Assembly: GCF_040939125.1 (NCBI RefSeq)
Contig: NZ_CP162495.1
Span: 2,480,001-2,544,000 of the forward strand
Length of the DNA: 64,000 bases
Reading direction: 5' to 3'
Origin: Clostridium sp. BJN0013
GTDB lineage: Bacteria; Bacillota; Clostridia; Clostridiales; Clostridiaceae
The notes under the pieces were generated by a model that saw only the letters and a list, made by a program, of their open reading frames with translations, searched no databases and was not told the origin of the DNA. The position numbers and the translations under genes were made by a program. This document shows, piece by piece, positions 1 through 64,000 of the stretch (position 1 is the first letter of the stretch; each line of letters begins with the position of its first letter).

Positions 1-747
1 TCCCTCAAAATATTTATACCATAAAAAGCTTATTAAAAACAACATAATAGTTGATGTAACACAAATATATACTACAATTTGAAATTCACTTAATACTAAC
101 AGATTCTTGCCATTGTCAATCTTCAGACTGATATAAGAATCCAGTATTCTAGAGCCCCAACTGCACGGAAACCACTTTCCAAATATATCTCCAAGCCCTG
201 TAAGCATGAGTGCTGAAATTAAGCTTTCCCCTATTCCAAGTCCTATGGAGGCTCCTGTTCCAAATATAAAACTGCATAATAGATGTAACAAGTATAAAAA
301 AATTTCACAGAACAATAGAATGAAAATTATCTTTCCATAAAAAATAGCATCAAATGCATTTTTATGGATCAGGAACTCCAACCCAAAACCCAGAATGCCA
401 ACAGCAATAGTAAGAGATCCCACTCCCATGATAAGCAGCATAACTAACTTACTAAAAAAACTAAGAAGTTTATGTCTTGCCATCAAAAGTTCCTGAAAAT
501 TTCCTGCATCAGCTTCCTGCTCCACAACCATGGCACAGACAATACCAATTATCAATGGAAATCCCATAGTTAAAACTTGTATATACAAGCTTACCTTTGA
601 AACATTATCTATAGTTGAAGGTGAGCTTGTATAATAACCTAAAAACAGCATTGGAATCAGTATTGGAATCACAATATGTATCCATACTATTGCAGTATGG
701 CGTATCTTCTGGAAATCCGCCCTTACGAGTTTAAAAAGTATACCCAT
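1..747 (-). CDS. Lantibiotic-immunity-type ABC transporter permease (MutG/EpiG-like), cut by window edge
   Basis: The reading frame is open for 249 codons and runs off the left edge, so the C-terminus is missing. It starts MGILFKLVRADFQKIRHTAI and then has several long hydrophobic segments, as in ABC-2 permeases of the MutG/EpiG/SpaG immunity type. The start lies 1 nt past the stop of the second permease, with a GGAGG-like site at the end of that gene. Together with the preceding permease and ATPase it would form a LanFEG-style exporter that pumps a peptide antibiotic off the membrane. The substrate is unknown and no lantibiotic biosynthesis gene is in the window. Family from recognition of sequence character and gene trio; specificity is inference. 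Confidence 0.75.
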   Translation of the reverse strand, partial: MGILFKLVRADFQKIRHTAIVWIHIVIPILIPMLFLGYYTSSPSTIDNVSKVSLYIQVLTMGFPLIIGIVCAMVVEQEADAGNFQELLMARHKLLSFFSKLVMLLIMGVGSLTIAVGILGFGLEFLIHKNAFDAIFYGKIIFILLFCEIFLYLLHLLCSFIFGTGASIGLGIGESLISALMLTGLGDIFGKWFPCSWGSRILDSYISLKIDNGKNLLVLSEFQIVVYICVTSTIMLFLISFLWYKYFEG

Positions 748-748
748 A

Positions 749-1501
749 TTATTTTGCCTCCTGTCTTTCATACCATTTTGCAGTTAAAACTGTAAGTGTA
801 AGAAATAAAACTACTGTAATCATAATTCCAGGTAAAATAACACTGTCTGATAATAGCTCCGGTCTAAAGGTCTGATTACCTGAAACAGCAGGAAGTCCGT
901 TTGGAAGAACCTTTATAATGGGACACATTAACCTGGATGGAACCGCATATGGTATTATCCACAACACATCTTCAACAGCAAATATTACTCCTAGCATAAA
1001 ATAGGCAATAATATTAATTAATATTGTGGGAAATATTCCTATTTTACTTCCAAGAAACAGACAAAAAGGTATTTGCCATAAAAAAGTAATAATTAAAACC
1101 AAACTTCCTAATACTACACTTGCCGCTGGAATCATTCCAAGCTTTCCAAAATGAAGAATATTGCCAATAAATAAACATCCAAATAAATGAATTATAGAAG
1201 CGAAAATTATCATCAAGCTGCACACAAGTATTTTTGATATCCAAACTTTTTTAAGGTCTACTGGTAGAGAAAGCACTGCCATGTTTTTCATCTTGTTATC
1301 TTTGACAGCAATTAATGTACATAATAAGGACACCATTCCTGGAAGAATCATTACATACCACCAATTATAGCTATCTATCTCAAAATAATGTGGTGTTAAT
1401 ATCAATGAAAGAATTATTGCAAAAATCGGTGCCAGAAAAATAAGTTTTCCCATAAATGTATGTTTTATCTTTAAATACTCTGATTTAAAATAAGCTTCCA
1501 T
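749..1501 (-). CDS. Lantibiotic-immunity-type ABC transporter permease (MutE/EpiE-like)
   Basis: A 250-residue integral membrane protein starting MEAYFKSEYLKIKHTF. An upstream in-frame start exists, but the GGAGGGAG site sits just before the chosen ATG and this start leaves a 1-nt gap from the ATPase gene. Six hydrophobic stretches and a short cytoplasmic N-terminus are typical of the MutE/EpiE permease family (about 250 residues). It should pair with the downstream permease and the upstream ATPase in one LanFEG-type complex. Function in self-protection or in resistance to host or competitor peptides is inferred from family. Confidence 0.8.
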   Translation of the reverse strand: MEAYFKSEYLKIKHTFMGKLIFLAPIFAIILSLILTPHYFEIDSYNWWYVMILPGMVSLLCTLIAVKDNKMKNMAVLSLPVDLKKVWISKILVCSLMIIFASIIHLFGCLFIGNILHFGKLGMIPAASVVLGSLVLIITFLWQIPFCLFLGSKIGIFPTILINIIAYFMLGVIFAVEDVLWIIPYAVPSRLMCPIIKVLPNGLPAVSGNQTFRPELLSDSVILPGIMITVVLFLTLTVLTAKWYERQEAK

Positions 1502-1502
1502 A

Positions 1503-2210
1503 TTATTCTCCCTCCCTTCTATATTTTCCGGCAACCTCTATAAACAACTTTTCAAGATCTTCTCCCTTTTTCATACCTCCCTGATATCCTAAAACTCCAC
1601 CTGAAATAATTCCAATTTCATCAACTACCTGTTCAACTTCACTCAGTACATGACTTGATAGTATTACTGTAATTCCATGTTCTGGAAAAGAACGAATTAA
1701 CTCACGAAGTTCTTGTATACCAAAAGGGTCCAGTCCATTAGTAGGCTCATCCAAAATTAAAAGTTTTGGATTATTTAGGATAGCTATTGCAATGCCAAGC
1801 CTTTGCTTCATTCCCATGGAAAATTGATGCGCTCTTTTCTTGCCCGTATTCTTTAAATCCACTATTTCAAGTACTTCATCGATTCTTTTGTCAGGTAATC
1901 CTAAAACTATTGTACGCACCTTTAAATTTTCCCTTGCAGTAAGATTTCCATAAAGTGGTGCACCTTCAATTAAAGCCCCCACATTTCTCAAATCATTTCT
2001 ACTCCACTTATGACCTTCAAATAAAATTTCTCCACTGCTTGCTCTCAGCATTCCAGTTATTATCTTTAATGTCGTGGACTTTCCTGCTCCATTTGGTCCA
2101 AGCAATCCATAAATAGAATTTTTCTTGACCTTAAGTGATATATTATTTACTGCCATTTGTCCTTTAAAATTTTTACAGAGCTTTTTAGTTTCTAAAATAA
2201 AATTATTCAT
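1503..2210 (-). CDS. ABC transporter ATP-binding protein, lantibiotic immunity (LanF/MutF) type
   Basis: A 235-residue ATPase starting MNNFILETKK. I chose this ATG because AGGAGG lies 7 nt upstream; a longer in-frame start would place that site inside the gene. Walker A GPNGAGKST is at about residues 38-46, a signature-like FSMGMKQRLG at about 130-139 and Walker B LLILDEPTNGLD at about 150-161. The Q-loop position reads ALIEGAPLYGNLTARENL, with Glu instead of Gln. This E-loop is a known hallmark of LanF immunity ATPases and supports the assignment. It is the first gene of a three-gene operon with two permeases. No promoter close to consensus was found upstream. Confidence 0.88.
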   Translation of the reverse strand: MNNFILETKKLCKNFKGQMAVNNISLKVKKNSIYGLLGPNGAGKSTTLKIITGMLRASSGEILFEGHKWSRNDLRNVGALIEGAPLYGNLTARENLKVRTIVLGLPDKRIDEVLEIVDLKNTGKKRAHQFSMGMKQRLGIAIAILNNPKLLILDEPTNGLDPFGIQELRELIRSFPEHGITVILSSHVLSEVEQVVDEIGIISGGVLGYQGGMKKGEDLEKLFIEVAGKYRREGE

Positions 2211-2273
2211 TCCTACGGTCCTCCTCATTTGATTACATAATAATTTATAATTATAAGGATTTTATAAGGAATA

Positions 2274-2305
2274 CTAAAAAGATGAAGCTTTTTACACTTC
2301 ATCTT
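2274..2305 (-). terminator. Terminator after purL
   Basis: On the minus strand a 9-bp perfect stem AAGATGAAG/CTTCATCTT with a 9-nt loop is followed by a short U tract. It lies 28 nt past the purL stop and separates purL from the ABC transporter operon. Confidence 0.8.
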
Positions 2306-2332
2306 ATATATACGCTTAATATAAGGAATAAT

Positions 2333-5300
2333 TTAAATCTTAAAATAGTTAATTCCTGCCTCAAATAACTTTTGATCCTTTTCCCCTGGAATATTTTTAA
2401 AGACATTTTCTCCTATTCTTTCTGAATGCCCCATTTTACCAAGTATTCTACCATCCGGACTGGTTATACCCTCCACTGCATAGTAGGAGCCATTTGGGTT
2501 AAATTTAACATCACAGCTAGGATTTCCCTGAAGATCTACATATTGTGTTGCTATCTGACCCTTACTTTTAAGTTTGACAATCATATCATCTCCAACCACA
2601 AATCTTCCCTCTCCATGGGAAACTGCTATGGAGTAGACATCTCCTACCCTTGCATTGTTAAACCAAGGAGATAAATTGGAGATAACCTTTGTGTTTACTA
2701 TGGTGGATACATGTCTTCCTATCTTATTATAGGTAAGGGTAGGACAAAATTCATCTATATCCCTTATTTCCCCGAAAGGTACAAGTCCTAATTTTATAAG
2801 GGCTTGAAAGCCATTGCATATTCCAAGCATAAGGCCATCTCTTTTATTTAAAAACTCCATTACGGCCTCTTTTATCCTAGGATTTCTAAAGAAGGTGGCA
2901 ATAAATTTACCTGAACCATCTGGTTCATCTCCTGCACTAAATCCTCCAGGAAGCATAATAATCTGGGAAGAGTTTATTCCCTTAATAATTGCATCTACTG
3001 ATTCTTCTATCTGCGTTCCTGTTAAATTTTTGACTATAATAGTTTCCACTTCAGCTCCTGCTTTTTTAAATGCTCTTTCTGTATCATATTCACAATTGGT
3101 TCCTGGAAATACAGGTATAACTACTTTTGGAACCGCTGCCTTTATAGCTGGAGAAATTTTATTTTCCCTGTGGAAATATTCCACATCTATTTTCTCATTT
3201 TCTCCTGGAACATAGGTAGGAAAAATATTTTCAAGACTTTCCTCCCATGAATTTATCATATCCAAAATAGGTATATCTACTCCATTTACCTCTATAGACT
3301 GCTTTTTTTGTGTGACTCCAATAAGTTTAAAATCTATATTTTTAAGTTTTTCTTTAATATTTATCTTTGAATCTATCTCTAATATTATAGAACCGTAGTC
3401 TGGAAAAAATAATTCTTCAGTGTTTATATTATTTTCAAATTTCATCCCAATTCTATTCCCAAAACTCATTTTGCTTACTGCTTCACATATTCCCCCTCTT
3501 TTAACAGTGTGGGCGGACAACACTTCGCCTTCTCTTATCATGCTGTTTATAATACTATAATTTTCTTTAAGTTTTTTAATATTTGGAATACAAAATTCAT
3601 CCCTTGAAACAGGTATAATTACCACATAATTTTCATAACCTTTGAACTCAGGTGATATAATCTTGTCAGCTTCTCCTGTACTAACTGCAAAGGAGACCAA
3701 GGTAGGTGGAACATCCATATCCTTAAAACTCCCGGACATACTGTCTTTTCCCCCTATGGCTGCTATATCAAACTCATTTTGGGCATAAAGAGCTCCAAGT
3801 AAAGCAGAAAAAGGCTTACCCCACTTTTGCGGATCTTTACCAAGCTTTTCAAAATATTCTTGAAAGGTCAATTTTATATTATTTACTGATCCTCCTGAAG
3901 CTGCAATTTTAGCTACAGACTCCACTACTGCATAAACTGCTCCATGAAAAGGGCTCCATTTAGCAATATCTGGATTATATCCAAAACTCATTACTGTAGC
4001 GGTATTGGTTTCTCCATTTAATACAGGTAATTTTGCTGCCATAGCTTCTGTAGGAGTATCCTGATATTTTCCTCCAAAAGGCATAAGTACAGTAGAAGCA
4101 CCTATGCTGCTGTCAAATCTCTCTACCAGACCTTTTTGACTGCACACATTTAAATCTTTTAAAGTTTTGATCCACAGCTCTTTTATGTGATTACTTTTAT
4201 CCTTTTTATTTAAAACATTTTTTTCAAAATAGCTGTTATTATCCGGGGATTTTACCTTAACCTTCACAGCTGCCCTTACTCCATTGGTATCTAAAAATTC
4301 TCTGCTTAAATCTACAATGGCATCCCCTCTCCAGAACATCTTCAGCCTGTTATCTCCTGTAACATCAGCTACCTTAGTTGCCTCTAAATTTTCTTGCCTT
4401 GCATATTCTATAAATCTATCCTGATTTTCTTTCGATACAACCACTGCCATACGTTCTTGAGATTCTGAAATGGCAAGTTCAGTTCCATCTAAACCTTCAT
4501 ATTTTTTAGGCACTAAATCTAAATTTATTTCAAGTCCTTCCGTAAGTTCTCCTATAGCTACAGATACTCCTCCTGCACCAAAATCATTACATCTTTTAAT
4601 AAACTTACTTACCTCAGGTTTCCTAAACAATCTTTGAATTTTTCTTTCCGTAACAGGATTACCCTTTTGCACTTCCGCTCCAGATGTAAGTATAGAAGAC
4701 TCTGTGTGTTTTTTAGAAGAACCTGTAGCTCCACCGCAGCCGTCTCTTCCTGTTCTTCCTCCTAAAAGTATTACCACATCAGAGGTACCAGGTTTCTCTC
4801 TCTTTACATTTTCAAAAGGAGCCGCAGCTATAACTGCACCTATTTCCATTCTTTTTGCCACATATCCTTCATCATATATTTCAGAAACCATTCCAGTAGC
4901 AAGACCTATCTGATTTCCATAGGAACTATATCCTTCTGCTGCTCCTATGGTTATTTTTTTCTGTGGAAGTTTTCCTTTTAATGTATCCTCTACCTTAATT
5001 CTAGGATCTCCACTTCCTGTAACCCTCATGGCCTGATATACATAGGATCTTCCTGATAGTGGATCACGTATTGCCCCTCCAAGACAGGTTGCAGCTCCTC
5101 CAAAAGGCTCAATCTCTGTTGGATGGTTATGAGTTTCATTTTTAAACATTACAAGCCATTTTTCGTTTTTTCCATTTATATCTGCATCTACAACTATACT
5201 ACATGCATTTATTTCATCTGATTCATCTAAATCTTTTAGTTTTCCATCTTTTCTTAATTTCTTCATGGCAATGGTACCTATATCCATAAGACATTCAGGT

Positions 5301-6106
5301 TTCTTATTTTCAGCATATATTCTATTTCTTAATTTTAAGTAGTCTTCATAAGTATTTTTTATAGGAGTTGAGAATTTTCCATCTTCAATGGACACATCAG
5401 TTAATTCAGTCATAAAAGTAGTATGTCTGCAGTGATCGGACCAATATGTGTCTATTACTTTTATTTCTGTTATAGTAGGATCCCTCATCTCTTTTTCTTT
5501 AAAATACCTCTGGCAGAAGATCAAGTCTTCTATACTCATGGCAAGACCTTTGGTTCTTATAAATTCCTCAAGTTCTGCCTTATCTTTTTCTATAAATCCA
5601 TTTAGTATTTCCACAGATTGCGGTATAACTAATTTACTCTCCAGGCTATCTAATTTATCCAAAGAAGCTTCTCTGGAATCCACAGGATTTATACAGTAAT
5701 TTTTTATTTTTATAAATTCCTTCTCAGATATATCCCCATAAAGAATATATACTTTTGAGGATACAACCTGAGTTTTTTCACTTTGAGTTAATATTTGAAT
5801 ACATTGAGATGCAGAATCCGCTCTTTGATCATATTGGCCAGGAAGATATTCCACTGCAAAGACTTTCGTATTTTCCTCTATATCCATTTCTTCTTCATAT
5901 ATGTTATCTACAGTTTTTTCTGAAAATATTATATGTTTAGATTCCTCGTACTCCTTATTATTCATATTTTCTATATCATAACGATTTACTACCTTTACAT
6001 TTTCTAAATGATGGATACTGAGACTTTCTCTAATATCTTTGAGAAGTCCTTGAGCTTCTATGTCAAATCCCTTCTTTTTCTCTACAAACAGTCTTTTAAC
6101 ACCCAT
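2333..6106 (-). CDS. purL: Phosphoribosylformylglycinamidine synthase, single-chain (PurL-PurQ type)
   Basis: A 1257-residue enzyme for step four of de novo purine synthesis: FGAR + Gln + ATP to FGAM. Order: N-terminal PurS-like region and linker, two AIRS-like ATP-binding halves (FKNETHNHPTEIEPFGGAATC near residue 330; second half around the GGKDSMSGSF motif), then a C-terminal class I glutamine amidotransferase. The amidotransferase shows the nucleophile in MLGICNGFQ (Cys1097) and the His/Glu pair in MGHSER (His1227, Glu1229). Length fits the large fused form found in clostridia instead of separate PurS, PurQ and PurL. AAGGAG precedes the ATG. It is monocistronic, with its own promoter and terminator. 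Confidence 0.97.
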   Translation of the reverse strand: MGVKRLFVEKKKGFDIEAQGLLKDIRESLSIHHLENVKVVNRYDIENMNNKEYEESKHIIFSEKTVDNIYEEEMDIEENTKVFAVEYLPGQYDQRADSASQCIQILTQSEKTQVVSSKVYILYGDISEKEFIKIKNYCINPVDSREASLDKLDSLESKLVIPQSVEILNGFIEKDKAELEEFIRTKGLAMSIEDLIFCQRYFKEKEMRDPTITEIKVIDTYWSDHCRHTTFMTELTDVSIEDGKFSTPIKNTYEDYLKLRNRIYAENKKPECLMDIGTIAMKKLRKDGKLKDLDESDEINACSIVVDADINGKNEKWLVMFKNETHNHPTEIEPFGGAATCLGGAIRDPLSGRSYVYQAMRVTGSGDPRIKVEDTLKGKLPQKKITIGAAEGYSSYGNQIGLATGMVSEIYDEGYVAKRMEIGAVIAAAPFENVKREKPGTSDVVILLGGRTGRDGCGGATGSSKKHTESSILTSGAEVQKGNPVTERKIQRLFRKPEVSKFIKRCNDFGAGGVSVAIGELTEGLEINLDLVPKKYEGLDGTELAISESQERMAVVVSKENQDRFIEYARQENLEATKVADVTGDNRLKMFWRGDAIVDLSREFLDTNGVRAAVKVKVKSPDNNSYFEKNVLNKKDKSNHIKELWIKTLKDLNVCSQKGLVERFDSSIGASTVLMPFGGKYQDTPTEAMAAKLPVLNGETNTATVMSFGYNPDIAKWSPFHGAVYAVVESVAKIAASGGSVNNIKLTFQEYFEKLGKDPQKWGKPFSALLGALYAQNEFDIAAIGGKDSMSGSFKDMDVPPTLVSFAVSTGEADKIISPEFKGYENYVVIIPVSRDEFCIPNIKKLKENYSIINSMIREGEVLSAHTVKRGGICEAVSKMSFGNRIGMKFENNINTEELFFPDYGSIILEIDSKINIKEKLKNIDFKLIGVTQKKQSIEVNGVDIPILDMINSWEESLENIFPTYVPGENEKIDVEYFHRENKISPAIKAAVPKVVIPVFPGTNCEYDTERAFKKAGAEVETIIVKNLTGTQIEESVDAIIKGINSSQIIMLPGGFSAGDEPDGSGKFIATFFRNPRIKEAVMEFLNKRDGLMLGICNGFQALIKLGLVPFGEIRDIDEFCPTLTYNKIGRHVSTIVNTKVISNLSPWFNNARVGDVYSIAVSHGEGRFVVGDDMIVKLKSKGQIATQYVDLQGNPSCDVKFNPNGSYYAVEGITSPDGRILGKMGHSERIGENVFKNIPGEKDQKLFEAGINYFKI

Positions 6107-6135
6107 TGTACTTTCTCCTTATTTTATTATTTTTT

Positions 6136-6203
6136 CGAACGTTTACTATATTTTCATCAAAATTATTCGCATACATTATATCATATATATATTTTTTTGT
6201 GAA
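6136..6203 (-). promoter_or_regulatory. purL promoter with possible PurR-type site in the leader
   Basis: Minus strand -35 TTCACA (6203-6198), 17-nt spacer and -10 TATAAT (6180-6175), close to sigma-A consensus. About 35 nt downstream of the -10, the leader contains a TTCGAACG-centred motif (CGAACG at 6136-6141). That core resembles the CGAAC core of Gram-positive PurR boxes. The promoter is clear; the operator role is a guess from core similarity and gene function. Confidence 0.6.
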
Positions 6204-6220
6204 TAATATGTAGTATTGTC

Positions 6221-6481
6221 TTACCTTTTTCCTTTAATAAAAAGTATACCTTGTGTATTTTTACTATTTGCACCTAAATAACTATAGAAAAAATTATTTT
6301 CAGAAACTATTCCTTTAACTATGTGACCTGTGGTAGTAAGTATTTCTGTATATTCTCCTACTTCACAGCTTTTTAAGCAACTGCCTCTTAAAAACACATC
6401 AGCTATCTTTTTATTCTCATGATAGTGTACTATTTTTACTTCAATAAAAGTCCCTTTTTTTATCACATGGCTCAACCCCAT
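6221..6481 (-). CDS. Small protein, weakly OrtA-like
   Basis: An 86-residue protein between purL and glyA. Segments such as FLRGSCLKSCEVGEYTEI and the following TTTGHIVKGIVSENN resemble the beta-barrel pattern of OrtA, the alpha subunit of 2-amino-4-oxopentanoate thiolase in ornithine degradation. No ortB lies nearby and it is shorter than typical OrtA (about 100 residues), so I name only a resemblance. Cys residues within SCLKSC are notable. It starts with ATG at the end of an AT-rich stretch with no strong ribosome site, which lowers confidence in the start. Confidence 0.55.
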   Translation of the reverse strand: MGLSHVIKKGTFIEVKIVHYHENKKIADVFLRGSCLKSCEVGEYTEILTTTGHIVKGIVSENNFFYSYLGANSKNTQGILFIKGKR

Positions 6482-6510
6482 TATATTTATTTTAATAAAT
6501 TATATTCATA

Positions 6511-6526
6511 AATATTCTAGAATATT
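6511..6526. promoter_or_regulatory. Perfect 16-bp palindrome AATATTCTAGAATATT
   Basis: A perfect palindrome 30 nt upstream of the 86-residue gene. It could be an operator for that gene; no regulator is assigned. Confidence 0.35.
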
Positions 6527-6572
6527 ATTAGCTTTGTAAAAATAAATACACTCCAAACTTTAATTTAAATTG

Positions 6573-6604
6573 AAAAAAGTACTGCCTGCAATAAAGCAGA
6601 CAGT
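6573..6604 (-). terminator. Terminator after glyA
   Basis: Minus strand stem ACTGTCTGC/GCAGGCAGT with one mismatch, followed after two nucleotides by TTTTTT. It lies about 33 nt past the glyA stop. Confidence 0.8.
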
Positions 6605-6636
6605 TATAATTTATAATATACAATTTAAAAAATAAT

Positions 6637-7872
6637 CTATTTATAGAGAGGAAAAGCTGTACATAATTCTATTACCTCTTTTTTAATATCTGACAGGTCA
6701 GATTCTCTGTTTTCCACTGCTTTATTAATAAGATAAGCTATTTTTTTCATTTCCTCTTCTTTAAATCCTCTGGTAGTTACAGCTGGAGTACCTATCCTAA
6801 TTCCACTTGTGATATTGGGTCCTAATTTATCAAAAGGAATAGCATTCTTATTTACAGTTATATTTACCTTATCTAAAAGTTCTTCTGTATCCTTTCCTGT
6901 AATATTTTTATTGGTAAGATCTACTAACAAAAGATGATTGTCAGTACCTCCACTCACAAGTCTAAATCCATATTTTACCAGCTCTTCCCCTAAAACTTTA
7001 GCATTTTTTATCACTTGCTCTATATATTGTTTATATTCATCTGTTAATGCCTCTCCAAAACAAACTGCCTTAGCAGCTATGATATGCATTAAAGGACCGC
7101 CTTGTATTCCTGGAAATATGGTCTTGTCAAGGGCAGCACCATATTTTTCCTTGCATATTATTGCCCCTCCCCTAGGTCCTCTCAATGTTTTATGGGTAGT
7201 AGTAGTAACAAAATCTGCATAAGGTACTGGAGATTCATGTTTGCCTGCAGCAACCAGTCCTGCAATATGGGCTATGTCTACCATCATATAAGCTCCCACT
7301 TCATCACATATTTCTCTTATCTTCTTAAAATCTATTTTTCTTGGATATGCACTGGCACCGGAGACTATCATCTTAGGCTTGTGCTTAAGAGCCAATTCTC
7401 TCATTTCATCATAATCAATTATCTCCGTGTGGCTATTTAATCCATAGGAAACAAAATTGTATAATTTACCTGAAAAACTCACTTTACTTCCATGAGTTAA
7501 ATGACCACCATGATTTAAACTCATTCCAAGAACTGTATCTCCCGGTTTTAAAACCGACATATAAACAGCCATATTTGCCTGAGAGCCAGAATGAGGCTGT
7601 ACATTCACATGTTCTGCATTAAAAAGCTTTTTCATTCTATCTCTAGCTAAATCTTCTGCCTTATCTACTATGTAACATCCTCCATAATATCTCTTACCTG
7701 GATATCCTTCCGCATATTTATTCGTTAAAAAGGAACCCATGGCTTCCATTACACTTTTACTGGTAAAATTTTCAGAAGCAATAAGTTCTATACCATTTTT
7801 TTGTCTTTCCCATTCTTCTTCAATTATTCCATAGACGGCTTTGTCAGTATTTTTCAATTGGCTAAAATCCAT
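6637..7872 (-). CDS. glyA: Serine hydroxymethyltransferase
   Basis: A 411-residue PLP enzyme that interconverts serine + tetrahydrofolate and glycine + methylene-THF. The PLP lysine is Lys228 in [14 protein letters not shown]. The N-terminal IELIASENF motif (residues 28-36) and [13 protein letters not shown] (198-210) are standard SHMT signatures, and the length matches bacterial enzymes. An AAAGGAGTG site precedes the ATG. It supplies one-carbon units used by purine synthesis, which fits its place near purL, and by the Wood-Ljungdahl pathway if present. Confidence 0.97.
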
Positions 7873-8034
7873 GTACTATTCACTCCTTTGAAAATATAAG
7901 TTTTAAAATCATTCAGTTTCATTACCATATTACTTTATAACTTCAATTTACACAAGTATACTTTATAAATAACAAAGACAAATTTTATGATATAATAATT
8001 GCATTATTTATTTTGTACAGGGAGAATACCAACT

Positions 8035-8805
8035 ATGAATATTGATAAAATAGTAAATCTGGCAGCCCATGCTGGAAAAATAATGCTGGAAAGTGGAGCT
8101 GAAATATACAGGGTAGAAGAAACCATAACCAGAATAGGAAACAGCTATAGTATATTCAGCATAGACGCCTTTGTAACTTTAAATGTAATTATAGTATCTG
8201 CCTCAAATGAATATGGTGAAACCATATCAGTAATAAAAAGAGTACGCCATAGAACATTGAATTTAGAAAAAATATCCAGGGTAAATACCCTTTCAAGAAA
8301 TATAAAAGATAATAATTATTCTTTATACAAAGTAGAAATCAAACTATGTAAAATTGAATGCTCCAGCCCTTACAGCTTTAAGGCAACCTTATTATTTTCA
8401 GGAACAGCTACCGCTTTTTTTTGTCTTGCCTTTGGAGGAAATATAAAAGATTCCCTGGTATCATTCTTTATAGGGCTTTTAATAAATTTAACCTCTAGAA
8501 GTCTTAATTTTCTTCGGGCAAATGAATTCTTTATAAATATACTATGCGGCTCTATCGCTGCTCTAATAGCACTTATAAGTATTAAATACAATATAGGTTC
8601 TAACAGAGATACCATAATAATAAGTTCCATTATGCTTTTAGTTCCAGGGCTTTCCATAACGAACGCCATAAGAGATACAATTGCAGGGGATTTGATCTCC
8701 GGTATTTCTAGGGGAATAGAGGCCTTTCTGGTAGCTGTAGCCATTGCCATAGGCACAGGAGTTGTATTAAAATTATGGTTTGTTATAGGAGGAATGACTC
8801 TATGA
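8035..8805 (+). CDS. Threonine/serine exporter, ThrE N-terminal half (DUF1212)
   Basis: A 256-residue membrane protein. The chosen ATG (MNIDKIVNLAAHAGK) follows GGGAG; a longer in-frame start 36 nt upstream has no such site. The soluble N-terminal domain carries the conserved LESGAEIYRVEET motif of the ThrE/DUF1212 family, then about five hydrophobic helices follow, with MLLVPGLSITNAIRDTIAGD. It overlaps the next gene by ATGA, so the two halves of the split transporter are translationally coupled. Export of threonine or serine is inferred from the family; substrate is not shown by sequence. Confidence 0.88.
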   Translation: MNIDKIVNLAAHAGKIMLESGAEIYRVEETITRIGNSYSIFSIDAFVTLNVIIVSASNEYGETISVIKRVRHRTLNLEKISRVNTLSRNIKDNNYSLYKVEIKLCKIECSSPYSFKATLLFSGTATAFFCLAFGGNIKDSLVSFFIGLLINLTSRSLNFLRANEFFINILCGSIAALIALISIKYNIGSNRDTIIISSIMLLVPGLSITNAIRDTIAGDLISGISRGIEAFLVAVAIAIGTGVVLKLWFVIGGMTL

Positions 8806-9254
8806 TAATAAATTCTATATATATCTTAATTGCCACTTTGTCTTTCAGCATACTTGGAAATGTAAGGGGAAAAAATTTAATATTCTCATCCTTAGGTGGA
8901 GGATTTACCTGGTTTTTTTATCTACTTTCCTCACATTATTTAATCTACTCCAGTATACTGTGTTTTTTCATAGCTTCAGTATTTGCCTCCATCTATTCAG
9001 AAATAATGGCCAGAATATTAAAAACTCCTGCAACAACTTTTATAATATATTCAATTATTCCCTTAGTTCCAGGGTGGGGAATGTATAATACCATGCTTCA
9101 ATCTATACAAGGCCATATAAATGAATCACTGTCTACAGGCCTTAACACCCTGGAGATTGCAGGAACTATAGCTGTAGGTATATTTTTAGTATCTTCCATA
9201 TTCAAGACCGCTGCACTTTTTAGAAGAAAACTTTTTAAAATCAATCAGCTTTAA
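8802..9254 (+). CDS. Threonine/serine exporter, ThrE C-terminal half (DUF3815)
   Basis: A 150-residue membrane protein starting at the ATG that overlaps the previous stop, preceded by GGAGG. It has four to five hydrophobic helices and the motif IPLVPGWGMYNTM, parallel to MLLVPGLSITN in the first half. In actinobacterial ThrE the two halves are one polypeptide; here they are split as is usual in Firmicutes. Its stop (9252-9254) directly abuts the stop of the convergent repressor gene. Confidence 0.86.
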   Translation: MIINSIYILIATLSFSILGNVRGKNLIFSSLGGGFTWFFYLLSSHYLIYSSILCFFIASVFASIYSEIMARILKTPATTFIIYSIIPLVPGWGMYNTMLQSIQGHINESLSTGLNTLEIAGTIAVGIFLVSSIFKTAALFRRKLFKINQL

Positions 9255-9536
9255 TCACTCTGTTTTTATACTGTTTACTTTAAGAACATAGTAAAAGTCT
9301 CTAAAAAAGCATCTATAATTATCATTTTTAGCTTTATTATTTTCATCTTCCACCAGGCAGGTCTTGGCATAATTTTTAAGTACCAGACCTCCTACCTTGT
9401 TTACTGCTGCTCTCACCGCTGCAATTTGTATTAAAATATCCCTGCAGCATATATCACTTTCAATCATCTTCTCAATGCCTTTTATCTGTCCTTCTATTCT
9501 TCTCAATCTAGTCTGAATCTGTTTTTTTTCTTCCAA
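9255..9536 (-). CDS. CsoR/CstR-family (DUF156) transcriptional repressor
   Basis: A 93-residue all-helical repressor starting from TTG (GGGAG is 8 nt upstream); a longer ATG start would add 10 residues unlike the family. The core RLRRIEGQIKGIEKMI is the family signature. Candidate sensing residues are Cys31 (with Cys30 beside it) and Cys60. The histidine that completes the Cu(I) site of CsoR is Tyr56 here, so copper sensing of the classic kind looks unlikely. CstR-type persulfide sensors also keep two Cys and lack the His. The C-terminus is longer than in many CsoR proteins. Target genes are not known. Confidence 0.85.
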   Translation of the reverse strand: MEEKKQIQTRLRRIEGQIKGIEKMIESDICCRDILIQIAAVRAAVNKVGGLVLKNYAKTCLVEDENNKAKNDNYRCFFRDFYYVLKVNSIKTE

Positions 9537-9580
9537 AAATATCACTCCCAAACGTAATACATACAATAACCCTAATTCAA

Positions 9581-9592
9581 AACCTTAAGGTT
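9581..9592. promoter_or_regulatory. Candidate operator of the CsoR-like gene
   Basis: Perfect 12-bp palindrome AACCTTAAGGTT about 45 nt upstream of the repressor start. It is just downstream of a minus-strand TATAAT (in GGTTATAATATATAC), a place where bound repressor would block transcription. Autoregulation is inferred from position. Confidence 0.45.
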
Positions 9593-9636
9593 AGTATATA
9601 TTATAACCTATAAGTGACATAAAAAAAATAAATCCT

Positions 9637-10428
9637 CTACTCCAAGCTCTTTTTCACCTCCGAAATGAATGTACCTACCTTGTTTAATATTTCTTTTTCA
9701 TCCCTGCATTTATATATAATATCAATTATGGCACTTCCTATTATTATTCCATCGCAATAAGGTTTAAATTCTCTTGCCATGTCAGGTCCTGAAATTCCAA
9801 ATCCCAAAGCTTTAGGAAGTTTTGTATAACTGCCTACAAGTTCCATATATTCTTTAATATCTGTTTTGATTTGTTCCCCCACTCCAGTTACCCCATTTTT
9901 AGATACACAATATATAAAACCTGAACCTCCACCTGCTATCTCTTTAATTCTTTTTTTTGAAGTGGGTGCCACAAGAGGTATTAAATGAACTTCATATTTT
10001 CCCGCTATATCCATTATATCTCCCCTTTCTTCTATAGGAAGATCTGGTATTATAATTCCATTTATGCCTGAGGCAGAAGCTTCAGATATAAACTTTTCCA
10101 GACCATATTTAAATATAGAATTATAATACACCAGATACACTAATGGAATATCACTCTTTTCCCTTATTTTTTTTACAGTCTCCATAATATTTTTAATTTT
10201 AGCCCCTCTTTCTATTGCTCTTTGGGAAGAACTCTGTATAACAGGACCATCTGCCAGTGGATCAGAGTAAGGTACTCCAATTTCTACTATATCTGCTCCC
10301 TTTTTATCCATTTCAAGCACAATATTAACTGTAGCTTTAAGACTAGGATCTCCTGCTGTTACAAAAGGTATAAGTGCTTTTTTATTTTGTTTTTTTAATT
10401 CTTCAAATTTAAAATCAATTCTATTCAT
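9637..10428 (-). CDS. trpA: Tryptophan synthase alpha chain
   Basis: A 263-residue TIM-barrel protein that cleaves indole-3-glycerol phosphate to indole and G3P. ALIPFVTAGDPS carries the family N-terminus, VEIGVPYSDPLADGPVIQ the catalytic Glu and Asp loop, and ALGFGISGP plus GIIIGSAIID the phosphate-binding loops. It is the last gene of the trpEGDCFBA operon, 26 nt after trpB. No clear U-tract hairpin was found after it. Confidence 0.97.
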   Translation of the reverse strand: MNRIDFKFEELKKQNKKALIPFVTAGDPSLKATVNIVLEMDKKGADIVEIGVPYSDPLADGPVIQSSSQRAIERGAKIKNIMETVKKIREKSDIPLVYLVYYNSIFKYGLEKFISEASASGINGIIIPDLPIEERGDIMDIAGKYEVHLIPLVAPTSKKRIKEIAGGGSGFIYCVSKNGVTGVGEQIKTDIKEYMELVGSYTKLPKALGFGISGPDMAREFKPYCDGIIIGSAIIDIIYKCRDEKEILNKVGTFISEVKKSLE

Positions 10429-10454
10429 CTCTATCCTCCATATTGTATAAAATT

Positions 10455-11645
10455 TTACTCAAATATATTAAGCTCTGCAATAGTATTTACATCCTTATCT
10501 CCTCGTCCAGAAATATTTACCACAATTATTTCTTCCCTGGTAAGTTTAGGTGCCAATTTCATAGTATAAGCCAGTGCATGAGAGCTCTCAAGGGCTGGTA
10601 TTATACCTTCATGCTTACTCAAATATGCAAAAGCTTCCAAGGCCTCCTGGTCCGTAACATAGGTATAATGTGCCCTTTCTGTATCCTTTAAATAAGCATG
10701 TTCAGGTCCTACTCCAGGATAATCCAGTCCTGCAGATATAGAATATACAGGAAGTATCTGTCCTTCATCATCTTGAATCAAATAAGTCATCATACCGTGG
10801 AGTACTCCTACAGAGCCTTTAGCCATAGAAGCAGCATGTTTGTCCGTGTCTACTCCCAGCCCAGCTGCCTCAACTCCTATAAGTTTTACGGATTCATCTT
10901 CTACAAAAGGATAAAAAATACCCATAGAATTACTTCCACCTCCCACACATGCTATTATATAATCTGGAAGTCTTCCTTCTTTTTTCAACATCTGCTCCTT
11001 AGTTTCATCCCCTATCACCCTTTGAAAATCTCTTACCATAGTTGGATAAGGATGAGGCCCTACTACAGATCCCATTACATAAAAAGTATCTTCAATATTT
11101 TCCACCCATTTTCTAAGAGCTTCATTTACTGCATCTTTTAAAGTTTTGGTACCTGACTTTACAGGAACTACTTTTGCTCCTAATATCTCCATCCTAAGCA
11201 CATTTAAAGATTGCCTCCTGCAGTCCTCTTCTCCCATATAGATAACACATTCCATTTGAAACATGGCAGCTCCTGTAGCCACTGCCACTCCATGCTGTCC
11301 TGCACCAGTTTCTGCTATTACCTTTTTCTTTCCCATTCTCTTTGCCAGAAGTATCTGTCCTAATACGTTGTTTATCTTGTGTGCACCGGTATGATTTAAA
11401 TCTTCTCTCTTTAAATATATCTTTGCACCGCCTAAATTTTTAGTAAGATTCTCTGCATAATAAAGTGGAGTAGGTCTTCCTGAATACTCTTGCAAATAAT
11501 ACATGTACTCCTTCATAAATTCACTGTCCTGTTTTGCCTCATTAAAACTTTCTTCAAGTTCCATAAGTGCAGTCATAACTGTTTCAGGTACATATTGTCC
11601 TCCAAATTTGCCAAATCTTCCTGAATTTTCATATAATTTATTCAC
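10455..11645 (-). CDS. trpB: Tryptophan synthase beta chain
   Basis: A 396-residue PLP enzyme that joins indole and serine. The PLP lysine lies in [15 protein letters not shown], with GGGSNSMG as the phosphate-binding glycine loop and [10 protein letters not shown] as the conserved helix. Start is GTG, overlapping the trpF stop as GTGA, which implies coupled translation. Length matches the TrpB1 class that pairs with TrpA. Confidence 0.97.
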
Positions 11646-12241
11646 TTAATATTCCTCACTTTCTCAATAAACATTTTTATTTTATTTGAATCCTTATATT
11701 CCTGGCTTTCAACACCGCTAGAAACATCTACTATACTTGGATTAACTATATTCACTGCAGTTTCAACATTTTCTTCATTGATGCCTCCTGCCAATATTAA
11801 GTCCTTCCTAATCTTAATATCTCTTGCAATATCCCAATCAAAGCATTTCCCACTTCCAGCTGTCTTGTTGTCTAAAACTATTCCATCTGCGTATTTATAG
11901 TTCAAATTTAAAATATCTTCTCTACACTTTACTTTTAAAGCTTTCCAAATAGTAAATTCATTAAAATACTTCATATACTCTTCATCTTCTGAGCCATGAA
12001 ATTGAATTACATCCAGTTCTAAAATTTTTGATGTGTTGTATACATATTCTAAAGTTTCATCTACAAAGACTCCTACACTTTTAATACCACTATCTAAATT
12101 TGCTATAAGCATTTTAGCCTGCTCTAAATTTACCTGTCTTTTACTTTTTGAAAATATAAGTCCTACATAATCCGGTTTATATTTATTCACACATTTAATA
12201 TCCTCTTCTCTTCTGAGGCCGCATATCTTTACTTTAATCAA
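11642..12241 (-). CDS. trpF: Phosphoribosylanthranilate isomerase
   Basis: A 199-residue TIM barrel that rearranges PRA to CdRP. The N-terminal [11 protein letters not shown] carries the catalytic Cys; the catalytic Asp is in [19 protein letters not shown]; the [10 protein letters not shown] and VDVSSGVES loops bind phosphate. It sits between trpC and trpB, overlapping trpB by 4 nt. Confidence 0.96.
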
Positions 12242-12262
12242 TGTGTATTCACCTCCAATTAT

Positions 12263-13060
12263 CTATTGAAAGTTATCCATTTTTATACTGTCTATGAATT
12301 TTTTAATACTGTTTATATCATCAATTTTTTTCATGAGTCCTTCTCCAATTAATACTCCATTTATAGGAAGACTTTTTATATATTTAAAATCCATACTTGT
12401 TTTTATTCCACTTTCTGAAACTACAGCAGTATGCTCCGGTATATAATTAATTAAATTTTCTGTATTTTTTAAATCCACAGTAAAATTTTCAAGATTTCTA
12501 TTGTTTATTCCAATTATCTCCGGTTCTATTTCCAGTGCAATATCCAATTCACTTTTATTATGGACCTCTACAATACATTGAAGTCCTACGGAAGAAGCTA
12601 TCTTATAAAACTTACCTAAATTTTGTTTTAAAATCCTTACTATTAGAAGTATGGCATCTGCCCCTAAAAGCTTTGACTCATATATCTGATATTCATCTAC
12701 AATAAAATCTTTTCTCAGCACAGGTTTTGAAATAAACTCTTTGGCCTTCTTTAAATACTCATCCTTTCCCTTGAAATAATGCTGCTCAGTGAGCACAGAT
12801 ATAGCGTCTATATCCAATGTTTCATATATGCTGCATATATCTTCAATCTGAAATTTATGGGCTATTATACCTTTAGATGGAGATGCCCTTTTTATCTCCC
12901 CTATAATGGATATATTGTCCTTTATCAGAGCATCTTTAAAATTTCCAATTTCAAGTTCATCTATTCTACTAATTTCATTTATAATACTTTTTAGAGGTTT
13001 ACTTTCCTTTTTAAGTTCCAGTTCCTTTCTCTTTACATCCACTATATCATCTAATATCAT
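12263..13060 (-). CDS. trpC: Indole-3-glycerol phosphate synthase
   Basis: A 265-residue enzyme starting MILDDIVDVKRKELE. I prefer this ATG to a GTG three codons upstream because AGGTG then sits at normal spacing. IIGEIKRASPSKGII holds a catalytic Lys, VLRKDFIVDEYQI another, and IGINNRNLENFTVD and VVSESGI are the phosphate-site motifs. It is not fused to TrpF, unlike in enterics. It follows trpD by about 14 nt. Confidence 0.96.
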   Translation of the reverse strand: MILDDIVDVKRKELELKKESKPLKSIINEISRIDELEIGNFKDALIKDNISIIGEIKRASPSKGIIAHKFQIEDICSIYETLDIDAISVLTEQHYFKGKDEYLKKAKEFISKPVLRKDFIVDEYQIYESKLLGADAILLIVRILKQNLGKFYKIASSVGLQCIVEVHNKSELDIALEIEPEIIGINNRNLENFTVDLKNTENLINYIPEHTAVVSESGIKTSMDFKYIKSLPINGVLIGEGLMKKIDDINSIKKFIDSIKMDNFQ

Positions 13061-13074
13061 CCCATACACCTGCC

Positions 13075-14082
13075 TTAATTGCTATAATTTAAAATTTCCT
13101 CATACTTGGCATAAGCTTTTCCAGAGTCTATAATTTCATTAGCTCTTAAAATTCCTTCTTTTAAATCCCCCGCCTTTTTGCCTATATAAATTGCAGCTGC
13201 ACTATTTATTACCACTATATCCCTTTCAGGGCCAGTTTTTCCCTTTAATATATCCATTATTATAGCCGCATTTTCCTCAGCTGTACCTCCAGCAATATTT
13301 TTGTAGAAAGTAGTTTTTATACCAAAATCTTCAGGGGACAAAGTATATTTTTTTATTTCTCCATCTTTAACTTCACATACATAAGTTACCGTAGTAGTTG
13401 TAATTTCATCTAATCCATCCCCTCCATGAACCACCATAGCTCTTTCACAGCCTAAGTTTAAAAGAGTTTTAGCCACCGGTTCTAAAAGTTTTCTATCATA
13501 AACTCCTATAAGCTGTCCTTTTACAAATGCAGGATTGGTAAGTGGCCCCAATATATTGAATATAGTTCTAACCCCCAGTTCCTTTCTAATACTTGCCACA
13601 TTTTTCATAGCACTATGGTACATTGGAGCAAATAAAAATCCCATACCCACATTATCAATGCAATCTTCAACTTTACATTTCTCCAAATTTATATTAATTC
13701 CCATCTCTTTTAGCACATCCGCACTGCCACTTTTACTGGATACAGCTTTATTTCCATGTTTAGCTACTTTTATCCCTGCAGCTGCTGCTATAATAGCTGC
13801 TGCAGTAGATATATTGAAAGTTTTTCCTCCATCACCGCCAGTACCACAGGTATCAATAGCATATTCTGATTTTAATTTTACAGGCACCGCCATGTTTCTC
13901 ATGGCCTTTGCACAGCCTGTTATCTCCGAAATAGATTCTCCCTTCATTTTTAGCGCTATTAAAAAGCCAGCTATTAATGCAGAAGACTCTTGTCCTTTCA
14001 TTATATTTTGCATAACCTTTTCAGATTGACTTTCAGATAAATCCTTACCTGACAAAACTTCTCTCATAGCTTCACTTAACAT
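13075..14082 (-). CDS. trpD: Anthranilate phosphoribosyltransferase
   Basis: A 335-residue enzyme that attaches PRPP to anthranilate. The PRPP loop [17 protein letters not shown], the [18 protein letters not shown] anthranilate/phosphate motif and a metal-binding DE in GGDGLDEI are visible. Its start lies inside the end of trpG (11-nt overlap), pointing to translational coupling. Separate from trpG, unlike the fused enteric TrpGD. Confidence 0.97.
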
Positions 14083-14656
14083 GACATACCTCCTGTAAAA
14101 AATTCTTTATTATACTATGACCACACTCTGTCAATATAGATTCAGGATGAAATTGAAGTCCATATACCGGATAAGAGCTGTGCTTTATACCCATTAAAAC
14201 ACCATCATCACTTTCTGCAATTTTAATAATATGGGTAGGAATTATGGATTCTTCATCTACTATTAAAGAATGATATCTCATAGCCCTAATAGGACTTTTA
14301 ATTCCTTTAAATAATTCATTTTCTACATGCTCTACCATGGATGTTTTACCATGCTTTATTTCTTTTGCCCTTATTACATCTCCACCATATGCCTTGGCTA
14401 TGGCTTGATGACCAAGGCATATTCCTAAAATAGGTATATCTTTTCCATACCTTTTTATTACCTCAATACATATACCCGAATCTTCTGGTACTCCCGGACC
14501 TGGAGATATAACTATACCCTGTAAATTTTCAAATTTCTCTATATCCTCCACTGAAATCTCATCATTTCTAATTACCTCTATATCCTTATACAATTCTCCT
14601 ATATATTGATAAAGATTATAGGTAAAAGAATCATAATTATCTATCATTAATATCAA
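14072..14656 (-). CDS. trpG: Anthranilate synthase component II, glutamine amidotransferase
   Basis: A 194-residue class I amidotransferase that gives ammonia to TrpE. It starts [15 protein letters not shown]; the nucleophile is Cys in [12 protein letters not shown] and the His/Glu pair is in YGLQFHPES. It begins 1 nt after the trpE stop. In many Firmicutes TrpG also serves PabB (p-aminobenzoate); no pabB is in the window, so a shared role cannot be judged. Confidence 0.96.
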
Positions 14657-14657
14657 C

Positions 14658-16088
14658 TTATACCACCTCCATCAATGCTTTTGCCTTATTTAAAGATTCC
14701 TCATATTCTAATTCAGGATCAGAATCATATACTATACCCCCTCCAGCTTGTATATAGGCATAATTGTCTTTAATAACTACTGTCCTTATGGCAATACAAG
14801 TATCCATATTTTTGTTATAAGAAAAATATCCTACCGCTCCTGCGTAGAGAAGTCTTTTTTTATCTTCAATTTCATCTATTATTTCCATAGCCCTTATTTT
14901 AGGTGCCCCAGATACTGTACCTGCAGGAAGGCAGGAAATAAAAGCATCAAAACTTGATATTCCTCTTTTCAGCTTTCCTGAGACCTCAGATACCAGATGC
15001 ATAATATGGGAATACTTCTGTACTTCCATAAATTTTGTAACTTCAACAGTTCCAAATTCACTTACTTTTCCTATATCATTTCTTCCAAGGTCCACCAACA
15101 TAACATGTTCTGCTCTTTCCTTTTCATCATTTATAAGCTCATTTTTTAGTTTTTCATCTTCCTCCCTGCTACTTCCTCTTTTTCTTGTACCTGCAATAGG
15201 ATTAGTACTAACTCTATCTCCATGCACACTTACAAGCCTTTCCGGGGAAGAACCTACTATTTGAAAGTCTTTAAAATCCATATAAAAAAGGTAGGAGGAT
15301 GGATTTTCATACCTCAGCTTTCTATAAATATCAAAGGCCCTAAGTTCAGTCCTACATTTTAATCTTTGAGAGAGCACCACCTGAAATATATCTCCATTCT
15401 TTATATATTCTTTAGCTTTTTTTACATTTCTACAAAATTCATCCTTAGTATAATTGGAGGTAAACTCTGCTACTTTTGAATTATTAGAAATATTATGAAC
15501 CTCTATTTTTTCAGTGATCTGCTTGTATAATTTTTTAAAATAATTATTGATCTCTAAATAACTTACATTATCCTCCGGGAACACATTATATATTAAGATC
15601 AGCCTATGCTTTAGATGATCGTAGCATATTAAATTTTTGTAGAACATAAAATAGCTTTCAGGAATTTTCAAATCATCTTCATTATCATCTCTTATATTTT
15701 CATATTGTTTTATTACATCATATCCGGCATATCCAATAGCCCCCCCAGTAAAAGGTATCTCCAGTGAATTTGTATTATAATTTATATCCATATATTTTTT
15801 TACAAAATCCATTATTTTCCCTTTAAATTTACAGTGGGAATTTTTATCTTTTACAAATATATCATTTTTAAAACTCTTTGTTTCCATATAGGGATTACAT
15901 GCTATAAAAGAATATCTTCCCTTTTGTTCATTAAATTCCACACTTTCCATTATTATTTTATTTTCACCTTCTACATTGTAAAATATATTTATAGGTGTTA
16001 TTTCATCTCCATTAAATTTACAAATTACAGGAAATGCATCTTTATTATTTTTTAATAGATTAAATTCACTTTCAGTTATATTTAACAT
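14658..16088 (-). CDS. trpE: Anthranilate synthase component I
   Basis: A 476-residue chorismate-utilising enzyme, first of the trp operon. The C-terminal catalytic region has NPSSYLFYMDF, SNPIAGTRKRG-like STNPIAGTRKRGSS and GTVSGAPKIRAMEIID, with GGGIVYDSDPELEYEE at the end. The N-terminal region includes a feedback-site-like segment around residues 30-60 (MESVEFNEQKGRYSF), where tryptophan binds in the family. GGAGGTG precedes the ATG. Expression is controlled by the T-box upstream. Confidence 0.97.
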   Translation of the reverse strand: MLNITESEFNLLKNNKDAFPVICKFNGDEITPINIFYNVEGENKIIMESVEFNEQKGRYSFIACNPYMETKSFKNDIFVKDKNSHCKFKGKIMDFVKKYMDINYNTNSLEIPFTGGAIGYAGYDVIKQYENIRDDNEDDLKIPESYFMFYKNLICYDHLKHRLILIYNVFPEDNVSYLEINNYFKKLYKQITEKIEVHNISNNSKVAEFTSNYTKDEFCRNVKKAKEYIKNGDIFQVVLSQRLKCRTELRAFDIYRKLRYENPSSYLFYMDFKDFQIVGSSPERLVSVHGDRVSTNPIAGTRKRGSSREEDEKLKNELINDEKERAEHVMLVDLGRNDIGKVSEFGTVEVTKFMEVQKYSHIMHLVSEVSGKLKRGISSFDAFISCLPAGTVSGAPKIRAMEIIDEIEDKKRLLYAGAVGYFSYNKNMDTCIAIRTVVIKDNYAYIQAGGGIVYDSDPELEYEESLNKAKALMEVV

Positions 16089-16109
16089 ATTTTTTCACCT
16101 CCAAAGTTA

Positions 16110-16256
16110 ATCGAGTAATTCTTAGGTTCAGATGGGGTTTGCTATAGAGAAATGCTTATCTCCAGCTGAATTTTAGAAGCACTTATCCAGATGCGTTAGC
16201 CACGCTTATCTCCTACTTTAAAGAATATGGAGTTAGCTAATTCTAGCGTTCGGATA
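16110..16256 (-). repeat. Dispersed structured intergenic repeat, copy A (near full length)
   Basis: Minus-strand copy of the about 145-nt repeat family described in the findings. It starts ATCCGAACGC directly after the U tract of the trp leader terminator and ends about 20 nt before trpE. It contains CTCC/GGAG hairpin halves, three GGATAAG-like motifs and the long arm TTCTAAAATTCAGCTGGAG / CCCCATCTGAACCTAAGAA. It would lie in the trpEGDCFBA mRNA leader. Confidence 0.75.
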
Positions 16257-16616
16257 AAAAAATACACTTCAGTCCTCAAAAGGGACGAAGTGTATTTTCC
16301 GCGGTACCACCCATATTAATCTTATACTAGATGGTAAAAATTAAAATAAAAAGCATTTCTCCCTTTTAGGAAGAAATGCTGAATTTTCTTAGCCACCCAA
16401 ATAAAACTCTCTCTTTAAGGTACGGAGAAGTATTCTCGATACCCTGTCTTTTTAACGGTAGACTTACCGGATATTGCTACTACTAATTCACATCACACCT
16501 TACAGATCCATTCAGTATTAACATTAGCATCTGAATTCCACCCTCTCAGACTCTCTTATCCTAAATTATAACACTTACTACTTCTGCTCATAGGATTTAC
16601 TTTTTGAAATTTGTTA
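16256..16616 (-). ncRNA. Tryptophan T-box leader of the trp operon
   Basis: The antiterminator bulge motif TGGGTGGTACCGCGG is at 16313-16299. Upstream are Stem I elements: an AGTA segment, an apical TCTGA/TCAGA hairpin with a GGTG loop, and the specifier context GAATGGATC, whose codon UGG (16510-16508) reads tryptophan. A hairpin at 16352-16380 (AGCATTTCT/AGAAATGCT) fits Stem III. The intrinsic terminator at 16256-16301 pairs AATACACTTC..TCC with its complement before seven U. Uncharged tRNA-Trp should favour readthrough into trpE. Specifier assignment rests on the motif context. Confidence 0.92.
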
Positions 16617-16622
16617 ATTAAG

Positions 16623-16651
16623 ATTATAAAACTAAATTTTATAGTTGTCAA
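16623..16651 (-). promoter_or_regulatory. trp operon promoter
   Basis: Minus strand -35 TTGACA (16651-16646), 17-nt spacer and -10 TATAAT (16628-16623), a full sigma-A consensus. It lies 6 nt past the stop of the upstream phosphatase gene and would start the T-box leader near 16616. Confidence 0.9.
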
Positions 16652-16657
16652 TATATT

Positions 16658-17482
16658 TTACAATATAAATTTTTTTATAACTTCTCCCACAGCACCACTA
16701 TTATTATCTGTTTCTGTAATATAATCTGCAGATTTTTTCAAAATTTCCCTGGAATTAAATACAGCTACCCCAAGGCCTGCAGTTTTAATCATGCTTTTAT
16801 CATTTTCATCATTTCCTACAGCTATGCACTGCTCCATAGATATATTATAATAATCTGCCAAAAATTCCAGAGCCTTGCCTTTTGAAACACCTCTGCTGAC
16901 TATTTCAATATTATACAGATCCGACTTTGTAGTTGTTATACCGGGAACTTTAGCTATTTTATTTCTCAACCTTTCCAGATATTTTACATCCTCATCAATA
17001 ACTACTATTTTGGTTATATTACACTTGCAATGTTTTATAAATGTCTTTGAATTTTTTATAATTGTAATTTTCATTTTAAATTTTTCACTGTAACTATTAT
17101 TAATATCATAAAATTTTTTAGTAGTATACCTAAATTGCTCACTATAAAGTCCAAAATCGTCATAAAAATGATAATAGGTATCCTTTTCTTCTCTCAATAT
17201 ATCTATAACTTTTAATAAGCTGTATTTATTCAAAGGAGTTGATTTAATAATACTTCTATTTTCACCTATTATCACCCCTCCATTACAGCATATTATAGGT
17301 TCACCAGGAAATACTACTTCAGAATAAAATTTTAATGCCATAGGAGGTCTTCCTGAACAAATAACAAATTTTACTCCCAATTTTATGGCCTTATATATCA
17401 TATTTTTATTATATTCTGGTATCAACCTTTCGTCATCTAAAAGGGTTCCATCCATATCTACTGCAATAATTTTATAATTCAT
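16658..17482 (-). CDS. HAD-superfamily phosphatase, Cof (HAD-IIB) type
   Basis: A 274-residue cytoplasmic phosphatase. Motif I is VDMDGTLLDD with nucleophile Asp9 and acid Asp11; motif II is ICSGRPP; motif III lysine is in SKGKALEFLADYY; motif IV is VGNDENDKSM. The long C2-type cap between motifs II and III (about residues 85-190) marks the Cof subfamily, which acts on sugar phosphates or nucleotide cofactors. The actual substrate cannot be read from sequence. GGAGG precedes the ATG. Confidence 0.92.
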   Translation of the reverse strand: MNYKIIAVDMDGTLLDDERLIPEYNKNMIYKAIKLGVKFVICSGRPPMALKFYSEVVFPGEPIICCNGGVIIGENRSIIKSTPLNKYSLLKVIDILREEKDTYYHFYDDFGLYSEQFRYTTKKFYDINNSYSEKFKMKITIIKNSKTFIKHCKCNITKIVVIDEDVKYLERLRNKIAKVPGITTTKSDLYNIEIVSRGVSKGKALEFLADYYNISMEQCIAVGNDENDKSMIKTAGLGVAVFNSREILKKSADYITETDNNSGAVGEVIKKFIL

Positions 17483-17588
17483 ATGTACACCTCCTATTTT
17501 TATTAAATATATTATTGAATTTAAGGTATAACCTTCAAAATAAAAACATAAATTTTATTATAATACTCTATGTCAGGTGTGATATAAA

Positions 17589-18056
17589 TTGAAAAAATTT
17601 TTATTATTATTAATACCGATTATTTTACTTGTAGTACTTAGTTATAAATTAAACAATGGTATGTTTAGCCCTCAAAAGCCAAACAATTTTTATTACACAA
17701 ACCTGCTTGCTAAAAATCTATCTTTATCTTCTCCATTAAAATGTGCTATGGAAGAAAATAATTTCCACGATGAAATAAATTTAGATAAAGATAATATTAA
17801 AGATATAAAAAACCTGTTATCCTCCCTTAAAAAAAAGAATTTTATCAACAAGCCCAAAAATCTACCAGAAAAATCTGCCTATAGAATTACTTTTACTTTT
17901 GATAAAGAAAAATTATTAATAGATGTATATAATGAAAAATATCTGTGTATTTATCCCTGGGATGGAGAATATTCTATGGACTATATAGACATAAGTGATA
18001 TTCCAGCCTCTTTAAATTTATATTATTTAGGTAAATACCTTTTTAAACAATATTAA
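17589..18056 (+). CDS. Membrane-anchored or secreted protein of unknown function
   Basis: A 155-residue protein with a TTG start after AGGTG. The first about 22 residues (after KK) are strongly hydrophobic, with no lipobox or clear cleavage motif, so it is either anchored or exported. The rest is Lys/Asp-rich with a pattern of beta strands near FTFDKEKLLIDVYNEKYLC. It may belong to a clostridial DUF family (DUF4883 came to mind), but I cannot confirm that. It shares its direction with the following DUF4397 protein. Confidence 0.7.
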   Translation: MKKFLLLLIPIILLVVLSYKLNNGMFSPQKPNNFYYTNLLAKNLSLSSPLKCAMEENNFHDEINLDKDNIKDIKNLLSSLKKKNFINKPKNLPEKSAYRITFTFDKEKLLIDVYNEKYLCIYPWDGEYSMDYIDISDIPASLNLYYLGKYLFKQY

Positions 18057-18151
18057 CAGAATTCTCTTTTACAAATCTCATATAATTGTATCACAGATAT
18101 AGTTATATACATATATTATTATTGTATAAATTTATGAAAGGTGAATTACCA

Positions 18152-18808
18152 ATGTTCATTTGTCCTTATTGTGCCCGGAATTTTTATAGGGCTCCTAAAT
18201 TTAGAGCTGTATCCCACATAAGATTTTTAAATGCCAGTCCAAATTCTCCTGCAATAGATGTATATTTAAATGATAGGCTTATATTTAGAAATCTATTGTA
18301 TAAATACTTTTCAGATTATGTAACTATACCTTCTGGAACATACCATATAAAGGTATTTCCTTCTGGAAATACTGTAAATCCACTTATAGATAAAAGCTTA
18401 TTTATATCTCCAGAAAAAATATTTACCCTGGCTGCTATAAACGAATATCCAAATATAGACTTACTCTCTATAGAAGATATACGCCGTCCTAAAATTCCAG
18501 GTAAAACATTTATAAGATTTGGTCATCTTTCCCCTGAGGCACCTACCCTAAATATAGTTCTTCCTAATGGTAATACACTTTTTTCAAATGTATCTTATAA
18601 ACAGATAACTTCATATATACCCGTGGATCCTGGAACCTATACCATAGAAGCTAGAGCTTCTAATTCCGGAGAAAGAATTCTATATGTACCTAATATACGG
18701 TTACGTGGAGATAGATTTTATACCATATATGCTGTAGGAAATCTATCTAAACCACCTGAACTTCAAGTATTAATTCCTCTTGATGGCAACAGTTACATTG
18801 GTTCTTAG
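18152..18808 (+). CDS. DUF4397-domain protein with N-terminal CxxC
   Basis: A 218-residue protein starting MFICPYCARNFYRAP; AAAGGTG lies 8 nt upstream, which favours this ATG over two earlier in-frame ones. Two tandem DUF4397-like beta-sandwich units are visible: IRFLNASPNSPAIDVYLND... and FIRFGHLSPEAPTLNIVLP..., each followed by a Y(V/I)P(S/V)..GTY motif. No signal peptide is seen. The CPYC at the start could bind zinc with a partner subunit. Family function is not established; a cell-surface or spore role would be guesswork. Confidence 0.85.
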   Translation: MFICPYCARNFYRAPKFRAVSHIRFLNASPNSPAIDVYLNDRLIFRNLLYKYFSDYVTIPSGTYHIKVFPSGNTVNPLIDKSLFISPEKIFTLAAINEYPNIDLLSIEDIRRPKIPGKTFIRFGHLSPEAPTLNIVLPNGNTLFSNVSYKQITSYIPVDPGTYTIEARASNSGERILYVPNIRLRGDRFYTIYAVGNLSKPPELQVLIPLDGNSYIGS

Positions 18809-18932
18809 TTAATCCGTATTTTTACAAAGCTAAATTTTACAATAAACATTGTAAATAAACCTCTATTATAGTAAAATCATAACTAGATCATTTGTGGCAA
18901 TTTTCTATAATAAAAATACTTAAGGTGTAAAA

Positions 18933-19451
18933 ATGAATAAAACAAAAAAATTAGTTTTTTTAAGCTTTTTAACGGGCATGGCTTTAGTTATATATATAAT
19001 AGAGGCACAGATTCCAGTGTTATTTCCAGGAATAAAATTAGGGCTGTCTAATACAGTATCACTGGCCACTTTAATACTTTTAGGTTGGAGAGAAGCATTA
19101 CTGGTAATGCTTTTAAGAACTCTTTTAGGTTCAATGTTCAACGGTACAATGACCGCATTTATGTTCAGCATAGCTGGTGGAATTTTAAGCAATTTAGTTA
19201 TGATTATATTATATAAATATTTTAAAAATTCCATGAGTCTTTGGACTATAAGCATATGCGGCGCCATATTTCATAATATAGGTCAGTTATTAATAGCATC
19301 TATTATAATTCAGGACTTCAAAATATATATATACCTGCCTGTGCTTTTAATATCTGCCATAATAACAGGATATTTTATAGGCTGGTGTACAAAATTCCTA
19401 ATGGACAATTTAAGTAAAATTCCCATATTTAAAAGTTTCCTAGATTCCTGA
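18933..19451 (+). CDS. Gx transporter / heptaprenyl diphosphate synthase component I-like membrane protein
   Basis: A 172-residue membrane protein with five to six hydrophobic helices. IKLGLSNTVSLATLILLGWREAL and the GGILSNLVM segment match the HepI/Gx family, whose fold resembles ECF transporter S-components. In clostridia it often neighbours rnf or quinone/FMN-related genes, and here it converges on rnfB. The old heptaprenyl synthase label is doubtful; small-molecule transport is the likelier role. Confidence 0.85.
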   Translation: MNKTKKLVFLSFLTGMALVIYIIEAQIPVLFPGIKLGLSNTVSLATLILLGWREALLVMLLRTLLGSMFNGTMTAFMFSIAGGILSNLVMIILYKYFKNSMSLWTISICGAIFHNIGQLLIASIIIQDFKIYIYLPVLLISAIITGYFIGWCTKFLMDNLSKIPIFKSFLDS

Positions 19452-19484
19452 TCAATCAAGTAATTCAGAGGTTCAGGTGGAATT
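19451..19484 (-). repeat. Dispersed repeat, copy F (3' half only)
   Basis: On the minus strand it reads CCACCTGAACCTCTGAATTAC then TTGAT, the 3' arm and end of the repeat family. The 5' half is absent. It abuts the shared terminator between the Gx-type gene and rnfB. Confidence 0.6.
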
Positions 19485-19520
19485 AAACATGCCGCAGTTT
19501 TTTCTGCAGCATGTTTTTAT
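19485..19520. terminator. Bidirectional terminator between the Gx gene and rnfB
   Basis: Stem AAACATGCCGCAG / CTGCAGCATGTTT with one mismatch, T-rich on the plus strand and A-rich before it, so it can end transcripts from both sides. It closes the rnf operon on the minus strand. Confidence 0.8.
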
Positions 19521-19527
19521 CATCTAA

Positions 19528-20385
19528 TTATGAATTTGCCGCAGCTTCTTCTTTACTTTGCTCTTGCAAATCCATAGCACTTATAATTTTTTTAATGGCT
19601 CCTGTAGGACATTTAGCAAGACAAGTAGCTTCACTGCATTTTTCAATACAGATATGGTGATCCACTACTGCTAAATTATTTTCCAGCTTAATAGCCCCAT
19701 AAGAACAATTTTTTAAGCATAATCCACATCCAAGGCATCCTACCTTACAAGATTTACGTACTTCTGCTCCCTTATCTTTAGAATTACAGTTAACTGCAAC
19801 CTTAGAACCTAAAGACCTTAACTGAATTACACTCTTTGGACAAACAGTTGTACAAGAACCACAACCTGTACATTTATACGTATCAACTACCGGTAAGCCT
19901 TTAGAACCCATAGTTAAGGCATCAAAAGGACAATGTTTCACACAAGTTCCAAAACCTAAACATCCATATTGACAAGCTTTAGGTCCTCCCTGAAGTAAAT
20001 TTGCCGCAGTACAATCCTTTATTCCTTTATAATTATATTTTTTTACTGTATTTGACAAATCTCCTGAACATCTTACATGGGCAACTTTTGCTTCAACATC
20101 TCCCGCAGATTTACCGGTAAGTTCTGCTACAGCCTTTGCAACTTCTTCCTTTCCAGGTACACAAAGATTAGGGGGAACACTTTCATCTAACACAACTGCC
20201 TCTGCATATGCCTTACACCCTGCATATCCGCATCCTCCGCACTGTCCCTTTGGAAGCACGTCTTCCACCAATTCTATAAGTGGATTTACCTCCACTGCAA
20301 ACTTTTTATCTACATAGCCCAAAATAAGTCCAAACAAAAGTCCTATAATGGTCATTACTATTAAAACCATAATTACTGTCTGCAT
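19528..20385 (-). CDS. rnfB: Rnf complex subunit B, multi-cluster ferredoxin
   Basis: A 285-residue subunit with an N-terminal membrane anchor (about residues 4-24), then a four-Cys cluster motif GQCGGCGYAGCKAYAEA, then ferredoxin modules: CQYGCLGFGTCVKHCP, CTGCGSCTTVCP, CKVGCLGCGLCLKNC and CSEATCLAKCP. This extended Fe-S content is typical of clostridial RnfB, the entry point for electrons from reduced ferredoxin. Last gene of the rnfCDGEAB operon. The Rnf complex couples ferredoxin:NAD+ electron flow to ion export. Confidence 0.96.
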   Translation of the reverse strand: MQTVIMVLIVMTIIGLLFGLILGYVDKKFAVEVNPLIELVEDVLPKGQCGGCGYAGCKAYAEAVVLDESVPPNLCVPGKEEVAKAVAELTGKSAGDVEAKVAHVRCSGDLSNTVKKYNYKGIKDCTAANLLQGGPKACQYGCLGFGTCVKHCPFDALTMGSKGLPVVDTYKCTGCGSCTTVCPKSVIQLRSLGSKVAVNCNSKDKGAEVRKSCKVGCLGCGLCLKNCSYGAIKLENNLAVVDHHICIEKCSEATCLAKCPTGAIKKIISAMDLQEQSKEEAAANS

Positions 20386-20400
20386 TTCACCAGCCCCTTT

Positions 20401-20982
20401 CTACAGCGAAATCATGCCTGAAAAACCCATGAAGGACAAAGCCAGCATTCCTGCCAGAATAAAAGCTACTCCAAGACCCTCTAGAGGTTTAGGTACATCC
20501 GCTAATCTTAATTTTTCTCTAAGACTTGCCATTAAAACTATAGCTAGGGCAAACCCCAGACCAGAACCTATACTATTAACTACACTTTCTAAAAATCCAT
20601 AATTAGATTCAGCATTTATAAGTGGCACACTTAGTACAATACAGTTTGTAGCTATCAAAAGAAGATATATTCCCCACATATTATACAGTGCAGGTGCCTG
20701 TTTTTTTATAATAATTTCTAAAAGTTGTACAAAACTTGCAATTAAAAGTACAAAAACTACAGTTTTTAAAAATACTAGATTAAAAGGTACCAATACAAAA
20801 TTATAAACTACCCAAGCAAGCATGGAACTTAAAGTAATAACTGAAGTAACAGCCATACCCATACCTATTGAAGCATCTAAATTCTTAGAAACTCCGAAGA
20901 ATATACAAAGTCCTAGAAACCTTGTTAAAACAAAGTTATTTACAATTACTGCACTTATAAACAAAGTTAAATAGGCAGACAT
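20401..20982 (-). CDS. rnfA: Rnf complex subunit A
   Basis: A 193-residue integral membrane protein with six hydrophobic helices, related in sequence to RnfE. NNFVLTRFLGLCIFFGVSK near the N-terminus and LREKLRLADVPKPLEGLG near the C-terminus are family signatures. Its start overlaps the rnfE stop by 1 nt. RnfA and RnfE form an antiparallel pair that shares an iron-sulfur site in the membrane core in characterised complexes; conserved Cys in FLGLCIFFG fits that. Confidence 0.96.
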   Translation of the reverse strand: MSAYLTLFISAVIVNNFVLTRFLGLCIFFGVSKNLDASIGMGMAVTSVITLSSMLAWVVYNFVLVPFNLVFLKTVVFVLLIASFVQLLEIIIKKQAPALYNMWGIYLLLIATNCIVLSVPLINAESNYGFLESVVNSIGSGLGFALAIVLMASLREKLRLADVPKPLEGLGVAFILAGMLALSFMGFSGMISL

Positions 20983-21623
20983 TATGCTTCACCTCTACTT
21001 AATTTTTCTAATTTTTTCATTTTAATTTTCTCCACGTGTTGATTATAAACTTTTACTACAGATACTAAATATCCAATCAATATAAAAGCTCCTGGTGGAA
21101 GTATCATAATCAAAGCCGGATTATAAGAAGCCCACATTACATGTATACCAAATATAGTTCCTGCCCCAAATAATTCACGTATTATACTTATTAAAACTAA
21201 GGCTAAAGTAAATCCACATCCCATACCCAGTCCATCAAAGAAGGACGGTATTACAGGATTTTTAGAAGCAAAAGTTTCCGCACGGGCAAGTATTATAGCA
21301 AATACAACTACCAATGCCAAATATATGCCTAATTGACTGTACAATACAGGTGCGTAAGCTTGTAATACAAGTTCCACCACTGTAACTATAGTTGCTATAC
21401 AGGTTATATACACCGGTACACGAACCTTAGGATTTACAAATCTTTTAATTATAGAAACCACTGTATTGTTACAAGTTATAACGAACAATACGCAAAGTCC
21501 CATAGTCAAACCATTTATAGCAGAACTAGTTGTTGCCAGCGCCGGACACAAGCTAAGTGCAAGGACAAGTATAGGATTTTCCGCAATTAATCCTTTTTTA
21601 AATATATTCCATAATCCTTTCAT
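20982..21623 (-). CDS. rnfE: Rnf complex subunit E
   Basis: A 213-residue membrane protein, paralogous to RnfA, with about six helices. ENPILVLALSLCPALATTSSAING has the conserved Cys motif matching that of RnfA, and GLGMGCGFTLALVLISIIRE a second Cys. The C-terminal tail is basic (VEKIKMKKLEKLSRGEA). It starts 2 nt after rnfG ends. Confidence 0.96.
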   Translation of the reverse strand: MKGLWNIFKKGLIAENPILVLALSLCPALATTSSAINGLTMGLCVLFVITCNNTVVSIIKRFVNPKVRVPVYITCIATIVTVVELVLQAYAPVLYSQLGIYLALVVVFAIILARAETFASKNPVIPSFFDGLGMGCGFTLALVLISIIRELFGAGTIFGIHVMWASYNPALIMILPPGAFILIGYLVSVVKVYNQHVEKIKMKKLEKLSRGEA

Positions 21624-21625
21624 AG

Positions 21626-22174
21626 TTATTTACCCCCCGTAAATGTAGTAACCTCTTGAACTGCCTCTTTAACTCCTTTAGTTACAGCCCTTGAAGTAAT
21701 TGTAGCTCCTGTCATAGCTTGAATATTCTTATTGTTGGATTTATCTTTTACAACTAATAAATCATCAGCTGTTTTCCCTTTAAACTGTGCAGTAAAAGAA
21801 TCCTTTGAGGCATTAGCTCCAAGCCCTGGAGTCTCATTATGGGATACTATACTGAAACCTATTACTTTTCCATCTGGAGTAACAGCAACTAACATAGTTA
21901 TAGCCCCACCATATCCTTTGCTTTCTGCAGGTACTACATACGCAACTGTATTGCTTCCCTGCTTTGCTTCATACCAATCTGTCTTGCCATTTACAGATTT
22001 AAAATCATCTGCATTTTTAACTAAGGTCTGCATAGTCTTATTCTTCAATTCAATTTGTTTTTGTGCTGCCACTGGTGCAGTTATATAATAAACTACAGCA
22101 ATTATAATTCCAGCTATAAAACATGTAACTGTTAAATTTTTAGTAATCTTAAATACACTGTTCTTATTTTCCAT
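21626..22174 (-). CDS. rnfG: Rnf complex subunit G, flavin-carrying
   Basis: A 182-residue subunit starting MENKNSVFKITKNL; the GGAGG 8 nt upstream sets this start, rather than an in-frame one seven codons earlier. One N-terminal membrane helix (about 15-35) is followed by an extracytoplasmic FMN-binding domain. MTGATITSRAVTKGV holds the Thr that receives FMN covalently in the family. GLGANASKDSF is also conserved. Upstream lies a vestigial copy of its own 5' end. Confidence 0.96.
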   Translation of the reverse strand: MENKNSVFKITKNLTVTCFIAGIIIAVVYYITAPVAAQKQIELKNKTMQTLVKNADDFKSVNGKTDWYEAKQGSNTVAYVVPAESKGYGGAITMLVAVTPDGKVIGFSIVSHNETPGLGANASKDSFTAQFKGKTADDLLVVKDKSNNKNIQAMTGATITSRAVTKGVKEAVQEVTTFTGGK

Positions 22175-22178
22175 GAGC

Positions 22179-22256
22179 CTACCTCCTTGTCCCAAATTTA
22201 ACTGGGATTGTTAAATTTTTAGTAATCTCCAATGTGCTATTTTGGTTATTATCCAT
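22179..22256 (-). pseudogene. 25-codon ORF duplicating the start of rnfG
   Basis: Between rnfD and rnfG, 7 nt after the rnfD stop, an ATG opens a 25-codon frame: MDNNQNSTLEITKNLTIPVK, then FGTRR and TAG. It matches the RnfG start MENKNSVFKITKNLT, and 19 nt (GATTACTAAAAATTTAACA) are identical. The TAG sits just past the rnfG ribosome site, and the frame differs from that of rnfG. It looks like a remnant of a short tandem duplication. Whether it is translated, perhaps coupling rnfD to rnfG, is unknown. Confidence 0.7.
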
Positions 22257-22263
22257 TAAGAAG

Positions 22264-23256
22264 TTACTTCCTGGCGCCAAATTTAACTGGCTGTATAAAA
22301 CGGTCTATTAAAGGAGTAACTGCATTCATTAATAATATTGAATAACATACACCTTCAGGATATCCACCTTTTAATCTGATAAGGGAGGTAAGAGCTCCTG
22401 CACCTATAGCAAAAATAATTTGTCCTTTAACCGTCATAGGTATAGTAACCATATCCGTAGCCATAAAAAAAGCACCAAAAACCAATCCACCTGCCATCAT
22501 ATGGAAAATAGGATCTCCTGTGAAAAATCCTGAAGTTCCGCCAAAAGCCCAGGTGAGTATGCCTACAGTTCCAATCATTATTACAGGAACCTGCCAATTA
22601 ATATAACGTTTATATATAAGATAAAGTCCGCCTAAAACAAGCAATATTGTAGAAGTTTCTCCTATACTGCCATTACGAGTACCTATAAATAATGCCTTAT
22701 AAAGTGCTCCTGTTCCTCCAAATGTATCAACTAACTTTGAATACCCATCAAGTTTTAAAATTCCAAGAGGGGTAGCACTAGTTACCGTATCTACACTGGT
22801 AGTAATCTTTGTCCATGTAGTCATAGCCACAGGCCATGAAAGCATTAAAGCAGCCCTTCCTATATGAGCTGGATTAAATATATTATATCCAAGTCCTCCC
22901 ATAGAATGTTTAGCTATTGCTATAGCTATAAAAGATCCTATAGCAACCATATAAGCAGGAATTCCCGGTGGGAGACACATAGCAAGTAAAAGTCCTGTCA
23001 AAAAAGCACTTCCATCTTTAATAGTTACAGGTTTCTTTCTTATTTTTTGAATTGCATATTCCGTAATCACAGCAGCTAAGATACTTACTATCATAGTTTT
23101 TAGTGCAGGAATGCCAAAGTTATATATAGCAAAAATTGCTGCCGGAGCTAATGCTAAATTAACATTCCACATTATTTTAGAAATAGATTCATCACAACGA
23201 ATATGCGGTGATGATGAAACCGTGAAAATATCTTTTTTTGTTTGTGCTTCTGCCAT
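22264..23256 (-). CDS. rnfD: Rnf complex subunit D, flavin-carrying
   Basis: A 330-residue membrane protein starting MAEAQTKKDIFTVSSSPH. GGGGTGAT precedes this ATG; a longer frame overlapping rnfC has no supporting site. It has about ten hydrophobic helices; DTVTSATPLGILK contains the Thr predicted to carry covalent FMN, and YNIFNPAHIGRAALMLSWP is a family motif. Together with RnfG it carries electrons across the membrane. It begins 19 nt after rnfC. Confidence 0.96.
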   Translation of the reverse strand: MAEAQTKKDIFTVSSSPHIRCDESISKIMWNVNLALAPAAIFAIYNFGIPALKTMIVSILAAVITEYAIQKIRKKPVTIKDGSAFLTGLLLAMCLPPGIPAYMVAIGSFIAIAIAKHSMGGLGYNIFNPAHIGRAALMLSWPVAMTTWTKITTSVDTVTSATPLGILKLDGYSKLVDTFGGTGALYKALFIGTRNGSIGETSTILLVLGGLYLIYKRYINWQVPVIMIGTVGILTWAFGGTSGFFTGDPIFHMMAGGLVFGAFFMATDMVTIPMTVKGQIIFAIGAGALTSLIRLKGGYPEGVCYSILLMNAVTPLIDRFIQPVKFGARK

Positions 23257-23275
23257 TTTACAATCACCCCTTATA

Positions 23276-24643
23276 TTATTTCGCAACTTTCTCTTTATTT
23301 TTTTCTGCTTCAGCTTTGTCTCTAGCTGCCTGAGCTGCATTTTCAGCCTTTAAATATTTAACATATTGTACAATATTTCGTTTGGCAGGACACACATATA
23401 CACAACTGCCACATTCTACACAATCTAAAAGGTTGTAATCTTCTTTAGCTTCTCTATATAGATTATTTTGTCCAAGAATACTCAGCATACTTGGATTCAA
23501 GCTCATTGGACAGGCATTTAAACATCTACCACATCTAATACATGCAGTTTCTGTTCCCGTATTCACATCACTTTTAGACAATGAAAGTATTCCTGATACA
23601 CCCTTCATTACAGGTACTTCTAAATTAGACTGTGCAAATCCCATCATAGGTCCACCCATAACTACCTTAACTGGAGTTTCTTTAAATCCACCACAAAGAT
23701 CAATAGCATATCTAAAAGTGGTTCCTATCCTAAGCAATAAATTTTTAGGTTCTTTTAAAGCCCCTCCACTTAAAGTGGTAACCCTCTGTATAAGCGGAAT
23801 ACCTCTTTCTACAGCATCACTGACTGCAATGCATGTACCTACATTTTGAACAACTGCACCTACATCCATAGGAAGTCTGCCCGATGGGACTTCTCTTTCT
23901 GTTAAAACCTTTATAAGCATCTTTTCAGCCCCTTGAGGATATTTGGTAGGAAGGGCAACAACTTGTACACCTGTTTCTTGAAAAGCTTTTTCCATAACCT
24001 CAATAGCATCCTTTTTGTTATCTTCAATACCTACAAATCCCTGTTCTGCCTTTAAAATTTTCATAATAATTTTAACACCTGATACTATCCTATCTGTATA
24101 TTCCAACATAGATCTATAATCAGATGTTAAATAAGGTTCACATTCAGCTCCATTTAATATAAAAAATTCTACTTTTTTATCTGATGGAGGTGAAAGCTTA
24201 ACATGTGATGGAAAAGTAGCTCCTCCCATTCCTACAATGCCAGCTTCTCTTATTATATCCATTATCTCTTTATCATCTAAATCTTGCCAATTACGGGAAG
24301 TGGGTATTCCTTCCACCCATTCATCCTTGCCATCATTTTCGATGACTATAGTCAGACATTTTCCAAACCCGGGATGAGGATATTCAGCCACATCTACAAC
24401 TTTTCCAGAAATAGAAGAATGTACATTAGCTGATACAAAAGCATCACTTTTAGCAATAAGCTGCCCTTTCTTAACCTCATCGCCTTTTTCCACTATAGGA
24501 GATGTAGGAGCACCTATATGCTGTCTAACAGGAATGAATACCTTATCAGGTATAGGTGCTACTTCTATAGGCTTATTGGCAGTGTACTTTTTGTTATCAT
24601 TAGGATGTACTCCACCCAGAAAACTTTTTAACACGTTTAACAC
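23276..24643 (-). CDS. rnfC: Rnf complex subunit C, NADH/FMN and Fe-S subunit
   Basis: A 455-residue peripheral subunit. The glycine loop GIVGMGGATFPSHVK (about 137-151) is the nucleotide-binding motif, and ILNGAECEPYLTSD follows. Two ferredoxin-type clusters near the C-terminus read CIRCGRCLNACP and CVECGSCVYVCP. It is the site where NAD+ is reduced. The tail is a charged Ala/Lys/Glu helix (AENAAQAARDKAEAEKNKEKV). It opens the rnfCDGEAB operon, 223 nt after rseC. Confidence 0.97.
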   Translation of the reverse strand: MLNVLKSFLGGVHPNDNKKYTANKPIEVAPIPDKVFIPVRQHIGAPTSPIVEKGDEVKKGQLIAKSDAFVSANVHSSISGKVVDVAEYPHPGFGKCLTIVIENDGKDEWVEGIPTSRNWQDLDDKEIMDIIREAGIVGMGGATFPSHVKLSPPSDKKVEFFILNGAECEPYLTSDYRSMLEYTDRIVSGVKIIMKILKAEQGFVGIEDNKKDAIEVMEKAFQETGVQVVALPTKYPQGAEKMLIKVLTEREVPSGRLPMDVGAVVQNVGTCIAVSDAVERGIPLIQRVTTLSGGALKEPKNLLLRIGTTFRYAIDLCGGFKETPVKVVMGGPMMGFAQSNLEVPVMKGVSGILSLSKSDVNTGTETACIRCGRCLNACPMSLNPSMLSILGQNNLYREAKEDYNLLDCVECGSCVYVCPAKRNIVQYVKYLKAENAAQAARDKAEAEKNKEKVAK

Positions 24644-24866
24644 CTCTTTCGATAATAATTTTAATTATGAAAATATTAGTTTTTACAAACTAAAATTATA
24701 AAATAATTTTTATATTAGAGTATGGATATTATTATCTACACTCCAATATAAAATTACATACTTTAAATAAAATTCAACATAACAAGTTAAATTAGAATAA
24801 ACACTCCTCTAATTTAACTAAAAAAACATATTTAAAATTTAAAAGGATCTGTAAAATTGATTCCAA
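24644..24866 (-). promoter_or_regulatory. rseC-rnfC intergenic region with two hairpins
   Basis: This 223-nt leader holds a stem of about 17 bp with a few G-U or mismatched positions around 24707-24756 (ATATTGGAGTGTAGATA / TATCCATACTCTAATAT on the minus strand) and a 10-bp stem at 24787-24817 (TTAAATTAGA / TCTAATTTAA). Neither is followed by a strong U tract in the minus direction, so they look more like mRNA processing or attenuation structures than a plain terminator. No named riboswitch was recognised. Confidence 0.5.
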
Positions 24867-25280
24867 TTATAATATCTTCTTAATTACAGGTTTAGAAGCA
24901 TCATCTTTAGCTGTTGCCCTATCAAATACTTTTATATATATAAGTGATATAATAAAAAACACTATTCCACCTACTACCTTAAATGTCATTTCATAATATC
25001 CCACAGCATTAAATATCCACGTTCCAACCAGAACCCCTAAAAAAATTGATATAATAGGCATTATATATACCACAAATGCTGCTCTTATCATATTCTGTTC
25101 TCTCATTTCAAGAATAACATGTTCCCCAGCTTTTGCTCCAATAGGATTTTTAGCATCTAACACCGTAGCATTATCGCCTGGACAAGCACCACAATTCTTG
25201 CAATCCCCATGTCTACTTGCTTTAACTTTAGCAAAGCCTTCTGCTGTTTCAATTACGATGCCTTCCGATTTCTTTTTCAT
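24867..25280 (-). CDS. rseC: RseC/MucC-family membrane protein upstream of rnf
   Basis: A 137-residue protein with an N-terminal cysteine cluster CKNCGACPGDNA (about 27-38) that can hold a redox cofactor, two transmembrane helices (about 67-87 and 97-115) and a basic tail. It matches the SoxR-reducing/RseC family. In C. ljungdahlii and relatives rseC precedes rnfC and is needed for normal rnf expression or assembly; a similar role is inferred here. GGAG precedes the start, with a TATAAT at 25353-25348. Confidence 0.9.
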   Translation of the reverse strand: MKKKSEGIVIETAEGFAKVKASRHGDCKNCGACPGDNATVLDAKNPIGAKAGEHVILEMREQNMIRAAFVVYIMPIISIFLGVLVGTWIFNAVGYYEMTFKVVGGIVFFIISLIYIKVFDRATAKDDASKPVIKKIL

Positions 25281-25775
25281 TGATTACATCTCCTTATTTA
25301 TTTGTTGACCTTTTCTAAATATACGACATTACTCCTTTATTTCTATAATTATATCATAAATTTTTATACTGTATCATAATTTTTTTATATCTGTACTAAT
25401 TTAGTTTTAAATATTAATATTTTAAAACATCCTGAACTTTTCAATATATATTATACATCATTTTTTAAAATTTCATAATAGAAATGTCCACATTTTATTT
25501 TTTAATTTTTTAATTTTTGGGGGTTTTTTTGAATAGTTTTTTATATGTAATTAATATTATAGTTGATCTAGCAAATTCTCAATATTTTTCAACAATAGTC
25601 TAAATTAGTCTTTACTTGAATAATATAAATATATTATTATAATAGTATATACTAATATATATTAATAGTATATGCTATTATAACATGAGGAAACGTTACA
25701 GTATCGCATGATAAAACATTACATATAACAGTTTTTATAACTCAAATCTATTATTTTTATGGGGAGGTTAAAATT
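25281..25775. other. 495-nt divergent intergenic region with large inverted repeat
   Basis: AT-rich region between rseC (minus) and the chemoreceptor gene (plus). A TATAAT at 25353-25348 with a weak -35 (TGATAC, 17 nt away) may serve rseC. A 15-bp inverted repeat (TATAATAGTATATAC at 25637-25651, GTATATGCTATTATA at 25667-25681, one mismatch) lies about 95 nt upstream of the receptor gene. I see no ORF or named riboswitch here. Confidence 0.55.
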
Positions 25776-26888
25776 ATGTTAAAAATGATTACTAAAAAGG
25801 AAATAGACTCTAATATAAGTTCATTTAGATCCGATGCAAATTCACTTAAATCTGATATAAGTTCACTTAAGATAGAGGATATTATCGATATTGATCTACT
25901 CCAAAAGTTTCAGGATAACTTTGCTGAAAGTATGGATATTGCCAGTGTAACTGTAGATATGGATGGAAATCCTGTAACTAAGCCAAGCTCTTATACTGAT
26001 TTTTGTTTAAGACTCACCCAATCCACCGATATTGGTACCAGACGCTGTGCTGAATCCCATAAAATAGGAGGACTGGAAGCAACAAGAACAGGAAAACCTT
26101 ACGTTTACACCTGTCATGCTGGATTGATAGATTTTGCAGCACCTATATTAGTTGCAGATCAGCAGATTGGAACAATTTTAGGTGGTCAGATTTTAACTTC
26201 TGCTCCAGAAGAATCAATATACAAAAAAAATGCAAAAGAAATAGGTATTGATGAAAATAAATATTTAGAAGCTGTAGGCAGGGTAAAAATTACTACTAAA
26301 AAAAATATAACAGCAGCAGCAGAAGTACTATATATTATTATAAATGCACTTTCAAAAATAGGATATGAAGAACTTCAATTAAAAAAAACCTCTCAGGTTC
26401 TTTCAGACAATTTAGATCAGATTTCTGCCATAATGGAAGAATTGTCAGCATCCTCAGTTAATGTTTCAAATAATCAACATTCTTTAAATAAAGAAATTAT
26501 TAATATAAAAAATATATCTATGGAAATTAATTCCATACTAGACTCCATAAAAAGTATAGCTGATGAAACTAAAATGCTTGGATTAAATGCTGCTATAGAA
26601 GCTGCTAGGGCAGGAGACATGGGTAGAGGTTTCGGAGTAGTTGCTACAGAAATAAGAAAATTATCTGAAAATTCCAAAAATACTGCCATAAAAATATCCG
26701 ATCTCACTAAAAAGATTGAAGAATCTGTAGATAAAACTGTAGAAACATCAAATTCTACTTTAGAAACTACAGAACAGCAAACATCTGCTATTGAAGAGAC
26801 CAATGCAAATTTGCAGGAGGTTATATCAATTTCAGATAAATTAAATGATTTAGCAACTTCCAACATAGATAGATTTAAAAGACAGTAG
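25776..26888 (+). CDS. Soluble methyl-accepting chemotaxis protein with PocR sensor domain
   Basis: A 370-residue cytoplasmic receptor with no membrane helix. Residues about 30-190 form a PocR-type ligand domain with conserved Cys and His in [12 protein letters not shown] and [14 protein letters not shown]. Residues about 200-370 form the MCP coiled-coil, with the signalling tip [20 protein letters not shown]. It lacks the long methylation bundle of full-size MCPs and so is a short receptor. PocR domains bind small hydrocarbons or propanediol-like ligands; the ligand here is not known. GGGGAGG precedes the ATG. Confidence 0.9.
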
Positions 26889-27001
26889 AAAATTGAATTC
26901 AACTACAAGACAAATAAATTCTTAAATATCAATTATTTCAGTATAGAATAAATAGATTATATTATTAATAATTAATAATATAATTACTCAACAGGAGATG
27001 A

Positions 27002-27484
27002 ATGGACATGAACAATGCGGAAAAAACATTTTTTAAAAATGTCTGTAAATACTGTATAGACAAATATATTATTTCAAATAATGGACCTTTAATAGCTTCT
27101 CTTATAAATCAATTATGTAACCATGTAAATATGGATGTACCTGCAGTTCAAGGTATAGTACGTCTACATGTAAATGATAACTATAGCAGAAGCTTTGCCC
27201 ATTGTTTCAATGTATATAATGGCAATATTATAGATGCTTCAATATATCAATATGCACTTATATATAGATCTATAGAAAACCTTTTCCCTATCTACGTGGT
27301 ACAAAATATTCCAGATTATATAGACTATAGGATTGATAATAAAATGAGTATAAAACATAAGGTTAAATTTAATGAGAAATTACTAGAAAATATACTTAAA
27401 AATATAAAAGACAGGGACTTACCTGAAATAAAAAGATTTAACTTAAACGAAGATTCAAAAAAGAAAAATTTATTTTACCTTTAA
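27002..27484 (+). CDS. Protein of unknown function
   Basis: A 160-residue cytoplasmic protein with no signal or membrane helix. Either ATG (27002 or 27008) could be used; AGGAG is 4 or 10 nt upstream. FAHCFNVYNGNIIDASIYQ has a His followed by Asp in a pattern seen in transglutaminase or papain-like folds (H..N-V..G..ID), with Cys residues in the N-terminal helix (VCKYCIDKYI) and at NQLCNHVN as possible nucleophiles. This is only a motif-level suggestion. No operon partner. Confidence 0.65.
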   Translation: MDMNNAEKTFFKNVCKYCIDKYIISNNGPLIASLINQLCNHVNMDVPAVQGIVRLHVNDNYSRSFAHCFNVYNGNIIDASIYQYALIYRSIENLFPIYVVQNIPDYIDYRIDNKMSIKHKVKFNEKLLENILKNIKDRDLPEIKRFNLNEDSKKKNLFYL

Positions 27485-27537
27485 TTTAAAACTTATTTAA
27501 GAATCACTTAACATATTGGAATTTTTATTTGAATACT

Positions 27538-27675
27538 AAAATTAGCCAACACTCCCATTTTCTTCAAAGTGGAAGATAAACACTTCTACGCACCTGGATA
27601 AGTTCTTCTAAGATTCAGATGGAGAAAAGCATTCCTCTATAGTAAACTCCACCTGAACCTAAGAATCGCTTGATA
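27538..27675 (+). repeat. Dispersed structured repeat, copy B (near full length)
   Basis: Plus-strand copy. It has CTCCCATTTTCTTCAAAGTG and GGAAGATAAACAC, then CTGGATAAGTTC, then the long arms TTCTAAGATTCAGATGGAG and CTCCACCTGAACCTAAGAATC. Its 3' part overlaps the 3' end of the carboxypeptidase gene on the opposite strand. A short AAGAATCACTTAA at 27510-27522 resembles the repeat 3' end. Confidence 0.8.
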
Positions 27676-28845
27676 TTTAGGTATTTGAAAATTAGTTAAA
27701 ACTTCAGGGGAATTTGCATTACCCCTGAAGCCAAAAATTTTATGCATGAATCTTCTTACTTTTACATCCTTGGAAGCTATTAATGCAGTGCTGTATATTT
27801 TTTTATCATTTTCATATACACAAAGCATTCCTATTTTATCACCCTTTTTTACAGTATATCCTATTTTTTGAGGTTTTATAATTTTTGTGGTATATTTAAA
27901 TCCATTTTTTATAGGTAATATAATATCACTTTCACATTGTAATTTTAGATTATTTTTACTGACCTTCAATTCTGCCGCAATATCATCTTTTGAAAATAAT
28001 TTTACAAACTTGTAATTTTTATTTACATACTCATATATTTTATTTGTTTCTTCCCATCTTCTAGGTGAATTTAAAACTACTATTATTATATCATTTTTTT
28101 GAACAGTTACAGAAGTAACCAGACACTTTCCTGCCTTTCCAGTATATCCAGTTTTAACTCCATTTGCCTCTGGAATCTGCCAGAGTATTTTATTTATATT
28201 ATGATAGCTTCTGGTAAATTTATTTTTTTCTCCATCTACATCTTTAGAACCTACAATTTCATTAAATAAAGGCTCTTTTTTAGCTATTGAAGTAACTAAA
28301 GCAAGATCATAAGCTGTAGAATAATGTCCTTCACTATCAAGTCCATGGGGTGTTTTAAATTGAGTATTTATTACCCCTAATTCACTAGCATATTCATTCA
28401 TAAGTTCTGCGAACTCTTCCACACTTCCACTAATACCTTCTGCAATAGCTATAGCGGCATCATTACCTGACCTTAACATAAGTCCGTATAAAAGTTCTTT
28501 TAATAATATACTTTCACCTTTTTTATAACCTACTGTAGAGCCTCTTACCGAAGCAGCTTTAGGGGATATATCTAATTTTTTATTTAAATCTCCATACTTC
28601 ATAGCTACTAAAGCAGTCATTATCTTAGTGGTGCTCGCCATTGGAACCAATTCATAAGCATTTTTTTCATATACTACTACTTTAGAATTACTATCTATAG
28701 CTACAGCACATCTAGCATCTATATTAGGTGCCTTAAAAGCCTTGTCTTCTCCTTCTGCAAATACATTATAGCAATATATATTATTAAATACAATAAAGAA
28801 TGTTATTATATATACATAGATTTTTTCTAATCTCACAATTTTCAT
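27637..28845 (-). CDS. D-alanyl-D-alanine carboxypeptidase, S11 family (DacF-like paralogue)
   Basis: A 402-residue penicillin-binding enzyme that trims peptidoglycan stem peptides outside the cell. It has a hydrophobic N-terminal export signal (about 10-30), active-site STTK (Ser71, Lys74), SGN (Ser126) and KTG (Lys231). A beta-rich C-terminal domain follows. The last 11-12 residues (QAILRFRWSLL) and the TAG stop are encoded inside repeat copy B, so the tail is acquired rather than conserved. GGAAGGAG precedes the ATG. A GGAAAAAATA element (28890-28881) resembles a sigma-F -10, but no good -35 was found. Confidence 0.93.
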   Translation of the reverse strand: MKIVRLEKIYVYIITFFIVFNNIYCYNVFAEGEDKAFKAPNIDARCAVAIDSNSKVVVYEKNAYELVPMASTTKIMTALVAMKYGDLNKKLDISPKAASVRGSTVGYKKGESILLKELLYGLMLRSGNDAAIAIAEGISGSVEEFAELMNEYASELGVINTQFKTPHGLDSEGHYSTAYDLALVTSIAKKEPLFNEIVGSKDVDGEKNKFTRSYHNINKILWQIPEANGVKTGYTGKAGKCLVTSVTVQKNDIIIVVLNSPRRWEETNKIYEYVNKNYKFVKLFSKDDIAAELKVSKNNLKLQCESDIILPIKNGFKYTTKIIKPQKIGYTVKKGDKIGMLCVYENDKKIYSTALIASKDVKVRRFMHKIFGFRGNANSPEVLTNFQIPKYQAILRFRWSLL

Positions 28846-28989
28846 AAATTACTCCTTCCCTTACTACTTATAGTATTAAATATTTTTTCCTTAAATAAAT
28901 ATATTACTATTAAAATTATTGCTAAATAAGTATATAATTTTGTATTTAGTTAAAAATTAGTAAAAAGATATTATTAAATGGAGGGAATT

Positions 28990-29532
28990 ATGGTCTTATT
29001 CTTTTTTTTATTTATTACATTATTTATTATCCTTTTATTTATTCCTTTTCCCGTAAAAATAAAAATAGAATATTCTAAAAAAAATTTTACCTTTAAAATA
29101 TATAATTTAAATATCGCAAATAAGATTAAATCAATTAAAGATAAATATTTTTTAGATCATCTTAGAATAAAGAATAAATTATCCTTTTTTATAACTACTA
29201 TAAAAAATAATTTAAATTTTATTAGGGAAATAAAATTTAAATCTACTCTCAAAATAAATATAAAAATTACCTATGGTCTTGAAGAAGCCGCTCACACAGC
29301 CTTAGTTTATGGATTTATCCCCTTAATAAATACATTAACTTTAAATATTCTATCTAAAATATTCATCATAAAACAAAAACAAATTTACATAACTCCTGAC
29401 TTTAACAATTTACATTTAAAAATACAGTTAAATAGTATAATTTACATAAGTTTAGCTAAAATTATATATACAGGTATACTTTTAGCTAAATATAGACAAA
29501 AGCTTAAAAAACTAAATCCTCTTCATACATAA
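28990..29532 (+). CDS. DUF2953 protein (YtfI-like), membrane-anchored
   Basis: A 180-residue protein starting MVLFFFLFITLFIILLF; GGAGG lies 6 nt upstream of this ATG, while a start four codons earlier overlaps that site. One N-terminal hydrophobic helix is followed by a basic, beta-rich domain (VKIKIEYSKKNFTFKIYN). Position directly ahead of gerW matches the ytfI-ytfJ pair of spore formers, which supports a sporulation role. Confidence 0.8.
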   Translation: MVLFFFLFITLFIILLFIPFPVKIKIEYSKKNFTFKIYNLNIANKIKSIKDKYFLDHLRIKNKLSFFITTIKNNLNFIREIKFKSTLKINIKITYGLEEAAHTALVYGFIPLINTLTLNILSKIFIIKQKQIYITPDFNNLHLKIQLNSIIYISLAKIIYTGILLAKYRQKLKKLNPLHT

Positions 29533-29538
29533 AATATT

Positions 29539-29686
29539 TATCCGAACGCGACAATTAGCTAATACTCCCATCTTCTTCAAAGGGAAATAAACACTGCTAC
29601 GTGCCTGGATAAGTTCTTCTAAGATTCAGATGGAGATAAGAATTTCTCTATAGCAAACTCCACCTGAACCCAAGAATCACTTGATA
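29539..29686 (+). repeat. Dispersed structured repeat, copy C (near full length)
   Basis: Plus-strand copy starting ATCCGAACGCGACAATTAGC and ending AAGAATCACTTGATA. It lies between the DUF2953 gene and gerW, in the presumed gerW leader. It has all three GGATAAG-like motifs and both arms of the long hairpin. Confidence 0.8.
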
Positions 29687-29734
29687 AAGGAGTAAGTTAT
29701 AATTTACTATTAAAAGTTCAAAGGAGGAATTTCA

Positions 29735-30181
29735 ATGGATAATCATCCTATAGAAAACTTATTAAAAAGCACCATGGAAAATTTGAAAGATATGATAGAT
29801 GTAAATACCATAGTAGGAGATGCGGTAGAATCAAAAGATGGTTCTTTTATAATACCCATTTCAAGAGTGTCTTTAGGTTTTATATCTGGAGGAAGTGAGT
29901 TCAATTCTAAAAATGAGGATACATCTAATTCAGAATATCCTTTCGGAGGAGGTTCTGGAGCTGGGGTTACAGTAAAGCCTGTGGCTTTTTTAGTTACCAA
30001 AGGTGACTCCATAAGACTTCTATCCTTAAATCAAAATAATACCTATGATAAAATAGTAGATTCTATTCCTCAGATAATAGATTTAATTAAGGGAATGGGA
30101 AGTTCCAAATGTAAAAAATCAGAAAATACACATAAAAGAGAAGAAGAAAAAGAAGAAACTGTCAAAGAAAAAAACTCATGA
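29735..30181 (+). CDS. gerW: GerW/YtfJ-family sporulation protein
   Basis: A 148-residue protein. NTIVGDAVESKDGSFIIPIS and the Gly-rich GGGSGAGVTVKPVAFLV are the GerW/YtfJ signature. The C-terminus is a Lys/Glu-rich tail. In Bacillus the homologue affects spore lysozyme sensitivity and germination. AGGAGG precedes the ATG. The stop overlaps the start of a repeat fragment and is followed by a terminator. Confidence 0.92.
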   Translation: MDNHPIENLLKSTMENLKDMIDVNTIVGDAVESKDGSFIIPISRVSLGFISGGSEFNSKNEDTSNSEYPFGGGSGAGVTVKPVAFLVTKGDSIRLLSLNQNNTYDKIVDSIPQIIDLIKGMGSSKCKKSENTHKREEEKEETVKEKNS

Positions 30182-30182
30182 T

Positions 30183-30216
30183 CAAACTCCATCTGAATCT
30201 AGAAATCATTTGATAG
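30183..30216 (+). repeat. Dispersed repeat, fragment D1 (3' half)
   Basis: Reads AAACTCCATCTGAATCTAGA then AATCATTTGATA, matching the 3' arm and end of the family. It begins at the gerW stop. No 5' half precedes it. Confidence 0.65.
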
Positions 30217-30232
30217 AGTACATCAATTAGCT

Positions 30233-30275
30233 GCATGTCAAGAAAAATATTTTTGACATGCTATTTCTTCTTTTA
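30233..30275 (+). terminator. gerW terminator
   Basis: Stem GCATGTCAA/TTGACATGC (30233-30241, 30253-30261), extended by A-T pairs in the loop, followed by a T-rich run. It lies 52 nt past the gerW stop. Confidence 0.75.
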
Positions 30276-30363
30276 TCCTAAGGCTACAATTAGCTAATAC
30301 ATCCAGTTTCTTCAAGGTGAAAGATGCTTATTGTTGCGCCCTTTTATAAGTTTCTCTAAGATT
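30274..30363 (+). repeat. Dispersed repeat, fragment D2 (5' half)
   Basis: Starts TATCCTAAGGCTACAATTAG right after the terminator T tract and ends CTCTAAGATTT, inside scpB. It holds the 5' hairpin and the first half of the long arm. It supplies the TAG stop of scpB on the other strand. Confidence 0.7.
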
Positions 30364-30964
30364 TACTTGTTTTATAAACTGATTCATAATTATTAATAAA
30401 ATCCTCTATTCCAGGAATTTCTTTTATACTATTCAATCCAAAATACTTTAGAAATTGTTCTGTTGTAACATAAAGTATTGGTCTTCCTGGAACACTTAAT
30501 CTCCCATTTTCTTCTATAAGCTTTTTTTCCATTAAAGTCATTAGTGCTCTATCACTTTTTACTCCTCTTACTTCATCTATATCTATCCTAGTTACAGGCT
30601 GCATATAAGCAATAATAGCCAAAGTTTCAAGTGCTGCTCTAGACAGAGATTGTCTTGAATTATTTCCCAATAATTTTTCTACATAACTACTGTTTTCAGA
30701 TTTAGTAACCAGACTATACTTATCACCATTATTCAATATTTTTATACCTCTACGGTATTTCTTATATTCAAGAGCCATCTCATTTATTAAATCCCTGGTA
30801 TATTCTATATTACATCTTATTATAGATGCAATTTGTTTTAATGTAAGAGGCTCTCCAGATACAAATAAAAGAGATTCTATTATAGAAAAACAATTATCCT
30901 TGGATAAGATATCGCCTTCATCAGTTTTATATATATTTTCACTAAAATTGTCCTCCATATTCAA
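30356..30964 (-). CDS. scpB: Segregation and condensation protein B
   Basis: A 202-residue double winged-helix protein, partner of ScpA and SMC in chromosome condensation. ESLLFVSGEPLTLKQIASII and RAALETLAIIAYMQPVTRIDIDEVRG are signatures. The start overlaps scpA by 23 nt, showing coupling. Its last residues and TAG stop come from repeat fragment D2, so the C-terminal tail (VYKTSKS) may differ from relatives. Confidence 0.95.
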   Translation of the reverse strand: MNMEDNFSENIYKTDEGDILSKDNCFSIIESLLFVSGEPLTLKQIASIIRCNIEYTRDLINEMALEYKKYRRGIKILNNGDKYSLVTKSENSSYVEKLLGNNSRQSLSRAALETLAIIAYMQPVTRIDIDEVRGVKSDRALMTLMEKKLIEENGRLSVPGRPILYVTTEQFLKYFGLNSIKEIPGIEDFINNYESVYKTSKS

Positions 30965-31703
30965 TTATCCTTTCTATATAAATTTCACTAAAATTTTTAT
31001 ATTGCATTATAGATATAGTTCTAAGTTTCACTAATTCTAAAAGTGCAACAAAAGTTATAATTCTCTCTATTTTAAAAGAACAGCTTTCTATAATAGTGGA
31101 AAATTTAATCTTTCTTCTATTTTCTAAAACTTCCATTATATATTCCATTTTATCTTCTAATTTAAATTCATCTACAGTTATATTTTTATTAACCATATCT
31201 TCTTTATTTAATTTACTTGTATACAAATCCACAAGCTTCTTATATATTCCATATAGCTCTTCAATATTTATATCCTTCAAAACTTCTTCCATATTTTCAG
31301 GTTTATTTTTTATCTCAATTATTTCCGGCATTTTCCCATACATTCTACCTATATTTAATGATCTCTCCTTAAAAAATTCAGCAGCTACTTTAAATCTCCT
31401 ATACTGCAATAATTTATCTACCAGTTGTTTTCTTGGATCTTTTTCATCATCTTCAACATCTTCATCCAATTTAGGTTTAGGCAGAAGCATTTTGGACTTT
31501 ATTTCTATAAGTGACGCCGCTATAACTATAAATTCTGAGGTTATCTCCAGATCCATATCCTTCATACTGTTTATGTATTGAATATACTGTTCTGTGATAT
31601 CATGAATTTTTATGTCATATATATTCATCTTATTTTTTTTTATAAGATGAAGTAGTAAATCAAAAGGTCCTTGAAAATTCTCTATTTTTATATTTAAAGG
31701 CAT
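30942..31703 (-). CDS. scpA: Segregation and condensation protein A
   Basis: A 253-residue kleisin. FQGPFDLLLHLIKKNKMNIYDIKI at the N-terminus binds the SMC neck and the C-terminal winged helix (about 190-250) binds the SMC head. ITSEFIVIAASLIEIKSKMLLP is conserved. It overlaps the CCA-type gene by 10 nt and scpB by 23 nt. Confidence 0.96.
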   Translation of the reverse strand: MPLNIKIENFQGPFDLLLHLIKKNKMNIYDIKIHDITEQYIQYINSMKDMDLEITSEFIVIAASLIEIKSKMLLPKPKLDEDVEDDEKDPRKQLVDKLLQYRRFKVAAEFFKERSLNIGRMYGKMPEIIEIKNKPENMEEVLKDINIEELYGIYKKLVDLYTSKLNKEDMVNKNITVDEFKLEDKMEYIMEVLENRRKIKFSTIIESCSFKIERIITFVALLELVKLRTISIMQYKNFSEIYIERIIEYGGQF

Positions 31704-32893
31704 TTATACATTTCTCCTATATTTTTTAATAAATATTCTTTTTTCCATTTTAATGCTGTATTCAATTCAACTTTCATTATGTCATTTAAAATTTTCTTTA
31801 TAAATTTACCTTCTTTTATTCCAAGAGTCTTTATATCATTGCCATTTAAACTTAGTTTATAGGTACTCATGTTAGTTGTATAATTGTAAATTTTGCAATT
31901 TAATTCATCATACCAACTTAAAAATGTCAATTCATAGTCATTCATGCTTTTTAACAGATTATATAATTTATAGTTATCTAAAGTATTTTTCATGGAATCA
32001 ATTATTATTTTCAGCCTTTCTGAAAAATATTTTATTGTACTCTTCAATTTTCTATTTAAAATTGAGTTTTCTATTAATATGTTAACATAAACTTCATCTC
32101 TTAGTGAATAAAATAACCTCAAAATTCTCATATCTATATTTTTGTAGATAGAAATCAAATCTTTTCCGTAAACTGAATCTTTAATTTCCAGTGCTTGTCC
32201 ATCAATATTAAATATTTTTAATTCACTACACAAATAAATATTTTCTATCCAATTTATTTCACAACACAGAGAATATATTTCTTTAATTATCCTATCATTA
32301 CTTATTGTATTAAAAATACCTTCCTTAATGCATTGTTCTATTTCCCATTTATCTTTTAAATGAAACCCATACCTTACACAATATTTTATAGCTCTAAATA
32401 TTCTAGTAGGATCCTCTCTGTAACTATTAAAATGTATTTTTTTAATAATTTTATTTTTTATATCATCTATGCCACCATAAATATCCAATATACTATTTGT
32501 TACCATATCATATGCCAGTGAATTTATAGTAAAGTCTCTTCTATGCAAATCATCATATATATTTGAGGGTTCCACTATAGGAAGCTCTCCATCTTTTTTA
32601 TAGTATTCCTTTCTACATCTTATTAAATCTATACCAATCCCATTTTCAAAAGCTAAAGTAGCTGTTTGAAAATTTTCATAATATTTATAGTATTTTATCC
32701 CTTTTAATTGCCCTGCAATACTATTTGGATTGACATTTATACATATATCAATATCTTTTATTTTATTTTTAAGTATTGCATCCCTAACAGCCCCACCTAC
32801 TATATAGGCTTTTATGCCCTTTTTTATACATAAATTTCTTATTACATTCATAATTTCTACTTCATCTTTAGTAAATGATTTTAAAATATCCAT
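31694..32893 (-). CDS. CCA-adding / poly(A) polymerase family nucleotidyltransferase
   Basis: A 399-residue class II nucleotidyltransferase starting MDILKSFTKDEV. The GGAGGG would overlap a start two codons earlier, which fixes the ATG. AYIVGGAVRDAILKNKIKDIDI is the catalytic G-[GS]..RD..L..DxD motif and RRDFTINSLAYDM the template helix region. The all-alpha C-terminal half lacks a clear HD motif. It probably adds or repairs CCA at tRNA 3' ends; a poly(A) role cannot be ruled out. First gene of the unit with scpA and scpB. Confidence 0.9.
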   Translation of the reverse strand: MDILKSFTKDEVEIMNVIRNLCIKKGIKAYIVGGAVRDAILKNKIKDIDICINVNPNSIAGQLKGIKYYKYYENFQTATLAFENGIGIDLIRCRKEYYKKDGELPIVEPSNIYDDLHRRDFTINSLAYDMVTNSILDIYGGIDDIKNKIIKKIHFNSYREDPTRIFRAIKYCVRYGFHLKDKWEIEQCIKEGIFNTISNDRIIKEIYSLCCEINWIENIYLCSELKIFNIDGQALEIKDSVYGKDLISIYKNIDMRILRLFYSLRDEVYVNILIENSILNRKLKSTIKYFSERLKIIIDSMKNTLDNYKLYNLLKSMNDYELTFLSWYDELNCKIYNYTTNMSTYKLSLNGNDIKTLGIKEGKFIKKILNDIMKVELNTALKWKKEYLLKNIGEMYKCL

Positions 32894-33073
32894 GCTCATC
32901 CCTCCTCAGAACGCAAAACTTCTAAAAATACAATTAAATTGCTGGGAGGAAATTCAATTAGGCTTTCAAGTATATTAATATTTTAAACTTATAATTTAAT
33001 TAAATATCTTAAAATGCAACTAGATCTGAATTTCCCGTTTGTATTATTATACTATATAACAAATATATGTATA

Positions 33074-34285
33074 TTATACTTCCCCATTTACAATATTCTT
33101 AAGATTATCTTTAAAATTTCCTAATATACCTGGTTTTTTTACATCTCTATCGCTATATAAATCTACCTTACCTTTAAGTTCTCCATCTACATATACATCG
33201 CAATATCCAACTTTTTCACCTTTTTTATACTGTCTTTTATTTTTATTTATAACACATTTACAGGTAACTTTATTTTCCTTTCCTTTTTCCACTACTACCC
33301 TTAAATCTGAGGATGACTTTGCCATAAAAAATCTGTCTCCCCCTTTATTTAAATTAACCTTTTCTATATCATTTCCTTTTTTCAAAATATCAATAGAAGT
33401 ATATTTTGAAAATCCATAATTCATAAGCATACTTGCCTCTTTATTTCTTTCTTTATAAGTAGGGGAACCCATAACTACAGCCAACATTCTAGCACCATCT
33501 CTAACTGAAGTAGCTGATATACAATATTGGGCAGAATTTGTAAATCCTGTTTTCAAGCCATCACAGCCTTTGAAAAACCTAACTAACTTATTATGATTTA
33601 CTAGCTCTATAGGACTTTTTCTCCCCTCTGATATAGTTTCCATATATGTTCCTGTATATTTTAATATATTAGGGTGTTTTAAAAGTTCTCTAGACATCAG
33701 TGCTATATCATAGGCAGTAGTATAATGACCTTCTTGACTTAGTCCTGTGCAGTTTTTAAATTCTGTACTATTCATTCCAAGTTCTTTTGCCCTTTTGTTC
33801 ATAAGTTGCACAAAGGCTTCTTCCGTACCTCCTAAGTATTCCGCCACAGCAACTGCAGCATCATTTCCAGAAGCTATTCCTATGCCTTTTATTAAATCCT
33901 CTACACTTCTAACTTCTCCTGTATCCAATAGCATGGAACTTCCACCCATTTTTTTTGCATTTTCACTAACAGTAACTTTGTCTGAAAGGGACATTTTCCC
34001 CGAATCCAAAGCTTCCATTGTCAAAAGCATATCCATTATCTTGGTGACAGAAGCAGGTTCTAATTTTTCGTGAGCATTTTTTTCAAATATAATTTTACCA
34101 CTTACTGGCTCCATAAGTAATGCAGATTTTGCATTTATATTTAAATCCGCTTTTATAGATTTAATTTCCTGTTTATCCTCCTCAGTTAAAGCTTTTGCTT
34201 TAACTACTGTACTCCCAAATCCTATTATAAAAAACATTATTAACAACATACTGAGTAAAATAAAACTAATCTGTTTTTTTCTCAT
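33074..34285 (-). CDS. dacF: Sporulation-type D-alanyl-D-alanine carboxypeptidase DacF
   Basis: A 403-residue S11 peptidase with a signal peptide (about 8-30), active-site SVTK (Ser79, Lys82), SGN (Ser139) and KTG (Lys245). It acts outside the cell or in the intermembrane space of the forespore, trimming peptidoglycan. A strong GGGAGGAG site precedes the ATG. A possible sigma-F promoter lies upstream (TGATA at 34340-34336, GGAAAAAATA at 34320-34311, 15-nt spacer). The paralogue at 27637-28845 is about equally long; the label dacF for this copy is by resemblance and promoter. Confidence 0.93.
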   Translation of the reverse strand: MRKKQISFILLSMLLIMFFIIGFGSTVVKAKALTEEDKQEIKSIKADLNINAKSALLMEPVSGKIIFEKNAHEKLEPASVTKIMDMLLTMEALDSGKMSLSDKVTVSENAKKMGGSSMLLDTGEVRSVEDLIKGIGIASGNDAAVAVAEYLGGTEEAFVQLMNKRAKELGMNSTEFKNCTGLSQEGHYTTAYDIALMSRELLKHPNILKYTGTYMETISEGRKSPIELVNHNKLVRFFKGCDGLKTGFTNSAQYCISATSVRDGARMLAVVMGSPTYKERNKEASMLMNYGFSKYTSIDILKKGNDIEKVNLNKGGDRFFMAKSSSDLRVVVEKGKENKVTCKCVINKNKRQYKKGEKVGYCDVYVDGELKGKVDLYSDRDVKKPGILGNFKDNLKNIVNGEV

Positions 34286-34351
34286 TTCATTTTTCTCCTC
34301 CCTTCAAATGTATTTTTTCCCGAAATTAATAATATTATCACATAAGAGCAT

Positions 34352-34393
34352 AAAAAAAATACACCAATATGAAAATACCATACTGGTGTATTT
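34352..34393 (-). terminator. Terminator after the pyruvate-kinase C-domain gene
   Basis: Minus-strand stem AATACACCAGTATGG / CATATTGGTGTATT (G-U and one mismatch near the loop) followed by eight U. It ends the transcript from the gene at 34460 before dacF. Confidence 0.88.
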
Positions 34394-34459
34394 AAAATGA
34401 TTATTTCTAAAAACTAAATTATAAATATAAGTATATTATATATTTTTTTAAATTTTTAG

Positions 34460-35008
34460 TTAATAATAAGAAGGTTTACAAATAACTTCATGAATTCTGC
34501 TACTAAATACACTGCTGGCATGAGAAGGTGTAAGTATCAATGCAGTATCGGCTCCATAAGCAGAGCCTCCTATTGCAACAACTGGCTCTCCATAAGGTAT
34601 CAATCCCGCATCTAAAGCCATTATTCCAATTTCCACGCAAACCTTAGTACCCTGGCCAAATAATCTCAAGGTCTGGGCAATTATTTCAACAGAGTTAACT
34701 CCACCAAAAAGCTTACTAATTCCTCTTTCGGCTCCACTTAATACATGAGTAGTAGTTAATACTTTTATTCCACTGCTTTCAAGCTCACTTCGAACCTCTG
34801 TTGGAAATTCCATTTTTCCCTGTTCAGGATAGCCATTTGCATGTGTTACAACTACTATTTGCAAATCCTTGGCATCTTCCAACAATCTAGCAGTACCTCC
34901 TTTTGAAGAAGCTACAACAATATACTTTATATTCTTTTCTCTGGCAGCTTTTAGAGCTAAATCAATAGTATCTTTAGTATTTTCTTTACCTTTTTTGCTA
35001 AAATACAT
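34460..35008 (-). CDS. Pyruvate kinase alpha/beta-domain-like protein
   Basis: A 182-residue stand-alone protein resembling the C-terminal regulatory domain of pyruvate kinase, without the catalytic barrel. YIVVASSKGGTARLLEDAK and IVVVTHANGYPEQGKMEFP mark the Rossmann-like fold, and AIGGSAYGADTALILTPSHAS the C-terminal strand-turn. Homologues are found in archaea and clostridia, with no firm function; ligand-sensing is inferred. It lies 40 nt after the EFR1 gene and may be cotranscribed. Confidence 0.82.
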   Translation of the reverse strand: MYFSKKGKENTKDTIDLALKAAREKNIKYIVVASSKGGTARLLEDAKDLQIVVVTHANGYPEQGKMEFPTEVRSELESSGIKVLTTTHVLSGAERGISKLFGGVNSVEIIAQTLRLFGQGTKVCVEIGIMALDAGLIPYGEPVVAIGGSAYGADTALILTPSHASSVFSSRIHEVICKPSYY

Positions 35009-35049
35009 AGCAACTCATACCTCTTTTCTTCATTTAAATTATACAAACA

Positions 35050-35871
35050 TTATATAAATAATTCTGGCTCTTTTCTAGAGGCAAAATCAATTTCCAATTC
35101 ATATTTATGTCTTAAATAATCCTCATCATCATAATATTTTGCACCATGGGGACATTTCTTGATACAGGCACCACATTTAATACAAATGCCATTTAATTTA
35201 GACACATCCTTAAAATCAATAGACCCCATAGGACAAACATTTACGCAAATTTTACAATCAGTACAATTATCATTGGTTTTTGGAGTAACCTTTCTAATGT
35301 CAACAGGAATTCCCTGTTTATTCTTAGGTTTATAATATTTCCTATAAGGATTATTCCCTTTTACAATTAAAGTTTTTATTTCATGTTCAGTTGTTAGTTT
35401 CCTACATATGTTGTCTACAAAATTCTCTACTATAATCATATCTTTTTCATCTGGTCTACCCTTGGCAAGAATTTTAGAAAATGAATGTTCTCCTATAAAA
35501 GCACCTGCCCCAATAACTTTGAAATCATTTAACTCAAGTATATCCTTTAATTCTATTAAAGCATCATCATAATTTCTATTGCCATAAACAACTACTGAGA
35601 CAGCCAATGCTCCATTTCCTTTAATAGAGTTTAAATACTCTAATAATACATTTGGAACTCTCCCTGCGTAAACAGGAACCCCTACAATGACAATATCCTG
35701 TCCTGTAAAAGAAACAAATTGTTCTCTAATCTTTGGTAATGTAAAATCAATATTATTTATATTCATTGTTTCACTACCAATATTTTTTAAAATACCCCTT
35801 GCTATTTTACATACTACTTTTTCAGTAGTGCCTGTGGCACTAAAATATAGTGTATTAATTTTTTTATTCAT
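35050..35871 (-). CDS. EFR1-family flavodoxin/ferredoxin fusion
   Basis: A 273-residue protein. The N-terminal flavodoxin-like domain (about 1-160) has the FMN phosphate loop YFSATGTTEKV and the VPVYAGRVPNVLLEYL loop. The C-terminal part has two 4Fe-4S motifs, CTDCKICVNVCPMGSI and CIKCGACIKKCPHGA. It should carry electrons between ferredoxin- and flavin-dependent partners in the cytoplasm; the partner is not known. Name follows the EFR1 family pattern. Confidence 0.9.
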   Translation of the reverse strand: MNKKINTLYFSATGTTEKVVCKIARGILKNIGSETMNINNIDFTLPKIREQFVSFTGQDIVIVGVPVYAGRVPNVLLEYLNSIKGNGALAVSVVVYGNRNYDDALIELKDILELNDFKVIGAGAFIGEHSFSKILAKGRPDEKDMIIVENFVDNICRKLTTEHEIKTLIVKGNNPYRKYYKPKNKQGIPVDIRKVTPKTNDNCTDCKICVNVCPMGSIDFKDVSKLNGICIKCGACIKKCPHGAKYYDDEDYLRHKYELEIDFASRKEPELFI

Positions 35872-35894
35872 AGAATATCCTCATCCTTCCCTAT

Positions 35895-38150
35895 TTATTT
35901 CAATAAAAAACACCCATTTAATACTTTTCCAATAAACACTTCTATAAGTTCTGGATCAAACTGTATATACGCATTTTTTTGTAATTCCTTTATGGCAAGT
36001 TGTTCTGGTAAAACACTGCCGTAGCTTCTTCTACTGGTCATGGCATCATAGGCGTCTGCTATAGCTATTATTCTAGACTGAAAAGGTATTTCCTTCTGTT
36101 TTAAAGATTTAGGATATCCACTTCCATCCCATTTTTCATGATGGGCCAGTATATACTTAGATATTTCCGACATATCATTAACTGAGCTTAATATTCTATA
36201 TCCTATTTCCGGATGTTCTTTTATTTTGTTCCATTCACTTTCTGTAAGTTTTCCTTTTTTATCAAGTATATTTTCTTCTATAGCTATTTTCCCTATGTCA
36301 TGTAATAGTCCTAACATTTTAAGTTCTTCAATTTGGCTTTTCTGCAATCCTAAGACTTCCCCCATATTTTTACATAATTCAGAAACTTTATAGGCATGCT
36401 CTTTTTCTCTTTCATTTTTTTCGTAGAGGATATTAATGATTAAATTTATAGTTTTTTTCCTCATAATAGGACTTTCAAAAAGCTTTTTCTTATACATATT
36501 ATCTTCCGCTTTTTTAAAAATTTCTTCAATTTTTTGCTCACCATTTATTTTGCATTCATATCCAAAAGAAACATCTACATGAACAGAATTCACTTTTTCT
36601 TTTAATGCAATATCTTTGATATCATTTATAATTTGTCTAGCTTTATGTAAATCTGTTCTAGGCATCAAAATCACAAATTCATCCCCACCTAATCTCACAA
36701 TAACATCCTCATTTCTACATCCTTTTTTTATAGCTTCCGACACTTTTTTAAGAAGTTCATCTCCCACAGTATGTCCAAAACAATCATTAATAAGTTTTAG
36801 ACCATTTACATCAGCCATAACAATAGTTAAAGGGAAATTATATTTTGCATCCATTCGATTTAACTCTTCTTCAAAAAATCTCCTATTGTATAAGGACGTT
36901 AATTGATCCCTATAACTTAAGTATCTCAACTTTTGTTCCATTTCTTTCCATGTACTGATATCTCTACACATACAATGAAAAACTTTTTTTCTATTAAGCA
37001 AAATAGTGGTCATCATAACTTCAACAGGTACTAATGTACCATCAATTCTTTCATACCACCATTCAAATTTAAGTCTAACATTTTTAATAGTCCCTCTCAG
37101 TATTTCCTCTTGTTTTCTCTTTGAAATACTTCCATCAGGCTGTCTTTCCGGAGAAAGTTCATAGAAACTTTTTCCAATTATTTTAGCTCTAAAATCATAT
37201 TTTAGTAATTCTACAGCAGCTGTATTACAATCGATTATTTTATTATTTTCCAATATAATAACTGCATCGGATGAACTTTCAAAAAGCGTTCGGAAAGTAT
37301 ACTCACTATCCTTTAATTCTTCCTCACATCTTTTCTGTTCAGTTATGTCCTTATATATGCCGAAGACTCCTATCTGTTTATTTTCACAGAATATGGGACA
37401 TGCAAGTATGCGTACATTAAATAAACTCTTATCTTTTTTCATTCTAAAAGTTTCATATTCTATAACATTTCCATTGATAACCTTTTTAGAAATATTCTCA
37501 GCCTCTTCAATTGCTTCAACATGCACAATTTTATTATTTATATAATTATTTCCTAGTTCCTCTTTAGTATATCCAAAAAGTTTTTCAAAGGCGGAATTTA
37601 CATCAATAATTCTATCCTCATTATCCAGTATACATATGGCCTCAGGAGAATTTTTCAAAAATCGGCTAAAATAAAGTTTCTGCAACTGTAATTCCTCTTG
37701 TGATTTTTTCTCCTGTGCAATATCTTTATATATAATACATAATCCAATTTGACTTTTATTAATTATAAATGGAAAAGCAGCTACATTTACATCTATCAAT
37801 ACACCGTCTCTTCTTTTTCCTTTGCTTTCTGAACTAATAGTACCTCCCTGCATAACTATATCAGAAAATTTAAAGGTATCTTTTACATGAGGTTCTGCAA
37901 TAACATCATTCCAAAATGCTCCTTTTATCTCTTCTCCCTTATATTGAAAAATTCTTTCAAAAGAATGGTTAACGTTTACAATTCTATATTCATCATCTAA
38001 TATAATAATTCCCTCTTGAAAATTTTTAAATAGTTCCTCAAAATACATTTCCTGGAGTTCAAATTTTTCATTAAGTTTTAATAATTTACTTTTTCCTTTA
38101 AATACTATAAAAAGTAATATTATTACAATAACAGATAAAATAAAATTCAC
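35895..38150 (-). CDS. Three-PAS, GGDEF and HD-GYP domain protein (cyclic-di-GMP turnover)
   Basis: A 751-residue protein. An N-terminal membrane helix (about 3-18) is followed by PAS domains (about 36-145, 160-270, 285-400), a diguanylate cyclase domain (about 405-560) and an HD-GYP phosphodiesterase (about 565-750). RLGGDEF is at 486-492 with an inhibitory-site RxxD at 479-482 (RNED). HD is at His617-Asp618 in LLHDIGK, and GYP at 678-680 in HHEKWDGSGYP. Both synthase and hydrolase signatures look intact, so the sign of its effect cannot be read. Ligands of the PAS domains are not known. Confidence 0.93.
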   Translation of the reverse strand: MNFILSVIVIILLFIVFKGKSKLLKLNEKFELQEMYFEELFKNFQEGIIILDDEYRIVNVNHSFERIFQYKGEEIKGAFWNDVIAEPHVKDTFKFSDIVMQGGTISSESKGKRRDGVLIDVNVAAFPFIINKSQIGLCIIYKDIAQEKKSQEELQLQKLYFSRFLKNSPEAICILDNEDRIIDVNSAFEKLFGYTKEELGNNYINNKIVHVEAIEEAENISKKVINGNVIEYETFRMKKDKSLFNVRILACPIFCENKQIGVFGIYKDITEQKRCEEELKDSEYTFRTLFESSSDAVIILENNKIIDCNTAAVELLKYDFRAKIIGKSFYELSPERQPDGSISKRKQEEILRGTIKNVRLKFEWWYERIDGTLVPVEVMMTTILLNRKKVFHCMCRDISTWKEMEQKLRYLSYRDQLTSLYNRRFFEEELNRMDAKYNFPLTIVMADVNGLKLINDCFGHTVGDELLKKVSEAIKKGCRNEDVIVRLGGDEFVILMPRTDLHKARQIINDIKDIALKEKVNSVHVDVSFGYECKINGEQKIEEIFKKAEDNMYKKKLFESPIMRKKTINLIINILYEKNEREKEHAYKVSELCKNMGEVLGLQKSQIEELKMLGLLHDIGKIAIEENILDKKGKLTESEWNKIKEHPEIGYRILSSVNDMSEISKYILAHHEKWDGSGYPKSLKQKEIPFQSRIIAIADAYDAMTSRRSYGSVLPEQLAIKELQKNAYIQFDPELIEVFIGKVLNGCFLLK

Positions 38151-38448
38151 CAGTATAACACCTCTTTAACGGTTAATGTATTAAATATGATATATTAATA
38201 ATTATATCTTAAAATATCTAACCATTCTATATATTGTAATAAATTCTCATATTATTTCTATGTAAAAAATCAGATTTGTAAAAATACACTCATAAATATT
38301 TTTAAGATTATTAAAAAATTCTTAGAAAATGAATATGGAAAGCAAAGACTTCTCTAAAATTATTCAAGAAATATCTACAAAAAGGGGTAATCCTAGGGTA
38401 ACTGCGACCAACCGCAAACTCAATTCCTAGAATAATGATTTATTATTG
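38151..38448. other. Intergenic region between the PAS-GGDEF-HD-GYP gene and marR
   Basis: About 300 nt, mostly AT-rich. The only clear structure is a hairpin at 38393-38430: CTAGG/CCTAG outer stem and TGCG/CGCA inner stem, ending 18 nt before the marR -35 box. It has no U tract. It marks the left limit of the higher-G+C marR/MFS cassette. I see no gene here. Confidence 0.45.
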
Positions 38449-38477
38449 TTGACAAAGACACAAAAATTCAATATAAT
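38449..38477 (+). promoter_or_regulatory. marR promoter with GACACAAAA operator motif
   Basis: -35 TTGACA (38449-38454), 17-nt spacer and -10 TATAAT (38472-38477). GACACAAAAA fills the spacer (38457-38466), the same place as in the MFS promoter, which suggests autoregulation by the MarR protein. Confidence 0.85.
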
Positions 38478-38511
38478 ATTGTTAATGCACCAACAGATAG
38501 GAGGACAGACC

Positions 38512-39000
38512 ATGAACAAAGAAGAACAGGTCCTAATGGGTTTTTGGGACATATTTAATAAGAGAATTTGGCTTGATAGCTTTAAGATGAAAGTTAGTCT
38601 TAAAGGTTATAATCCTTCTGAAGTACATTGTATTGAATACATTGGAAGAAATGTAGATTCCAACGTGACAAAACTCGCGGAGTCCTCTTATATGACAAGA
38701 AGTGCCATAAGTAAATTAACTAAGAAGCTCATAAAAAAAGGCCTTATAGAAAGCTACCAGAAGCCGGATAACAAGAAAGAAATCTATTTTAGGCTTACTG
38801 AACAAGGGAAAGCAATTAACAAAGTCCATGAAGAATTGCACAAAGAATCTCAAAAGCGAGATAAAGCTGTATTTGAACAGGTAACCGAGGAACAATTTGA
38901 CATTATGCTTAGTTTCACGGAAAAGTATAATAGGCATTTGGATGCGGAAATAAAGAAACTGGGTGTAGATATTACATCGGGATGTTGTGATAAACTATAA
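38512..39000 (+). CDS. MarR-family transcriptional regulator
   Basis: A 162-residue regulator starting MNKEEQVLMGFWDIF; TAGGAGG lies 9 nt upstream, so I reject an in-frame start 22 codons earlier. The winged helix is at about 45-110 (VTKLAESSYMTRSAISKLTKKLIKKGLIE, then the wing SYQKPDNKKEIYFRLTEQG). C-terminal helices would dimerise; CC near the end is a possible redox pair. It faces the MFS gene in the same direction, and both promoters share an operator motif. A repressor released by an exported drug is the usual model, here inferred. Confidence 0.92.
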   Translation: MNKEEQVLMGFWDIFNKRIWLDSFKMKVSLKGYNPSEVHCIEYIGRNVDSNVTKLAESSYMTRSAISKLTKKLIKKGLIESYQKPDNKKEIYFRLTEQGKAINKVHEELHKESQKRDKAVFEQVTEEQFDIMLSFTEKYNRHLDAEIKKLGVDITSGCCDKL

Positions 39001-39098
39001 TTGCACCATACTCCTTTTGAAGCGTATTATAGAATACGAAATTATACAAAAATGCCTAACCACAACACAATAAATTTGAATCATGAAAATGAAACCAC

Positions 39099-39137
39099 AT
39101 GCAGCCAGGCGCTATTGAGAACAGGCTGCATTTTTAT
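39099..39137 (+). terminator. Terminator between marR and the MFS gene
   Basis: Stem ATGCAGCC/GGCTGCAT (39099-39106, 39124-39131) followed by TTTTATT. It isolates marR from the next promoter. Confidence 0.78.
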
Positions 39138-39150
39138 TGCTATTATTTTG

Positions 39151-39203
39151 TTGACAAGGACACAAAAATGTGTTACAGTACTTTTGTGTCTGATGACACA
39201 AAA
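39151..39203 (+). promoter_or_regulatory. MFS gene promoter with double MarR-type operator
   Basis: -35 TTGACA (39151-39156), 17-nt spacer, -10 TACAGT (39174-39179). GACACAAAAA sits in the spacer (39159-39168). Downstream of the -10 a perfect 9-bp inverted repeat with a 4-nt centre reads TTTTGTGTC (39182-39190) and GACACAAAA (39195-39203). This is typical of a MarR operator that blocks the polymerase. Confidence 0.82.
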
Positions 39204-39229
39204 TCCAGTTCAAAAGGAGTATTACAATT

Positions 39230-40522
39230 ATGCAAAGAAAAGCAAGATTTTCAAAAGATTTTATGCTTGTCGCAATAGGCCAGATTATTTCCATATTCGG
39301 AAATCAAACTTTAAGATATGCTCTCCCGCTTTACCTATTAAATCAAACGGGTTCGTCCGCCCTGTTCGGGACAATTTTGGCTTGCTCTTTTATTCCTATG
39401 CTTATCCTGTACCCGATAGGAGGAATCGTTGCTGACCGTGTTAACAAAAGAAACATCATGGTGATTCTGGATTTTGGCACAGCAATACTTACTCTCCTGT
39501 TTTGCTTACTGGTGGGGAAAATAGATATTGTACCGCTTATGGCAGTCACAATGATTATTTTATATGGCATACAAGGCGCATATCAGCCGGCAGTTCAGGC
39601 AAGCATACCTATTTTGGTAGATACAGAAAACATCATGCAAGCAAATTCCTTTGTTAATCTGATCAACTCTCTGGCCAGTATGGTTGGGCCGGTAATTGGC
39701 GGTATATTATTTTCTATTGTCGGATTAGCGCCTATTCTATATGTAAGCATTGGCTGCTTTTTTGCATCTGCGATAATAATGGGAATCTTTCTCCATATTC
39801 CATTTGAAAAGAAGCAAGCAAATGGAAATATATTCGTTACTGGCATCAATGACCTTAAAGAAAGTTTTCGTTTTATGTTTAGAGAGCGGCCTGTTCTGTG
39901 GAAAATGTCTTTAATATTTGCCTCCATTGGTTTATTCTTGACTTCTTTGACTTTGATTGGAGTCCCGGTCATCATTACACAACACTTAGGATTTACCCCT
40001 GACACCGCCAATCGCTTATACGGATATGCGCAAGGTGTAATGGCTGCCGGTGCTATATTAGGTGGGCTGCTTGCAGGAGCGTTATCAAAGAAACTGAAAT
40101 CAAAGGCAAATCCATTTCTCTTAATTGGATGTGCGTTGTCCATTCTTTTAGGAGGGATTGCGCTACAAACACTAAGAGGCCCGATGGAAATCTATATTAT
40201 CATGGTAATTGGATGTGGCCTATTGGTGGCATTGTCAACAATATTTCAAATTCAACTGATGACATATGTTCAGATATTAACGCCCAAAGAATTAACTGGG
40301 AAAGTCATTTCATGCGTTATATGCATTTGCATGTGTACAAATCCTCTTGGACAGTTCATCTATGGTATTGTATTTGAAAAGATAGGAAGCAGCACATATC
40401 TCCCGTTTCATGTGGCCACATTGATAATGATAGGAATTAGTGTTCTTACCCACCGTATTTTCTATGGAATTGACCATTTAATAAAAGAACAAACAGAGAA
40501 ACAGGTGGTTGACAGTGATTGA
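39230..40522 (+). CDS. Major facilitator superfamily exporter
   Basis: A 430-residue membrane protein with 12 predicted helices. The loop after helix 2 reads GGIVADRVNKRNIM (MFS motif A, GG..aDR..kR) and GLLAGALSKKLKSK is its C-terminal counterpart. The type (MFS_3/drug exporter, resembling macrolide efflux or siderophore exporters) suggests drug or small-molecule export; the substrate is not shown. AAAAGGAG precedes the ATG. G+C is visibly above the window average, which fits recent transfer as a cassette with marR. Confidence 0.9.
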   Translation: MQRKARFSKDFMLVAIGQIISIFGNQTLRYALPLYLLNQTGSSALFGTILACSFIPMLILYPIGGIVADRVNKRNIMVILDFGTAILTLLFCLLVGKIDIVPLMAVTMIILYGIQGAYQPAVQASIPILVDTENIMQANSFVNLINSLASMVGPVIGGILFSIVGLAPILYVSIGCFFASAIIMGIFLHIPFEKKQANGNIFVTGINDLKESFRFMFRERPVLWKMSLIFASIGLFLTSLTLIGVPVIITQHLGFTPDTANRLYGYAQGVMAAGAILGGLLAGALSKKLKSKANPFLLIGCALSILLGGIALQTLRGPMEIYIIMVIGCGLLVALSTIFQIQLMTYVQILTPKELTGKVISCVICICMCTNPLGQFIYGIVFEKIGSSTYLPFHVATLIMIGISVLTHRIFYGIDHLIKEQTEKQVVDSD

Positions 40523-40541
40523 GGAAAAGCGGACAAGCGGA

Positions 40542-40567
40542 GGGTGTATTAAAGTCACCCTTTTTTG
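40542..40567 (+). terminator. MFS gene terminator
   Basis: Stem GGGTG/CACCC (40542-40546, 40556-40560) followed by TTTTTT, 20 nt past the stop. Confidence 0.8.
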
Positions 40568-40685
40568 AGGACACAGCGTCAGTTTTGTTCTTATTTATAG
40601 ATTATAACTTATTTTTATCTTTTTATCAAAAATAAATCACTAACATTACACATATAATGATAGTGCTTACATAACAATTGGGTTT

Positions 40686-41987
40686 TTATTCTATAATGTC
40701 GTAAACATACTGAGTTTTCGGAGGCTGCGTATCACCTATAGAAAAAGCATTTAGAGCTATTTTTTCTGCTTCCATACAATTATCCTTATTACTATGTAAA
40801 ATACAGAGAGTATCACCTTCCAAAACCTTATCTCCCACTTTTTTAATCATCGTAATTCCAGCAGATAAGTCAATTATATCCTCTTTTGTCTTCCTACCAG
40901 CACCAAGTAACATTGCAGACCTTCCTATGGATTCAGCATGAATTTTGTATACATAGCCGCTTTTATGAGCCTTCACATCTATATGGTTTTGTGCCTGAGG
41001 AAGCAGCTGTGGATTATCAATTACGTGGGGATTTCCTCCTTGTATCTTTACTAATTCCTTGAATTTTTCTATTGCCCTGCCTGATTTGATCAGTTCCTCT
41101 AAAGTCTTATATGCTGTATTCACATCTTGAAATGCTCCACCTAATACTGACATATAAGAAGCTATCGTAAGTGCCACTAAAGTTTCGTCCTCTGCACCCT
41201 TACCATTTAATACTTCTATTGCTTCTTTGACCTCGTTAGCATTTCCTACTTCATATCCTAAAGGCTGATTCATATCCGTAACCAATGCTATAGTTTTTTT
41301 ATTAAGGGATTTGCCTATTGAAACCATGGTTCTTGCCAGATTCCTAGCTTCATCTAAAGATTTCATAAATGCACCGGAACCTACTTTTACATCTAAAACT
41401 ATTGCATCTGCCCCGGAAGCTATTTTCTTACTCATAATTGAACTTGCTATTAGAGGAATACTATCTACTGTGGAAGTAACATCTCTCAATGCATAGATCT
41501 TCTTATCTGCAGGAGTTAAGTTTGCAGACTGACCTACAATAGCCATTTTACATCTATTCACGTTACTTATAAAGTCATTTTTGCTTAATTGTGTGTTAAA
41601 ATCCTCTATGGCCTCCAATTTATCTATGGTACCGCCAGTATGACCCAATCCTCTGCCGCTCATTTTAGCCACAGGTATACCTAGTGCGGCCACTAAAGGT
41701 ACAACAATCAAACTAATTTTATCTCCTACACCTCCAGATGAATGTTTATCTACTTTTATTCCTTTAATATCTGATAAATCCATTTTATCTCCAGAATTAA
41801 CAAAAGACAGGGTTAAATTTGCAGTCTCCTCTTCAGTCATACCTTTAAAGCAAACCGCCATGAGAAAAGCTGCCATCTGATAATCAGGTATTTGTTCCCT
41901 CACATAACCCTGTACCATTTCATCTATTTCTTCTGATGTTAAACTTTCACCAATTTTTTTCTTCTGAATTATATATTTCATATCCAT
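40686..41987 (-). CDS. pdp: Pyrimidine-nucleoside phosphorylase
   Basis: A 433-residue enzyme that splits uridine, thymidine or deoxyuridine with phosphate. Starting at MDMKYIIQKKK leaves GAGGGAG 9 nt upstream; a TTG six codons earlier would include that site. VDKHSSGGVGDKISL is the phosphate/nucleoside signature and LRDVTSTVDSIPLIASSIMSKK follows. It lies 83 nt after deoB, so the two form a nucleoside salvage unit: the released (deoxy)ribose 1-phosphate is the DeoB substrate. No terminator was seen after it. Confidence 0.94.
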   Translation of the reverse strand: MDMKYIIQKKKIGESLTSEEIDEMVQGYVREQIPDYQMAAFLMAVCFKGMTEEETANLTLSFVNSGDKMDLSDIKGIKVDKHSSGGVGDKISLIVVPLVAALGIPVAKMSGRGLGHTGGTIDKLEAIEDFNTQLSKNDFISNVNRCKMAIVGQSANLTPADKKIYALRDVTSTVDSIPLIASSIMSKKIASGADAIVLDVKVGSGAFMKSLDEARNLARTMVSIGKSLNKKTIALVTDMNQPLGYEVGNANEVKEAIEVLNGKGAEDETLVALTIASYMSVLGGAFQDVNTAYKTLEELIKSGRAIEKFKELVKIQGGNPHVIDNPQLLPQAQNHIDVKAHKSGYVYKIHAESIGRSAMLLGAGRKTKEDIIDLSAGITMIKKVGDKVLEGDTLCILHSNKDNCMEAEKIALNAFSIGDTQPPKTQYVYDIIE

Positions 41988-42070
41988 GCTAAATTTCTCC
42001 CTCAAAATATATACCTTATCTATGATTATTGAAAAATTCTAAATAAGTGTTTGAAAGATTTTTGTGTTTC

Positions 42071-43243
42071 TCAGTTATTTTTTATTAGCTCTTTAAAACT
42101 AATTCCATACAAATCATTTTTTATATCTAAGAAATCTAATATAGTTTTGCCTATATCCGAATAACTACCCCTTATGCCTACATCTACACCAGCTCTTAAA
42201 TTTTTTCCATATACTAAAACAGGTATATACTCTCTGGAGTGATCTGTGCTTTCGGTGGTTGGATCACAGCCATGATCTGCAGTTATCATAAGTACATCTT
42301 CCCTATTCATATAAGAAATTATTTCAGGAATCCTTTTATCCGCCTCTACAATAGCTTTGGCATATCCCTCTATATCATTTCTATGTCCATATAACATATC
42401 AAAGTCAACTAAATTTGTAAATATAATTCCTGATTTATTTTTTTTCATATAATTTAAAGTTTTGTCTATGCCATCCATATTATCTTTTATGTGAACGGCC
42501 TCTGTTATTCCTCTTTTATTGTATATATCCTCTATTTTACCCACTGCCATTACATCTAATCCCGCTTCTTTTATATAGTCCAGCATGGTTTTTCCCGGAG
42601 GATCTAGTGCAAAATCTCTTCTATTTGAAGTTCTTATATATTTCCCTTTGTCATAAATAAAAGGCCTTGCAATTACCCTTCCTACAGTTCTATCTCCCGA
42701 GAGCATTTTTCTTGCTATCTTGCACATTTTATATAGCTCCTCCAAGGGAATGACCTTTTCATGGGCAGCTATCTGGAAAACACTATCTGCTGAAGTATAA
42801 ACTATAGGATACCCCGTATCTACATGTTCTTTTCCTAATTCGTTTATTATTTCTGTACCTGATGCCACTTTATTTCCAAGTACTTTTCTGCCAATTTTAT
42901 ATTGAAATTCCTCTATTATATCCTTGGGAAATCCCTGTGAATAAGTATTTAAAGGTGTTTTAATCACAATCCCCGCCATTTCCCAGTGTCCTGTTACAGT
43001 ATCTTTTCCTTTAGATAATTCAGTACATTTCCCAAAATTCCCCATAGGTTCTTCACATCTACTTAAATTTTCAACTCCCTGTATATTTCCAATTCCCAAT
43101 TTATATAAATTAGGAATTTCTAATCCGCCTATGGCTTTTGATATATTTCCCAAAGTATTACTTCCTGCATCTCCATATTCTTCTGCATCTGGTAATTCTC
43201 CTATACCCATACTGTCAAATACTATTAAAATTATTCTCTCCAA
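42071..43243 (-). CDS. deoB: Phosphopentomutase
   Basis: A 390-residue Mn-dependent alkaline-phosphatase-fold enzyme that converts (deoxy)ribose 1-phosphate to the 5-phosphate. IVFDSMGIGELPDAEEYGD starts the metal site, DTVTGHWEMAG holds the phosphorylated Thr, and MITADHGCDPTTESTDHSREYIPVL closes the metal site. It lies about 50 nt after the XerD-like gene, in the order xerD-deoB-pdp that is common in clostridia. Confidence 0.96.
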   Translation of the reverse strand: MERIILIVFDSMGIGELPDAEEYGDAGSNTLGNISKAIGGLEIPNLYKLGIGNIQGVENLSRCEEPMGNFGKCTELSKGKDTVTGHWEMAGIVIKTPLNTYSQGFPKDIIEEFQYKIGRKVLGNKVASGTEIINELGKEHVDTGYPIVYTSADSVFQIAAHEKVIPLEELYKMCKIARKMLSGDRTVGRVIARPFIYDKGKYIRTSNRRDFALDPPGKTMLDYIKEAGLDVMAVGKIEDIYNKRGITEAVHIKDNMDGIDKTLNYMKKNKSGIIFTNLVDFDMLYGHRNDIEGYAKAIVEADKRIPEIISYMNREDVLMITADHGCDPTTESTDHSREYIPVLVYGKNLRAGVDVGIRGSYSDIGKTILDFLDIKNDLYGISFKELIKNN

Positions 43244-43292
43244 ATAAAACTCACCCTCTCACTATATAAAAACTATTTAAAATATATGTTAA

Positions 43293-44180
43293 TTATGCCC
43301 GTGGATGAGATTTTTTATATACTTCTGCAATTTTATTCTTCTTTAGTACTGAAGAATATATCTGGGTAGCAGATAAATCTTTATGTCCCAAAAGTTCCTG
43401 TACAGATTTAATGTCTGCACCGTTTTGCAGCAAATGTACTGCAAAAGAATGTCTTAAAGTAAAGGCATTTATATCTTTGTCTATCTTAGATTTTTTTGCA
43501 TAGTATTTTACAATTTTCCAAAATCCCTGTCTACTCATAGCTGCACCTCTTAAGTTCAAAAACAAGGTATCTAAATTGTATATATTTAATTTAGGTCTTA
43601 TATCCAAATAATTTTTTAAATATTTTACTGCTACAGATCCTATAGGCACCAATCTTTCCTTGTTCTTTAAACTCTTACATCTTATATATGAGAACTTTAG
43701 ATCTATATCATATATAGTTAAAGTCAAAAGTTCCATCACCTTCATTCCTGCAGCATACATTATTTCAAGCATAGCTTTATCCCTTATTCCTTTATAAGTA
43801 GTAGAATCTGGAGAATTAAGAAGCTTGTCTACCTCATCTACAGTTAAAACTTTAGGGATATTATGTTTTACTTTAGGGATTTCATAATACAAAAGGGGGT
43901 TTTCATTTATTACTCCTTTAACCATTAAATATTTATAAAAATTTCTAAGAGAAACTATATTTCTAACTATGGATGAAATTGCCTTTCCTTCTTTTTGAAG
44001 ATACTGTACATATGCCATTATAGACACTACTTCCACTTCTTCTAAGTTTCCCTTTCTTTTTTTTATAAAATTATAGAATCTACTTATATCCCTTATGTAT
44101 GCATCTAATGTATTTTTGCTCATGTGCTTTTTTTCCAGTTGCTCTGCATAACCCAGTAAAAAGCTTTCCAAAATTATCAC
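43293..44180 (-). CDS. XerD-like tyrosine recombinase with altered active site
   Basis: A 295-residue recombinase: an N-terminal SAM-like core-binding domain (about 1-90) and a catalytic domain (about 110-290). Tyr275 in TQIYSSV, His266 in LLGHKD, Arg243 in LRHSF and a beta-hairpin Lys (172 or 174) are kept. The first catalytic Arg is Lys147 (AAGMKVMEL, where XerD has G(L)RVSEL), and the His of HxxR is Phe240 (AFTLRH). It occupies the clostridial xerD locus between spoIIM and deoB. The start is GTG at 44180 or TTG at 44171 (AGGTG 6 nt upstream of the TTG). Dimer resolution at dif is the family role, but activity here is doubtful. Confidence 0.85.
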
Positions 44181-44194
44181 CTACTCTTCGGGAG

Positions 44195-44425
44195 TTAGAA
44201 TTTTATAAATTCATTAAAAACAGTAATATAATTGTATATTATATCTATATTTTTACTAAATATACTGTACACAAATATACTGTTATCATAGGAATGAGAC
44301 TTGACCACAAGGTTATATATTATTAAGTCTATAAATTTAGGTAAAAACATTCCAAAAAATACCAATATGAGGAAACACTTCAATACTTCTATAATAAAAC
44401 TTGATTTTTGTTCATCTAAAATCAT
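44195..44425 (-). CDS. Small membrane protein of unknown function coupled to spoIIM
   Basis: A 76-residue protein with a membrane helix at about 11-38 (IEVLKCFLILVFFGMFLPKF). Its ATG overlaps the spoIIM stop as ATGA, so it is translated by coupling and is probably real. No family was recognised. A sporulation link is suggested only by position. Confidence 0.65.
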   Translation of the reverse strand: MILDEQKSSFIIEVLKCFLILVFFGMFLPKFIDLIIYNLVVKSHSYDNSIFVYSIFSKNIDIIYNYITVFNEFIKF

Positions 44426-45072
44426 ATTAATATCCTCATAAAATTTACTACAATAAGCTTAATCATATTAGGAGTTAAATAGGATTCCATAAAAAAACCT
44501 ATAAACATTATAATACATACTAGCAAAAAAGACATGGAATAAGATGTAAATCTGACTAAAATATGAGATTTTAATAAAACTCTTGCCCTATCCTTAAAAA
44601 GCATAAGTGAAAATTCCATAGCAAGCACAGAAGAAAATATTATACATGGTATGTATATTATATTTTGAGGTAATACTCCCAAAATTGAAAACCACATTCC
44701 TTTAATCCCCATGCTGCTTATTACAAAACTCATAGTAAAGCCTATTGTAAATCCTTTAATTATATCTATTATAAGTATTACAGGTATTCCTATCATTGTA
44801 AGGCCCAAAAACCATACCACTAAAATTATGGGAATATTATTTTTTAAAGTCTCTAAAAATATAGATTTATAATTTACATTTCCTGAATTGACTGTTGATG
44901 TAAAATTCTTAAGATAACTTAAAAGGTCACTTTTTTCAAATCCACCCATATATCTAACACTATATATTCCAATAACTATTCCAGTAAAAAAGCATAATAA
45001 ACTTATAATATACAGCCAAAAATTATTTTTTATATGTCTATTTATTAAATTTAATGTCCTATTTTCTAACAT
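44422..45072 (-). CDS. spoIIM: Stage II sporulation protein M
   Basis: A 216-residue membrane protein with about five helices. The N-terminal NRHIKNNFWLYIISLLCFFTGIVIG, the loop FLETLKNNIPIILVVWFLGLT and the middle FTIGFTMSFVISSMGIKGM match SpoIIM, part of the DMP complex for forespore engulfment with SpoIID and SpoIIP. AAAAGGGGGATGAG precedes the ATG. Confidence 0.94.
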   Translation of the reverse strand: MLENRTLNLINRHIKNNFWLYIISLLCFFTGIVIGIYSVRYMGGFEKSDLLSYLKNFTSTVNSGNVNYKSIFLETLKNNIPIILVVWFLGLTMIGIPVILIIDIIKGFTIGFTMSFVISSMGIKGMWFSILGVLPQNIIYIPCIIFSSVLAMEFSLMLFKDRARVLLKSHILVRFTSYSMSFLLVCIIMFIGFFMESYLTPNMIKLIVVNFMRILI

Positions 45073-45193
45073 AATCTCATCCCCCTTTTGTTGATCATCT
45101 TCTTTTAATTAATTTATGACTTACAAAAGAGTTATATGACTTTATATTAGTTATATAAAAATAAATACTAGCTCACTACCTATTAAAAATATA

Positions 45194-45715
45194 TTATATC
45201 ATCATAAGGGCACAAATAGTTTTTGCGTCTATTATTTTCCCTTCTTTTATCATTTCTTTAATTCTATCTATTTTAATTTCTTTGACATTTATGAACTCAT
45301 CTTCATCTCCTAAATCATCTCTTCCTTTATATAGATCTTCTGCTTTATAAATAAATATATATTCATCACAAAATCCAGGGCTTGTAACTATTCTACCTAA
45401 ATATTTAAGTTCTTTGGCCCTATAACCTATCTCCTCTTCCAATTCTCTTTTGGCACATTCAAGAATGTCTTCATTTTTTTCAATTTTACCTGCTGGTACT
45501 TCGAGTAAAACCCCTTCTATGGGTTTTCTAAATTGTTCTACCATAAATAAAGTTTCACTATCTTTGTAAGCAAGTATTGCTACTCCACCTGCATGATTTA
45601 TTATCTCTCTTTTACTTGTTTTCCCATTTGGTAATTCAACTGTATGAACATTTAAATCAATGATTTTTCCACTAAATATTGTTTCTTTGCTTATGGTCTT
45701 CTCAAAAAAACTCAT
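45194..45715 (-). CDS. NUDIX hydrolase, ADP-ribose pyrophosphatase type
   Basis: A 173-residue hydrolase. The Nudix box GKIEKNEDILECAKRELEEE (G-x5-E-x7-RELxEE) is complete and is followed by IGY. The ADPR-type features are IINHAGGVAILAY and LGRIVTSPGFCDEY after the box (a Pro about 16 residues on). It would remove toxic ADP-ribose. It sits between spoIIM and spo0A, as in other clostridia. Confidence 0.93.
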   Translation of the reverse strand: MSFFEKTISKETIFSGKIIDLNVHTVELPNGKTSKREIINHAGGVAILAYKDSETLFMVEQFRKPIEGVLLEVPAGKIEKNEDILECAKRELEEEIGYRAKELKYLGRIVTSPGFCDEYIFIYKAEDLYKGRDDLGDEDEFINVKEIKIDRIKEMIKEGKIIDAKTICALMMI

Positions 45716-45875
45716 AGTTAAACACCTCTACTTCTATTGGATTATTAAATTAACCACTTTTAAGCTTACATCTTAAATCATCTACTTAGACCTTATTCAT
45801 TGTAATCAATTTTATACTTCAACATTATTCTTGTCAATTAAATGCTTATTATTATTCTTATTTCATTTTATATCT

Positions 45876-45916
45876 TAAAAAATCTTCCATTCATGTCCAG
45901 GAAATAAACGGAAGAT
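45876..45916 (-). terminator. spo0A terminator
   Basis: Minus-strand stem ATCTTCC/GGAAGAT (45916-45910, 45888-45882) with a 21-nt loop and then TTTTTT, 12 nt past the spo0A stop. Confidence 0.75.
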
Positions 45917-45927
45917 CCTAAATAAAT

Positions 45928-46743
45928 TTAACTAACTCTATTTTTTAATCTTAGTTTATCAGCGACCATAGCTATAAACTCACTATTGGTTGGCTTACCT
46001 TTATCATTATGTATGGTATATCCAAATATTTTATTTATAGTTTCTAACTGTCCTCTTGACCAAGCTACCTCAATTGCATGTCTTATTGCTCTCTCAACTC
46101 TGCTGGCAGTAGTGTTATATTTTTTAGCTATGGATGGATACAGTTCTTTGGTAACTGCAGATAATAATTCCATATTATTTACTACCATGGTTATTGCCTC
46201 TCTTAAATACATATATCCTTTTATATGTGCAGGTACACCTATTTCATGTATTATATTTGTTATTTCCTGTTCTAAATCAGTAGGATTATCTCTTGAAAAT
46301 TTTATTTCCCCTGCCTCTATAAGAGATATAGTTTTCTTTACCTCATCTCCGCTACTTATGACATTATTAAACATCTGTCTAATTCTTTGAGTAAATATAT
46401 CCATATCAAAAGGTTTTACTACATAGTAATCTGCACCAAGTGTTATAGCTCTTTGGGTTATTTTATCCTGTCCCACTGCAGATAGAACTATCACTCGGGG
46501 CATTGGCTCCATATTCATACTATTTAATTTCTCCAATACTCCGAGTCCGTCAAGATGAGGCATTATTATATCCAATACTACTAAATCCGGTTTTTTTTCT
46601 TCAATTAATTTAAGCGCTTCTACCCCATCTTTTGCAATACCTGTAACTATTATGTCTCTTTGATTTAAAAGATAATCATTTAGAATATTACAAAATTCTT
46701 TATTATCATCTGCAATAATTACGTTTATTTTTGATTCTTCCAT
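45928..46743 (-). CDS. spo0A: Stage 0 sporulation protein A, response regulator
   Basis: A 271-residue master regulator of sporulation. Starting at [14 protein letters not shown], with GGGGGAG 9 nt upstream; a GTG three codons earlier is less likely. Receiver: acidic pocket Asp12-Asp13, phospho-acceptor Asp58 in [13 protein letters not shown]. Effector domain (about 155-271): [23 protein letters not shown] is the recognition region that contacts 0A boxes. It has a sigma-H-type promoter and its own 0A box. Confidence 0.97.
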
Positions 46744-46794
46744 ACTTACCACTCCCCCTTTTTTTAACTAATTCCCATATGTTAACAAAATAAT

Positions 46795-46823
46795 AAATTC
46801 GACACAGGAATTTTATTTCCTTC
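46795..46823 (-). promoter_or_regulatory. spo0A sigma-H-type promoter overlapping a 0A box
   Basis: -35 GAAGGAAAT (46823-46815), 11-nt spacer and -10 GTCGAATTT (46803-46795) fit the sigma-H consensus RNAGGAWWW-N11/12-RNNGAATWW. The 0A box TGTCGAA (46804-46798) overlaps the -10. This implies sigma-H activation of spo0A with feedback by Spo0A-phosphate, as in Bacillus. Confidence 0.8.
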
Positions 46824-46874
46824 TTTTTTATATAAAAAAAATTTTTTATATATTTATTTATATGATATAAATGT

Positions 46875-46903
46875 AAAAGATAACATTTTAAATGCTATCT
46901 TTT
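46875..46903 (-). terminator. Terminator after spoIVB
   Basis: Stem AAAAGATAGCATT/AATGTTATCTTTT on the minus strand (one G-U) about 65 nt after the spoIVB stop. The U run is only the stem end, so it may be weak. Confidence 0.55.
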
Positions 46904-46967
46904 ACAATATTATTTTACCATATTTTCTATATTTACTCAAATCCTTTATAATTTTTATTTACATTTT

Positions 46968-48068
46968 TTATTTTGACAATATATTTGTATCTTTTAACAT
47001 CCAATCTATATAAATTCCATAACCTACATCGGGTTTATTTATGAGCACATGGGTTACTGCTCCCACTAATTTATCATTTTGAATTATGGGACTTCCACTC
47101 ATACCTTGAACTATTCCACCTGTCTTGTTTAATAATCTATTATCTGTAACTTTTATAATCATACTTTTAGGTCCTGGTAAGTCCTGCGATAACAATTTTT
47201 CTATCTGTATATCATAAAATTCAGGATTATCTCCATTGACAGTAGTTAAAATTTTGGCAGGACCTTCTTTAATCTCATTTCTAAGTCCAATTTTGATACA
47301 ACTAGCTCCTTTTTTAAGTTTATTATCTCCTTTTCCAAATACCCCACATTCTGTATTTTTTTCTATATTGCCCAGTTTAACTTCCTCATTAACAAATATA
47401 CCTTTTAACTCTCCTGGATTTCCCTTGGCACCCTTTTTAACTGATACAATAGAGGATTCTACTATTTCTCCTGAGTTTATATTTAATTTTGTACCTGTAT
47501 CTATATCTATTATAGGATGACCCAATGCAGCAAACATACCACTTTTTTCATCATAAAAGGTTAAAGTTCCTATTCCTGCAGTAGAATCTCTTATCCATAG
47601 CCCTATTTTATAGTTATTATCATCTATACCACTAACAGCTCTCACTACCTTTTCTATCCTATTGCCATTTCTTTCTATTAATACTTTAACATCTTTACCA
47701 TTCGTTTTATTTATTTCAGCTTGAGTCTGTTCAGAATTTTTTACAAGAGCATCATTTATTTTAATTATATTGTCTCCTATTTGTATTCCAGCTGTTGCAG
47801 CTGGACTGGCAACCTTACCTTTTGGAGTCTCTATATCACAAAAGGCTACCACCAAAACTCCTTTAGTATTTAATTTTACTCCTATAGGTTGACCACCCAA
47901 ATATACAGTAACATCACTAGCTGCCACTGTATTAAATGTAGATTCTATTTTATTATTTTGAAACCAATGAATATTTTTGCAAATACTTTCTTTATAATAG
48001 GCAACTGATATTATAAACAGGATAGGAATTAACATCCAATATAGAGTATTTCTAATTTTTTTTGCCAT
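46968..48068 (-). CDS. spoIVB: SpoIVB serine peptidase (S55)
   Basis: A 366-residue forespore-secreted protease that triggers sigma-K activation in Bacillus. An N-terminal membrane anchor or signal is at about 8-25, a PDZ domain at about 85-145 (SPAATAGIQIGDNIIKIND) and the S55 domain after that. His184 is in ALGHPIID and the catalytic Ser324 in VQGMSGSPIIQ. In clostridia its downstream pathway is less clear, as SpoIVF proteins are not always present. GGAGG precedes the ATG. Confidence 0.95.
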   Translation of the reverse strand: MAKKIRNTLYWMLIPILFIISVAYYKESICKNIHWFQNNKIESTFNTVAASDVTVYLGGQPIGVKLNTKGVLVVAFCDIETPKGKVASPAATAGIQIGDNIIKINDALVKNSEQTQAEINKTNGKDVKVLIERNGNRIEKVVRAVSGIDDNNYKIGLWIRDSTAGIGTLTFYDEKSGMFAALGHPIIDIDTGTKLNINSGEIVESSIVSVKKGAKGNPGELKGIFVNEEVKLGNIEKNTECGVFGKGDNKLKKGASCIKIGLRNEIKEGPAKILTTVNGDNPEFYDIQIEKLLSQDLPGPKSMIIKVTDNRLLNKTGGIVQGMSGSPIIQNDKLVGAVTHVLINKPDVGYGIYIDWMLKDTNILSK

Positions 48069-48273
48069 GGTTTTGCCTCCTGTCTTACACTGCTTCTTTA
48101 GCTTTAAGTTGCCCTTTTAAATATGTTATTATGCTATCATATAGTTTCATTTAAAGTTAATGTATTGTTTTAAAATATAAATTTTATACAAAAAGTTAAA
48201 AGTCACCTCTTGAAGTACTCATAAAAATAATTTATCATTTTATACACTTTAGAGATAACTTATAAAATCGATA

Positions 48274-49971
48274 CTATTTAATTTTGTCCTTTTTTAAATC
48301 CGCCATATTAATAAGTTCTCTGGCATGTTCTAAAGTAATTTTTGTAACTTCACTGCCACCTATCATTCTTGCTATTTCATATTCCTTTTCCTTTTTATTC
48401 ATTTTTTTTACTTTAGTATAGGTCATATTATCAATTACCTGTTTTGAAACCCAATAGTGAATATCTGACATACATGCAATTTGAGGAAGATGGGTAACAC
48501 AAAACACCTGATGCTTTTTAGATATTACATACATTTTTTCTGCTACACACTGTGCTATTCTTCCACTTATACCTGTATCTATTTCATCAAATATAACAGA
48601 GGGAATAAAATCCTTATCTATAAATACTGTCTTTAGTGCCAGCATTATTCTGGAAAGCTCTCCTCCTGATACAATTTTTTCCAGAGGTTTCAATGGTTCT
48701 CCAGGATTAGTAGCTATATAAAATTTTACATCGTCCATACCTTTTGAAGTAAATTTATCTTCCATTTTAACTTGTATTTTAAATTTACTTTTTTCAAGCC
48801 CTACAAAATCCAATTCATTTTTAATGTTTTTCTCTAAATCCTTTGCTAATTTACTTCTTATTTCATGAATTTCCTTACCTTTTAATTTAAGTGTATCTTC
48901 TAATTTTATTTTTTCCAAATTTAATTTTTCTATAACCTGAGACATATTTTTCATTTCTTCATATTTAGATTTTATTTTATCTCTATAATTTAATATATCC
49001 TTTACATTACTTCCATACTTATTTTTAAAATTATTTATCTGGTGTATTCTATTATTTATGTACTCCAGTTCATTTGCATCATAGTAAAAATTATCTTTAA
49101 TACCTCTTAAATCCTCTATATTTCCCTCTATATTATAATATATATTTTCAAAGGAATTATAGATATTGTCAATTTCAGGCATAATATTTTTTATGGAATT
49201 TAATTGTTTTATAATTATTCCTAAACTATCATATATGGAAATTTTTCCTTCTTCTCCACTATATAATTTTATGTAACAATCATTAATAACAGTATTTATT
49301 TTTTCCTGATTTGAGAAGATTTTGAATTTTTCATTTAATTTTTCCTCTTCCCCTTCAATTAAATTTGCAGAATCTATTTCATCTATCTGATATTTTAAAA
49401 AATCTGTGATTTTTTCCTTATTTTCACCTTTTTGTGATACTTCACATATTTTTCTTTTAATATTGTTTAAACTTTCATACTTTTCCCTATAATCTTTTAA
49501 TGGGATATGAAGAGCACTTTCTCCATAATAATCTAAATAGCTTATGTGATTTTCTTCTGCCAGTAAATTCTGGCTATCATGCTGTCCATGTATATCCAAT
49601 AATGTACTGCTTATTTTCCTTAAATTAGATACTAAAATTGACTTTCCATTTACCTTTGCAATAGTTCTTCCAGATTGAAAGGATTCCCTGCTGATTATAA
49701 CCATGCCTTCTTCTCCTGAAATACCTTCTTCATTTAATATTTCCAAAGTTTTAGGATTTTCTATAGTAAAAACAGCTTCCACAAAGGTTTTATTTTTACC
49801 TGTCCTTATTAAATCCTTATTAAATTTACTCCCCATCACATAATTTATAGCATCAATAAGTATGGATTTACCTGCACCTGTTTCCCCTGAAAGTATATTA
49901 AAACCTGATTCAAAAGATATAATTAATTTTTCTATAAGGGCAAAATTTTTTATATTTAATTGAAGCAGCAT
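48274..49971 (-). CDS. recN: DNA repair protein RecN
   Basis: A 565-residue SMC-like ATPase. Walker A is GETGAGKS (about 34-41); long coiled coils lie at about 150-380 (Lys/Glu-rich, SLNNIKRKICEVSQKGENKE to LEDTLKLKGKEIHEIRSK). The C-terminal half holds the signature VSGGELSRIMLALK and Walker B VIFDEIDTGISG. It acts in double-strand break repair. It begins 11 nt after argR. Confidence 0.96.
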   Translation of the reverse strand: MLLQLNIKNFALIEKLIISFESGFNILSGETGAGKSILIDAINYVMGSKFNKDLIRTGKNKTFVEAVFTIENPKTLEILNEEGISGEEGMVIISRESFQSGRTIAKVNGKSILVSNLRKISSTLLDIHGQHDSQNLLAEENHISYLDYYGESALHIPLKDYREKYESLNNIKRKICEVSQKGENKEKITDFLKYQIDEIDSANLIEGEEEKLNEKFKIFSNQEKINTVINDCYIKLYSGEEGKISIYDSLGIIIKQLNSIKNIMPEIDNIYNSFENIYYNIEGNIEDLRGIKDNFYYDANELEYINNRIHQINNFKNKYGSNVKDILNYRDKIKSKYEEMKNMSQVIEKLNLEKIKLEDTLKLKGKEIHEIRSKLAKDLEKNIKNELDFVGLEKSKFKIQVKMEDKFTSKGMDDVKFYIATNPGEPLKPLEKIVSGGELSRIMLALKTVFIDKDFIPSVIFDEIDTGISGRIAQCVAEKMYVISKKHQVFCVTHLPQIACMSDIHYWVSKQVIDNMTYTKVKKMNKKEKEYEIARMIGGSEVTKITLEHARELINMADLKKDKIK

Positions 49972-49982
49972 ATTACAGCCTC

Positions 49983-50435
49983 CTACTGTGAAATCATTTT
50001 TTTCATCTTTTGAGTTATACTATGGGCCTTTTCTTTGTCCCTAGCCATCACAAATATAGTATTATCTCCAGCTATAGTTCCTGCTATGCCAATGAACCCT
50101 AGTGAATCTATAGCTTCTGCTGCTGCAGAAGCAGAACCTGAAATAGTCTTTATAACTACAAAATTATCTATATTTTCAACACTTATTACAGTTTGGGAAA
50201 ATATATTTACAAGTTTATTGGATAAAAAACTTTCCGTATGAGATATGGTTGCATACTTATATTTCCCATTATCCGACAATACTTTTATAAGCTTTAATTC
50301 TTTTATATCTCTAGAAACAGTGGCCTGAGTTACATTCATACCACTACTTTTAAGTTTTTCTGCTAGTTCCTCCTGAGTTTCAATATTATTCGAATTAATA
50401 ATTTCCAGTATTTTAGCGTGTCTAGTTACCTTCAT
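49983..50435 (-). CDS. argR: Arginine repressor ArgR/AhrC
   Basis: A 150-residue regulator. N-terminal winged helix (about 1-70; TQEELAEKLKSSGMNVTQATVSRDIKELKLIKV) and C-terminal arginine-binding trimer domain (about 80-150; GFIGIAGTIAGDNTIFVMARD). The start overlaps the nadK stop (ATGA). Its place before recN is conserved in Firmicutes; arginine genes are not in the window. Confidence 0.95.
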   Translation of the reverse strand: MKVTRHAKILEIINSNNIETQEELAEKLKSSGMNVTQATVSRDIKELKLIKVLSDNGKYKYATISHTESFLSNKLVNIFSQTVISVENIDNFVVIKTISGSASAAAEAIDSLGFIGIAGTIAGDNTIFVMARDKEKAHSITQKMKKMISQ

Positions 50436-51283
50436 AATATTCCACCTTCACATCCTTTTGCATTAAAAATAATTTTCTCTCTAAGTGTATTAAAATAAGC
50501 ATCATCAAATTTAATAAGTCTTCTTTTATTTTTAGATTTATTTATTTTTATGGTTTGAGAGCCATTCACTGCTACCCATTTTTGACCATCTATAGATAAA
50601 AATGAATCTTCATAATTTTTTTCTATTGATATACTTATACGAGATCTGCTATCCAATACGATACTTCTAGATGCAAAAAATTGGGAATACATAGGTGTTA
50701 AACACAATACATCTAAAAATGGGTGTATTATAGGACCTCCTGCAGATAAATTATATGCTGTAGACCCTGTAGAAGTGCATATGATAATACCATCTCCACT
50801 AAAGCTATTATAAAAAGCATCATTTATATACACATCATATCTTTGTATTCTTGACTTAATCCCCCTATATAATACCACATCATTTAATCCGTCATAACTC
50901 TTTATTTTATTACCTTCATTATAACTGCACTGGATCATATCTCTTTTTTCAATTGTATACTCCCCTTTAAAAAGTTTTTTTAATGCAGCCTCTACACTGT
51001 TTATTTCTACTTGTGCCAAAAAACCTAAATGCCCTATATTAATTCCAAGTATAGGTGTCTTTGATCTAAGCACATTTCTAGAGGTGTTTAATATAGTCCC
51101 ATCTCCCCCAAGCACTATAATCACATCCAGACTGTTGCTTTCATTTTCATCAAGCCCCGTACAATTCTCATATGTTTTTATAGTTACATTTCTATCTATA
51201 TTTTTTATATTTTCTATTATGAAATTCAACATTCTTTTATTTGGATCTTTTATTGTATTAACATTAATTCCTATATTCTTCAT
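50432..51283 (-). CDS. nadK: NAD kinase
   Basis: A 283-residue enzyme that makes NADP from NAD. VIIVLGGDGTILNTSRNV carries the GGDG motif and the catalytic Asp; STGSTAYNLSAGGPIIHP is the second family signature. Starts at ATG overlapping the tlyA stop (ATGA) and overlaps argR in the same way, so tlyA-nadK-argR are coupled. Confidence 0.96.
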   Translation of the reverse strand: MKNIGINVNTIKDPNKRMLNFIIENIKNIDRNVTIKTYENCTGLDENESNSLDVIIVLGGDGTILNTSRNVLRSKTPILGINIGHLGFLAQVEINSVEAALKKLFKGEYTIEKRDMIQCSYNEGNKIKSYDGLNDVVLYRGIKSRIQRYDVYINDAFYNSFSGDGIIICTSTGSTAYNLSAGGPIIHPFLDVLCLTPMYSQFFASRSIVLDSRSRISISIEKNYEDSFLSIDGQKWVAVNGSQTIKINKSKNKRRLIKFDDAYFNTLREKIIFNAKGCEGGIL

Positions 51284-52104
51284 AGTTCCTCTCCATTCAG
51301 TTCCCCATGTGATGATCTTACTATAGTATTTATATCTTCTTCTTTAAACAATTCACGAGCTTCTTTTTCCTTGGTAAAATATATTAAATATTCTATATTT
51401 CCTTCGGGTCCCTTTATAGGCGAATAATCAAGAGAAATTATTTTAAAATTATTTTCTTTTAAAAAAGTTACAATTCCTTTAATAACTTCTATGTGGGTAG
51501 ATTGTTCTCTAACTACTCCTTTCTTCCCAACTTTTTCCCTTCCTGCTTCAAACTGGGGTTTTATAAGAGCTACTATACTACCACTTTCCTTTAACAAGTT
51601 CATAACTGCAGGTAAAACTTTTTTAAGTGATATAAAGGAAACATCTATACTGGCAAAATCAGAATATTCTCCTATATCTTTAAAAGTTACATACCTTATA
51701 TTGGTTCTTTCCATACATACTACTCTTTTGTCTGTTCTAAGCTTCCAGGCAAACTGACCATAGCCTACATCTATGGAAAATACCTTTTTAGCTCCCCTTT
51801 GAAGCATGCAATCAGTAAATCCTCCTGTAGATGCTCCTATATCCAGACACACTTTATTTTTTAGATTTATATTAAATTTTTTTAAGGCTTTTTCTAATTT
51901 TAAACCTCCACGGCTTACAAAAGGAAGCTTTTCTCCTCTAAATTCTATATTAGAACTCCTTTTTATATTTTGTCCACACTTATCTACTCTCCGTCCATCT
52001 ACGAATATTTCTCCTGCCATAATACTGGCCCTTGCCCTCTCTCTTGAAGAAAAAATACCTTTATCTACTAAAAGTAAATCTATTCTTTCCTTTGGTTCTG
52101 ACAT
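51280..52104 (-). CDS. tlyA: TlyA-family rRNA 2'-O-methyltransferase (S4 + FtsJ domains)
   Basis: A 274-residue protein starting MSEPKERIDLLLVDKG; GGAG lies 6 nt upstream, favouring this ATG over a GTG six codons earlier. An S4 RNA-binding domain (about 5-65; SRERARASIMAGEIFVDG) is followed by a Rossmann methyltransferase with CLDIGASTGGFTDCMLQRGA (SAM loop). Homologues methylate 16S and 23S rRNA in some bacteria; the annotation YqxC/hemolysin A is older. Activity on rRNA is inferred. Confidence 0.93.
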   Translation of the reverse strand: MSEPKERIDLLLVDKGIFSSRERARASIMAGEIFVDGRRVDKCGQNIKRSSNIEFRGEKLPFVSRGGLKLEKALKKFNINLKNKVCLDIGASTGGFTDCMLQRGAKKVFSIDVGYGQFAWKLRTDKRVVCMERTNIRYVTFKDIGEYSDFASIDVSFISLKKVLPAVMNLLKESGSIVALIKPQFEAGREKVGKKGVVREQSTHIEVIKGIVTFLKENNFKIISLDYSPIKGPEGNIEYLIYFTKEKEARELFKEEDINTIVRSSHGELNGEEL

Positions 52105-52124
52105 AACAAACTCCTTTGTCACTT

Positions 52125-53999
52125 TTAAAATATACCACTTAACTTCACTACTTTAAGAACTTCACCTACAATACTTTTTACGTCAAGTCCATATAATTTA
52201 TATAAAATACTTGGCTTACCATGCCTCACAAATTCATCTTTAAATCCTAGGTTTATTATCTCTACTTTTTTATGCAATGTATTCACATATTCTAATATAT
52301 AAGAGCCCAATCCACCTCTTATTATATTGTCTTCAATAGTTATAATAGTTACATTCTCTTCCACCAGCTGCTCTAGCATTGCTTTATCTAAAGGTTTAAT
52401 GAAACAGGCACTTATAACTCTTACTGAAATTCCCATTTGCTTAAGTTTTTCCGCTGCCAGAACCGCATGTTCCACCATTCTTCCCTGGGCCACCAGCGCT
52501 ATTTTCCCTTCCTTCAAAATACATTCCCATTTTCCAAATTGAAAATCTTCTAAGGGTGTAAGATATATATTATCTCCTCCCCGTGGATACCTTATAGCTA
52601 TAGGACAATTTTGATTTAATGACCACTTAAGCATATACATAAGTTCATGTATACATTTAGGTGACATAATAGTCATATTGGGCATTTCAGTTAAATAGGA
52701 TAAATCAAATATACCTTGATGAGTTTCTCCGTCATCTCCTACAATTCCTGCCCTATCCACAGCAAAAACTACTGGCAGTTTTTGAATACATATATCATGA
52801 AGCAGCTGATCATAACCTCTCTGAAGGAAAGTAGAATAAACTGCAAATACAGGCTTTAATCCCTCCACTGCCATTCCTCCCGCCAGAGTCACAGCATGCT
52901 GTTCTGCAATTCCTACATCAAAAAATCTTTCTGGAAACTCTTTTGCAAAATTTTGAAGTCCGGTACCATCTCTCATTGCCGCAGTTATAACTACTATTTT
53001 TTTATCTTTTCTGGCCAGATTTACCATTTCATCTCCAAAGGCTTTGGAGTATGTATTGGTAGAAGTAGCTGCTATTTCTCCATTATTACAATTGAAAGGC
53101 CCTATTCCATGAAACTTACCTGGATTTTTCTCTGCAAATTCATAACCTTTCCCTTTTTTAGTTATTACATGAATAATAACTGGATTATTTACTTTTTTTG
53201 CAGCAGTCATAACTTCTGTAAGATCCCTTATATTATGTCCATCTATAGGGCCTAAATATTTTATTCCTATATCTTCAAAAAACATCCCTGATACTACCAT
53301 TTTCTTTATTCCATTTTTCAATCTTTCAAGATATTTAGCCATACCTTTCCCTATATTAGGTATTTTTTTTAATGTACTTTCCACTTCTTCTTTAAATTTA
53401 TTATACTTGGGATCTACTCTCAATTTGTTTAAATATCTAGATACTCCACCTACATTTTTTCCTATAGACATCTGATTATCATTTAATATTATTATAAGTT
53501 TTGTTTTTCTGTAACCCACATCATTTAATGCCTCCAGTGCCATTCCTCCCGTTAATGCTCCATCTCCTATAACTGCCACCACATTATGCTTTTCTCCTTT
53601 TAAATCTCTTGCCCTAGCCATACCTAGTGCTGCAGATATGGAAGTACTGCTATGTCCAGTTTCAAAAAAATCATATATACTTTCACATCTTTTAGGAAAA
53701 CCGCTTATTCCTCCAAATTGTCTTAAAGTATGAAATTTATCTTTTCTACCTGTAAGGAGTTTATGCACATAAGCTTGATGGCCTACATCCCATATAAGTT
53801 TATCATGATTTAAGTCAAAAATACTAAATAAACTTAAGGTAAGTTCTACAACTCCCAAATTGGAAGCCAGATGTCCTCCCGTTTTAGATACGTTTTCAAT
53901 TAAAAATTCTCTAATTTCTAGAGCCAGCTGTTTTTTCTCATCCAGAGACATTTTTTTTATGTCATTTACATCTTTATAATTATCTAATAAATTAAACAT
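52125..53999 (-). CDS. dxs: 1-deoxy-D-xylulose-5-phosphate synthase
   Basis: A 624-residue thiamine-diphosphate enzyme, first step of the MEP isoprenoid pathway (pyruvate + G3P to DXP). [20 protein letters not shown] is near the N-terminus; [18 protein letters not shown] then [13 protein letters not shown] form the ThDP-binding motif; the transketolase-like pyrimidine domain begins near residue 310 with the catalytic Glu in [33 protein letters not shown] follows. It lies next to ispA, which uses its products. Confidence 0.97.
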
Positions 54000-54061
54000 T
54001 TTATCTATCCTCTTTTACACAATAATAATAGAACTTAAATACATTACTGTTTCATAATACT

Positions 54062-54943
54062 TTATTTTTTTCTATTTAATAAAAGCAGGGTTAACTCTTT
54101 TAAATAAGAGGTATCGCCCTCTATTTCATTTAAAATTTCCATACATTCCTCAGTAATTGTATTGCACATTTGGTCACATTTATCCAATCCATAAACAGTT
54201 ACAAAGGTAGTTTTATTATTATTCAAATCGCTTTTTGTTCTCTTTCCCAAAACAGCAGCATCACCTAATACATCCAATATATCATCCTTTATTTGAAATG
54301 CCAATCCTAACTTTTCACCATAACATTTTAATTTGTTTATTTCTTCCTCACTGCAGTATGAATATATTGCTGCAGAAACTATTGAAGCTTTTATTATGGC
54401 GCCTGTTTTCCTACTATGCATATAATAAAGCTTATCTATAGGTATTTTAATATTTTCACTTAAAATATCTACTGTTTGCCCCCCTATCATTCCTTCCACT
54501 CCTGCACTTTCAGAAATAATACTACAGGCTTTTATGGCATTTTCCCCTCTTCCTATGCAATGCCTAAACATAATATTCATAGCTTCATTTAAAAGGCCAT
54601 CTCCCCCAAGTATTGCAATAGCTTCTCCAAATACTTTATGATTTGTAGGTTTTCCTCTTCTTAAATCATCATTATCCATGGCAGGCAGGTCATCATGAAT
54701 TAAGGAATAAGTATGTATCATTTCTATAGCTGCTGCAATATCCATAACTTCAATATAATTTTTATTATACATTTTATAAGTTAGGAGAAACAACATAGGT
54801 CTTATTCTCTTACCGCCTGCATTTAAACTATACTCCATGGAATCATATACTCTTCTATTATAACTTCCTTTACCTTGCATATATTCTCTTAAATATATAT
54901 CTAGTTCTTCTCTTAGGACTTTAAATACCCCTCTAATTTCCAT
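54062..54943 (-). CDS. ispA: Polyprenyl (farnesyl/geranylgeranyl) diphosphate synthase
   Basis: A 293-residue prenyl chain-elongating enzyme. First Asp-rich motif is IHDDLPAMDNDDLRRG, second FQIKDDILDVLGD, with GGKRIRPMLFLLTY near the N-terminus. Length and motif spacing fit short-chain (FPP/GGPP) synthases, and the xseB-ispA-dxs order is typical. The exact product length cannot be read. Confidence 0.94.
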   Translation of the reverse strand: MEIRGVFKVLREELDIYLREYMQGKGSYNRRVYDSMEYSLNAGGKRIRPMLFLLTYKMYNKNYIEVMDIAAAIEMIHTYSLIHDDLPAMDNDDLRRGKPTNHKVFGEAIAILGGDGLLNEAMNIMFRHCIGRGENAIKACSIISESAGVEGMIGGQTVDILSENIKIPIDKLYYMHSRKTGAIIKASIVSAAIYSYCSEEEINKLKCYGEKLGLAFQIKDDILDVLGDAAVLGKRTKSDLNNNKTTFVTVYGLDKCDQMCNTITEECMEILNEIEGDTSYLKELTLLLLNRKK

Positions 54944-54966
54944 AATATATTCTCCATTCTATAATT

Positions 54967-55185
54967 TTAACATTCAATATTAAAATCTTTTTCTCCCTCT
55001 TCAGTAAGAACTTTTATTTTTTCTTCAGCGTCATTTAAAATTTTATATAATTTATTGCAGAGTTTTACTCCTTCTTCATAACTTTTTATGCTACTTTCCA
55101 AAGATAACTCACTACTATCCATAGATGCTACTATATTTTCCAATTTCAACATTATACTTTCATAGGTTTCCGCTTTCCTAGGCAT
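54967..55185 (-). CDS. xseB: Exodeoxyribonuclease VII small subunit
   Basis: A 72-residue helical protein (YESIMLKLENIVASMDSSELSLESSIKSYEEGVKL is the family core). Several copies bind one XseA subunit. It starts 15 nt after the xseA stop. Confidence 0.94.
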   Translation of the reverse strand: MPRKAETYESIMLKLENIVASMDSSELSLESSIKSYEEGVKLCNKLYKILNDAEEKIKVLTEEGEKDFNIEC

Positions 55186-55200
55186 GAGCTTGCAATCACC

Positions 55201-56403
55201 TCACTTTTTGTAATGAATAAGCCTAACTTGGGAAGTTCCGTCTTTCATTATAATCTTAATTTTATATTTTTTATTTAGTTCCTCTATGGAAGATATAAGA
55301 TTTTTCTGCTCATCTTCTATTATACAATATCCCCTATTCAAAATATTTAATGGATTATGGGCAGAAAGAAGTGCATTTGTTTTCCCAAGTTTTTCTTTTT
55401 TTTCATTAATAGTTATTTTTATTTTAAAATCTAGAAACTCTTTGATTTTGTCTATATTTTCATACTCATTTGCTATATAAGTTAAAGGATTATTCATTTC
55501 TAGGGTTTTTTGCATAAAATCCAATTTACTTTTGTTACCATCTATTGTATTCTTAACATTATTATAAATCGTATTTTTATAATTTAGTATTTTTTGTAGA
55601 TATTCTTGCAAACTAAAGACTCCAATTTCTGCAGCAGCAGAAGGGGTAGGTGCCCTCATATCAGATACAAAATCCACTATGGTATAGTCAATTTCATGCC
55701 CAACTCCTGTTATTATAGGCTTTTCGGAACTATATATAGCTTTTGCTAATTTTTCCTCATTAAAACACCAAAGCTCCTCTATAGAGCCTCCTCCTCTTGC
55801 TATAATTATAAGTTCCACATCTTCCATAGAATTGAAAGTTTCAATACCCTTTATAATATCATCACTAGCACTTGTTCCCTGTACCAGTGAAGGATAAATT
55901 AAAAGCTCTACTTTTCTATTTCTTCTCCTGGTCACATTTATTATATCTTTAACTGCTGCTCCTGTAAGTGATGTAATTACTCCTATTTTTTTAGCGTATA
56001 CAGGTATCTTTTTCTTATGTGAAATATCAAATAATCCTTTTTTCTCTAACTCTATCTTTAATTTTTCAAAAGCCAGATATAATTCTCCCATTCCATCCGG
56101 CTTCATTTTGCTGCAATAAAGTTGATATACCCCTTCTTTTTCATATAGGGATATTCTGCCTTTAACTATAACTTTCATACCATCTTCTGGCATAAAATTT
56201 AAATTTTCTACCGAACTTTTAAACATAATGCAGTTTATTTTACTATACTTATCTTTTAAAGAAAAATACATATGTCCACTACTGTGAAGTTTAAAATTAG
56301 ACACTTCTCCTTTAACAGAACAATTACCAAGTATAAAATCATTATCCAATGTTTTCTTTATGTAACGGTTAATATCAGATACCGTTAATGTTTTAATATA
56401 CAT
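55201..56403 (-). CDS. xseA: Exodeoxyribonuclease VII large subunit
   Basis: A 400-residue nuclease. N-terminal OB fold (about 1-100; [25 protein letters not shown]), then the catalytic domain with [18 protein letters not shown] and [29 protein letters not shown], and a coiled-coil C-terminus. It digests single-stranded DNA from either end. The stretch to nusB (56404-56653) has repeat copy E and no gene. Confidence 0.96.
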
Positions 56404-56441
56404 ACTTTACCTCTTTATTTTAAATTAAATATCTAAAAATC

Positions 56442-56575
56442 AAATTCTTCTTAGATTCAGATGGAGTTTGCTATAAGGAATGCTTTTCTCCCCCTGAATC
56501 TTAGAAGAATTTATCCAGGGGTATAGCAGTGCTTATCCCCCCTTTTGAGAAAACTGAGGATTCTAACACTGATAG
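56442..56575 (-). repeat. Dispersed structured repeat, copy E (near full length)
   Basis: Minus-strand copy between nusB and xseA. It has GGGGATAAGCACTGCTA, CTGGATAAATTC, the long arms TTCTAAGATTCAGGGGGAG and CTCCATCTGAATCTAAGAA, and an A+C-variable 5' hairpin. It would be in the xseA leader. Confidence 0.8.
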
Positions 56576-56653
56576 CCTTGGAACAAATAACGAGTAAGCA
56601 CATAGTAAATATACTGACTAGTTATTCCTTTGAAAATGTCTTATTATACATTA

Positions 56654-57124
56654 CTATTTTTTTATTTTTTCATCTTTTATCATATTTCCAAGTACTCCAT
56701 TTATAAATGGAGCAGATCTTTCAGATGAATATTTTTTAGCTAATTCTATAGCTTCATTTATAGACACTTTTTCAGGTATGCCATCTTCGTATAAAAATTC
56801 ATATGTACAAATTTTTAAAATTGCAGAGTCTACTTTAGATAATCTATTTAATTTCCAATTTCTCAAATACTTTTCAATCTCCATATTTATCACATCTTCA
56901 TTTTTCTCTATTCCCTTTAACACTCTTATTACATAATCTATATCTATGCTTTTTAAATCTCCAACATTTTCTCCATAAATCTGTGATGTACTATTTGTAT
57001 GACTCATTTGTTCCATTTCAATATTTTCTTTTAAATTTGATATAATAACATCAGCTTTTTCTTTATTTATAGCCATTTGAAATAATAATTTCATGGTCAA
57101 TTCTCTAGTCTTTTTTCTATTCAT
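56654..57124 (-). CDS. nusB: Transcription antitermination factor NusB
   Basis: A 156-residue all-helical protein that binds boxA RNA with NusE and supports rRNA transcription. REL(T)MKLLFQ near the N-terminus and [35 protein letters not shown] near the C-terminus are signatures. The asp23-nusB-xseA order is usual in Firmicutes. Confidence 0.95.
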
Positions 57125-57265
57125 CTTTTCCTCCCGCCTGGATATACACTCTTTTAAAAATAATTATTGTCATTTCAGATATAATTATACTTAAACTAAT
57201 ATACTAGTTCAAGTGTTATATATTTATACATAACTTCAGCATATTTAATACATATATTAAACATA

Positions 57266-57292
57266 AACACCCTCTTAATATAGAGGGTGTTA
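57266..57292 (-). terminator. Terminator after asp23
   Basis: Stem AACACCCTCT/AGAGGGTGTT (57291-57282, 57275-57266 on the minus strand) just past the asp23 stop, followed by an imperfect T-rich run (TATGTTTAAT). Confidence 0.7.
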
Positions 57293-57297
57293 GTATT

Positions 57298-57690
57298 TTA
57301 CTCTTCCACAATATCATCATTTTCTTCTACCTTAGAAATCATAACATCTTGAACATGTATATTTATAGCTGAAACTTCCAATCCCGTTATAGATTCTACT
57401 GCTCTTTTTACATTTCGTTGAACCTTTAAAGCTACATCAGGAATTCTCACTCCATATTCTACTACCACATATAAATCTATAGCTGCATTATTTTCCCCCA
57501 CACTTACTTTGACACCCTTGGATAAATTCTTTTTACCCGTAAGTATTTGTGTAATTCCTCCTACAAGACTGGCACTCATTCCAACTATTCCATCTATCTC
57601 TGTAGTGGCAAGCCCTGCAATTACACCTACAACTTCATCAGATATTTTTACAATACCCATGTTAACTTCATTATTCATATTTTCTTCCAT
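57298..57690 (-). CDS. Asp23/Gls24 family envelope stress protein
   Basis: A 130-residue cytoplasmic protein. VKISDEVVGVIAGLATTEIDGIVGM and VVVEYGVRIPDVALKVQRNVK mark the family; the acidic C-terminus follows. In Staphylococcus Asp23 is membrane-associated in envelope stress; in clostridia it is next to nusB and its role is unclear. GGAGGTG precedes the ATG. A -35 TTGTAA / -10 TATAAT promoter (17-nt spacer) lies upstream. Confidence 0.93.
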   Translation of the reverse strand: MEENMNNEVNMGIVKISDEVVGVIAGLATTEIDGIVGMSASLVGGITQILTGKKNLSKGVKVSVGENNAAIDLYVVVEYGVRIPDVALKVQRNVKRAVESITGLEVSAINIHVQDVMISKVEENDDIVEE

Positions 57691-57738
57691 AACTGCACCT
57701 CCTAGATTTCACATCATGGAAAGATTAACATTAGATAT

Positions 57739-57767
57739 ATTATATCAAATGAGTTTTTCTTTTACAA
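57739..57767 (-). promoter_or_regulatory. asp23 promoter
   Basis: -35 TTGTAA (57767-57762), 17-nt spacer and -10 TATAAT (57744-57739), about 50 nt upstream of the ATG. Separates asp23-nusB from the spoIIIA operon. Confidence 0.8.
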
Positions 57768-57843
57768 TTAATTTACTTATTATTATTTTTACATATGTTA
57801 TATCTATTATGTAATTATCTTTACTGCATTTAATCTTAAAACT

Positions 57844-58392
57844 TTAATTTTCTTTAACTTCAATCTCTACATCCTGTAATTTAGAAATACTCATAACTAC
57901 ATCTTTTATTTCCCGTGTATTTTTATCTGTTAATTTTTCTTTATTCTTAACTATTATTCTAACCTTATCATTTTCTATAGAACATATAGCATCCTCATAC
58001 CCTTTGCTTTTTAAAGTACTTTCTATCTTCATTTCATAATTTGCATTCATAGCCAAAGCAGTATATTTTTTTTCAGCATCTGCACGATTATCTTGGGATA
58101 CATTTTGGTCATCTATAAAATTTTTCAAAGTCTGAAGAGTCTCTGCATTTTTTTGATCTCTTGTAAGTCTTGTTTCCTCGAAAAATTGAGACTCACTATC
58201 TTTAGATTGTGTGGTATTGGAATCCGTACTCTTACTTTTAGTGCTGTTGGATGATACCGTACTGTTGCTAGTTCCATTATTATCCAGACCATTTACATAA
58301 TTTATAGGGCTATTGAGTTTTGTAGCAACTACTCCCACACAAACTATTAACGCTAAAAGAGTTACAATTATAACTGCCTGCTTTTTATTCAT
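57844..58392 (-). CDS. spoIIIAH: Stage III sporulation protein AH
   Basis: A 182-residue protein with an N-terminal membrane helix (about 7-24), a Ser/Thr-rich linker (about 40-75) and a C-terminal ring-forming domain (about 90-182; LKSKGYEDAICSIENDKVRIIVKNK). It forms a ring channel to the forespore with SpoIIQ, in the fold of YscJ/FliF. Last of the spoIIIA operon. Confidence 0.95.
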   Translation of the reverse strand: MNKKQAVIIVTLLALIVCVGVVATKLNSPINYVNGLDNNGTSNSTVSSNSTKSKSTDSNTTQSKDSESQFFEETRLTRDQKNAETLQTLKNFIDDQNVSQDNRADAEKKYTALAMNANYEMKIESTLKSKGYEDAICSIENDKVRIIVKNKEKLTDKNTREIKDVVMSISKLQDVEIEVKEN

Positions 58393-58487
58393 TTTAATTC
58401 CCCCTCTATATAAGGCATATTTAATTTGTTATTTATCATCAGATACCTAACTCTAAAAAATTATATGCTTAAAGGTAGACTTATATA

Positions 58488-59135
58488 CTACTTTTTCATA
58501 GGATATACATTTACTTTATCTTCAGATAACCCAAATAAATTAATTATAGCCTTTGATATTCTAAGTTCAGTTATTTTATTCTCAGCTCCTTCAGCTACAA
58601 CACACACCCCTAAGACTTTTGGATTATACGTTTTTACTATAAGTGGTTCTGATTTACTGCCATCATTTGTAATGACTACCGTACTTCCATTATTTTTTTC
58701 AGTAGTATTTCTTGTTCCTCCTTCATTATCCTTCTCTTCTGTGGTATTAGTTGTATCATTTACATTTACTGCTGGCACATGTTCCTCTCCGCTTTCGAAA
58801 CTAATCATAACCTCTACTCTACCTACCCCTTCTATTTGTTCTAAAGTATTCTTTAAATTTTTTTGTATTGATTCTTCATAATCGCGGGAGCTATTTTCAT
58901 CTGTGGAGGTGGATTCTTCAGTGGTATCCTCTTTAGTCTCATCTGTGCTATTACTTTTATTACTATTTAAATTACTATATGTATTTTCACTGTAACCACT
59001 AAAAAAATTTATAGTTATAATTATGAGCAATCCTATTAAAAATACTATGGCCAAATTCATAATATTTTTTTTATCATTAGAATTTTTTTTATTACCTTTT
59101 TTAAGAAGTTCTCTAAGCCATTTTTTAAAATTCAA
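58488..59135 (-). CDS. spoIIIAG: Stage III sporulation protein AG
   Basis: A 215-residue protein with one N-terminal helix (about 25-47), an acidic Ser/Thr/Glu-rich linker (about 55-90) and a ring-building domain (LEQIEGVGRVEVMISFESGEE; ...KVLGVCVVAEGAENKITELRISKAIINLFG). It forms a mother-cell side ring of the feeding-tube complex. Confidence 0.94.
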   Translation of the reverse strand: MNFKKWLRELLKKGNKKNSNDKKNIMNLAIVFLIGLLIIITINFFSGYSENTYSNLNSNKSNSTDETKEDTTEESTSTDENSSRDYEESIQKNLKNTLEQIEGVGRVEVMISFESGEEHVPAVNVNDTTNTTEEKDNEGGTRNTTEKNNGSTVVITNDGSKSEPLIVKTYNPKVLGVCVVAEGAENKITELRISKAIINLFGLSEDKVNVYPMKK

Positions 59136-59150
59136 AATTACCCCTCCTCA

Positions 59151-59735
59151 TCAAGAATTTACATGTATCACATCTTCCGATACATTTAATTCCTTGCTTA
59201 AGTAGCTCTTTATCTCATCACATTTCTCATTAAAATTACTTACAGAAGCAGTTTTACCACTCACATCTACTTTTTTCACCTTTCCAACACTACCTTTTTG
59301 AGTTTCTACATTCACATTTTTTATATATACGGTATTGTTTTCCTCATCATAGGCAGCCTCTACCGTTACCCCATAATTTCCATCTGGATATTTTTCCTTT
59401 AAAATTTTTTCACAGCTTAACTGAAGATTATTTTCAAAGGCTTCTATGGTGTCCGCTTCACTTTTTTCCTTATATTCATTAAAATCTTTTACAGATTTTT
59501 CACTGTTAATATCCCTTTCGAAACTCTCTATAGCTTTTGCAGTATAGCTATTCATATCAAAATCTTTATTAAATATCTTTATCAATGGATTGATAAACAC
59601 TGTAATCAATATAAGCCCCAATACAAATTTACAATATTTTTTCATACTATTATCGGGTAAAAGCATCTCTATGGCAGTAATGAAAAATACAGCTGTACAT
59701 ATGCCTATTAGCCACTGTCTCAGGGATTCAATCAT
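59151..59735 (-). CDS. spoIIIAF: Stage III sporulation protein AF
   Basis: A 194-residue protein with two N-terminal membrane helices (about 8-24 and 34-51; FVLGLILITVFINPLIKIF) and a C-terminal ring-building-like domain (about 100-194). Matches SpoIIIAF in length and position. Confidence 0.93.
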   Translation of the reverse strand: MIESLRQWLIGICTAVFFITAIEMLLPDNSMKKYCKFVLGLILITVFINPLIKIFNKDFDMNSYTAKAIESFERDINSEKSVKDFNEYKEKSEADTIEAFENNLQLSCEKILKEKYPDGNYGVTVEAAYDEENNTVYIKNVNVETQKGSVGKVKKVDVSGKTASVSNFNEKCDEIKSYLSKELNVSEDVIHVNS

Positions 59736-59750
59736 AATATTTCACCCCTT

Positions 59751-60968
59751 TCATATCATAACTTTTCCAGCTGAAGCTACAATTGATACCATTATAAAGA
59801 ACATTATAGACACACATATTAAACAAGACATTATAAGTATAAGAGAATCTCCAGCAGAATTTATACAATTCACCAATCTTCCATCACTTATAGGTTCTAT
59901 AAGGGCTGCTGTCAATTTATACAAAACTATCATAATTATTAATTTGATTATAGGAAATAAAAGCATTGCTATAATTACTATAAGCCCTAAACTACTCAAT
60001 GCATTTTTTAATAATATGGAATATCCAGCTACGGTAGATATAGCATCTGACAGACTCTTGCCTACTATAGGTACAAAATTGTCTACTGCAAATTTAGCTG
60101 TTTTCGCTGTAACTTGATCAATGGTCTTTGAAGTAATTCCCCTTATAGTTATTATCCCTATAAATATAGTCATTATAATCCCTTGGGTCCATAATGCCCC
60201 TTGATTTAAAAGCTTGGTTAGTTTGTCTATTTTATATTCGGAAGATAAATTATTTACAAACTGCAATACAAAGGACATGGATATTACAGGAATTATAATA
60301 TACATAAATAAATTTGCACTTATAGTTATAGCCCCTATTATAATGGGATCCATAACTGTGGCCTCCACAAAACCTCCTACAGAAGCTACTAAAGTTACAA
60401 GTACGGGTATCAAAGCTACCATAAAACTTGTCATTTGGTTTATAGCAGATTTAGCTATATCCACACCTATATAAAAACTTTTCGCCATTATTATAATAAT
60501 AAGTGAATAACAGGCGAAATATGCTATATTAGATAATTGTTCACTGCTAAAAGCTCTTTGTAAATTAGTAAGAAGAGTACATATAATTGATATGATTACT
60601 AAAAGCATTAATAATTTTAAAGATGCTTTCACTTCTTTTATTCCATAAGACATTACCGCACTTAAAATTTTTTTAAATGATATACCCCCTTCTCCACTTT
60701 TCAAAAAATTTTTTATATAGGTTTTTACATCTATATCATTTAATATCTCATTCTCCGTCTTCATATTTGTCATATATTCATAAAATTGATTTATCTGCTC
60801 CTGATCACTTTCATTTTCCTTGTTCTTTGTAGTATCTCCTTGCGTATTTTCCACATTAATTTTACTTTGCGTACTTGTTTCTGCAGTGTTTGTATCAAAA
60901 GCTTGTACATTAAAACATATCAATAAAACTATAGCTAATACCAATACACTATTTTTCATAATTAACAC
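59751..60968 (-). CDS. spoIIIAE: Stage III sporulation protein AE
   Basis: A 405-residue protein with a signal peptide (about 1-24), a polar stretch (about 25-90) and about eight helices. Conserved blocks include KIAKSAINQM-like DIAKSAINQMTSFMVALIPV and RGITSKTIDQVTAKTAKFAVDNFVPIVGKSLSDA. Its place between AD and AF fits. Confidence 0.94.
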   Translation of the reverse strand: MLIMKNSVLVLAIVLLICFNVQAFDTNTAETSTQSKINVENTQGDTTKNKENESDQEQINQFYEYMTNMKTENEILNDIDVKTYIKNFLKSGEGGISFKKILSAVMSYGIKEVKASLKLLMLLVIISIICTLLTNLQRAFSSEQLSNIAYFACYSLIIIIMAKSFYIGVDIAKSAINQMTSFMVALIPVLVTLVASVGGFVEATVMDPIIIGAITISANLFMYIIIPVISMSFVLQFVNNLSSEYKIDKLTKLLNQGALWTQGIIMTIFIGIITIRGITSKTIDQVTAKTAKFAVDNFVPIVGKSLSDAISTVAGYSILLKNALSSLGLIVIIAMLLFPIIKLIIMIVLYKLTAALIEPISDGRLVNCINSAGDSLILIMSCLICVSIMFFIMVSIVASAGKVMI

Positions 60969-61352
60969 CTACATAATCTTTAAAATTGACTGCAATACAG
61001 CCATAAGTATAGGAATTGCAAGTACCAAAATTAAAATTTTACCTGCAAATTCAACTTTTGCTCCTAAATTACCCTGTCCCGCATCTCTACATATTTCATT
61101 GCAAAAAGAAGCCAAATATGCAATAGCAAGTATTTTAAATACAGTGGTTAAATAAATAAAATTTATATTTGCCTTAGCTGCTAATTGCTGTATAAATTGC
61201 AGTATGGCCGTTATCTTTGTTACCATAAACAAAAATATCATAACTCCAGAAACTATGCTTATATAAACTGCTATATCATCTCTTTCATTTTTAAACAGCA
61301 ATACCATAAATAATGCAACAAATGCAAATGCTACTATTTTAATTATCTCCAT
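60969..61352 (-). CDS. spoIIIAD: Stage III sporulation protein AD
   Basis: A 127-residue membrane protein with about four helices (MEIIKIVAFAFVALFMVLLF; VKFAGKILILVLAIPILMA-like end). Typical length; ends 0 nt before spoIIIAE starts. Confidence 0.93.
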   Translation of the reverse strand: MEIIKIVAFAFVALFMVLLFKNERDDIAVYISIVSGVMIFLFMVTKITAILQFIQQLAAKANINFIYLTTVFKILAIAYLASFCNEICRDAGQGNLGAKVEFAGKILILVLAIPILMAVLQSILKIM

Positions 61353-61361
61353 AATTTTCTC

Positions 61362-61559
61362 CTAAAGTTGGAACATAGTTCTAACTGTATTGAATAATTT
61401 ATTTATCAAGTTTATTACCATCATAAGTACAATTAAAATTCCTGCTAAATTGGTTAGCACTGCATAATCTCCTTTACCACTGGCTTCTAAAACTTTATCT
61501 ATAAGGACAACAATTATGCCTACCCCCGCTATCTTAAAAATTAAACTTATGTCCATCAT
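61362..61559 (-). CDS. spoIIIAC: Stage III sporulation protein AC
   Basis: A 65-residue membrane protein with two helices, starting MMDISLIFKIAGVGIIVV. GGGGAG is 8 nt upstream; a longer frame would add 36 residues from inside spoIIIAB and is not used in the family. Length fits the usual 65-68 residues. Confidence 0.93.
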   Translation of the reverse strand: MMDISLIFKIAGVGIIVVLIDKVLEASGKGDYAVLTNLAGILIVLMMVINLINKLFNTVRTMFQL

Positions 61560-61612
61560 TTGATTATCTCCCCTTTTCCTTCCCATTAACAATCCAAGAA
61601 CTATTAAATTAT

Positions 61613-62131
61613 CTAAATTAAAATTATCACTATTACAGCTCCTAATGAAAAACCTAAACTTCTGCACATTTTTAAATTTTTATTCATTAAAATTTGAGAA
61701 GTTTCTATTTGATTTTTTATATTTTCTAGTGTTAGTGAAAACATTTTTTTCTGTCCCTCTATATCTGATTCCCCAAGAGTTCTAGATAGATCTAACAAGG
61801 CAGCTATATCTTCTTTTTTTAAATTCAAAGTATCCTCCCTAGCCTTTAAGGTATGGTTAAAAGCTTCATACACACTATCAACACAATTTTTTTCTAGCAT
61901 ATGAGAAATATCTCTAAAAATATCCATAATAGGATTTACACTTTTACAGGCAGTATTGAAAATAGCTTCTGGCAGAGGTGTATGAGTGTATATAATTTCA
62001 TTTTGAAGCTGATATATACATCTTTGTATTTCTTTTAGCTGTTTCACTCTCTTTTTAAAACTTTCTCCATATATAATGCCTATTCCTGTAGACGCAACCA
62101 GTATCATAATACATCCTAAAAATTTCACCAT
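61613..62131 (-). CDS. spoIIIAB: Stage III sporulation protein AB
   Basis: A 172-residue protein starting MVKFLGCIMILVASTGIG; GGAGG lies 8 nt upstream, within the end of spoIIIAA. One N-terminal helix, a central helical domain (LQNEIIYTHTPLPEAI) resembling GspF-type pieces and a C-terminal membrane helix. Partner of the SpoIIIAA ATPase. Confidence 0.93.
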   Translation of the reverse strand: MVKFLGCIMILVASTGIGIIYGESFKKRVKQLKEIQRCIYQLQNEIIYTHTPLPEAIFNTACKSVNPIMDIFRDISHMLEKNCVDSVYEAFNHTLKAREDTLNLKKEDIAALLDLSRTLGESDIEGQKKMFSLTLENIKNQIETSQILMNKNLKMCRSLGFSLGAVIVIILI

Positions 62132-62133
62132 TT

Positions 62134-63060
62134 CTATGGCCTCCATATTATTGAATCATCTAAAAAATTATATATATATTCTACTGTACCAGAACCCTCT
62201 CTATTACTTAATACTATTGCCCTTTTAAATACCTTATTCTCAACTATTTCCTTAAAAACAGGCCTACTGTACAAATCTTCTGTTCCATAACCATGAATAG
62301 AAGTAATTAAACTTACCCCTGAGTTCAAAGCAGTTAAAATGCTATCCATATCCTTATAAGTTCCAATTTCATCACAAACTATAACCTCTGGAGACATGCT
62401 TCTAATGACCATAATTATACCCTGACTTTTAGGACATCCATCTAATATATCCGTTCTCATACCTACATTTAATTGAGGTATTCCATTAAAACAAGCCCCT
62501 ATTTCACTTCTTTCATCTATTACACAAACTTTTTTTCCTGTAAGTCCCATATTTTTTATTCCTTGAGAAATATTTCTTGTAATATCTCTTATAAGGGTAG
62601 TTTTTCCACATTTAGGTGGAGAAATTATTATAGTATTTATTACCTCATCTTTTTTTAAAATGAACTTCATAATAGAATCAGAACATCCTATAATCTCTCT
62701 ACATATCCTTATATTTATTGATGCAATATCTTTTATAGTTTTTACCTCATTCTTTTCGATAATACACCTTCCACATATGCCAACTCTATGCCCGCCTCTA
62801 ATAGTTATATATCCCTGTTTAATTTCTTCTTCAAAAGCATAAATGGAATAATTACTCATTCTTTGAACTATTACCCTTAAATCTTCCAATTTAGGTATAT
62901 ATTGAACTACAATTTCTTTTTTACCCAGTTGTATTATTAAAGGTTTATTTGCCCTTATCCTTATTTCCTGCAAATGAGGAGATTTTATTAAATCCCCTAT
63001 GGCCCTCTTCAAACTTTCTGGTATAATATTTAAAATTTCTTTAGTATCTATATTTTTCAT
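62134..63060 (-). CDS. spoIIIAA: Stage III sporulation protein AA, ATPase
   Basis: A 308-residue cytoplasmic secretion-type ATPase that powers the SpoIIIA complex. Walker A is SPPKCGKTTLIRDI, Walker B PEVIVCDEIGT, and VSLITSIHGYG is the third motif. First gene of the spoIIIA operon. AAAGGAG precedes the ATG. No good sigma-E promoter match was found upstream. Confidence 0.95.
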   Translation of the reverse strand: MKNIDTKEILNIIPESLKRAIGDLIKSPHLQEIRIRANKPLIIQLGKKEIVVQYIPKLEDLRVIVQRMSNYSIYAFEEEIKQGYITIRGGHRVGICGRCIIEKNEVKTIKDIASINIRICREIIGCSDSIMKFILKKDEVINTIIISPPKCGKTTLIRDITRNISQGIKNMGLTGKKVCVIDERSEIGACFNGIPQLNVGMRTDILDGCPKSQGIIMVIRSMSPEVIVCDEIGTYKDMDSILTALNSGVSLITSIHGYGTEDLYSRPVFKEIVENKVFKRAIVLSNREGSGTVEYIYNFLDDSIIWRP

Positions 63061-63125
63061 CTCCTTTCTTTTATATTAATTTTTATTTTTACTTCGCACG
63101 AATTATTCCACATAAATAAAAAAAT

Positions 63126-63166
63126 AAAAAATCCTGTTAAGGTCTATAAACCTTAACAGGATTTTT
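63126..63166 (-). terminator. Strong terminator before the spoIIIA operon
   Basis: Perfect stem AAAATCCTGTTAAGG/CCTTAACAGGATTTT with U-rich runs on both sides. On the minus strand it ends the CD1247-type gene transcript, about 15 nt past its stop. Confidence 0.93.
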
Positions 63167-63181
63167 ATACTAAAATATACT

Positions 63182-63583
63182 CTATTCTCCTTCATCTTTT
63201 GCGCTATCATCTTTAACGTATATATTGTTATGGCAATTTGGACATGTTAACTCTTTTCTTCTTTCTAATATATCCTTATCTACATACACCATGTCATTAC
63301 AATTTGGACATTGAATTCCTGTAAAATTTTCTCCTTCATCTTTATAAGCTTCGTAATCATCATCATATAAATTATCTTGTAAATCTGCCAGATCCTTATT
63401 CATACAATCTATATAAGTCCTCATATTCTTGTGGTCTTCAGATATGTTTTCTATTTCCTCTGCCATATTTTCAAGAACATCTACAATTTCTATAATAACT
63501 TTTCCATCATTAGTATTTTTATCAATTTTTAACCCATCTACTAAACCCTTAAGATAAGATACTTTAGATATAATAGAATGCAC
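63182..63583 (-). CDS. CD1247-type zinc-ribbon protein
   Basis: A 133-residue protein: N-terminal helical domain (about 1-60, MHSIISKVSYLKGLVDGL), an acidic spacer (LYDDDYEAYKDEGE) and a C-terminal zinc ribbon (CPNCNDMVYVD ... CPNCHNNIYV). It matches a clostridial family usually lying between efp and spoIIIAA. Function is unknown; a DNA- or RNA-linked role is only a guess from the ribbon. Confidence 0.85.
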   Translation of the reverse strand: MHSIISKVSYLKGLVDGLKIDKNTNDGKVIIEIVDVLENMAEEIENISEDHKNMRTYIDCMNKDLADLQDNLYDDDYEAYKDEGENFTGIQCPNCNDMVYVDKDILERRKELTCPNCHNNIYVKDDSAKDEGE

Positions 63584-63622
63584 GATACCACACCCTTAAA
63601 TTTATTTTGCCATTAGTATTTC

Positions 63623-64000
63623 CTAAACTCTTTCCATATATTCTCCACTTCTTGTATCAACTCTTATAGTTTCTCCTTGATTTACAAATATAGGTACTGA
63701 TACAACTGCTCCTGTTTCAAGGGTAGCTGGCTTTAACACATTGGTAGCAGTATTTCCCTTAACTCCTGGTTCCGTATGGGTTACCTGAAGTTCAACAAAA
63801 TTTGGAGCTTCCACAGAAAATGCCTCTCCCTTATAAAATTTTATTATAGCAAACATGTTCTCTTTTAAAAATTTTATTGCCTCCTGCACTTTTGCATATT
63901 CTAATGGAATTTGCTCAAAAGTTTCTTGATCCATAAAATAATACAACTCACCATCTGAATACAAATATTGCATTTCCTTTCTTTCTATAACTGCTTCTTG
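63623..64000 (-). CDS. efp: Elongation factor P, N-terminus cut by window edge
   Basis: The last 125 codons of EF-P: the frame is open to base 64000 and reads [24 protein letters not shown], then the OB domains ending [15 protein letters not shown] helps ribosomes make Pro-Pro bonds. The conserved Lys/Arg loop of domain I is outside the window. efp next to the CD1247-type gene and spoIIIAA is standard in clostridia. Confidence 0.96.

Follow-up and report, generated by a model that had tools for sequence, protein, structure and literature searches.

The 64,000-nt stretch of Clostridium sp. BJN0013 DNA that we analysed (the window) carries a dispersed repeat, and all four long copies described in the first-pass annotation are confirmed with corrected limits that count in the TTTAT at their left end (Table 1). 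Of the half copies described there, one was detected as a fifth, shortened copy and two as right-half pieces. A covariance search of the window returned these five copies, three of which had also served to build the model, with E-values from 3e-29 to 2e-9; the remaining four of its nine rows are opposite-strand matches to the palindromic right half.

Table 1 Copies of the repeat in the window and parts of the copy at 29537
Feature	Position	Strand	Remarks
Full copy (TTTAT target and element)	29537..29685	+	Ortholog present in G004 and G011
TTTAT target left of the element	29537..29541	+	TTAT and the next CC pair with the guide (helix P1)
Internal guide GGATAAG	29607..29613	+	Read from sequence; pairing by covariation
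Right hairpin (helix P4)	29617..29676	+	Module B site between 29619 and 29620
3' terminus CTTGAT	29680..29685	+	
Full copy	27524..27674	+	Missing from G011 (clean junction) and, by BLAST, from G004
Full copy, T-box leader on one side and anthranilate synthase gene on the other	16110..16258	-	Missing from G004 and G011
Full but decayed copy	56439..56587	-	Missing from G004 and G011, inside a larger difference
Shortened copy, mostly left half	30272..30371	+	Covariance search
Right-half fragment	30175..30227	+	E about 3e-6
Right-half fragment	19444..19484	-	E about 3e-6

The repeat extends far beyond the window. A blastn search of the genome with one copy gave 42 matches, counting itself and two short pieces, and a covariance model gave at least 150 matches at E ≤ 3.5e-9 in the 4.1-Mb genome (the best 150 of 3287 candidates scored); chance origin is dismissed because of these numbers. 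Covariance searches found further copies in other genomes as well, with at least 52, 52 and 43 in G003, G004 and G015, respectively (about 52 candidates scored per genome), and the element has relatives in more than one family of this class, the Clostridia, with several families represented. The gas-fermenting clostridia C. ljungdahlii and C. ragsdalei also carry the family. Phage and plasmid collections held no match to the element, the plasmid search including blastn with a copy of family B; viral contigs yielded 0, 0 and 5 stretches, with one weak match of a broad model (E 0.003) among these five.

For placement, we used a set of 80 copies, left after 12 of 92 rows were dropped (two duplicates and ten weak, partial or edge copies). 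The copies are intergenic, as had been proposed, since 79 of the 80 overlap no called ORF (≥90 aa) by more than 50 nt, and they lie on both strands. The proposed frequent adjacency to gene 3' ends is not borne out: the orientations of the upstream and downstream genes relative to the element are mixed (++ 31, -- 24, -+ 15, +- 8, edge 1, overlapping 1). Relative to the replication fork, 87-91 of 150 copies are co-directional (p between 0.01 and 0.06 according to where the terminus is assumed, with the origin taken to be base 1), so that any orientation bias is at most weak.

The element starts with CC, ends in the 3' terminus TT(G/A/T)AT and is about 130-150 nt long without modules. In 70 of the 80 copies the first letters, counted with the target, are TTTAT, and the last letters are TTGAT in 66, TTAAT in 9 and TTTAT in 3; family B copies end in TTTAT and thus have the motif on both sides. 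Empty sites in two close relatives show that the element inserts immediately behind TTTAT or a closely similar sequence and does not duplicate its target; both the copies and this comparison bear out the first-pass annotation, which had seen neither terminal inverted repeats nor target duplications. Fourteen copies lie in aligned stretches, and 11 of them are missing from both relatives, with the flanks abutting in seven of these; one copy of G004 is likewise missing from G000 and G011. Some of the absences could mean that a copy was precisely excised, not that none had been inserted. Both shared copies that were examined differ by 18-25% between G000 and G004, against 1.5-4.5% in their 200-nt flanks. 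The repeat is a non-autonomous mobile DNA element. An alternative, that the host retains the repeat because it benefits from a signal acting in cis as RNA or DNA (a regulator, a terminator or an attenuator), would fit the intergenic placement, the copy flanked by the T-box leader and the gene for anthranilate synthase, and the frequent location of the bcr1-3 repeats of B. cereus within UTRs, as stated in part of PMC3446304. As a general explanation it is disfavoured to the point of being very improbable, given the absence of 11 of the 14 copies at the orthologous site in both relatives, the mixed orientation to genes and the divergence of shared copies within well-conserved flanks. Single copies could nevertheless have been co-opted by the host.

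The element comprises two hairpins arranged head to tail, both covarying very strongly between families. TTATCC/GGATAA closes the left hairpin domain, and the right hairpin is followed by the TTNAT end. RNAalifold on 43 closely related copies gave five pairs only, none with double changes, and the covariation test was instead performed by applying the named structure to diverse copies. For 22 copies from many genomes, the covariation score is 0.305, compared to 0.121 after shuffling and 0.05-0.08 after sliding, and the same copies have 97 double-changed cells, compared to 37 shuffled and 10-16 slid. The suggestion that the arms keep pairing by compensatory change is therefore strongly confirmed, but the suggested use of G-U pairs is not: on the strand of the element as read, A-C mismatches (147) and G-T mismatches (135) among 2129 cells reveal no G-U bias. 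The opposite strand of the element folds better. RNA function does not follow from this structure, because relatives have empty sites where the copies, as mobile DNA, have inserted, and the pairing errors have no strand bias. Neither an absence of covariation, nor an absence of further copies, nor an Rfam match, the outcomes named in advance as speaking against the first-pass annotation, occurred.

At the 5' target, TTATCC pairs with the internal GGATAA. The base that follows GGATAA and the base that precedes the 3' terminus are Watson-Crick partners (CG, GC or TA) in 36 of a set of 39 diverse copies, which are related by descent and exclude the sister-family loci L169 and L207. Shuffling of the guide-terminus pairing gives a mean of 16.3 and a maximum of 30 in 20,000 trials. 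By covariation the internal guide, GGATAA(G/C/T), fits the target on the left as well as the terminus on the right, so that a single guide seems to serve both ends, an arrangement that is new here. A guide serving both ends, the very strong structure and the optional helical modules would also suit RNA-mediated mobility, in which a folded transcript would be reverse-spliced or reverse-transcribed into its target by an enzyme acting in trans and the guide would act like an intron guide. We consider this improbable, as no Rfam intron matches in the window or at five loci searched, G-T and A-C mismatches are equally common, the better-folding strand is the opposite one and gene orientation is mixed.

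Optional hairpin modules sit at recurrent sites. The 51-nt module B hardly varies at all, in contrast to differences of 10-13% in the remainder of the element, and the same 51 nt occur unchanged in C. ljungdahlii and C. ragsdalei. In copy I30, eight module mismatches resemble an alignment shift; they are counted within the 1.5% of the module. At L234, entire module-bearing copies are missing from both relatives; given these absences and the unchanged module in C. ljungdahlii and C. ragsdalei, we reject as the sole explanation that module B homed recently into copies already in place. Gain (or loss) of a module at an existing copy was seen in one case, the G011 ortholog of the window copy at 29537. 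At L238:15635 the module is present in G000 and the G004 copy is module-less; the two copies differ strongly and may be independent insertions at one site.

No description of the element was found in the literature. Consistent with the earlier statement that no named family was recognised, Rfam has no match to it at gathering score in the window, where the sole Rfam match is the T-box beside one copy; at five loci searched at E ≤ 1, a single sub-threshold chance match (mir-1255 at L110, 22.6 bits compared to 63) lies over a copy. The nearest gene-less repeat, judged by description only, is bcr1, the group A repeats of the Bacillus cereus group, which in the parts of PMC6542083, PMC3446304 and PMC2267715 consulted are intergenic and present in up to 130 copies, with mobile features, a conserved secondary structure, a TTTAT motif and no known enzyme, and for which a table of PMC2267715 gives 147 and 167 bp. 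The TTTAT motif, the length of about 150 bp, the intergenic location, the structure and the mobility are shared, whereas the present element occurs in Clostridia and those same passages describe bcr1 as restricted to the B. cereus group. In IS200/IS605 elements, according to a section of PMC6006769, a guide near each hairpin pairs with the target on the left and the final tetranucleotide on the right and so places the cuts; for group A IStrons the insertion point follows TTGAT, ATTAT or TTTAT, and the element ends in TCAG (from a portion of PMC4227781). With IS200/IS605 MITEs and group A IStrons the element shares a TTTAT- or TTGAT-type left target, the lack of duplication, imperfect subterminal hairpins and guide pairing with target and right terminus. 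It differs from IS200/IS605, where every hairpin has its own guide on the 5' side, in having one shared guide that follows the left domain on its 3' side, and from the IS605 elements read here, which have TTTAAC on the left and end in TTCAC, in its TTNAT end. The same end separates it from group A IStrons; it is also too short for an IStron, and no group I intron matched in the window or the five loci. REP/BIME sequences with TnpA-REP are likewise intergenic, hairpin-forming and present in many copies, with a Y1 enzyme in trans, but that section of PMC6006769 gives REPs a length of 21-65 nt and a GTAG or GTGG on the 5' side of the hairpin, in contrast to about 146 nt and a consensus without GTAG/GTGG at the hairpin feet here. 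Classical MITEs differ in their terminal inverted repeats and target duplication.

We searched for a source of enzyme. Among the part of Y1 loci that was read, no Y1 gene has the element's ends, and the IS200 and TnpB elements of the genome are rejected as parents, as the ends that were read differ. In 8 of 318 left-end matches (270 loci) the nearest same-strand right end is more than 300 nt away; by eye, one wide left-right candidate (L196) has no transposase-like ORF between its ends. Hairpin P3 resembles the left-end hairpin of real IS605 elements weakly (E 0.018), a match lost with a broader profile.

Our leading guess, held at somewhat better than even odds (about 0.55), is a superfamily of gene-less mobile elements with guide-placed ends and an IS200/IS605-like single-strand mechanism acting in trans. 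In single-stranded DNA the guide would position the two ends in turn to be cut and joined. The element would thus be released by cuts that follow TTTAT and its own TTNAT, and reinserted after a TTTAT elsewhere. With less confidence, the enzyme acting in trans would be a Y1 (HUH) transposase of the IS200/IS605 type, since lost from some hosts. Copies would later decay and exchange sequence among themselves, with the optional hairpin modules riding along. Several points count against it: no Y1 gene among the loci read has these ends, the single shared guide departs from a layout with one guide per end, the orientation to the fork and the P3 resemblance are weak, and G003, G004 and G015 have no Y1_Tnp match despite their many copies, one of which, in G004, is missing from G000 and G011. 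The abundance of copies in these three genomes, together with the motif on both sides of family B copies, lends some weight to the less probable view that the same element is moved by another recombinase or a host function at TTTAT-like sites, as proposed for bcr1. A duplex recombinase, however, needs neither the hairpins nor the pairing of guide with target and terminus, which suit a single-strand mechanism. Only tentatively would we go further and propose a new class of gene-less element, widespread in Clostridia, with one guide alternating between target and terminus, an enzyme other than the known Y1 and interchangeable hairpin modules, one of them conserved near letter-for-letter across species.

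For gene-less repeats such as bcr1, descriptions report mobility but name neither an enzyme nor a rule for end recognition. Here, empty sites supply exact junctions, and covariation across several bacterial families yields a testable rule for the recognition of both ends. Polymorphic copies also have consequences for annotation, for the ends of genes and for leader regions in gas-fermenting clostridia such as C. ljungdahlii and C. ragsdalei. If true, the shared guide would be a novel variation in the excision and insertion of such elements.

The window does contain the four long copies and the half-length ones described in the first-pass annotation: a covariance search finds five copies, and two fragments are also detected. 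A window copy gives 42 blastn matches in its own genome of 4,101,691 bases, and a covariance model built from 43 copies gives at least 150 (the best 150 of 3287 candidates). Some copies bearing an additional module, for example at 439272 and 706387, are absent from these 150, and the true copy number is therefore higher. The consensus is 151 nt long, TTTAT included. The ends are sharp, with unrelated flanks between copies beyond TTTAT and TTGAT. Twelve of 92 rows were excluded as duplicated, weak or partial. Of the remaining 80 copies, 70 start with TTTAT; 66 finish with TTGAT, nine with TTAAT and three with TTTAT. All but one (79/80) lack an overlap of more than 50 nt with any ORF of at least 90 aa, as predicted by a simple in-house ORF caller. 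Two ORFs in the window end inside copies, so the repeat seems to supply their last codons and stop.

Repeat copies (TTTAT included for those in the window) and neighboring features
Feature	Stretch	Coordinates	Strand	Remark
Repeat copy	window	16110-16258	minus	inserted in the T tract of the T-box leader, before the anthranilate synthase component I gene
Repeat copy	window	27524-27674	plus	
Repeat copy	window	29537-29685	plus	
Repeat copy	window	30272-30371	plus	shortened
Repeat copy	window	56439-56587	minus	
Anthranilate synthase component I gene	window	14658-16088		
T-box leader	window	16278-16600	minus	terminator-like hairpin and T tract at its end
D-alanyl-D-alanine carboxypeptidase ORF	window	27637-28845	minus	terminates within copy 27524-27674
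ScpB ORF	window	30356-30964	minus	terminates within copy 30272-30371
C. luticellarii copy	L211	6955-7344		in a set with modules in the P3 loop, at the right-arm base and between the domains
C. luticellarii copy	L226	66-420		in a set with modules in the P3 loop, at the right-arm base and between the domains
C. luticellarii copy	L232	1152-1493		in a set with modules in the P3 loop, at the right-arm base and between the domains
Repeat copy in genome G007	L155	2041-2227	minus	near a Y1 transposase gene on the opposite strand

The element is mobile. Two related genomes, G004 and G011, align to the window with about 80–94% identity per BLAST segment, so the host belongs to their group within Clostridium. 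The copy at 16110 is absent from both, and the G011 junction reads TTTTTTTAT^TAACTTTGG. The copy at 27524 is absent from G011 (junction TTTTTAT^ATTTAGG), and at its site in G004 the flanks abut according to BLAST, the sequence alignment being garbled there. One copy is specific to G004; the corresponding site is empty in the window and reads TTTTTAT^AACTT in G011. We surveyed the orthologous sites of 14 copies of the window genome (G000) in aligned stretches (four in the window, five in L234, three in L235 and two in L238). Eleven are absent from both relatives, two are present in both, and one site is occupied in G004 only. The flanks abut in seven of the 11 doubly absent cases, and larger differences surround the other four. 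Part of the absences could instead be precise excisions. Target variants such as TTTGT exist, and insertion sites show no target duplication beyond the AT common to TTTAT and TTGAT.

The element is laid out as two hairpin domains, head to tail. The left domain comprises P1 (TTATCC/GGATAA), P1b, P2 and P3 (CTCCCA/TGGGAG); the right domain consists of P4, up to 19 positions long, in which 21 of the 22 diverse copies examined have an A-A mismatch. In the alignment of these 22 copies, which come from several genera, 89.7% of cells are paired, two-sided changes occur in 97 cells compared to 37 when shuffled and 10–16 when slid, and the covariation score is 0.305 (0.121 shuffled, 0.05–0.08 slid). 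A single P1b pair varies between GC, CG, AU, UA and GU and is paired in every copy. For 43 close copies RNAalifold gives 5 pairs only. There, mismatches of the G-T kind (135 of 2129 cells) are about as common as those of the A-C kind (147), and the consensus fold is better on the opposite strand (–64.5 kcal/mol) than on this one (–50.1 kcal/mol). This implies decay without a wobble-pair preference on this strand, and either strand, as DNA or as RNA, may be the active one.

GGATAA, located between the two domains, forms P1 with the left target and the adjoining CC. The base 3' of GGATAA is G in the window family (family A) and C or T in other families, matched by C, G or A immediately 5' of the terminal TTNAT. 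These two bases are Watson-Crick partners in 36 of 39 determinable copies (18 CG, 16 GC, 2 TA), a figure that is not a number of independent events, as the rows share descent; the exceptions are two AC and one CT, and at the next position 37 of the 39 copies have a standard pair. The count comprises 41 rows, two of them undetermined, after prior exclusion of three loci that stop short of the right end. Shuffling the partners 20,000 times gave a mean of 16.3 and a maximum of 30 Watson-Crick pairs, compared to 36 observed. If N is bulged out as a single base, ATAA(G/C/T) can pair with (C/G/A)TT-N-AT; this pairing and P1 draw on the same ATAA and are mutually exclusive. A single internal guide would serve the left target and the right terminus alike. 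In IS200/IS605, according to PMC6006769, a guide lies 5' of each hairpin, the left one pairing with the target and the right one with the final tetranucleotide. The present element would differ in having one guide for both ends instead of one per hairpin.

We favor an IS200/IS605-like route of movement, with a probability of roughly 0.55, because target use, the lack of duplication, the hairpins and the guide logic agree. The main weakness of this route is the missing enzyme. Y1_Tnp is found in 28 of 36 genomes searched, with no match in G003, G004 and G015, which hold at least 52, 52 and 43 copies, respectively (among the best ~52 candidates per genome), and element ends were not found in any Y1 locus examined. 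Movement by another recombinase is a secondary and rather unlikely explanation, and an RNA route is very unlikely. As for the IS200/IS605-like route itself, the family profile matches an IS605 left-end hairpin weakly (E 0.018), a match that is gone with a broader profile, and orientation to the replication fork (87–91 of 150) is weak at best. The window genome also contains nine full-length IS200-type Y1 genes, nearly identical and in two cases with an in-frame TAG, plus fragments, and two TnpB elements that are 98% alike across 1.9 kb; the ends of both types are unlike the repeat. One repeat copy in G007 lies near a Y1 transposase gene, probably by chance.

Many copies contain module B, an extra 51-nt hairpin at the site TTC^TAAG of the right domain. 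With up to three mismatches allowed, its 31-nt core has 46 matches in the genome, of which 27 are exact, and a reversed control has none. Across 41 aligned copies, deviation from consensus is 1.5% in module B, 13.5% in the left part and 10.5% in the right part; rare variants alone, present in at most two copies, account for 1.5%, 3.5% and 2.0%. Thus, the contrast comes mostly from variants common to several copies, which are missing in module B. The module is identical in C. ljungdahlii and C. ragsdalei copies, and that of sister family B (start TTTATCCGATGACTAC, end GTTTAT) has compensatory changes in its stem. Other species, judged by eye, have modules unlike module B: one sits in the P3 loop, and a longer one separates the domains. 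In the C. luticellarii set, the right end in reverse complement forms the start of the long inter-domain module. The G011 ortholog of the copy at 29537 contains the module, shortened to 38 nt, and G000 and G004 do not; beside it lies a consensus-like right arm, and the end retains locus-specific letters. In the two shared copies measured, G000 and G004 diverge by 18 and 25%, compared to 1.5–4.5% in the 200-nt flanks of these copies. These few cases suggest that copies may swap sequence with each other by gene conversion.

With the window genome counted, the first model matches 22 of 59 genomes at E ≤ 0.001, and a broader covariance model matches 17 of 245 genomes across the class at E ≤ 1e-5, in families f1, f24, f25, f28 and f33. 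The family A right end occurs in 76 stretches among named species, including C. ljungdahlii, C. ragsdalei, C. luticellarii, C. drakei, C. peptidivorans, C. simiarum, C. mobile and C. muellerianum. For the repeat, an Rfam search gave no match at threshold; on five loci at E ≤ 1, one sub-threshold chance match overlapped a copy. Literature searches, which covered listings, the openings of abstracts and few subscription papers, returned no account of this element family in Clostridia. The nearest named system is bcr1, a likeness drawn from published descriptions (PMC6542083, PMC3446304, PMC2267715). We call the element bcr1-like, IS200/IS605-like and non-autonomous, distinguished by its shared guide and its modules.
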